Assembly: GCA_030765605.1 (NCBI GenBank)
Contig: JAVCCG010000139.1
Coordinates: 1 to 25,238 of the forward strand
DNA: 25,238 nt
Origin: Candidatus Alcyoniella australis
Lineage (GTDB): Bacteria > Lernaellota > Lernaellaia > JAVCCG01 > Alcyoniellaceae
Reading direction: 5' to 3'
Below, piece after piece: positions 1-25,238 of the stretch. The notes beneath the pieces were generated by a model, which saw only the letters and a program-made list of their open reading frames with translations, was not told the DNA's origin and made no database searches. Positions within the stretch are counted from its first letter, which is position 1; each line of letters opens with the position of its first letter. Made by a program: the position numbers and the translations under genes.

Positions 1-85
1 CCACATTGTCATTGCAAAGCCGATTCCTGTCAATTGAAGCCCGGAAGGCACCGTACTACCGAGCATGCGATGTGGATTAGGCGGG

Positions 86-108
86 CCAGGTTAAATCACT
101 TAGCCTGG
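86..108. repeat. Inverted repeat just after hcp
   Basis: Nine-base arms, CCAGGTTAA and TTAGCCTGG, flank a five-base loop; one position pairs only as a T-G wobble in plus-strand RNA. The repeat begins two bases past the hcp stop codon. Neither side has a T-tract, so it is not a convincing intrinsic terminator. It might protect or end the hcp message. I see nothing else in bases 1-85. Confidence 0.35.
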
Positions 109-109
109 A

Positions 110-1765
110 TTATTCATGCTCGAGCATCCGGCTCAGATCGTCGTGGGGATCGCCGATCGGCATGATCCCGAACTTGTCCTGCAACACCTTGAACACGCCG
201 GGCGTGACGAACGCCGGAAGGGTCGGCCCGAGCCTGATCCCTTTGATCCCCAGATGCAGCAGACTAAGCAGGATGCAAACCGCCTTTTGCTCGTACCATG
301 AGAGCACCAAGGACAGCGGCAACCCGTTAACGTCGGTATCAAAGGCCTCGGCCAGGGCTGAGGCGACCTTTACCGCCGAGTAAGCGTCGTTGCACTGTCC
401 CACGTCGAGCAGCCGCGGCAAGCCATCGATCTCGCCGAACTCGAGCTTGTTAAAGCGGAACTTGCCGCAAGCCAACGTCATTATCAGGCAGTCCTTCGGC
501 ACGGCCTGAGCCAGCTGGGTATAGTAATTACGGCCGCTCTTGGCTCCGTCGCACCCGCCGATCAGAAAGATATGCCGCAGTGCGCCGGATTTGACCGCCT
601 CGATCACCTTATCCGCCGCTCCGAGCAGAGCGGCGTGGCCAAAGCCGACCATGATCCGCTTTTCAGGCTGATCCTCGCTAAATCCCTGGGCTGCCAATGC
701 TGCTTGGATCAGCGGGCTGAAATCGCGATCCGCGATATGTCTTACCTCGGGCCATGCCACAAGCCCGCAAGTAAAGATCCGATCGAAATAGCTTGGTTTG
801 GGCTTCTGGATACAATTGGTGGTCATCAGGATCGGGCCGGGGAACTGTTCGAACTCGCGCTGCTGATCCTGCCAAGCGCCGCCGTAGTTGCCGATCAGGT
901 GCGCATGCCGCTTGAGCCCCGGATAGCCGTTGGTCGGCAGCATCTCGCCATGGGTGTAAACGTTGATCCCCGCTCCTGCGGTCTGTTGGAGCAACGCGTC
1001 GAGGTCCTTGAGGTCGTGGCCGCTGACCAGAATCGCCTTGCCTTTGACCGGCGTGATCCTGACGGACGTCGGCTCGGGATCTCCGTAGGCCCCGGTGTTG
1101 GCCGCGTCGAGTAACTCCATGGCCAGCAGGTTGACCTCGCCGCATTCCAGGTTGAGCGCAAGCAGTTGATCGACCGACTGCTCTTGGCCTGCCAAGTAGT
1201 CCAGCGCCCGGTGGACGAACTCGTAGACCCGCGCATCCTCATGCCCCAGGATGCAGGCGTGATCCGCGTAGGCTGCCATGCCTTTGAGCCCATAGGTCAG
1301 AAGCTCTTGCAGGCCGGTCAGGTCGTCCCCCAAACGCTCGGCGCGTCGCGCGATGTTGATCGAGGCTGCGTGTGCGATCCGCTGGGCATTGTTGCCGCCA
1401 AGCTCGATTGCGGCCGGGCCGTTCAATTGCTCGGGATCGATGCCCTGGGCCCGGCATGCTTCGAGGTACATCGAGCGCGCCCGGCCTCTGTTCTCCTCCA
1501 GCTGATCGAGCAGTCCGGCCAGGCGCTGTGGATCAAAGTTGACGTTGGTGATCGTGCTGAACAGCGCCTGTTGAGTAAAGCGGTCCAGCTCCGGATCGCT
1601 CGACCCGAGCTTACGCGCCCGGTGGGCATACATCGACAAACCCTTCAGGCCGTGGACCAACAGATCTTGCAACGCCGCGGTATCCGCATCCTTGCCGCAG
1701 ACTCCGGCCACGGTGCAACCTTGGCCCTTGGCTGTCTGCTCGCATTGGTAACAGAACATGCTCAT
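110..1765 (-). CDS. hcp: Hybrid cluster protein (hydroxylamine/NO reductase), class I
   Basis: A 551-residue protein of normal length for the hybrid cluster protein family, a cytoplasmic Fe-S enzyme linked to hydroxylamine and nitric oxide reduction and to protein S-nitrosylation. The N-terminal cysteines C5, C8, C17 and C23 have the C-x2-C-x8-C-x5-C spacing of class I enzymes from anaerobes, which carry a [4Fe-4S] or related cubane. All expected ligands of the hybrid 4Fe-2S-2O cluster appear present: H250, E274, C318, C405 (the likely persulfide Cys, in IGGCDG), C433, C458 and E492, with K494 in the YEQKA motif. The start at 1765 follows an AAAAGGGG ribosome site about seven bases upstream. 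The gene is the last of a short run behind a zinc-ribbon gene (18-base gap), a ferredoxin-like gene and a CRP/FNR regulator. This matches the hcp-ferredoxin pairs under HcpR control known in anaerobes. Family assignment is secure; the physiological substrate is inferred. Confidence 0.96.
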   Translation of the reverse strand: MSMFCYQCEQTAKGQGCTVAGVCGKDADTAALQDLLVHGLKGLSMYAHRARKLGSSDPELDRFTQQALFSTITNVNFDPQRLAGLLDQLEENRGRARSMYLEACRAQGIDPEQLNGPAAIELGGNNAQRIAHAASINIARRAERLGDDLTGLQELLTYGLKGMAAYADHACILGHEDARVYEFVHRALDYLAGQEQSVDQLLALNLECGEVNLLAMELLDAANTGAYGDPEPTSVRITPVKGKAILVSGHDLKDLDALLQQTAGAGINVYTHGEMLPTNGYPGLKRHAHLIGNYGGAWQDQQREFEQFPGPILMTTNCIQKPKPSYFDRIFTCGLVAWPEVRHIADRDFSPLIQAALAAQGFSEDQPEKRIMVGFGHAALLGAADKVIEAVKSGALRHIFLIGGCDGAKSGRNYYTQLAQAVPKDCLIMTLACGKFRFNKLEFGEIDGLPRLLDVGQCNDAYSAVKVASALAEAFDTDVNGLPLSLVLSWYEQKAVCILLSLLHLGIKGIRLGPTLPAFVTPGVFKVLQDKFGIMPIGDPHDDLSRMLEHE

Positions 1766-1783
1766 CGCTAATCCCCTTTTCTT

Positions 1784-2011
1784 TTAACGATCGTTCCCAC
1801 TATCTGAATTAACTTTGTCCGGCGCTTTGCATCTGTCGGCCGCAGCGCACCAACCGCTGCAATCCTGCGCCGCACGCCCCTGAACCAGCTCTCCGCAGTG
1901 ATGGCACCGCAGGCTCGGCTCATCCGAGAACAGCTCGACCTTTGCACCGCACGCGGCACAGACATGAATGCTGGAGCTCAGCTGTCGCAAATCGCGTCCC
2001 GGACACCTCAT
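1784..2011 (-). CDS. Small Cys-rich zinc-ribbon-like protein
   Basis: A 75-residue gene that starts inside the stop of the upstream ferredoxin-like gene (ATGA overlap at 2008-2011) and stops 18 bases before hcp. It begins MRCPGRD. It has two CxxC pairs (C18/C21 and C36/C39) around VELFSDEP, then a third element, C51-x3-C55-x5-C61, of the form C..WC..A..C. The two CxxC knuckles look like a zinc ribbon or rubredoxin-like metal site; the third could bind an Fe-S cluster or more zinc. I do not know a biochemical function. The reading frame stays open further upstream inside the ferredoxin gene, but those residues are Arg-rich and unlike a protein, so the overlapping ATG is the best start. Co-translation with the ferredoxin and hcp suggests a helper or electron-transfer role, which is inference. 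Confidence 0.75.
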   Translation of the reverse strand: MRCPGRDLRQLSSSIHVCAACGAKVELFSDEPSLRCHHCGELVQGRAAQDCSGWCAAADRCKAPDKVNSDSGNDR

Positions 2012-2757
2012 CCGCAGCAGCTTCGCTCCGCGGGTGTGGACGCCGGGACAACGCTGTCCTCGAGCAGCGTGCCGTCGAGCCCCACGGTCACCACGCGCAA
2101 CGGCAAGTCGCTGCCCGCGCGATCCAACGCTGTGCGTACGGCGTGGGCCAAGCCACTGCAGCACGGTACCTCCATTTGCAGCACGGTCACCGAACGCACG
2201 CGGTTGGAAATGAAAATCCGCTCGAGCTTTTCCTCGTAGGCCGCCAAGTCGTCGAGCTTGGGGCAGCCCACGGCAACCGCCGCGCCGTCGAGAAAATCAC
2301 GATGATACTCAGCATACGCAAACGGCACGCAGTCCGCAGTGACCAACAGGTCGGCATTGTTAAAAAACACGGCATCAGGCGGCAGCAGCCTGAGCTGCAC
2401 CGGCCACTGGGACAGGCGCGAGCATATCCGACCGCCGGATTCATCAGGATGTTGGGTTTGTAAATTGCGCTGTTTGACCTGTGATCCGGGGCAGTTGAAA
2501 TGGGATGCTGCCGCAGGCTTACGCTGATTGCTCTCCACGGCCTGCGGGTCGAACTGCGGGGCCTCGCGTTCCTCGATTGTCAGCGCGCCCTCCGGGCAAT
2601 CGCCGATGCAAGCTCCCAGTCCGTCGCAGAAGATCTCGTTGACCACCTTGGCCTTGCCATCCACGATCGCCAGCGCGCCCTCGGCGCATGCTGTAACGCA
2701 CAGCCCGCAGCCCGTGCACTTGTCCTGATCAATTACAATGATCGGTCGCTTGTACAT
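2008..2757 (-). CDS. Dicluster ferredoxin-like protein of the hcp operon
   Basis: A 249-residue cytoplasmic iron-sulfur protein. The N-terminal 65 residues are a ferredoxin fold: C14-x2-C17-x2-C20-x3-C24, then C44-x5-C50-x3-C54-P. The second site has Leu at 47 where a classic cluster has its second Cys, so it may hold a three-Cys or [3Fe-4S] site. Residues from about 110 form a second domain with DLLVTADCVPFAYAE, VAVGCPKLDD and MEVPCCSG motifs; its extra cysteines suggest another metal or redox site. Proteins of this layout are known next to hcp in anaerobes, and a role as electron donor to Hcp is likely but inferred. The start at 2757 is chosen because GGAGGG lies a good distance upstream; an ATG-less extension to 2772 is less likely. 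It overlaps the next small gene by four bases and is preceded by an FNR-type palindrome. Confidence 0.85.
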   Translation of the reverse strand: MYKRPIIVIDQDKCTGCGLCVTACAEGALAIVDGKAKVVNEIFCDGLGACIGDCPEGALTIEEREAPQFDPQAVESNQRKPAAASHFNCPGSQVKQRNLQTQHPDESGGRICSRLSQWPVQLRLLPPDAVFFNNADLLVTADCVPFAYAEYHRDFLDGAAVAVGCPKLDDLAAYEEKLERIFISNRVRSVTVLQMEVPCCSGLAHAVRTALDRAGSDLPLRVVTVGLDGTLLEDSVVPASTPAERSCCG

Positions 2758-2812
2758 AACATCCCTCCACACGGTTACAGCCCCAGGCTAGGCGCTGTAT
2801 ACGCAAAGGGCT

Positions 2813-2826
2813 TTGATTAAGGTCAA
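2813..2826. promoter_or_regulatory. FNR/HcpR-type operator upstream of ferredoxin-hcp genes
   Basis: TTGATTAAGGTCAA is a near-perfect palindrome, one base away from the FNR consensus TTGAT-N4-ATCAA. It sits in the 103-base gap between the CRP/FNR-type regulator gene and the ferredoxin gene. A TAGCCT element on the minus strand (2785-2790) lies about 32 bases from the palindrome centre, the geometry of a class II activated promoter with the site at -41.5. An alternative TATACA (2796-2801) would put the site over the -35 region. The adjacent regulator is the obvious ligand; binding is inferred. Confidence 0.6.
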
Positions 2827-2860
2827 ATAAATATAAAAAGACTTGGAGGCCGAGGATTGG

Positions 2861-3547
2861 CTAGTCGCCGGATGCAGCCCGTTCGAGCTCGTTCACGTCG
2901 AGCACGACCACCTCGTGTCTTCCAACCTCCAGGGCCCCTAGGGCTTGCAGGCTGTACAGGGCACGCGAAATTACCTCGTTGACCGTTCCCAGACGTTGGG
3001 CGAGCTGCCCCTTGGTCATGCCCAGGGGAATCACTGCTCCGGGCTTGAGTTTGATCTTGTGTAACCGGGACTCGCGCAGCAGGTAGACCGCAAGCCTGGT
3101 CTTAACGTCCTTAAGTGAAAGGTCGTCCACTAAGTCGACCATCGTGCGCAGCCATTTGGCCAGTGCGCCGATAAAACGGAAGGTGGTCTGCGGGCTGTGC
3201 TCGAGCATCTGCCGAAACGGTTCAGCCGCCACCGCGATCAGCTCGCAGTGCACGAGGGTCATGGCCGAAGCAGGGAAAATTCGGTCAGTGAAAATAGCGG
3301 CCTCGGCAAAGCTCTGCCGTGGATGGACCAAGTGCAGAATCTGTTCGCGCCCCTGGGCATTCACGCGATAGATTTTCACTACCCCGTCGGCCAACACGTA
3401 AAAACGGTTGCAGTGCTCACCCTCAGAGAACAATAGAGTCTGTGGTTTGACCTGCTCTGTGTGGCAAATCAAGGCCAACTCGTCAAGCTCCTCGGACCTA
3501 AGCTCCGAGAATATCGCACAGCTTTCCAAAACAGATCGGATGTCCAT
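2861..3547 (-). CDS. CRP/FNR-family transcription regulator (HcpR-like)
   Basis: A 228-residue cytoplasmic DNA-binding regulator. The N-terminal part (about residues 10-120) is a cyclic-nucleotide-binding-type beta barrel with SEGEHCNRFYVLADGVVKIY, followed by a long dimerisation helix near 130-150. A C-terminal winged helix-turn-helix (about 165-215) contains MTKGQLAQRLGTVNEVISRA, the family recognition helix. There is no FNR-type N-terminal Cys cluster, so oxygen sensing through a [4Fe-4S] centre is unlikely; heme, NO or another effector is possible. Placement directly before a ferredoxin-hcp operon, with an FNR-type palindrome between, is the arrangement of HcpR-type regulators that control hcp. 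I chose the ATG at 3547 because the in-frame ATG at 3562 directly precedes a TATAAT that is probably the -10 element. The specific identity as HcpR is inference. Confidence 0.88.
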   Translation of the reverse strand: MDIRSVLESCAIFSELRSEELDELALICHTEQVKPQTLLFSEGEHCNRFYVLADGVVKIYRVNAQGREQILHLVHPRQSFAEAAIFTDRIFPASAMTLVHCELIAVAAEPFRQMLEHSPQTTFRFIGALAKWLRTMVDLVDDLSLKDVKTRLAVYLLRESRLHKIKLKPGAVIPLGMTKGQLAQRLGTVNEVISRALYSLQALGALEVGRHEVVVLDVNELERAASGD

Positions 3548-3553
3548 TAAATG

Positions 3554-3559
3554 ATTATA
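3554..3559 (-). promoter_or_regulatory. Candidate -10 element for the CRP/FNR gene
   Basis: TATAAT on the minus strand ends seven bases before the chosen ATG at 3547, so transcription could begin at or near the A of the start codon, giving a leaderless or very short-leader message. I see no good -35 match 15-18 bases upstream and no Shine-Dalgarno sequence, which fits a leaderless start but leaves the promoter weakly supported. Confidence 0.35.
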
Positions 3560-3604
3560 CATTACCGCAAAGTTGCGCGAGCTCCGGAAAAAGCACCTTT
3601 AATT

Positions 3605-3631
3605 AAAAAGGGCCGCCCGGCTGGGCGGCCC
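3605..3631 (-). terminator. Intrinsic terminator of the C25 peptidase gene
   Basis: A perfect nine-base-pair stem (GGGCCGCCC with GGGCGGCCC) and four-base loop is followed on the minus strand by TTTTTAATT. It lies 23 bases past the peptidase stop codon and separates that gene from the regulator downstream. Confidence 0.92.
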
Positions 3632-3654
3632 TTGGTTTGCGGTTGTTCGATTAT

Positions 3655-6312
3655 TTACAGGGCGCAGCCTCCACAGGCGTCGTCGTCGTCATCGTCGTCG
3701 CCGCCTCCGCCCGCGATCGTGGCGTCGCCGGTGTTGGAGTAGTCAGAGTCGCCGGCGTCGTCGCTGGTGGCGTAAACGCGATAGAAGTAATGGCCCGCTG
3801 ACAGGCCCGCGTCGCTGTATCCCGTGGCGTCGGCCGCCACCTGCGTCAACTCCTCGAAGTCCTCATCGGAGTCCAGCGAGCGCTCGATCACATAGCCGCC
3901 CTCGGCCGTGGAATTGTCCTCCCAGGTCAGGGCGATCGATGAATCGCCCCCAGCCGCCGCCAGGTTGGTCGGCGCCGCCGGAGTGGTGGTCGCCTCGACC
4001 TCGCTGGTCGCCTCGGAGTCCATCACCACGGTGAAAGCCGTAACCTTGTAGGTGGCGCAGTTGCACTCGGTAAGAGTGGCGTCGACGTACTCGGTGGCGT
4101 CGGCCGCAGTGGCGCCGACCTCGGTGAAGTCGGTCTCGCCCTCAAGCTTACGCCAGACGTGATAGCCGTCCTCGCCGTTGGAATTGTCGTTCCAGCTCAG
4201 TGCGATTTCGGTGTCGGACTGCGCCACGGCGGCCAAGCCGTCCGGCGCCAGCGGCGGAGTACCGGCCACGACCACGTCGGAGTACTGGCTGTAGAGGGCT
4301 CCCTTGGTCGCGCGCACGCGATACTCGTAGGCCGCGGCCTCGTCCATGCCGGAGTCGGTGTAGGTCAGGCTGTCGGCGGCAGCGGTGCCGATCACCGCCC
4401 AGGCGTCCTTGGAACCGGCGGCGCGACGCTCGACCTCGAAGCCGTCCTCATCGGCCGACTGGTCGAACCAGGTCAGCACGATATCTCCGGCCGGAGTACC
4501 GGCACCTGCAAGATTAGCCGGACCGGGGGCCAGGGGCAGCTCGATCGCCGGATCGCCCTGCCACAGATAGATGTGGAAGTTGCGGCCGTAGGTCGAGGTC
4601 TCGCCGTACTGCGTGATCAGCTCGGCCAGCGCGTCGTTGTGCACGTAGCCGATCTCGGTGATTCCCTTCTCCCAGGTCGCGCGGTAGAGGTACTTGTCGT
4701 AGTCGTGGTTGGGAACGGTGTAGCTCGACAGCGTGCTGCCCAGGAACGAGACCGCGCCCTGGTCCTGCAGCACCCAAGCCTCGCCAAAGACCTTGCTCGA
4801 TTCGGAGAGCATCATGTTCAGGCAGGCGATGGAGTAGATCACCGGAGTCAGCGCGCCGTTGGTCAGGGCCAGGACGTCGTCGTTGTCGTAGCTCTCGCCG
4901 GGCACGTCCCACGACCACCATTCGGTCTCCGAGCCGTGGCCGCGATAGTTGATCAGAGCCCGGCCCTCTTCGACCGCGGCGGTGATCGTGGCGTTGGTCA
5001 CGCCGCTGATGTGGCCGTAGGCGGTCTGGAACACCGGCGGCCACTCGGTGTAGGCGTAGGTGCGGATCTGCTCGGAGCACTCGACGTACTTGCCCGGAGC
5101 GCTCTGCTTGTGCGCCATCAACACGGTCTTGGAACGCCACTCGCCGGGAGCGGCCTGGTTGACGAAGTTCTCGATCTTGTCGATCGCCCAGTCGACCTCG
5201 TCCTCGGAGGCCGCGGAGATACGTCCCAGACCCACGTCGGCGTAGGGGTCGGCGCCGGCCAGCCGCGAGTACCAGGTATCGCCCGGGCAGCCAGAGTAAT
5301 ATCCGCAGCCGAACTCGCTGGAGGGGACCAAGTGCCAGGGGATCTCGCCGCTGTCGATGTCGCCCAGCAGCAGCACGTAGTCCAGATCGGCCGGAGTGGC
5401 GCTGTCGTATTCGGCCTGGATGTAGGCCTTGATCGCGGTGTCCGTGGTGCCGGTGGCGCTGGTGTCAACGGCGCTGACGCTTAGTCCCTGGGCGGTCCAC
5501 AGGTCGACCAGCGCCGTAGCGTTGTCGAGGTAGGCGGGCTCGGCGATGATCAGGTAGTCGATGCCGGCCTTGTTCCGCGATTCGTCGATCTCGGTCAGTT
5601 CCATCTGTTCGTAGTTGATCACCAACGAGCGATAGGTGCGGGCCCACTTGGAGTCGACCGCGCTGGGCTCGAAGCGCAGTGCCGAACGCTCGTCAATCCC
5701 CTCGTAGGAGAGCCGCACGGTTACCGAGGTCGTTACCTGCATCGAGTCGCTGGTCGCGTCGTAGCGTAGCGGCGCGAAGCTCAGAGTGACCACGCGCAGG
5801 TCGCGCAGGATCGAGGGCTCGGAGAGGCTGACCAGCTCGGCCGGATAGAGCTCGGGCAGACTGTAGCCAGCGGGCTCGAAGTCGAAGTCCACGGGCGTCT
5901 GATCGTCGGTGGTCGGGGTCTGGAACGGGAAGGGCAGGATGCCCTCGATCACGTTCTGTTCGACCTCGAGCACCTCGACCTGCACGCCGCTGCCGGCCGG
6001 AATGGCGACCATCTCGCGGATCAGCGGCAACTCGGGCCAGCCGATCTGCTGGGTCATGCCCTCACCGGGGATATTAAGCCAGGTGAACAGCGGTCCGCCC
6101 ACGTCCACATGGCTGGCGTAGACGCCGGGAACCTGGATCTCGATCACGGTCTCATAAGCATTGTGCGATAGCACCGAGACGCTGGGATCGACTTGAGGGC
6201 TGCCCTCGTCCAGCCGCAGAAAGCCTGCACTCTGGGCCGATACTCCGCCGGCCATCAGCGCGATACATAACGTCGAAAGCACAAGGATAAGCAAATGGGT
6301 CTTTCCACTCAT
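3655..6312 (-). CDS. Secreted gingipain-type (C25) cysteine peptidase with three Fn3 domains and Asp/Cys tail
   Basis: An 885-residue exported peptidase. Residues 1-26 are a signal peptide (basic start, LLILVLSTLCIALMAGG core, likely cut after VSA). Residues 30-235 look like the gingipain propeptide region. The catalytic domain (about 250-595) has YLIIAEPAYLD, LLLGDID, INYRGHGSE with the catalytic His H459, and YSIACLNM with the nucleophile Cys C497, then the typical FLGSTLSS and LWQGDPAIEL segments. Three fibronectin type III domains follow at about 597-687, 688-778 and 779-867. The protein ends with Gly, seven Asp (872-878) and ACGGCAL. There is no C-terminal membrane helix, no basic tail and no obvious type IX secretion domain. 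AAGGA lies about seven bases before the ATG. It is a single-gene unit between ftsZ and the regulator, with its own terminator. Family is secure; substrate and final location are unknown. Confidence 0.93.
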   Translation of the reverse strand: MSGKTHLLILVLSTLCIALMAGGVSAQSAGFLRLDEGSPQVDPSVSVLSHNAYETVIEIQVPGVYASHVDVGGPLFTWLNIPGEGMTQQIGWPELPLIREMVAIPAGSGVQVEVLEVEQNVIEGILPFPFQTPTTDDQTPVDFDFEPAGYSLPELYPAELVSLSEPSILRDLRVVTLSFAPLRYDATSDSMQVTTSVTVRLSYEGIDERSALRFEPSAVDSKWARTYRSLVINYEQMELTEIDESRNKAGIDYLIIAEPAYLDNATALVDLWTAQGLSVSAVDTSATGTTDTAIKAYIQAEYDSATPADLDYVLLLGDIDSGEIPWHLVPSSEFGCGYYSGCPGDTWYSRLAGADPYADVGLGRISAASEDEVDWAIDKIENFVNQAAPGEWRSKTVLMAHKQSAPGKYVECSEQIRTYAYTEWPPVFQTAYGHISGVTNATITAAVEEGRALINYRGHGSETEWWSWDVPGESYDNDDVLALTNGALTPVIYSIACLNMMLSESSKVFGEAWVLQDQGAVSFLGSTLSSYTVPNHDYDKYLYRATWEKGITEIGYVHNDALAELITQYGETSTYGRNFHIYLWQGDPAIELPLAPGPANLAGAGTPAGDIVLTWFDQSADEDGFEVERRAAGSKDAWAVIGTAAADSLTYTDSGMDEAAAYEYRVRATKGALYSQYSDVVVAGTPPLAPDGLAAVAQSDTEIALSWNDNSNGEDGYHVWRKLEGETDFTEVGATAADATEYVDATLTECNCATYKVTAFTVVMDSEATSEVEATTTPAAPTNLAAAGGDSSIALTWEDNSTAEGGYVIERSLDSDEDFEELTQVAADATGYSDAGLSAGHYFYRVYATSDDAGDSDYSNTGDATIAGGGGDDDDDDDACGGCAL

Positions 6313-6425
6313 GGTAATTTCCTTTTTTGCCTCGTTATTCGATTATGGAGCGCGTGAATAGGCTAACAGCATCCGCGCAATAGTTAAAGCCTCGAACAAG
6401 GGCTCGGATTATCTTGGAAATATGA

Positions 6426-6454
6426 ATTATAGCGCAAGATTGCGGCCATTGAAG
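6426..6454 (-). promoter_or_regulatory. Candidate promoter for the C25 peptidase gene
   Basis: A consensus TATAAT at 6426-6431 on the minus strand lies about 114 bases before the peptidase start. The -35 position 17 bases upstream reads CTTCAA, a weak match. It is the only strong -10 box I see between the ftsZ terminator and the peptidase gene. The leader of about 100 bases shows nothing further I can name. Confidence 0.4.
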
Positions 6455-6489
6455 CGCCGATTGCGTGCCCCTGCTTCAAAAAGGAAGGA

Positions 6490-6529
6490 GGGGTCCGCCC
6501 CTGAAATTGCGCCCCCAGGGACGGACCCT
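6490..6529. repeat. Long imperfect palindrome, REP-like
   Basis: Arms GGGTCCGCCCCTG (6491-6503) and CAGGGACGGACCC (6516-6528) pair over 13 positions with one mismatch, which becomes a G-U pair in minus-strand RNA; the loop is 12 bases. The flanks are non-coding and the CAGGGACGGACCC type of arm resembles the dispersed REP palindromes linked to REP-associated tyrosine transposases. On the minus strand a TTCCTTTTT run lies 9 bases beyond, so it could also be a back-up terminator for ftsZ. Confidence 0.5.
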
Positions 6530-6542
6530 TACCAAGTGAGGA

Positions 6543-6568
6543 ATAAAAGCGGGAATAGAACTCCCGCT
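6543..6568 (-). terminator. Likely intrinsic terminator of the dcw operon after ftsZ
   Basis: The stem AGCGGGA/TCCCGCT with a seven-base loop is followed on the minus strand by TTTTATTCC. It starts 43 bases after the ftsZ stop codon. The stem is short, so termination may be partial, perhaps helped by the larger palindrome just downstream. Confidence 0.65.
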
Positions 6569-6611
6569 AGGAGGCTGATTTAAAAAGAACGCGTTTGGAG
6601 TCCATCGTTCG

Positions 6612-7805
6612 TCAGTCGGCCTTGCGCCTGATGAACGTCGGAATGTCGTACTCATCCTCATCAGCGCGCGGCCTGGCGCTGGGCCGAACCGGGGTGCTAA
6701 CCGCGACCTTGGACTGCGGTACGTAAGCCTGCTCGATCACCTCGGGCCGCTGGACCTCGGGCTCCTCGGGCCGGCGCTGAAATTTCAACCGCTCGCGGCG
6801 CGACAGCGCGTTGCTCAGGTACGTCACTTGCTCCTGGGTCTGTTCGAGCTGCTCGACCTGATCAAAGCCGGTGGCGATCACCGTGATGCGCATCTGATCC
6901 TGCATCCGCTCGTCGATCACCGCGCCGAAGATGATGTTGGCACCCGGATCCGCGGCCTCCTGAATCATCTCCGAGGCTTCGCTGACCTCGGCCAGGGTCA
7001 GGTCGTGTCCGCCGGTGACGTTGATCAGCACGCCCTTGGCGCCGTCGATGGCGATGTTTTCCAGCAGCGGCGAGCTGATCGCGGCCTGGGCCGCGTCGAT
7101 GGCGCGGGTCGAGCCCGAGGCCACGCCGGTCCCCATCAGCGCCAGTCCCATGCCGCGCATGATCGTGCGCACGTCGGCCAGGTCGAGGTTGATCACGCCG
7201 GGAACGACGATCAAATCGGAGATCGACTGGACGGCCTGGAGCAGGATCTCGTCGGCGCGCTTGAACGCGTCGAGCATCGTCATGTCCTTGCCCGCGAGGT
7301 TGATCAGCTTTTGGTTGGGGATCGTGATCAGCGTATCGACGTACTGTCGAAGCTTGTCGATCCCCTCCTCGGCCTGCCGCATCCGACGCGAGCCCTCGAA
7401 CAGGAACGGCTTGGTGACCACCGCCACGGTCAGCGCATCGGTCTCGCGCGCCAGCTCGGCGATGATCGGCGCCGCGCCCGTGCCCGTGCCGCCGCCCATC
7501 CCGGCGGTGATGAACACCATGTCGGTGTCCTCCAGCGCCTTGACCAGCTCGTCACGGCTGTTGATCGCAGCCTCGCATCCGACCTCGGGATTGCCCCCAG
7601 CCCCCAGGCCGCTGCCGAGCTGAACCGTCTGTTCGGCCCGCGAACTGAGCAGCGCCTGCTGGTCGGTGTTCGTGGCGATAAAGCGCACGCCCGCCATTCC
7701 GGCGCTGACCATCGTGTTGACGGCGTTGCCGCCGCCGCCCCCGACGCCGACCACCTTGATCGTCGCCTTTTGCTTGTCCGAGACTTGCTCGACGAAGTTA
7801 AACAT
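6612..7805 (-). CDS. ftsZ: Cell division GTPase FtsZ
   Basis: A 397-residue tubulin-like GTPase that polymerises into the division ring on the cytoplasmic face of the membrane. The glycine-rich start of the GTPase domain ([13 protein letters not shown], 18-30) and the tubulin signature GGGTGTG (104-110) are intact, as is the T7-loop region NLDLADV needed for hydrolysis. After a variable Pro/Arg-rich linker (about 330-380), the protein ends with [12 protein letters not shown], the conserved C-terminal peptide that binds FtsA and other partners. The length is usual. GGAGG lies ten bases before the ATG. It is the last gene of the dcw cluster, separated from ftsA by an unusually long 46-base gap containing a hairpin, and followed by a terminator. 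Confidence 0.98.
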
Positions 7806-7828
7806 CCCTATGCCTCCAAACGCTTTTC

Positions 7829-7849
7829 AACGGGTCGGCGCGACCCGTT
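7829..7849 (-). other. Hairpin in the ftsA-ftsZ spacer
   Basis: A perfect nine-base-pair stem (AACGGGTCG with CGACCCGTT) and three-base loop begins two bases after the ftsA stop and ends well before the ftsZ ribosome site. No T-run follows, so it is not a standard terminator. It could stabilise or process the message and so adjust FtsZ output relative to upstream genes. Confidence 0.6.
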
Positions 7850-7851
7850 TG

Positions 7852-9105
7852 TCAACTAATGAAATCCTTGATCCACTCACGCATCCGCGACCACACCCCG
7901 TCGAACGTTTGACGGTCGCGAATACGAAACTTGGCCCCCTCTTCGGCGTCGATTCCGTAGGCCACCAGCCCCACGGCCGTGGCGAACTGCGGGCCGTTGA
8001 CCACGTCGGTCAGCCCGCCGACGTTGATCGGCTTGCCCACGCGCACCGGGCAGTTGAAGATCCCCTCGGCGACCTCGATCATCCCGGGCATGTTCGAGGC
8101 TCCGCCGGTGAGAACCATTCCCGCCGGAACGCGCTCGGTCAGGCCGACCTTCTCCAGCTCGCGCTGCACCAGCAGGAAGATCTCCTCCACACGCTGCTCG
8201 ATGATCTCGCACAGGATCTGGCGCGAGACCACGCGCGGTTTGCGGCCGCCCACGGTCGGCACCTCCACCGCCTCCTTGGAGTTGACCAGCTTGGTGGTGG
8301 CGCAGCCGTAGCGGATCTTCAGCTCCTCGGCCGAGGGTTGCGCCGGCGTGCGCAGCCCCAGGGCGATGTCGTTGGTAATGTGCGCTCCGCCCAGTGCCAG
8401 CACCGCCGAGTGCCGCAGCGTGCCGCCGATAAACACCGCCAGGTCCGAGGTCCCGCCGCCGATGTCGAGCAGCGCCACGCCCAATTCCTTCTCCTCCTCG
8501 TCGAGCACGCCGTAGGAACTGGCCAGCGGCTCGAGCACGATGTCCATCACGTTCAGCCCGGTCTGGTTGCAGCACTTGATGATGTTGGCCGCCGAGGCCA
8601 CGGCGCCGGTGACGATGTGGCAATTGACCTCCAGCCGCACGCCACGCATGCCCACCGGGTCGTTCACGCCGTCCTGCTGGTCGACCTTGAACCCGTTGGG
8701 GATCACGTGAATCACCTCGCGGTCCATCGGAATCGCCACGGCCTTGGCCGCCTCGATTACCCGCCCGACGTCGCGCGCATGGACTTCCTTGTCGCGGATC
8801 GCGATCACGCCGTGGCTGTTGAACCCGCGGATGTGACCGCCGGCGATGCCGACGAACACGCTGACGATGTCGCAGCCGGCCATCAGTTCGGCCTCCTCGA
8901 CCGCCTTGCGGATCGAGGCCACCGTGCTCTCGATGTTGATCACCACGCCCTTGCGCAATCCCCTGCTCGGGGTGGTGCCGATGCCGACGATCTCGATTCG
9001 CGGCCGAGAGGAATCCCCTTCGTTGTCCACGAGCTGGCCAACGACCGTGCAGACCTTGGTCGTGCCGATGTCCAGCCCGACGAGGATTTCGTCGCCTCGC
9101 CTCAT
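7852..9105 (-). CDS. ftsA: Cell division protein FtsA
   Basis: A 417-residue actin-like ATPase that tethers FtsZ filaments to the membrane and recruits later division proteins. Visible motifs are the phosphate-1 loop VGLDIGTTKVCTVVG (9-23), phosphate-2 LLDIGGGTSDLAVF and the adenosine motif GMVLTGGASNMPGM. The last 14 residues (VWSRMREWIKDFIS) form the amphipathic membrane-targeting helix typical of FtsA. Its start overlaps the ftsQ stop by ATGA, with GGGGGGAGA immediately upstream, implying coupled translation. Length is normal. Confidence 0.97.
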   Translation of the reverse strand: MRRGDEILVGLDIGTTKVCTVVGQLVDNEGDSSRPRIEIVGIGTTPSRGLRKGVVINIESTVASIRKAVEEAELMAGCDIVSVFVGIAGGHIRGFNSHGVIAIRDKEVHARDVGRVIEAAKAVAIPMDREVIHVIPNGFKVDQQDGVNDPVGMRGVRLEVNCHIVTGAVASAANIIKCCNQTGLNVMDIVLEPLASSYGVLDEEEKELGVALLDIGGGTSDLAVFIGGTLRHSAVLALGGAHITNDIALGLRTPAQPSAEELKIRYGCATTKLVNSKEAVEVPTVGGRKPRVVSRQILCEIIEQRVEEIFLLVQRELEKVGLTERVPAGMVLTGGASNMPGMIEVAEGIFNCPVRVGKPINVGGLTDVVNGPQFATAVGLVAYGIDAEEGAKFRIRDRQTFDGVWSRMREWIKDFIS

Positions 9106-9947
9106 CTTCTCCCCCCCGTTGTTTTCAGCCTGATGAACGCCCGCTGGGGCACTGAGACGTCGGTCCAGCTTAGTCGCGCTGCCCGCGATCCCAGGGCCGC
9201 GTGAAGCGCCTCGAGCCGCTCGAGCTTTTCAGCGAATCCGCCGCGACCCATCTCGATCCAGATGCCGTGGTCCAGAGTGACCATCGACAACCCGCGCACT
9301 GGGTCGTAATGCACCTCGCTCAAGTCCGACAGCTCGCTTTCATCGCTGAGCTGGGCCACGCGAATCAGCTCGACCGCCTCGGCCAGGCTGAACAGCGCCT
9401 CGCTCTGGTTTGCGGCAAAGTCCGCCTCGCGCAGGCCGCTGATCAGGATGAAGTCATGGCTCTCCCCGGGCTCGACCTCCTTGAACAACATCCCCTGCGG
9501 ATTGACGTAATAGTCCTGTTCCATCCGCGCTACGGCGAGCACCTGTTGCTCGACAACGTCGACGATCAGCCGGTCGGGCAGCTCGCGCGCCACGCGCGCA
9601 TCCTCAATCCAGTGATTGCGTTGCAGCCGTTCGCGCAGTTCCTGTAGGTCGACGTCGAACAGGTGCTGATCAGCACTTAGCCCCAGCAGTCCGATCACCT
9701 CCGTGCGCGGCACGTGACGCAGGCCGCTGATCCTGACGTCGCGCACGCGGAACAGTTCGCCGGTGGCCGCGGCCAGGCCGGCCCAGCCGACCAGCGCCAA
9801 GATCAGCACCGTGGGCACCGCCTTACGCATAAACGGCCAGAAGCCCTCGTGCAGGTCGCGCAGCAGACCGCGTACCCGGGAGCGCAGCCGGAATTTGGCG
9901 CGCTTGGCCCGCAGTTGTCTGCGCTTGTGTTCGCGGAAATCGAACAC
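9102..9947 (-). CDS. ftsQ: Cell division protein FtsQ/DivIB
   Basis: A 281-residue bitopic inner-membrane protein that links FtsA/FtsZ to the septal wall synthases through FtsL. It has a highly basic cytoplasmic N-terminus (1-42), one membrane helix at about 43-62 (AVPTVLILALVGWAGLAA), then a periplasmic POTRA domain at about 66-135 (FRVRDVRISGLRHVP, ending in ARELPDRLIVDVVEQ) and the beta domain. The start is GTG, supported by GGGGAG eight bases upstream; it lies four bases after the ddl stop. A low-similarity family, but the architecture and position between ddl and ftsA make the call firm. Confidence 0.95.
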   Translation of the reverse strand: MFDFREHKRRQLRAKRAKFRLRSRVRGLLRDLHEGFWPFMRKAVPTVLILALVGWAGLAAATGELFRVRDVRISGLRHVPRTEVIGLLGLSADQHLFDVDLQELRERLQRNHWIEDARVARELPDRLIVDVVEQQVLAVARMEQDYYVNPQGMLFKEVEPGESHDFILISGLREADFAANQSEALFSLAEAVELIRVAQLSDESELSDLSEVHYDPVRGLSMVTLDHGIWIEMGRGGFAEKLERLEALHAALGSRAARLSWTDVSVPQRAFIRLKTTGGRR

Positions 9948-9951
9948 GCGT

Positions 9952-10875
9952 TTAGCTCCCCACTTTCAGACCCGCGCCGAGCAGGATGCGCTCGACCAGG
10001 TCGTCGAACTCGATGCCCGCGGCCCGCGCGATCTTGGGCAGCAGGCTGGTCTGGGTCAGTCCCGGCAGCGTGTTGACCTCGAGCAGCCACCAGCCGTTGT
10101 TCCCATCAAGGATCAAGTCGACCCGCGTGCCGCCGGCGCAACCCAGCGCCGTATGCGCGCGCCGCGCCAGGTCCAGCGCCTCGAGTTCGCGCTCGGGCTC
10201 GATCGGTGCCGGACAGAGGTAGTCGGTCATGCCCTGGGTGTACTTGGCCTCGTAGTTGTAGAACTCAAGCTTGGGCCGCACCTCGACCGTGCCCAGGGCC
10301 TCGCCGTCGAGCACGCCGACGTTGATCTCGCGTCCCTTGATGTAGCGCTCGAGGATCACCCTTCGATCAAAGCGCAACGCCTCCTCCAGCGCCGCTTTGA
10401 GCTGCCCAGCCTCGCGCACGATCGAGATCCCCATTGACGAGCCCTCGGTGGTCGGCTTGACCACCAGCGGCAGCTCCAACGGCAGGTCATCGAGGGACAC
10501 TTCCTCGGCCGACCCGGGCTCGATCAGCGCCCACTGCGGCACGGGCAAGTCCGCGGCCTGGAACAGCCGTTTGCTGATCACCTTATCCATCGCCACGGCG
10601 CTGGCGGTCACGCCCGAGCCGGTGTAGGGGATGCGCATCAGCTCGAGCAGGCCCTGGACGCAGCCGTCCTCGCCCCATTTGCCATGCAGCGCGTTGTAGA
10701 CCAGCTCCACGCCGTGGCGCTCAAGCTGCAACGCCAGGTCGCGTCCCACATCGATGCGCACCACCTCGTAGCCCTTGCGCTGCAGCGCATCGCACACCGC
10801 AGCGCCGGTGTTGAACGAGACCTCCCGTTCGCTGCTGGGACCGCCGAGCAATACCCCGACCCGTTTGCCGCTCAT
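9952..10875 (-). CDS. ddl: D-alanine--D-alanine ligase
   Basis: A 307-residue cytoplasmic ATP-grasp ligase that joins two D-Ala for addition by MurF. It starts MSGKRVGVLLGGPSSEREVS, which includes the substrate-binding SxE motif, and has ALHGKWGEDG, VVKPTTEGSSMGIS, ILERYIKGREINVGVL and the C-terminal metal and phosphate region LLEVNTLPGLTQTSLLP. The tyrosine in the omega-loop segment FYNYEAKY points to D-Ala rather than D-lactate as second substrate. The usual PGMT reads PGLT here. The start at 10875 overlaps the murB stop by ATGA; a longer in-frame form to 10905 would run into murB and lacks support. Confidence 0.96.
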   Translation of the reverse strand: MSGKRVGVLLGGPSSEREVSFNTGAAVCDALQRKGYEVVRIDVGRDLALQLERHGVELVYNALHGKWGEDGCVQGLLELMRIPYTGSGVTASAVAMDKVISKRLFQAADLPVPQWALIEPGSAEEVSLDDLPLELPLVVKPTTEGSSMGISIVREAGQLKAALEEALRFDRRVILERYIKGREINVGVLDGEALGTVEVRPKLEFYNYEAKYTQGMTDYLCPAPIEPERELEALDLARRAHTALGCAGGTRVDLILDGNNGWWLLEVNTLPGLTQTSLLPKIARAAGIEFDDLVERILLGAGLKVGS

Positions 10876-11795
10876 GCGAAATCTCCCAACAGCTTGACCT
10901 CGCACTCGAGGGTCAGACCGAAGCTCTGACGCACGCGCTGCCTGACCAGCCCGATCAGCTCGTAGATGTCGTTGGCGCTACCGTTTTTATCGTTGACGAT
11001 AAAATTGGCGTGATGCTCGCTGACCTGCGCACCGCCGACCCGCAGCCCCTTGCAGCCCGCGGTCTCGATCAGCCGCGCCGCGTGCTCGCCCGGCGGGTTG
11101 CGAAACACCGAGCCCGCGCAAGGTAGGTACTGCGGATGATGCTCGGCGCGCCAGGCGAGCATCGCCTCGACTTTGCGCGCCACGTCTTGGCGCTCGCCCT
11201 TTTGCAACTCCATACGGCAGGAGAGGATCACCGCTCCCGCGGGCAGCTCGACCGCGCGGTAGGAGAAGTCGACCTCTTCGCGCGCCAGCCATTGCGCACT
11301 GCCCTCGGCGTTCATCAGCCGCAGTTCGCGCACCAAGTCGTAGATCTCGCCGTCGCGCGTGCCCGCGTTCATCCGTAGCGCCCCACCGAGGTTGCCCGGA
11401 ATTCCGGCGGCGAACTCAAATCCGGTCCAACCGTGCTCCAGGCACAGCTCGGTCAGCCGCCTGACCGAACACCCCGCGTCCACGCGCAACAGCACGCCCC
11501 TGTCTGATTGCGACTCGAGCTCGATCGCGCCCATGCGCTCGCGGATCAGCACTGCCAACGCCGGCAGGCCGCTGTCCGCCACCAGCACGTTGGAACAGGC
11601 GCCGAGAACCTGTAGCTCCATCCCGGCCTCGGCCGCAGCACGCAGCACAAAAGCCAACTCGTCCTCGTCGTCCGGTTCGACCAGTCCCCAGGCCGGACCG
11701 CCCACGCCAAAGGTGGTGTAATCCGACAGCAGCTCGTTGCGCTTGAAGCGCTCGCCCAGCCGCCTGGCAAGCAGTTTTGCCAGCTGTTCGCTCAT
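10872..11795 (-). CDS. murB: UDP-N-acetylenolpyruvoylglucosamine reductase
   Basis: A 307-residue FAD enzyme that reduces enolpyruvyl-UDP-GlcNAc to UDP-MurNAc in the cytoplasm. Motifs are TTFGVGGPA near the start, GIPGNLGGALRMNAG in the FAD domain, AGSVFRNPPG with the catalytic Ser, and GCKGLRVGGAQVSEHHANFIVN near the end. The short length and AGSVFRNP motif fit type II MurB. The usual FAD-loop LGxGSN reads LGACSN, a mild variation. It lies between murC and ddl with ATGA overlaps on both sides; this position is common outside the enterobacteria. Confidence 0.95.
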   Translation of the reverse strand: MSEQLAKLLARRLGERFKRNELLSDYTTFGVGGPAWGLVEPDDEDELAFVLRAAAEAGMELQVLGACSNVLVADSGLPALAVLIRERMGAIELESQSDRGVLLRVDAGCSVRRLTELCLEHGWTGFEFAAGIPGNLGGALRMNAGTRDGEIYDLVRELRLMNAEGSAQWLAREEVDFSYRAVELPAGAVILSCRMELQKGERQDVARKVEAMLAWRAEHHPQYLPCAGSVFRNPPGEHAARLIETAGCKGLRVGGAQVSEHHANFIVNDKNGSANDIYELIGLVRQRVRQSFGLTLECEVKLLGDFA

Positions 11796-13180
11796 CGACC
11801 CTCCTCACGGCGGCGCAGGCTGTCCAGCAGGATGTCGGCAAGCTTGGTCACGTCTCCCGCGCCGAGGGTGAACAACACGTCGCCGCGTCCGGCCCGGCCG
11901 ACCATCAGCTCCACAGCGTGGCTGTGATCGTCGGCCACCAACACGTCGGGGTGGCCGTGCTCGCGCAGTCGTCGGGCCAAAGCGTCGGCGCTGATCCCCT
12001 CCAGCGGCTGCTCGCCCGCGGCGTAGATCGGCATCACCACCACGGTTGCGGCCGCGTCAAAGGCCTGGGCGAACTCGTCGAGCAGGTCGGCCACCCGCGA
12101 GTAGCGGTGCGGCTGGAACAGCGCGCGGATCGGCCGACCGTACCCCTCGGCCGCGGCTTCGAGTGTGCCGCTGATCTCCGCGGGGTGGTGGGCGTAGTCG
12201 TCCACGATCGTTATGCCCGCGGCCTCGCCGCGAATGTCGAAACGTCGTCCGACCCCGCCGAAGTCGCGCAGCCCCTCGGACGCCGCCTCGAACGGCACGT
12301 TGAGCTCCGCGGCCACGGCCAGCGTGGCCAGGGCGTTGGCCACGTGGTGTTTGCCGGGCATGCCCAGCCGCACCCGGCCCAGCCTGCCGCGCTCGGCGTC
12401 GTGCACCTCAAAGGTCGTGTTGTGCTCCTTGATCTCGATGTCCACGGCCGTCAGATCGGCCGGCTCGTTCACCGCGTAGGTGGCGTAGCGCTTCTTGACC
12501 TGCGGCAGAATCTTGCGCACCAGCGGGCTGTCCACGCAGAGGATCGCCTGGCCGTAAAACGGCACCTTGTTAATGAACCCGACGAAGGTCTCCAGCAGCT
12601 GATCCAGGTCGCGGTAGTGGTTCATATGCTCGCGGTCGATGTTGGTCACCACGGCCACCGTCGGGCTGAGCAGTATGAAGCTGCCGTCGCTCTCGTCAGC
12701 CTCGGCCACCAGGTTCGGCCCCTGACCCAGCCGCGCGTTGGAGCCGATGGACTCGAGCCTGCCGCCGATGACCACCGTGGGGTCCAGGCCTGCGAAGCGC
12801 AGCACCGTGGCGATCATGCTGGTGGTCGTGGTCTTGCCGTGGGTGCCGGCCACGGCCACGCCGTACTTCATCCGCATCAGCTCGGCGAGCATCTCCGCGC
12901 GCGGGATCACCGGGATCCCCAGCCGCTGGGCGGCCTGCACCTCGGGGTTGTCCGGGCCGACCGCGGAGCTGATCACGATCACGTCCGCGCCGCGCACCGC
13001 CTCAGGGTCGTGACCCAGGCCGACCTTGCCGCCCAGGGTCTGCAAGCGATGCGTAACGTCGCTGCGACGCATGTCCGAGCCGGTGACCTCGTACCCCAGG
13101 TTGAGCAGCACCTCGGCAATGCCGCTCATGCCGATGCCGCCGATGCCTACGAAATGGATCCGTCGCGCCCTACCGAACAT
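11792..13180 (-). CDS. murC: UDP-N-acetylmuramate--L-alanine ligase
   Basis: A 462-residue cytoplasmic Mur ligase that adds L-Ala to UDP-MurNAc. The N-terminal UDP-binding Rossmann part has HFVGIGGIGMSGIAEVL (9-25), the MurC hallmark. The central ATPase P-loop is GTHGKTTTT (112-120), followed by EADESDGSF and the C-terminal VDDYAHHPAEI and LFQPHRYSR motifs. The start at 13180 is preceded by AAAGGGGGG. It overlaps the end of murG by 11 bases. A longer in-frame form to 13213 would lie inside murG and does not resemble the family. Confidence 0.97.
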   Translation of the reverse strand: MFGRARRIHFVGIGGIGMSGIAEVLLNLGYEVTGSDMRRSDVTHRLQTLGGKVGLGHDPEAVRGADVIVISSAVGPDNPEVQAAQRLGIPVIPRAEMLAELMRMKYGVAVAGTHGKTTTTSMIATVLRFAGLDPTVVIGGRLESIGSNARLGQGPNLVAEADESDGSFILLSPTVAVVTNIDREHMNHYRDLDQLLETFVGFINKVPFYGQAILCVDSPLVRKILPQVKKRYATYAVNEPADLTAVDIEIKEHNTTFEVHDAERGRLGRVRLGMPGKHHVANALATLAVAAELNVPFEAASEGLRDFGGVGRRFDIRGEAAGITIVDDYAHHPAEISGTLEAAAEGYGRPIRALFQPHRYSRVADLLDEFAQAFDAAATVVVMPIYAAGEQPLEGISADALARRLREHGHPDVLVADDHSHAVELMVGRAGRGDVLFTLGAGDVTKLADILLDSLRRREEGR

Positions 13181-14261
13181 CGTCGCCCCCCTTTGCGAGC
13201 CCTTGGCAGACATCGGCCACCCGCTGCGCCGCGTCGGGCCGTCCCAGCTCGAGGGCCGCGCGCGACATGCTGCGCAGCCGCTGCGGATCGGCGGACAGCT
13301 CGCGGATCAGCTCGGCCAGCCGCCGGGCCGTGCACTGCTCGTCGCTAAGCAGGATCGCGGCCCCGGACTGGGCCAGCTCGCGCGCGTTGCCGGTCTGGTG
13401 ATCGTCCGCAGCATAGGGGTAGGGCACCAAAATCGAGGGCAGGCCCACCGCGGCCAGCTCCGAGACCGCCGATGCCCCGGCGCGGCAGATCGCCAGATCG
13501 GCCGCCGAGTAGGCTGCGGCCATATCGTCGATAAACGGCTCGACCTCGATCTCGAGCCCGGCGTCGCGGTAATCCGCGCGCACCTGCTCCAGGTCGAGCC
13601 CTCCGGCCTGGTGCCTGACGTTGGGCTTGAATCCTTCGGCCGCGAGCAAGCCAAGCGCGCCGCAGGCCGCGCGGTTGATGGTGCGCGCCCCCTGGCTGCC
13701 GCCGAAGACCAGCAGACTGCGCAGCCCCTCGATCGCTTCGGGCGTCTTGGCAGCGGCCGCGATATCGGGCCGGATCGGGTTGCCGGTGTGCACGCTTTTA
13801 ATCGCGCCCAGCCGCTGCGCCGTAGAGCTGAAGTGCACGCAGGCGCGCTGGGCCACTCGCGAGAGCAGGCGGTTGGTCAGTCCGGGAATCGAGTTGGGCT
13901 CGAGGATCACCCGCGGCCGACGCCCGATGAACGCCGCGAGCATCGCCGGAGCCGAGGCGTATCCGCCCACTCCGAGCACTACCGACGGATTGAAGCGGCG
14001 CTGGATTTTCAGCGAGCGCCACAGCGCCGGCACAATCCGCACCAGGGCCAGCAAGCGCGACAGCGGCCCCAGCCCCTTGATTCCCGAGGTCTTGAGCAAT
14101 TCCAGAGGATAGCCCGTGGGCGGCACCATCCGCTCCTCGAGCCCGCCCTGCGCGCCGACGAACAGCACCTCGCCCGACTGCGGCTCGGCCCAGGCGTGCG
14201 CCACGGCCAACGCCGGGGCCACGTGACCGCCCGTACCGCCGCCGGCAATCAGCAGCCTCAT
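13170..14261 (-). CDS. murG: Lipid II synthase, UDP-GlcNAc transferase MurG
   Basis: A 363-residue peripheral membrane GT28 glycosyltransferase that adds GlcNAc to lipid I on the inner face of the membrane. It begins MRLLIAGGGTGGHVAPALAV, whose GGGTGGH loop (7-13) is diagnostic; a second glycine-rich loop, VFGGSQGARTIN, and the C-terminal donor-binding segment with ICRAGASAVSELAAVGLPSI are present. Start overlaps the ftsW stop by ATGA. An in-frame extension to 14366 falls within ftsW and is rejected. Confidence 0.97.
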   Translation of the reverse strand: MRLLIAGGGTGGHVAPALAVAHAWAEPQSGEVLFVGAQGGLEERMVPPTGYPLELLKTSGIKGLGPLSRLLALVRIVPALWRSLKIQRRFNPSVVLGVGGYASAPAMLAAFIGRRPRVILEPNSIPGLTNRLLSRVAQRACVHFSSTAQRLGAIKSVHTGNPIRPDIAAAAKTPEAIEGLRSLLVFGGSQGARTINRAACGALGLLAAEGFKPNVRHQAGGLDLEQVRADYRDAGLEIEVEPFIDDMAAAYSAADLAICRAGASAVSELAAVGLPSILVPYPYAADDHQTGNARELAQSGAAILLSDEQCTARRLAELIRELSADPQRLRSMSRAALELGRPDAAQRVADVCQGLAKGGDDVR

Positions 14262-15412
14262 CGCGCCCTCCAGTTGACCGCCGCGTTGGGCCGCGGCGTC
14301 AGCTCGTCGTACTCGCGATGGTGCGAGGCCACGTTGAGCACCACGCCGACCAGGAACATGCTGCACATCAGGCTCGATCCGCCGTAGCTCACCAGCGGCA
14401 GGGTCAGCCCCTTGGTCGGCAGCATGCCCATCACCACACCGGCGTTCATCAGCACCTGCAACGCAAACAACAGAGCCACACTAAAGGCCAGTAGGCGGCC
14501 GTAGTCGTCCCCGGCGCGCAGGCTGACGCGGATCATCCGCAGCACCATCACGCAGTAGATCGCCAGCAGCGCGCCGACCCCGAGCAGGCCGATCTCTTCG
14601 GCCACGTTGCTCAGAATGAAGTCGGTGTGCAGCTCGGGCACGAAGAATCCCTTTTGCGCGCCCTGCCCCAGCCCGACTCCGATCCAGCCGCCCTTGCCAA
14701 AGGCCACCAGGCTGTTGCAAAGCTGGTAGGCCGTTCCCTGGGGATCGCTCCACGGATCGAGAAACGAGGTCAGCCGAGCCAGGCGATAGGGCGCGGCTTT
14801 GATCGCCGCCATCGCCCCCAGCGAGCCGACCACGGTCAGCGCTCCCAGGTGCGCGTAGCGCGCCCCGCCCACGAAGAGCATGCCCAAGACCAGCGCCAAG
14901 AGCAGCACCGTGCCGCCGAAGTCGGGCTGCTTGTAGACCAGTAGCATCAGCACTCCGGGGATCAGCAGGTGCGGCGCCAGGCCGTTGGACAGACGCCTGA
15001 TCCGACCGCGCTTGACCGTGATCGAGTAGGCCAGAAACACCAGCAACGCGACCTTGGCGATTTCCAGCGGCTGGATCGTGAATCCGAAGAGCTTGAGCCA
15101 GCGTCGGCTGCCGTTGACCACCACCGACATTCCGGGCACGAACAGCAACGCCAGCAGTACGGCGGCCAAAGCCAACAGGCCGTAGGCGGTCTTGTTGTTG
15201 GTCAGCAGGTGGTAGTCCAGGTGTCGACCAACCAGCAACGCGCCCAGGCTGAGCACGGCCCAGACCAAATGGCGCTTGAGAAAATGAAACTCGCTGCCGA
15301 AACGCAGTTCGGCCGAGACAAAGGTCGCCGAGTAGACCATCACCACGCCGACCACCAGCAGCGCCAGGGCGCACAGCAGAATCACCGGATCGGTGCCGCG
15401 GGTGACGCGCAT
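14258..15412 (-). CDS. ftsW: Septal peptidoglycan glycosyltransferase FtsW
   Basis: A 384-residue SEDS-family membrane protein with about ten hydrophobic helices, which polymerises lipid II at the septum with FtsI. Family motifs include the first helix ending VVMVYSATFVSAE, KRHLVWAVLSLGALLVG, PLEIAKVALLVFLAY, LSNVAEEIGLLGV and the C-terminal GLTLPLVSYGGSSL. The dcw position between murD and murG identifies it as FtsW rather than the elongation enzyme RodA. TGATG joins it to murD. Confidence 0.96.
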   Translation of the reverse strand: MRVTRGTDPVILLCALALLVVGVVMVYSATFVSAELRFGSEFHFLKRHLVWAVLSLGALLVGRHLDYHLLTNNKTAYGLLALAAVLLALLFVPGMSVVVNGSRRWLKLFGFTIQPLEIAKVALLVFLAYSITVKRGRIRRLSNGLAPHLLIPGVLMLLVYKQPDFGGTVLLLALVLGMLFVGGARYAHLGALTVVGSLGAMAAIKAAPYRLARLTSFLDPWSDPQGTAYQLCNSLVAFGKGGWIGVGLGQGAQKGFFVPELHTDFILSNVAEEIGLLGVGALLAIYCVMVLRMIRVSLRAGDDYGRLLAFSVALLFALQVLMNAGVVMGMLPTKGLTLPLVSYGGSSLMCSMFLVGVVLNVASHHREYDELTPRPNAAVNWRAR

Positions 15413-16785
15413 CAGGCCTCCCCCCCGGCCAGCGTACGCACCGCTGCGGTAAAACTGCGGCCGCGGTGCTCGTAGTCATCGAACATGTCGAAGCTGGCGC
15501 AGGCCGGCGAAAGCAGCACGGACGCGTCCGGTGCGGCCAGCTCCAGCCCGAGCCGCACGGCCTGCTCCAGCGTGTCGCAACGCTCAAGGCGCGTCACGCC
15601 CTGCAGCACGTGTTGCAGTTCGTCGGCCGCCTCGCCGATCAACAGCACGGCCCGCGCGCGTTCGGCCACGGCCTCGCGCAGCACGCTGAAGTCCGCGCCC
15701 TTACCCCGTCCCCCGGCGATCAGCACCAGCGGCTCCTCGAACGAGCGCACGGCGGCGATCAGCGAATCGGGCGTGGTGGCCTTTGAATCGTTGTAGAAGC
15801 GCACGCCGCGGATCTCGCCCACCGGCTCGAGCCGGTGCGGCAGCGGAGCGAAATCCGCGACCCCGGCTGCCAGCGCCTCGCTGTCCGCGCCGGCCAACAG
15901 CGCGCAGCCGACCGCGGCCTCGAGGTTGAGCCGGTTGTGCGCGCCGAGCAGACGCCAGGACGTTATGTCGATCTCACATTGATCGCGTCCGGGCAAATTG
16001 CAGCGCAGCCTGTCGTGCTCCATGCGCAGATCGCCGCCCGGGCCGAAGGTCGCTATTCGCGCCGGGCTCTTGGCGGCGTGGGCTGCGATACGCGCATCGT
16101 CGGCCGGGATTACGATCCAATCCTCGGACGTCTGGTTGGCGAACAGCCGGGCCTTGGCCGCGGCATAGTCCTCGGGCCGCGCGTAGCGGTCGAGGTGGTC
16201 GTCGCCCAGGTTGAGCCAAACCGCCACGCGGGCGTGCAGCGAAGGCGCGGACTCGAGCTGGAACGAGCTGAGCTCGACCACCGCGAGCCGCGGCGCCTCC
16301 CCGCGCCTCTCGAGCAATTCGAGGGCCAGGTTGCTGAGCGGGTTGCCGATGTTACCGCCGAGGAACACGCGCCGACCCGCGGCGCGCAGCAAGTGCGCGC
16401 ACAGCGCGGCGCTGGTGGTCTTGCCGTTGGTGCCGGTAATCGCGATTAAGGGCAGGTCGATGCAGCCCAGGGCCAGCTCGACCTCGCCGATCACTCGCTG
16501 GCCGCGCTCAAGCGCCCGTCGCAGCGGAGCGATCGACAACGGCACGCCGGGGCTGACCACGATCAGGTCGCTCTGGGCCAGGGTCTCGTCGCGGTGACCG
16601 CCGAGTTCCACGCGGTCGGCCAGCGCCTCGAACTCGTCGAGTCGACCGGCGAACGCCTCGGGGCCCCGGCTGTCGCTGAGCAGCACCCGCGCTCCCAGTC
16701 GCCGAGCGAGCCGCGCCGCTGCCAGCCCGGAACGGGCCAGCCCGACGATCAGCACGCTTTGCGAGGCTAGGCTGTGGGTCGACAT
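15412..16785 (-). CDS. murD: UDP-N-acetylmuramoyl-L-alanine--D-glutamate ligase
   Basis: A 457-residue cytoplasmic Mur ligase that adds D-Glu to UDP-MurNAc-L-Ala. It begins with a Rossmann-like VLIVGLARSGLAAARLA (11-27), has the P-loop ITGTNGKTTSA (116-126), NLGDDHLDRY and the C-terminal FYNDSKATTPDS and LIAGGRGKGADF motifs of MurD. The ATG at 16785 lies two bases after the mraY stop. The reading frame stays open far upstream through mraY, but that stretch is an off-frame artefact. Confidence 0.96.
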   Translation of the reverse strand: MSTHSLASQSVLIVGLARSGLAAARLARRLGARVLLSDSRGPEAFAGRLDEFEALADRVELGGHRDETLAQSDLIVVSPGVPLSIAPLRRALERGQRVIGEVELALGCIDLPLIAITGTNGKTTSAALCAHLLRAAGRRVFLGGNIGNPLSNLALELLERRGEAPRLAVVELSSFQLESAPSLHARVAVWLNLGDDHLDRYARPEDYAAAKARLFANQTSEDWIVIPADDARIAAHAAKSPARIATFGPGGDLRMEHDRLRCNLPGRDQCEIDITSWRLLGAHNRLNLEAAVGCALLAGADSEALAAGVADFAPLPHRLEPVGEIRGVRFYNDSKATTPDSLIAAVRSFEEPLVLIAGGRGKGADFSVLREAVAERARAVLLIGEAADELQHVLQGVTRLERCDTLEQAVRLGLELAAPDASVLLSPACASFDMFDDYEHRGRSFTAAVRTLAGGEA

Positions 16786-16787
16786 CG

Positions 16788-17864
16788 TCACCTCAGCTTG
16801 AGCGTGGCCAGCGACATCAGCGCCAGGATGATGCTGATGATCCAGAAGCGCACAATCACCTTGGGCTCGGCCCAGCCCTTGAGCTCGAAGTGGTGGTGGA
16901 TCGGCGCCATCTTGAACACTCGTTTGCCCGTGAGCTTGAAGCTGCCGACCTGCACGATCACCGACAGTGTCTCGATTACGAACACCCCGCCCATCAACGT
17001 CAGCAGCAGCTCGTTCTTGGCGATCACCGCCACCGTGCCCAGGGCGCCGCCCAGGCTCAGCGAGCCCACGTCGCCCATGAACACCTGAGCCGGGTAGGTG
17101 TTGAACCACAGGAAACCCAGCCCCGCGCCGACCATCGCCGAGCAGACGATCGCGAGGTTGCCCGCGTCCTTGATCTGCGCGAACTGCAAATAGTTGGCGA
17201 TCTCGTAGTGCCCCACGGCGTAGGTGATCAGCGCCAATGTCCCGGCGCAGGTTATCACCGGGCCGATCGCCAGGCCGTCGAGGCCGTCGGTGAGGTTGAC
17301 CGCGTTGCTCGTGGCGACGATCACCAGCACGGCGAACGGGATGTAGATCAGTCCGATGTCCGGGGTGAAGCTCTTGAAAAACGGCACCGAGATTTGCGTG
17401 GTGAAGTCGGGCTGGGAGTAGACCAGCACGACCGCGCCCAGGGCGAAAACCACCTGCCAGACCAGCTTCTGCCGCGGCGAGACCCCCTTGGGATCGTGGT
17501 GTACGACCTTGATGTAGTCGTCGATGAATCCCAGCGCGCCGTAGCCCGCCACGACCAGCAGCACCGCCCAGGTGTAGTAGCAGGTCAGGTCGCACCACAG
17601 CAGCGCGGGCACCACGATCGAGACCAGGATCAGCGTGCCGCCCATGGTCGGCGTGCCGGCCTTGACCAGGTGCGACTGCGGCCCGTCGTCGCGCACGGTC
17701 TGGCCGATCCCAAGCTTGGTCAGCCAACGGATGATCGGCGGGCCGCAGATGAAGCTGATCGCCATCGCGGTCAGCGCCGCGACCACCGAGCGGAAGGTGA
17801 TGTAGCGCACCACGTTCAGCGGTGTGAACTCGTCGATGAAGTGTGTCAGCAGGTGGTAGAGCAT
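16788..17864 (-). CDS. mraY: Phospho-N-acetylmuramoyl-pentapeptide transferase
   Basis: A 358-residue integral membrane enzyme with about ten helices that transfers phospho-MurNAc-pentapeptide onto undecaprenyl phosphate, making lipid I. Catalytic motifs are GTPTMGGTL near the start, GFIDDYIKV with the paired Asp, [13 protein letters not shown], and the cytoplasmic [17 protein letters not shown] loop with three His. The start MLYHLLTHF at 17864 shares one base with the murF stop (TAATG). Length matches the family. Confidence 0.97.
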
Positions 17865-19267
17865 TACAGCGCCTTCTTCAGTCCCCTGACGATCAGTTCC
17901 ATACGCATCCCGCGGCTGCCCTTGACCAGCACCACGTCGCCGGGCTCGAGGTTGTCGGCCAGCCACTGCACAGCAGCCTCGCGGTCTTTGATCACGCGCA
18001 CCGCGCGCTTGGACATCCCGGCCTGGATTGCGGCGTCGGCAGCGTCCCTGGCGTGCTCGCCCAGCAGCAGCAGCCGGTCGACCTTGTGCTGGCCCGCGGC
18101 CACGCCGATCTGCTGATGGGCCGCGCGGGCGTGGCTGCCCAGCTCGAGCATCTCGCCGAGCACGGCCACGGTGCGCCGGTTCTCGCCCAGGGTCTGCAGC
18201 ACTTCCAGGGCGGCGAGCATCGAGCGCGGATTGGCGTTGTAGGTGTCGTCGATCAGCCGTACCTTGCGCCGCAGCTCGACGATCCGCGAACGCATCGCCT
18301 GGGGCTTGAACGCCTCGAGGCTGTCGCGGATCAGCAGCGGCGACGCGCCGAGCACGTGGGCCGCCGCAGCCGCGGCCAACGCGTTGTACACGCTGTGCGC
18401 TCCGTAGGTCGAAAGGCTCAGTTCGAGTGTCTCGCCACCGATTTGCAGCTTGGCGGTAATCCCGTCGAACCCCAGGTTGCGGATCTGCGTGGCGCGTACG
18501 TCGGCGTCGCGGTGCTTACCGAAGGTCACGACCTTGAAGTCGCGGCCGCGCACCAGCAGCATCGCCCGCCTATCGTCGCGGTTGATCACTGCGGTGTTGC
18601 GCGGGCCGAAGCGGTCGAACAGCTCACCCTTGGCGCGCGCCACGGCGGCCAGGGTCTTGAGCGTCTCAAGGTGCACCGGGCTGATGTTGGTCACCACGCC
18701 GATGTCGGGCGAGGCGATCTGCGCCAGGCGCGAGATCTCGCCCACGCGATTCATCCCCATCTCGAGCACCGCCGCGGGGTGGTCGGGCTTGAGGTTGAAC
18801 ACGGTCAGCGGCAGGCCGATCAGGTTGTTGAAGTTGCCGCGCGTGCGCAGCACCTCGCGGCCGTAATGCTGCTCGAGCACCGCGGCCAGCATCTCCTTGC
18901 AAGTGGTCTTGCCCACCGAGCCGGTGATTCCCACCACCGGGATGCGTGTCAAGGCCAGGATCTGTCGCGCGATCTCGCCCAGGGCGTACAGCGTATCGTC
19001 GACCTCGAGCACGTGCATGCGGCAGCCCGCGACCCGCGAGGCCTCGCCGCGATGCACCATCAGTCCGCCGGCGCCGCGCTCGAGCGCCTTGTCGAGGAAC
19101 TTGTGTCCGTCGAAATTCGGCCCCTTGAGCGCGACGAACAGCTCGCCGGGCTTGAGCGTGCGCGTGTCGGTGCTGATGCCGGAGAACTCCTTGCGGCGCC
19201 CCTTGATCGCGGGACGCGCGTTGGCGGCGCCGACGATCAGTCCGATGTTGAAGTAGCTCGATCTCAT
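17864..19267 (-). CDS. murF: UDP-MurNAc-tripeptide--D-alanyl-D-alanine ligase
   Basis: A 467-residue cytoplasmic Mur ligase that adds the D-Ala-D-Ala made by Ddl. The N-terminal domain has [18 protein letters not shown] (30-47); the P-loop is [14 protein letters not shown] (113-126), the GSVGKTT form typical of Mur[23 protein letters not shown] and [10 protein letters not shown] follow in order. It starts by ATGA overlap with murE and runs into mraY by a single base. Confidence 0.97.
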
Positions 19268-20790
19268 CTGGGCCCTTCCGCTGCGACCAATGCTCCGGCC
19301 GCCTGTTCACGGTCGTCGAAATGCCGCTTATCGCGGCCGACGATCTGGTAGTCCTCGTGCCCCTTGCCCGCGATCAGCACCACGTCCCCGGCCTGCGCCA
19401 ACTCCACCGCCGTGCGGATCGCCTCGGCGCGGTCAACGATCACGCAGAACGCCTTTCCCGCGCCCGATCCGACCTGCTGCGGCTGCCTGCGCTCGACGCC
19501 CAGGGCCTCGATGCCCGGAACGATCTGTCCGATGATCTCCAGCGGGTCTTCGGTGCGCGGATTGTCCGAGGTGACGATCGTCAGGTCCGAACCCTGGGCC
19601 GCGGCGCGCCCCATCAGCGGGCGCTTGCCCCGATCGCGGTCGCCGCCGCAGCCGAAGACCGTGATCACCCGGCCGCGCGCCAGGTTGCGCACGGCCGCGA
19701 GCACGTTGCTAAGCGCGCCGTCGGTATGTGCATAGTCGACCAGCACCAGCGGATCGCGCGAGCCGGGCACCGGCTCGAGCCGTCCGGGAACCGCGGCCAG
19801 CCCATCGGCGCCGCGCAGTACCTCGCGCATCGACAGCCCCAGACTCAGGGCCAGGCCCGCGGCCACGGCCAGGTTCGGGCCGACGAACGCGCCGAGCAGC
19901 GGACTGTGCACCTCGTACGACTCGTTGCTGCGGCGAAAAGTTCCCTGCAGGCCGTCCAGGCCGTAGCGCGCGTCGCTCAGCGCCAGGTCGGCGTCCAGCG
20001 CATTGACGGCGCTGACCCGCAGCACCGGAACCAGGCTGCGCCGCGCCAGGTCGAGCCCCTCGTCCGAGTCGATCAGGATCACCGCCTTGGACGCCTTGGA
20101 CGAGGCCGGCAGCAGCCGGGTGAACAGCAGCGCCTTGGCCTCGAGGTAGTCGCGCATCGAGCCGTGGAAATCCAGGTGGTCGCGGCTGAGATTGGTGAAC
20201 GCGCCGACGTCGAAACGGCAGTGGTTGACGCGGCCCAGCTCGAGCCCGTGGCTCGAGACCTCGACGATCACGTCCTGGACCCCGGCGCGGGCCATCTGGT
20301 CGATGGTGCGCGCGAGCAGCGCCGGGTTGGGCGTGGTGTTCGGCGCCTCTAAGCTGCGGCCGCCGTAGCGGTAGTTGACCGTGCCGATCACGCCCACGTT
20401 GCGGCCGGCCTGCTCGAGCATCGCCTCGAGTTGGTAGACCACCGAGGTCTTGCCGTTGGTGCCGGTGATGCCGATCAGCCGCACGCGCGCGGTGGGATCG
20501 CCGTAGAACCTGTGGGCGATCAGCGCCAGAGCCGCGTGGGTGTCGGCCACCGCGGCGCAGGGAACGTCGTCGCGCAACAGCTCGGGCCGCTGCAGCAGCA
20601 GTGCCGCGGCGCCGGCGTCGATCGCCGCCTGCACGAAGTCGTGGCCGTCGACCACGCTGCCGGGCAACGCCACGAAAAGGCAGCCCGGGCCGACCCGCCG
20701 CGAGTCGAACTCCAGGGCCTCGATCTCCACCGACTGGTCGCCGCGAACGTCGATAGTCTCGATTTTGTGAAGCAGCTGGTCAAAGGTCAT
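19264..20790 (-). CDS. murE: UDP-MurNAc-dipeptide--meso-diaminopimelate ligase
   Basis: A 508-residue cytoplasmic Mur ligase that adds the third residue of the stem peptide. The P-loop is GITGTNGKTS (107-116); the likely carbamylated lysine is K219 in YLEAKALLF; VDYAHTDGAL and FGCGGDRDRGKR follow. The motif DNPR (409-412, in TSDNPRTEDP) is the meso-diaminopimelate-recognition signature, so the wall should be of the DAP type. The KGHEDYQ motif near the end is intact. ATGA overlaps link it to ftsI and murF. Confidence 0.97.
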   Translation of the reverse strand: MTFDQLLHKIETIDVRGDQSVEIEALEFDSRRVGPGCLFVALPGSVVDGHDFVQAAIDAGAAALLLQRPELLRDDVPCAAVADTHAALALIAHRFYGDPTARVRLIGITGTNGKTSVVYQLEAMLEQAGRNVGVIGTVNYRYGGRSLEAPNTTPNPALLARTIDQMARAGVQDVIVEVSSHGLELGRVNHCRFDVGAFTNLSRDHLDFHGSMRDYLEAKALLFTRLLPASSKASKAVILIDSDEGLDLARRSLVPVLRVSAVNALDADLALSDARYGLDGLQGTFRRSNESYEVHSPLLGAFVGPNLAVAAGLALSLGLSMREVLRGADGLAAVPGRLEPVPGSRDPLVLVDYAHTDGALSNVLAAVRNLARGRVITVFGCGGDRDRGKRPLMGRAAAQGSDLTIVTSDNPRTEDPLEIIGQIVPGIEALGVERRQPQQVGSGAGKAFCVIVDRAEAIRTAVELAQAGDVVLIAGKGHEDYQIVGRDKRHFDDREQAAGALVAAEGPR

Positions 20791-22811
20791 CGCTGCTCCC
20801 CCGCCGGGTCGGCGAAGCGCACCAGCACTCGCTCACCGCGGGCGACCATGCTGCCGGGTCCGGGGACCTGGGATACGCAGACGCCGCTCCCCTCGGTTTT
20901 GAGCCGGATGCCGCTACGCTCGGCCAGGGCGTAGGCTTGTCGCACGGGCAACCCGGTGAAATCGGGCAGTCCGCCGTCCACCAGCTGCGGAACATCGGCC
21001 CGCGCAAGTTGCACTTCCTGGTCGGCTCCGGGCTCGACCTGGCCGGGGATCATTCGCAAGTAGGCCATGGTCTCGTCGGCCACCGCCCGGAACACCGGCG
21101 CGGCGATCACGCCGCCGTAGAGCGATCCGGCCGGCTGCTGCGGCGCGTCGAAAACCACGGCCACGGCGATCCGCGGGTCCTCGGCCGGAACCGTGCCGAT
21201 AAACGTGGCGACCACGTCGTCGGAATAGCCGCGACGATCGGTATACGGCTTCTCTGCGGTGCCGGTCTTGCCCGCCACCCGGCAGTAGGGCAGCGCGGCC
21301 AGGGTGCCGGTGCCCTCATCGTCGGTGACCGAGACCAATGCGCGCAGCACCTCGCGGCATGTCTCCTCGCTGATTACGTGCGAGCGGATTGTCAGGTGGC
21401 CGCGGTAGATCTCGCGCCCCTCGGGCGAGACCACGCTGTGCACGATGTAGGGCTTGAGCAGTACGCCGCCGTTGACCGAGGCGCTCAACGCGGTGACCAA
21501 CTGCATCGCGGTCACCGACAGTCCCTGTCCAAAGCTGTGAGTCGCCAGGTCGACTTTGGCCCAACGCTCCAACGAGCGCAGCACGCCCGCGGCCTCGTGA
21601 GGCATGTCCACGCCCGTGGGTCGGCCGAAGCCGAAATCGGTCAACGTGCAGTGCAGCAGTTCCGGGCCGAGTCGTTCGGCGATTTTGGTCGCGCCGATGT
21701 TGCTCGAGATCTTGACCACGTCGCGCGCCGACACCTTGCCGTGGGGGTGCACGTCGTTAATGCGATTGCGGGCGAACACGTATTTGCCGTTCTCGCAATC
21801 GATCAGCTCTTCGGGATCAACAGCTCCGGACTCGATCGCCGCGGCGTAAGTAAAGGTCTTCATCACCGAGCCGGGCTCGAAGCGGTCGCACAGCACGCGG
21901 TTGCGCCTGTACTCCGGCGGGAACGCGCCGGCCACGTTGGGATTGAAGGTCGGCCGGTTGACCAGGGCCAGGATCTCGCCGGTGTGCACGTCGATCATCA
22001 CCAACATCGCCGCGCGCGCCTCGGAAGCGACGAACGCTTTATCCAGCTCGCGCTCGGCGATCGCCTGGATCTTGCTGTCCAAGGTCAGCCGCAGCGTGGC
22101 GCCGGGCTCGGAGCCGACCACCTGCATCCCCTCGGGAAAGTAGATCCGGCCCAACGCGTCGCGATGTCCGATCAGTCGGCCGGGTCGGCCGCGCAGCTGC
22201 TGGTCAAACGACTGTTCCAGGCCCGAGAGGCCCTTGGAGTCGATGTCCACGAATCCCAGCACGTGGGCCGCCAAGGTATTCTGGGGGTATTGGCGGTGGC
22301 TCTCCTTATGCAGGTGCACCCCCTGGACTCCCAGCTCCTCGACGATCCGCCGCACCATCTGCGCCTCGTGACGGTCGATGTGGCGCTTGATCCAGGCGAA
22401 ACGCGCCGGTCGGCCGCGCACCTCGCGTTCGAGTCGGGCCGCCACGTCCTCGCGCTGCAAATCGAGCACCAGCGCCAGCTGCCGCGCCAGCTCGGGCTTG
22501 AGCTCGTCGGGGAGCATCAGCGGATCGACGAACAGCGACTCCTGGTCGATATTGTGCGCCAGCACCTCGCCGTTGCGATCGAGGATCGGCCCGCGCGGGC
22601 AGGTCAGTTCGATGTTCGAGCGCTGCATCTGGTCGGCGCGCTGCTTGAGGTCCTCGCTGTCGAGCACACACAGCCACAGCGCGCGGCCCAGCAGCACTGC
22701 CAGGCCGAGCACGAACAGTGCGGAAGTGAGCTTGATCCGCACCACGACCCAGTCGCGGCCGCGGGTGTTGCGCGCCATTTTGCGCGCGCGCGGCAGGTTG
22801 CGCGGACTCAT
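20787..22811 (-). CDS. ftsI: Septal transpeptidase FtsI (PBP3) with C-terminal PASTA domain
   Basis: A 674-residue class B penicillin-binding protein that cross-links septal peptidoglycan with FtsW. It has a short basic cytoplasmic tail, one membrane helix at about 27-48, a dimerisation domain (CPRGPILDRNGEVLA at 71-85), and the transpeptidase domain with SxxK at S315-K318 (EPGSVMKTF), SSN at 369-371 and KTG at 515-517. A single PASTA-like domain (about 606-667, PDFTGLPVRQAYALAERSG) follows; enterobacterial FtsI lacks this. The start overlaps the ftsL stop by ATGA. The sporulation PBP SpoVD shares this layout, but context supports division. Confidence 0.96.
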   Translation of the reverse strand: MSPRNLPRARKMARNTRGRDWVVVRIKLTSALFVLGLAVLLGRALWLCVLDSEDLKQRADQMQRSNIELTCPRGPILDRNGEVLAHNIDQESLFVDPLMLPDELKPELARQLALVLDLQREDVAARLEREVRGRPARFAWIKRHIDRHEAQMVRRIVEELGVQGVHLHKESHRQYPQNTLAAHVLGFVDIDSKGLSGLEQSFDQQLRGRPGRLIGHRDALGRIYFPEGMQVVGSEPGATLRLTLDSKIQAIAERELDKAFVASEARAAMLVMIDVHTGEILALVNRPTFNPNVAGAFPPEYRRNRVLCDRFEPGSVMKTFTYAAAIESGAVDPEELIDCENGKYVFARNRINDVHPHGKVSARDVVKISSNIGATKIAERLGPELLHCTLTDFGFGRPTGVDMPHEAAGVLRSLERWAKVDLATHSFGQGLSVTAMQLVTALSASVNGGVLLKPYIVHSVVSPEGREIYRGHLTIRSHVISEETCREVLRALVSVTDDEGTGTLAALPYCRVAGKTGTAEKPYTDRRGYSDDVVATFIGTVPAEDPRIAVAVVFDAPQQPAGSLYGGVIAAPVFRAVADETMAYLRMIPGQVEPGADQEVQLARADVPQLVDGGLPDFTGLPVRQAYALAERSGIRLKTEGSGVCVSQVPGPGSMVARGERVLVRFADPAGEQR

Positions 22812-23140
22812 CGCGGCACCCGCAGCACTTGCTCGTTGGCCGGCGCGGACATCTTGAACTCGGCGGCCTTGGGCGCCAGTCTGCCCGGCGAGCGTAGCGA
22901 ACCCAGCTCGCTGACCAGTTCGTCGTTACGGTAGGCCAGCGCGCTCTGCAACTCATGCTCGACCTCGATGGCGTAGCCGGTATGCACCACCAGCTGCCGC
23001 GTCCAGACCACCAGCAGCAGACAGGCGGTGAACGCCACCACCAGCACGATGGTCGAGAACAGGCCCATGGCCCGGCGCAGACCCTTGTGGCGCGTCACCT
23101 GCTTGGCCAGCAGCGAGACCGGGTAGGTCGTCTGGCTCAT
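22808..23140 (-). CDS. ftsL: Cell division protein FtsL
   Basis: A 110-residue bitopic membrane protein. A basic cytoplasmic N-terminus (to about 25) leads into one membrane helix at about 27-46 (LFSTIVLVVAFTACLLLVVW), then a periplasmic helical, coiled-coil-like segment (about 52-82) that would bind FtsQ and FtsB partners. Sequence conservation is low in this family, so the call rests on size, topology and position between rsmH and ftsI. The ATG at 23140 overlaps the rsmH stop by ATGA; an in-frame extension to 23305 is the off-frame of rsmH. No ftsB is in the window. Confidence 0.9.
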   Translation of the reverse strand: MSQTTYPVSLLAKQVTRHKGLRRAMGLFSTIVLVVAFTACLLLVVWTRQLVVHTGYAIEVEHELQSALAYRNDELVSELGSLRSPGRLAPKAAEFKMSAPANEQVLRVPR

Positions 23141-24090
23141 GCCGCCTGATCTTCCAGCCGCCGGGCGGCCCGCAGCCGCGCACTGCGGCTGCGCGGGTTG
23201 CGCTCGATCTCGCTCTGGTCGGGCCTGATCGGCCGACGGGTGATCAATTCCATGCTTGGCAGATGGCCGCAGGTGCACACCGGCTGCGCCGGAGGACAGA
23301 GGCATCCGGAGCTGTGCCGCCGCAGGGCCTGCTTGACCAGCCGGTCCTCCAGCGAGTGGAACGAAATCACGGCCAACACGCCGCCGGGAGCCAGCAGCTC
23401 GGGCGCGTCGGCGAGAAAGCTGCGCAGCGAGCCGAGCTCATCGTTGACCGCGATGCGCAGCCCCTGGAAGGTGCGCGTGGCCGGGTCGATACGCTGGGGA
23501 CCGCGTTTGCCCGGGATCGCGCTACGCACGATTTGGGCCAATCGTCCGGTGCTGCGGATCGGAGCCGCATCGCGCTCGCGTACGATGGCGCGGGCCACGC
23601 GCGACGCGTAGCGTTCCTCGCCGTACTCGGCAATGATCCGCCGCAGTTGATCGTAGGGCTCTTGGTTGACCAGGTCGGCGGCGCTGCGGCCTGAGCCGGT
23701 GCACAGCCGCATGTCCAACGGGCCGTCGTGGGAAAACGAGAATCCGCGCTCGGGGTCGTCCAGTTGGATGGAGCTTAGACCCAGGTCCGCCAGAATCCCG
23801 ACGAACCTGGGCCAGCTCCGATTGCAGGAGATACGTGACAGCTCATCCAGACGGCAGTGCACCAGCTCAACCCGCGAGCCGAAGGGCTCGAGCCGTCGAC
23901 CGGCTCGGGCCAACGCCTCGGGATCAGCGTCGCAGGCGACCAATCGTCCGTCCGGCGCGCTTCCTCGCAACATCGCCTCCGAGTGCCCCCCCGCTCCCAC
24001 GGTGGCATCGAGAAACACCGACCCCGGGGCGGGCTTGATAAGTTCGATTGTCTGTTCCAACAAAACAGGGAGGTGAATCCCCGTAGACAT
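23137..24090 (-). CDS. rsmH: 16S rRNA (cytosine-1402-N4)-methyltransferase
   Basis: A 317-residue S-adenosylmethionine-dependent methyltransferase that modifies C1402 of 16S rRNA in the decoding centre. It begins MSTGIHLPVLLEQ, with the SAM-binding loop LDATVGAGGHSEAML (27-41), LADLGLSSIQLDDPERGFSF, the helical insertion rich in YGEERYASRVARAI, and VISFHSLEDRLVK near the C-terminus. It is the second gene of the dcw operon, three bases after mraZ. No good ribosome site precedes it, so coupling to mraZ translation is likely. Confidence 0.97.
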   Translation of the reverse strand: MSTGIHLPVLLEQTIELIKPAPGSVFLDATVGAGGHSEAMLRGSAPDGRLVACDADPEALARAGRRLEPFGSRVELVHCRLDELSRISCNRSWPRFVGILADLGLSSIQLDDPERGFSFSHDGPLDMRLCTGSGRSAADLVNQEPYDQLRRIIAEYGEERYASRVARAIVRERDAAPIRSTGRLAQIVRSAIPGKRGPQRIDPATRTFQGLRIAVNDELGSLRSFLADAPELLAPGGVLAVISFHSLEDRLVKQALRRHSSGCLCPPAQPVCTCGHLPSMELITRRPIRPDQSEIERNPRSRSARLRAARRLEDQAA

Positions 24091-24093
24091 GAG

Positions 24094-24546
24094 CTAAAGC
24101 ACGTCGGCCAACGCGGCCTTGATTTGCTTGAAACTTTTACGAGCCTTCTGGCTGACCTCTTGCCAAGCCTCTTTGCTCCAAATTTGAATCGTGTCCCCAG
24201 CCCCAATGATCACGATTTCCTTGTCCAAGCCGGTCGCCTCGCGCAATGAGGGCGGAACCAGAATTCGGCCCTGACGATCGATGCTCACCTCTTGGGCGCC
24301 AGAGATGTAATACAGCTTGAACATTTCAACGTTCTCATCGAACTGTGGTTGACGCTCCAGCTTCTGCACCAGCTCGTCCCAACGATCCGGCGTGTACCCC
24401 ACCAACACCTGTTCCTCTGCCTTCTGGTCGTTGGTCAGCACGATACGGTCGAAGTTGTTCTGGCTGAGGATCTCGCGGAAACTCACGGGAATACTCGTTC
24501 TTCCCTTGGGATCCAGCGTGTGATAATAACGTCCTGCGAATTTCAT
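24094..24546 (-). CDS. mraZ: Transcriptional regulator MraZ
   Basis: A 150-residue DNA-binding protein with two SpoVT/AbrB-like swapped-hairpin repeats, at about 5-50 and 80-125; each carries the hallmark DxxGR (DPKGR at 12-16 and DRQGR at 90-94). MraZ forms a ring-shaped oligomer that binds direct repeats before its own gene and controls the dcw operon. The 5' region here holds three GTGGTA boxes and a strong promoter, fitting autoregulation. No classical ribosome site precedes the ATG; the nearest purine-rich sequence, AAGTGGT, is itself part of the third box. Confidence 0.97.
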   Translation of the reverse strand: MKFAGRYYHTLDPKGRTSIPVSFREILSQNNFDRIVLTNDQKAEEQVLVGYTPDRWDELVQKLERQPQFDENVEMFKLYYISGAQEVSIDRQGRILVPPSLREATGLDKEIVIIGAGDTIQIWSKEAWQEVSQKARKSFKQIKAALADVL

Positions 24547-24548
24547 CG

Positions 24549-24585
24549 TACCACTTGGTTTAGTGTTGCTACCACTTTATACCAC
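24549..24585 (-). promoter_or_regulatory. Putative MraZ operator, three GTGGTA boxes
   Basis: On the minus strand GTGGTA occurs at 24585-24580, 24575-24570 and 24554-24549. The first two are spaced exactly 10 bases and the third 21 bases, close to two helical turns. MraZ sites in other bacteria are TGGGN repeats with 5-base spacers, also a 10-base period. The boxes lie downstream of the predicted transcription start, and the last ends two bases before the mraZ ATG. Confidence 0.7.
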
Positions 24586-24604
24586 TTTTTGGGACACGAG
24601 TGCT

Positions 24605-24634
24605 GTTATACCGGCTCCCGGCGCGAGGTGTCAA
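24605..24634 (-). promoter_or_regulatory. dcw operon promoter (sigma-70 type)
   Basis: A perfect -35 hexamer TTGACA (24634-24629) and a TATAAC -10 hexamer (24610-24605) are separated by 18 bases. Transcription should start near 24598, giving a leader of about 50 bases to mraZ that contains the three GTGGTA boxes. Confidence 0.82.
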
Positions 24635-24686
24635 GATTTTTTTCTTTGGCTGGGCGGTTTTTTTGTTGAGAAAATTCAGCAACCTA

Positions 24687-24715
24687 CGTGACGCCCCCCG
24701 AAGGGGGGCGGTACG
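24687..24715. repeat. GC-rich hairpin upstream of the dcw promoter
   Basis: CGCCCCCC and GGGGGGCG form a perfect eight-base-pair stem around a three-base loop (24692-24710), with three more matching bases on each side beyond a two-base bulge. No T-tract follows on either strand. Function unknown; it could be a repeat unit, or the end of a short upstream transcript. Confidence 0.4.
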
Positions 24716-24780
24716 CTTCAGCAGCCGTCTATCTGTGGTGGGATAAATCTGTTGGTATTCAGACCGTTAACACGTAAAAG

Positions 24781-24840
24781 CTAAACCACTTTATTATATA
24801 GTTGTCTTTTATGATTGATATATAACAGGTTATTTTTCTT
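24781..24840. other. AT-rich segment with weak promoter-like box
   Basis: This 60-base stretch is much richer in A+T than the genes around it. On the minus strand it contains TATAAT (24798-24793) followed by a GTGGTT resembling the MraZ boxes. I find no convincing -35 element. It may be a second, weaker dcw promoter or an UP-like region. The rest of the 24547-25014 gap that is not listed separately shows nothing I can name. Confidence 0.3.
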
Positions 24841-24887
24841 AGCACGACCGTGCCCTGCTCGCCCGAACTGCCTCAATCTCCTGAGAA

Positions 24888-24905
24888 ATACCACCCGATA
24901 CCACC
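24888..24905 (-). promoter_or_regulatory. Distal pair of GTGGTA boxes (possible second MraZ site)
   Basis: GGTGGTAT appears twice with an exact 10-base period, the same hexamer and spacing as the proximal mraZ boxes, about 310 bases further upstream. It lies just beyond the terminator of the neighbouring gene. Binding of MraZ here is inferred from the matching motif and period only. Confidence 0.5.
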
Positions 24906-24936
24906 TGCCGAGCCTGCCGGACGGCTGAATCGTATT

Positions 24937-24973
24937 AAAAAGAAAAGGCCCGTGCCCCCTGGGGCACGGGCCT
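24937..24973 (-). terminator. Intrinsic terminator of the Asp-tail protein gene
   Basis: A perfect stem of at least ten base pairs (GGCCCGTGCC with GGCACGGGCC) is followed on the minus strand by TTTTCTTTTTAAT. It is about 40 bases past the stop codon at 25015 and isolates the dcw cluster from the upstream gene. Confidence 0.93.
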
Positions 24974-25014
24974 AATGACCAAAGTAGTTACGGTCTATTG
25001 TCTGCTATGACTTA

Positions 25015-25238
25015 TCAGCCACAGCATCCGCTGTCGTCGTCGTCGTCATCGTCGTCGTCGTCAACTGCATCGTCGTCGTCAACGTCATCGTCGTCGTCGT
25101 CATCGTCATCGTCGTCGTCGTCGTCATCGTCGTCGCCGCCACCCTCGAGAACCTCGAAAGCGTCAGCCAGGGTGTCGTCACCGTAGGGGTTGGTCAGGGC
25201 CAGGTCGTACAAGCCCAGGTCGGCGCCGGTCAGATCGA
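25015..25238 (-). CDS. C-terminal part of a secreted protein with Asp tract and Cys tail (partial)
   Basis: The reading frame is open to the window edge, so only the last 74 or so residues are seen; the apparent TTG start at 25212 is not a real start. The visible part begins DLTGADLGLYDLALTNPYG and continues DDTLADAFEVLE, the closing strands of an IPT/TIG-like immunoglobulin-fold domain common in surface proteins. After GGG comes a run of Asp, 31 of 34 residues, broken only by VDDDDAV, and the protein ends SGCCG. No membrane helix or basic tail follows. The same design ends the C25 peptidase at 3655. Full-length function cannot be told; a surface or secreted location is inferred from the fold. 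Confidence 0.8.
   Translation of the reverse strand, partial: DLTGADLGLYDLALTNPYGDDTLADAFEVLEGGGDDDDDDDDDDDDDDDDDVDDDDAVDDDDDDDDDDSGCCG
25030..25134. repeat. TCG/TCA trinucleotide repeat encoding the Asp tract
   Basis: About 100 bases of nearly pure TCG and TCA triplets on the plus strand (GAC and GAT codons on the minus strand), interrupted at two places. Mixed Asp codons suggest selection for the amino acid, although slippage could still change length in whole codons. Confidence 0.85.

Follow-up and report, generated by a model that had tools for sequence, protein, structure and literature searches.

Among described C-terminal sorting signals, JDVT-CTERM, Synergist-CTERM and CGP-CTERM are said, in Haft's 2024 account, to have an invariant Cys in the signature motif together with a helix and a basic tail. 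For MYXO-CTERM and related signals, the enzyme that modifies the Cys is not yet known, and it is likewise not known whether the modification in MYXO-CTERM needs the helix or a protease; Lgt has been proposed, on independent grounds, as the lipidating enzyme of MYXO-CTERM (PMC11980579). We analysed one stretch of DNA of 25,238 nucleotides (hereafter the window), in which two secreted proteins end in an Asp run and a pair of Cys, and followed this tail through the phylum Candidatus Lernaellota. We put the probability at roughly 0.55 that both tails represent a C-terminal sorting signal used throughout the phylum, a helix-less relative of MYXO-CTERM that is lipidated and held at the cell surface. 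No mention of such a tag was found in the literature searched on Lernaellota and MYXO-CTERM, a search that did not extend to the original Lernaellota paper or Haft 2024.

The two tagged proteins of the window comprise the following features:

3655..6312, minus strand: gene of a secreted, tagged C25 (gingipain-type) peptidase, 885 aa (ORF and Pfam)
6235..6312, minus strand: Sec signal peptide of the C25 peptidase, MSGKTHLLILVLSTLCIALMAGGVSA, with Q as the next residue (by eye)
4537..5556, minus strand: Peptidase_C25 domain, residues 253-592 (Pfam)
3700..3711, minus strand: Gly linker GGGG of the C25 peptidase (sequence)
3679..3699, minus strand: Asp run D7 of the C25 peptidase (sequence)
3658..3678, minus strand: C-terminal Cys motif ACGGCAL, a variant of GCCG/GCGC (sequence)
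3655-3657, minus strand: stop codon TAA directly after ACGGCAL
25015..25236, minus strand: 3' end of the second tagged secreted protein, its 5' part lying past the contig end (25238)
25033..25134, minus strand: Asp run D17-V-D4-AV-D10, 34 residues of which 31 are Asp (sequence)
25018..25032, minus strand: C-terminal Cys motif SGCCG of the second protein (sequence)
25015-25017, minus strand: stop codon TGA directly after SGCCG

The sequence-only reading had named the first protein a C25 peptidase, and Pfam agreed (PF01364, 2.3e-59, together with the propeptide PF08126 and fn3 PF00041). Both tails were read as that reading had given them, namely GGGG-D7-ACGGCAL-stop at the 3' end of the peptidase gene, and an EGGG linker, a mostly-Asp run of 34 residues, SGCCG and a stop in the partial protein. 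The TIG label of the latter found no Pfam match over the 73 residues inside the window.

From these two examples it had been proposed that secreted proteins of unrelated sequence share a C-terminal tag, and a search for further carriers in the same genome (G000) recovered dozens, so the proposal survives that test. The pattern D5-x-C-x-C gave 102 matches, among which one tail may count several times through overlap, against 1 match for the reversed control. Tagged ends were counted by reading ORF ends (a stop-anchored pattern with Cys last misses most tags, because many end in CCG), which yielded 36 distinct ends, on unrelated bodies, that follow the scheme (Asp blocks)-[SGA]G-CCG/CGC-stop. 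When 34 tagged proteins of this genome were aligned, the two terminal Cys were the only invariant columns, at a mean column identity of 11%. A Sec signal peptide was present in 27 of 29 tagged ORFs, compared with 29 of 99 untagged ORFs of the same loci, and no recognisably cytoplasmic protein was found among the tagged ones; the enrichment of signal peptides that the proposal called for is thus present. The signal peptide of the C25 peptidase is of this same type. A lipobox was found in 0/29 tagged and 7/99 untagged ORFs.

All seven Lernaellota genomes examined carry the tag, with 72 matches in G001 (99% complete). The genome FR_14 is among the tag-bearing ones, and its phylum, FEN-1099 in GTDB, is Candidatus Lernaellota. 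In G004, DDDxx repeats take the place of a long Asp run while GCGC-stop is kept, and the Asp run is therefore a spacer of variable make-up. Every tag carries two or three Cys, invariant as a pair, and the last Cys lies 0 or 1 residue before the end in 108 of 114 tagged ends across the phylum. Asp runs are of low complexity and vary in length, a pattern also expected of expanding GAY repeats, and one could regard the tag as such repeats ending near a Cys by accident, with no function; this is refuted by the invariance of the Cys pair within the last 1-2 positions, the export bias, the conservation across the phylum and the reversed-pattern control, and we give it almost no credence.

As the sequence-only reading had held, no membrane helix or Arg-rich tail followed the motif in the tails read, the genes stopping at the motif. 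The signatures, helix and basic tail of GlyGly-CTERM, LPXTG and PEP-CTERM were all missing from these tails, and none of their models appeared in the NCBIfam/Pfam family lists of the tagged proteins. A full MYXO-CTERM signal could in principle be made by stop readthrough or a frameshift into a downstream helix-Arg segment, and TGA is indeed the most frequent stop (67 of 102); TAA (20) and TAG (15) also occur, and a helix-like downstream frame was seen in just 7, 1 and 3 of the 102 genes in the three frames, which largely refutes this route and makes it very improbable.

The claim that the tag is unrelated to MYXO-CTERM was not supported. The Asp run plus GCGC corresponds to the part of MYXO-CTERM that precedes the helix: Asp-run, GCGC, helix and Arg tail follow one another in Nannocystis pusilla and in three further contigs of Myxococcota. 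Full-length signals also occur inside the phylum, in G005 (...DDDDDDDDGCGC-VIGGG..LAALAVSLRKKR) and in the window's own genome (...EEEEGCGC-QTAKN..LLVARRRA). The tag itself did not match the NCBIfam MYXO-CTERM model TIGR03901, which has 0-4 matches per phylum genome, those inspected being full-length signals. Such full-length forms are rare within Lernaellota, beside the helix-less tag. One MYXO-CTERM match in G005 (contig C27) was taken as false, as it falls inside an FG-GAP/OmpA protein, and NCBIfam matches to M36 'myxosortase-dependent' or 'rhombosortase-dependent' proteins were rejected as anchor swaps, since only the PKD segment was covered. Among Myxococcota homologs of the window's C25 peptidase, all six with a readable 3' end have a Cys-helix-basic tail at the place of the tag, and two homologs pass the TIGR03901 cut-off. 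The tag is best read as a helix-less variant of the Cys-type sorting signals, in which the Cys is probably lipidated where it stands.

In a different use of the Cys pair, it would attach the protein by a disulfide (mutual or with a Cys-rich surface partner) or through a metal, and calcium would be bound by the Asp run. The constant presence of two or three Cys, invariant as a pair, suits this idea, as do the Asp/Cys-rich metal-binding tails of SlyD-like proteins, which turned up as chance matches (L099, L111). The motif, however, is that of MYXO-CTERM, whose Cys is thought to be lipidated (PMC11980579), and the membrane-anchoring signal that stands in the tag's place in the C25 homologs points to anchoring; we regard attachment by disulfide or metal as unlikely, though the more serious of the alternatives.

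Processing by a CPBP protease (myxosortase) was rejected on the evidence of G001: PF02517 is missing from this genome and present in the other six, and no MYXO-CTERM was found in G001, which nevertheless holds its 72 tag matches. Myxosortase is therefore not needed. The lack of an evident cleavage partner would also fit a dedicated non-Lgt transferase that couples the C-terminus of the tag to another surface molecule, such as a glycolipid or LPS. In type IX secretion, PorU joins the C-terminus to a surface molecule of the LPS type, and some tagged proteins are C25 peptidases, the family that includes PorU (NF033707). Matches to the PorU model lie far under the cut-off, however, and are accounted for by the C25 domain, and the type IX CTD, a beta-sandwich of ~80 residues, was not seen in a listing of the tagged proteins' 25 commonest NCBIfam/Pfam families. 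Such a transferase seems to us improbable.

For lipidation of the tag, the extra Lgt paralogs (classes B and C) are candidate enzymes. Each phylum genome has at least three Lgt copies, compared with 3-5 in four Myxococcota and a single copy in 12 of 14 others, a correlation between multiplicity and tag across few genomes. Class B is present in all seven phylum genomes; together with class C it makes up a clade specific to the phylum, and the additional copies of Myxococcota are not orthologs of either class. Class B has the LGT domain (PF01790, 4e-52), scores 122.5 bits against TIGR00544 in G001 (cut-off 118.9) and, aligned to 5azb, preserves HP[ST]QLYE and the Arg positions. Class A is linked to lspA and class B is not. 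In the search for an enzyme gene beside tagged genes, a class B/C Lgt adjoined a tagged gene at L207 only, no more than is expected by chance.

The signal would be laid out as a signal peptide, an exported body, an Asp-rich spacer and [SGA]-G-C-[CG]-[GC]-stop, retaining the spacer and GCGC-type motif of MYXO-CTERM; as the gene encodes neither helix nor Arg tail, no cleavage step would be required. The tagged protein would cross the inner membrane via Sec and lose its N-terminal signal peptide, after which one of the exposed terminal Cys would be modified at the periplasmic face, most likely by a paralog of the diacylglyceryl-transferase Lgt adding lipid. The lipidated protein would then be exported by the type II secretion system and retained at the cell surface, where the Asp spacer would raise its body above the membrane. 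The GspD equivalog of this system was found in G000, G001 and G004, and secretins in all seven phylum genomes. Against this scheme, a C-terminus that lacks a helix is not kept at the membrane, the site of Lgt action, and a single lipidated Cys would suffice where the tags carry two or three. That the entire phylum anchors secreted proteins by free C-terminal Cys, lipidated by a dedicated Lgt paralog with neither helix nor sorting protease, is a tentative proposal that we hold to be rather doubtful.

Lernaellota have kept the Cys motif but dropped both helix and tail, and one of the genomes has dropped the protease as well, which suggests that the steps of sorting are separable. If the scheme is true, lipidation and cleavage of the MYXO-CTERM type are separate steps and the missing lipidation enzyme is identified; class B and C Lgt make a short list of candidates for the Cys-modifying enzyme. 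For an uncultured phylum, the tag also offers a rule to predict surface proteins that NCBIfam and Pfam currently leave unmarked.

The tag resembles a myxobacterial surface-anchoring signal cut where the helix would start, and offers a natural case in which to study how such Cys are turned into anchors. Like MYXO-CTERM (TIGR03901, myxosortase MrtX), it is C-terminal, is carried by dozens of unrelated signal-peptide proteins in a genome, and leads from an acidic or Gly-rich linker to a GCGC-type Cys motif, in genomes with a type II secretion system and in a phylum that also has full-length forms. It differs in that helix and Arg tail are lacking and the gene ends at the motif, the CPBP protease is dispensable, the Asp spacer is long, and CC often replaces CxC. 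JDVT-CTERM, Synergist-CTERM and CGP-CTERM share the invariant Cys but not the absence of a helix and basic tail. GlyGly-CTERM/rhombosortase, PEP-CTERM/exosortase and LPXTG/sortase are likewise C-terminal signals on exported proteins, with another motif, a helix and a basic tail, all lacking in the tag. Finally, bacterial lipoproteins (lipobox, Lgt, LspA) receive a lipid on Cys from an Lgt-family enzyme, the chemistry proposed here, on a Cys that lies in the signal peptide, whereas that of the tag lies at the C-terminus of proteins without a lipobox.

Both Asp-Cys tails claimed by the sequence-only reading (an Asp-rich spacer, a Cys motif of GCCG or GCGC type and the stop) were found in the window. 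The first gene encodes the C-terminus GGGGDDDDDDDACGGCAL-stop, and its assignment to the C25 peptidases was confirmed by Pfam:

3655-6312, minus strand: tagged C25 peptidase gene (Pfam C25, 2.3e-59, plus propeptide and fn3)

The second gene ends with EGGG, 34 residues (31 of them Asp) and SGCCG-stop; its body is cut by the contig end, and no confirmation was obtained for its TIG label. By eye, positions 110-3562, adjoining the C25 gene, hold look-alikes of a hybrid cluster protein, a ferredoxin-like protein and a CRP/FNR regulator, read as an ordinary nitrosative stress set, and positions 6612-24546 (minus strand) an ordinary mraZ-mraW-...-ftsA-ftsZ division and cell wall cluster.

The tag is common beyond these two proteins. 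The pattern D5-x(0-8)-C-x(0-3)-C occurred at 102 places in the window's genome (G000) versus 1 for the reversed pattern, exceeding the gene number because matches overlap, and 40 fetched stretches yielded 36 distinct tagged gene ends. SGCCG-stop was the commonest end among those read; others were AGCCG, DGCGC, SSCGC, DHCGCGC and ESCCGRL. Aligning 34 of the proteins gave a mean column identity of 11%, with only the two Cys invariant, and the bodies were of exported types (S8, C25, C1 and M14 peptidases, Kelch and FG-GAP propellers, PKD, metallophosphoesterase and MopE-type repeats). The tag was represented in neither NCBIfam nor Pfam. Many contigs of this genome end no more than about 1 kb away from a tagged gene (C139 at window position 25238, C21, C48, C71, C118, C129, C146 and C155), probably as Asp codon repeats defeat assembly; the tag counts are therefore lower bounds.

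The test for signal-peptide enrichment suggested earlier was positive: every complete ORF in the tagged loci was screened with one simple rule of our own (not SignalP), and signal peptides with an AXA-like cleavage site were called in 27/29 tagged versus 29/99 untagged ORFs (Fisher 4e-10). The corresponding lipobox counts were 0/29 and 7/99. One of the two tagged ORFs lacking the call (L055, 333 aa) starts with TLVFAGSAVAFDG, which looks like what is left of a disrupted signal peptide. The sequences show that tagged proteins are Sec substrates that lose their N-terminal signal peptide.

All seven phylum genomes sampled, the window's own included, carried the tag. Five others gave 64–126 pattern matches apiece (control 0). 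The first impression that G004 had no tag was overturned by 62 GGNTGYGGNTGY-stop matches versus 10; its tails, read directly (...DDDTTPDDDATPDDDSSPASSGGDNSGCGC-stop), keep GCGC-stop without a long Asp run, which is therefore optional and, as this genome shows, not needed unbroken. The constant parts across the phylum are a DDD-rich spacer and GCGC-stop, and the last Cys was final or penultimate in 108/114 tails read. A scan of 84,980 species, which may have omitted near relatives, found true tagged ends only in FR_14 FEN-1099-1, identical in coordinates to phylum genome G003; FEN-1099 is Candidatus Lernaellota, alias Podoxiota (PMC11382960, PMC13248872). D..GC[CG][CG]-stop exceeded its reversed control in G000 (42 vs 9) and FR_14 (79 vs 11), with no comparable excess in 18 other genomes (4 Myxococcota). 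Read in frame, the Asp-Cys matches outside the phylum formed two groups, most being chance or metal-binding tails. Those of a Treponema (L099) and a rumen proteobacterium (L111) resemble SlyD-type metal-binding tails on cytoplasmic proteins and differ in kind from the tag.

The other group comprised Myxococcota MYXO-CTERM ends: Nannocystis pusilla (DDDDDSGCGC-TQEPSPGAAGLVVLLGAFAARRRRRR-stop), L095, L107 and L136, plus a fifth, cut off (L096). Within the phylum, TIGR03901 matched 0–4 proteins per genome, and those read were full-length signals with a tag-type front part: DDDDDDDDGCGC-VIGGGADGAGLAFAMLALGLAALAVSLRKKR in G005, DEDEEEEGCGC-QTAKNGPTSATLIFVLLGMLFLLVARRRA in G000 and ACGC-...-VRRRC in G003. 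The tag thus amounts to MYXO-CTERM's front half, and the earlier view of it as unrelated is not supported, with full-length forms in both Myxococcota and the phylum. The tag ends near the predicted myxosortase cut position. Supply of the helix by readthrough or frameshift was ruled out from the sequence downstream of tag stops.

The window's C25 protein had matches in 12/188 Myxococcota genomes, and every C25-domain homolog whose 3' end is complete (six in all) terminates in Cys, a hydrophobic helix and a basic tail. Against TIGR03901, two scored above the cut-off (24.5 and 24.9 bits), one just below (18.6) and one weakly (13.7); the remaining two gave no match, their tails being read by eye. 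Within this family the anchor appears to have been swapped, tag versus Cys-helix-basic tail.

Myxosortases belong to the CPBP/Rce1 protease family, present in 6/7 phylum genomes. G001 (99% complete, 72 tag matches) had neither such a protease nor MYXO-CTERM, so a myxosortase is not needed for the tag. GspD was found in G000, G001 and G004, and secretins in 7/7.

The diacylglyceryl-transferase Lgt is the enzyme favoured for MYXO-CTERM by the myxosortase authors (PMC11980579). Each of the seven phylum genomes had at least three copies; four Myxococcota-type genomes had 3, 5, 5 and 5, and 12 of 14 others exactly one. Class A (one per phylum genome) is grouped with lspA and ileS. Classes B (7/7) and C (6/7) form a supported clade (99/98) confined to Lernaellota and, aligned to E. 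coli Lgt (5azb), keep HP[ST]QLYE and the Arg positions. By correlation, class B is the best candidate enzyme for the tag. The extra Myxococcota copies (L249, L247, L246, L244; 3–5 Lgt per genome) form a divergent group with VHDHPG replacing the usual core motif, and are therefore not orthologs of B or C; this group is a candidate for MYXO-CTERM lipidation. Class C adjoins an IspH (LytB)-UbiA prenyltransferase family gene in three genomes (fusion confirmed in L205), which could hint at an isoprenoid-containing lipid:

L205:4285-6030, class C Lgt/IspH-UbiA neighbourhood
L207:7107-8921, the same
L209:4061-5302, the same

From MYXO-CTERM kinship and Lgt copy number, we infer that Lgt class B or C may lipidate the terminal Cys. 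Since the tag Cys come in pairs, a disulfide or metal role is also possible. If lipidated, and by analogy with MYXO-CTERM biology, tagged proteins would pass through the T2SS and be retained at the cell surface. The Asp spacer may, conjecturally, hold the body off the membrane and, with calcium, bring the tail to anionic lipid.

The tag is a real, phylum-wide, new helix-less form of the Cys-type C-terminal sorting signals; unlike MYXO-CTERM, it has neither membrane helix nor tail, and the protease is dispensable.
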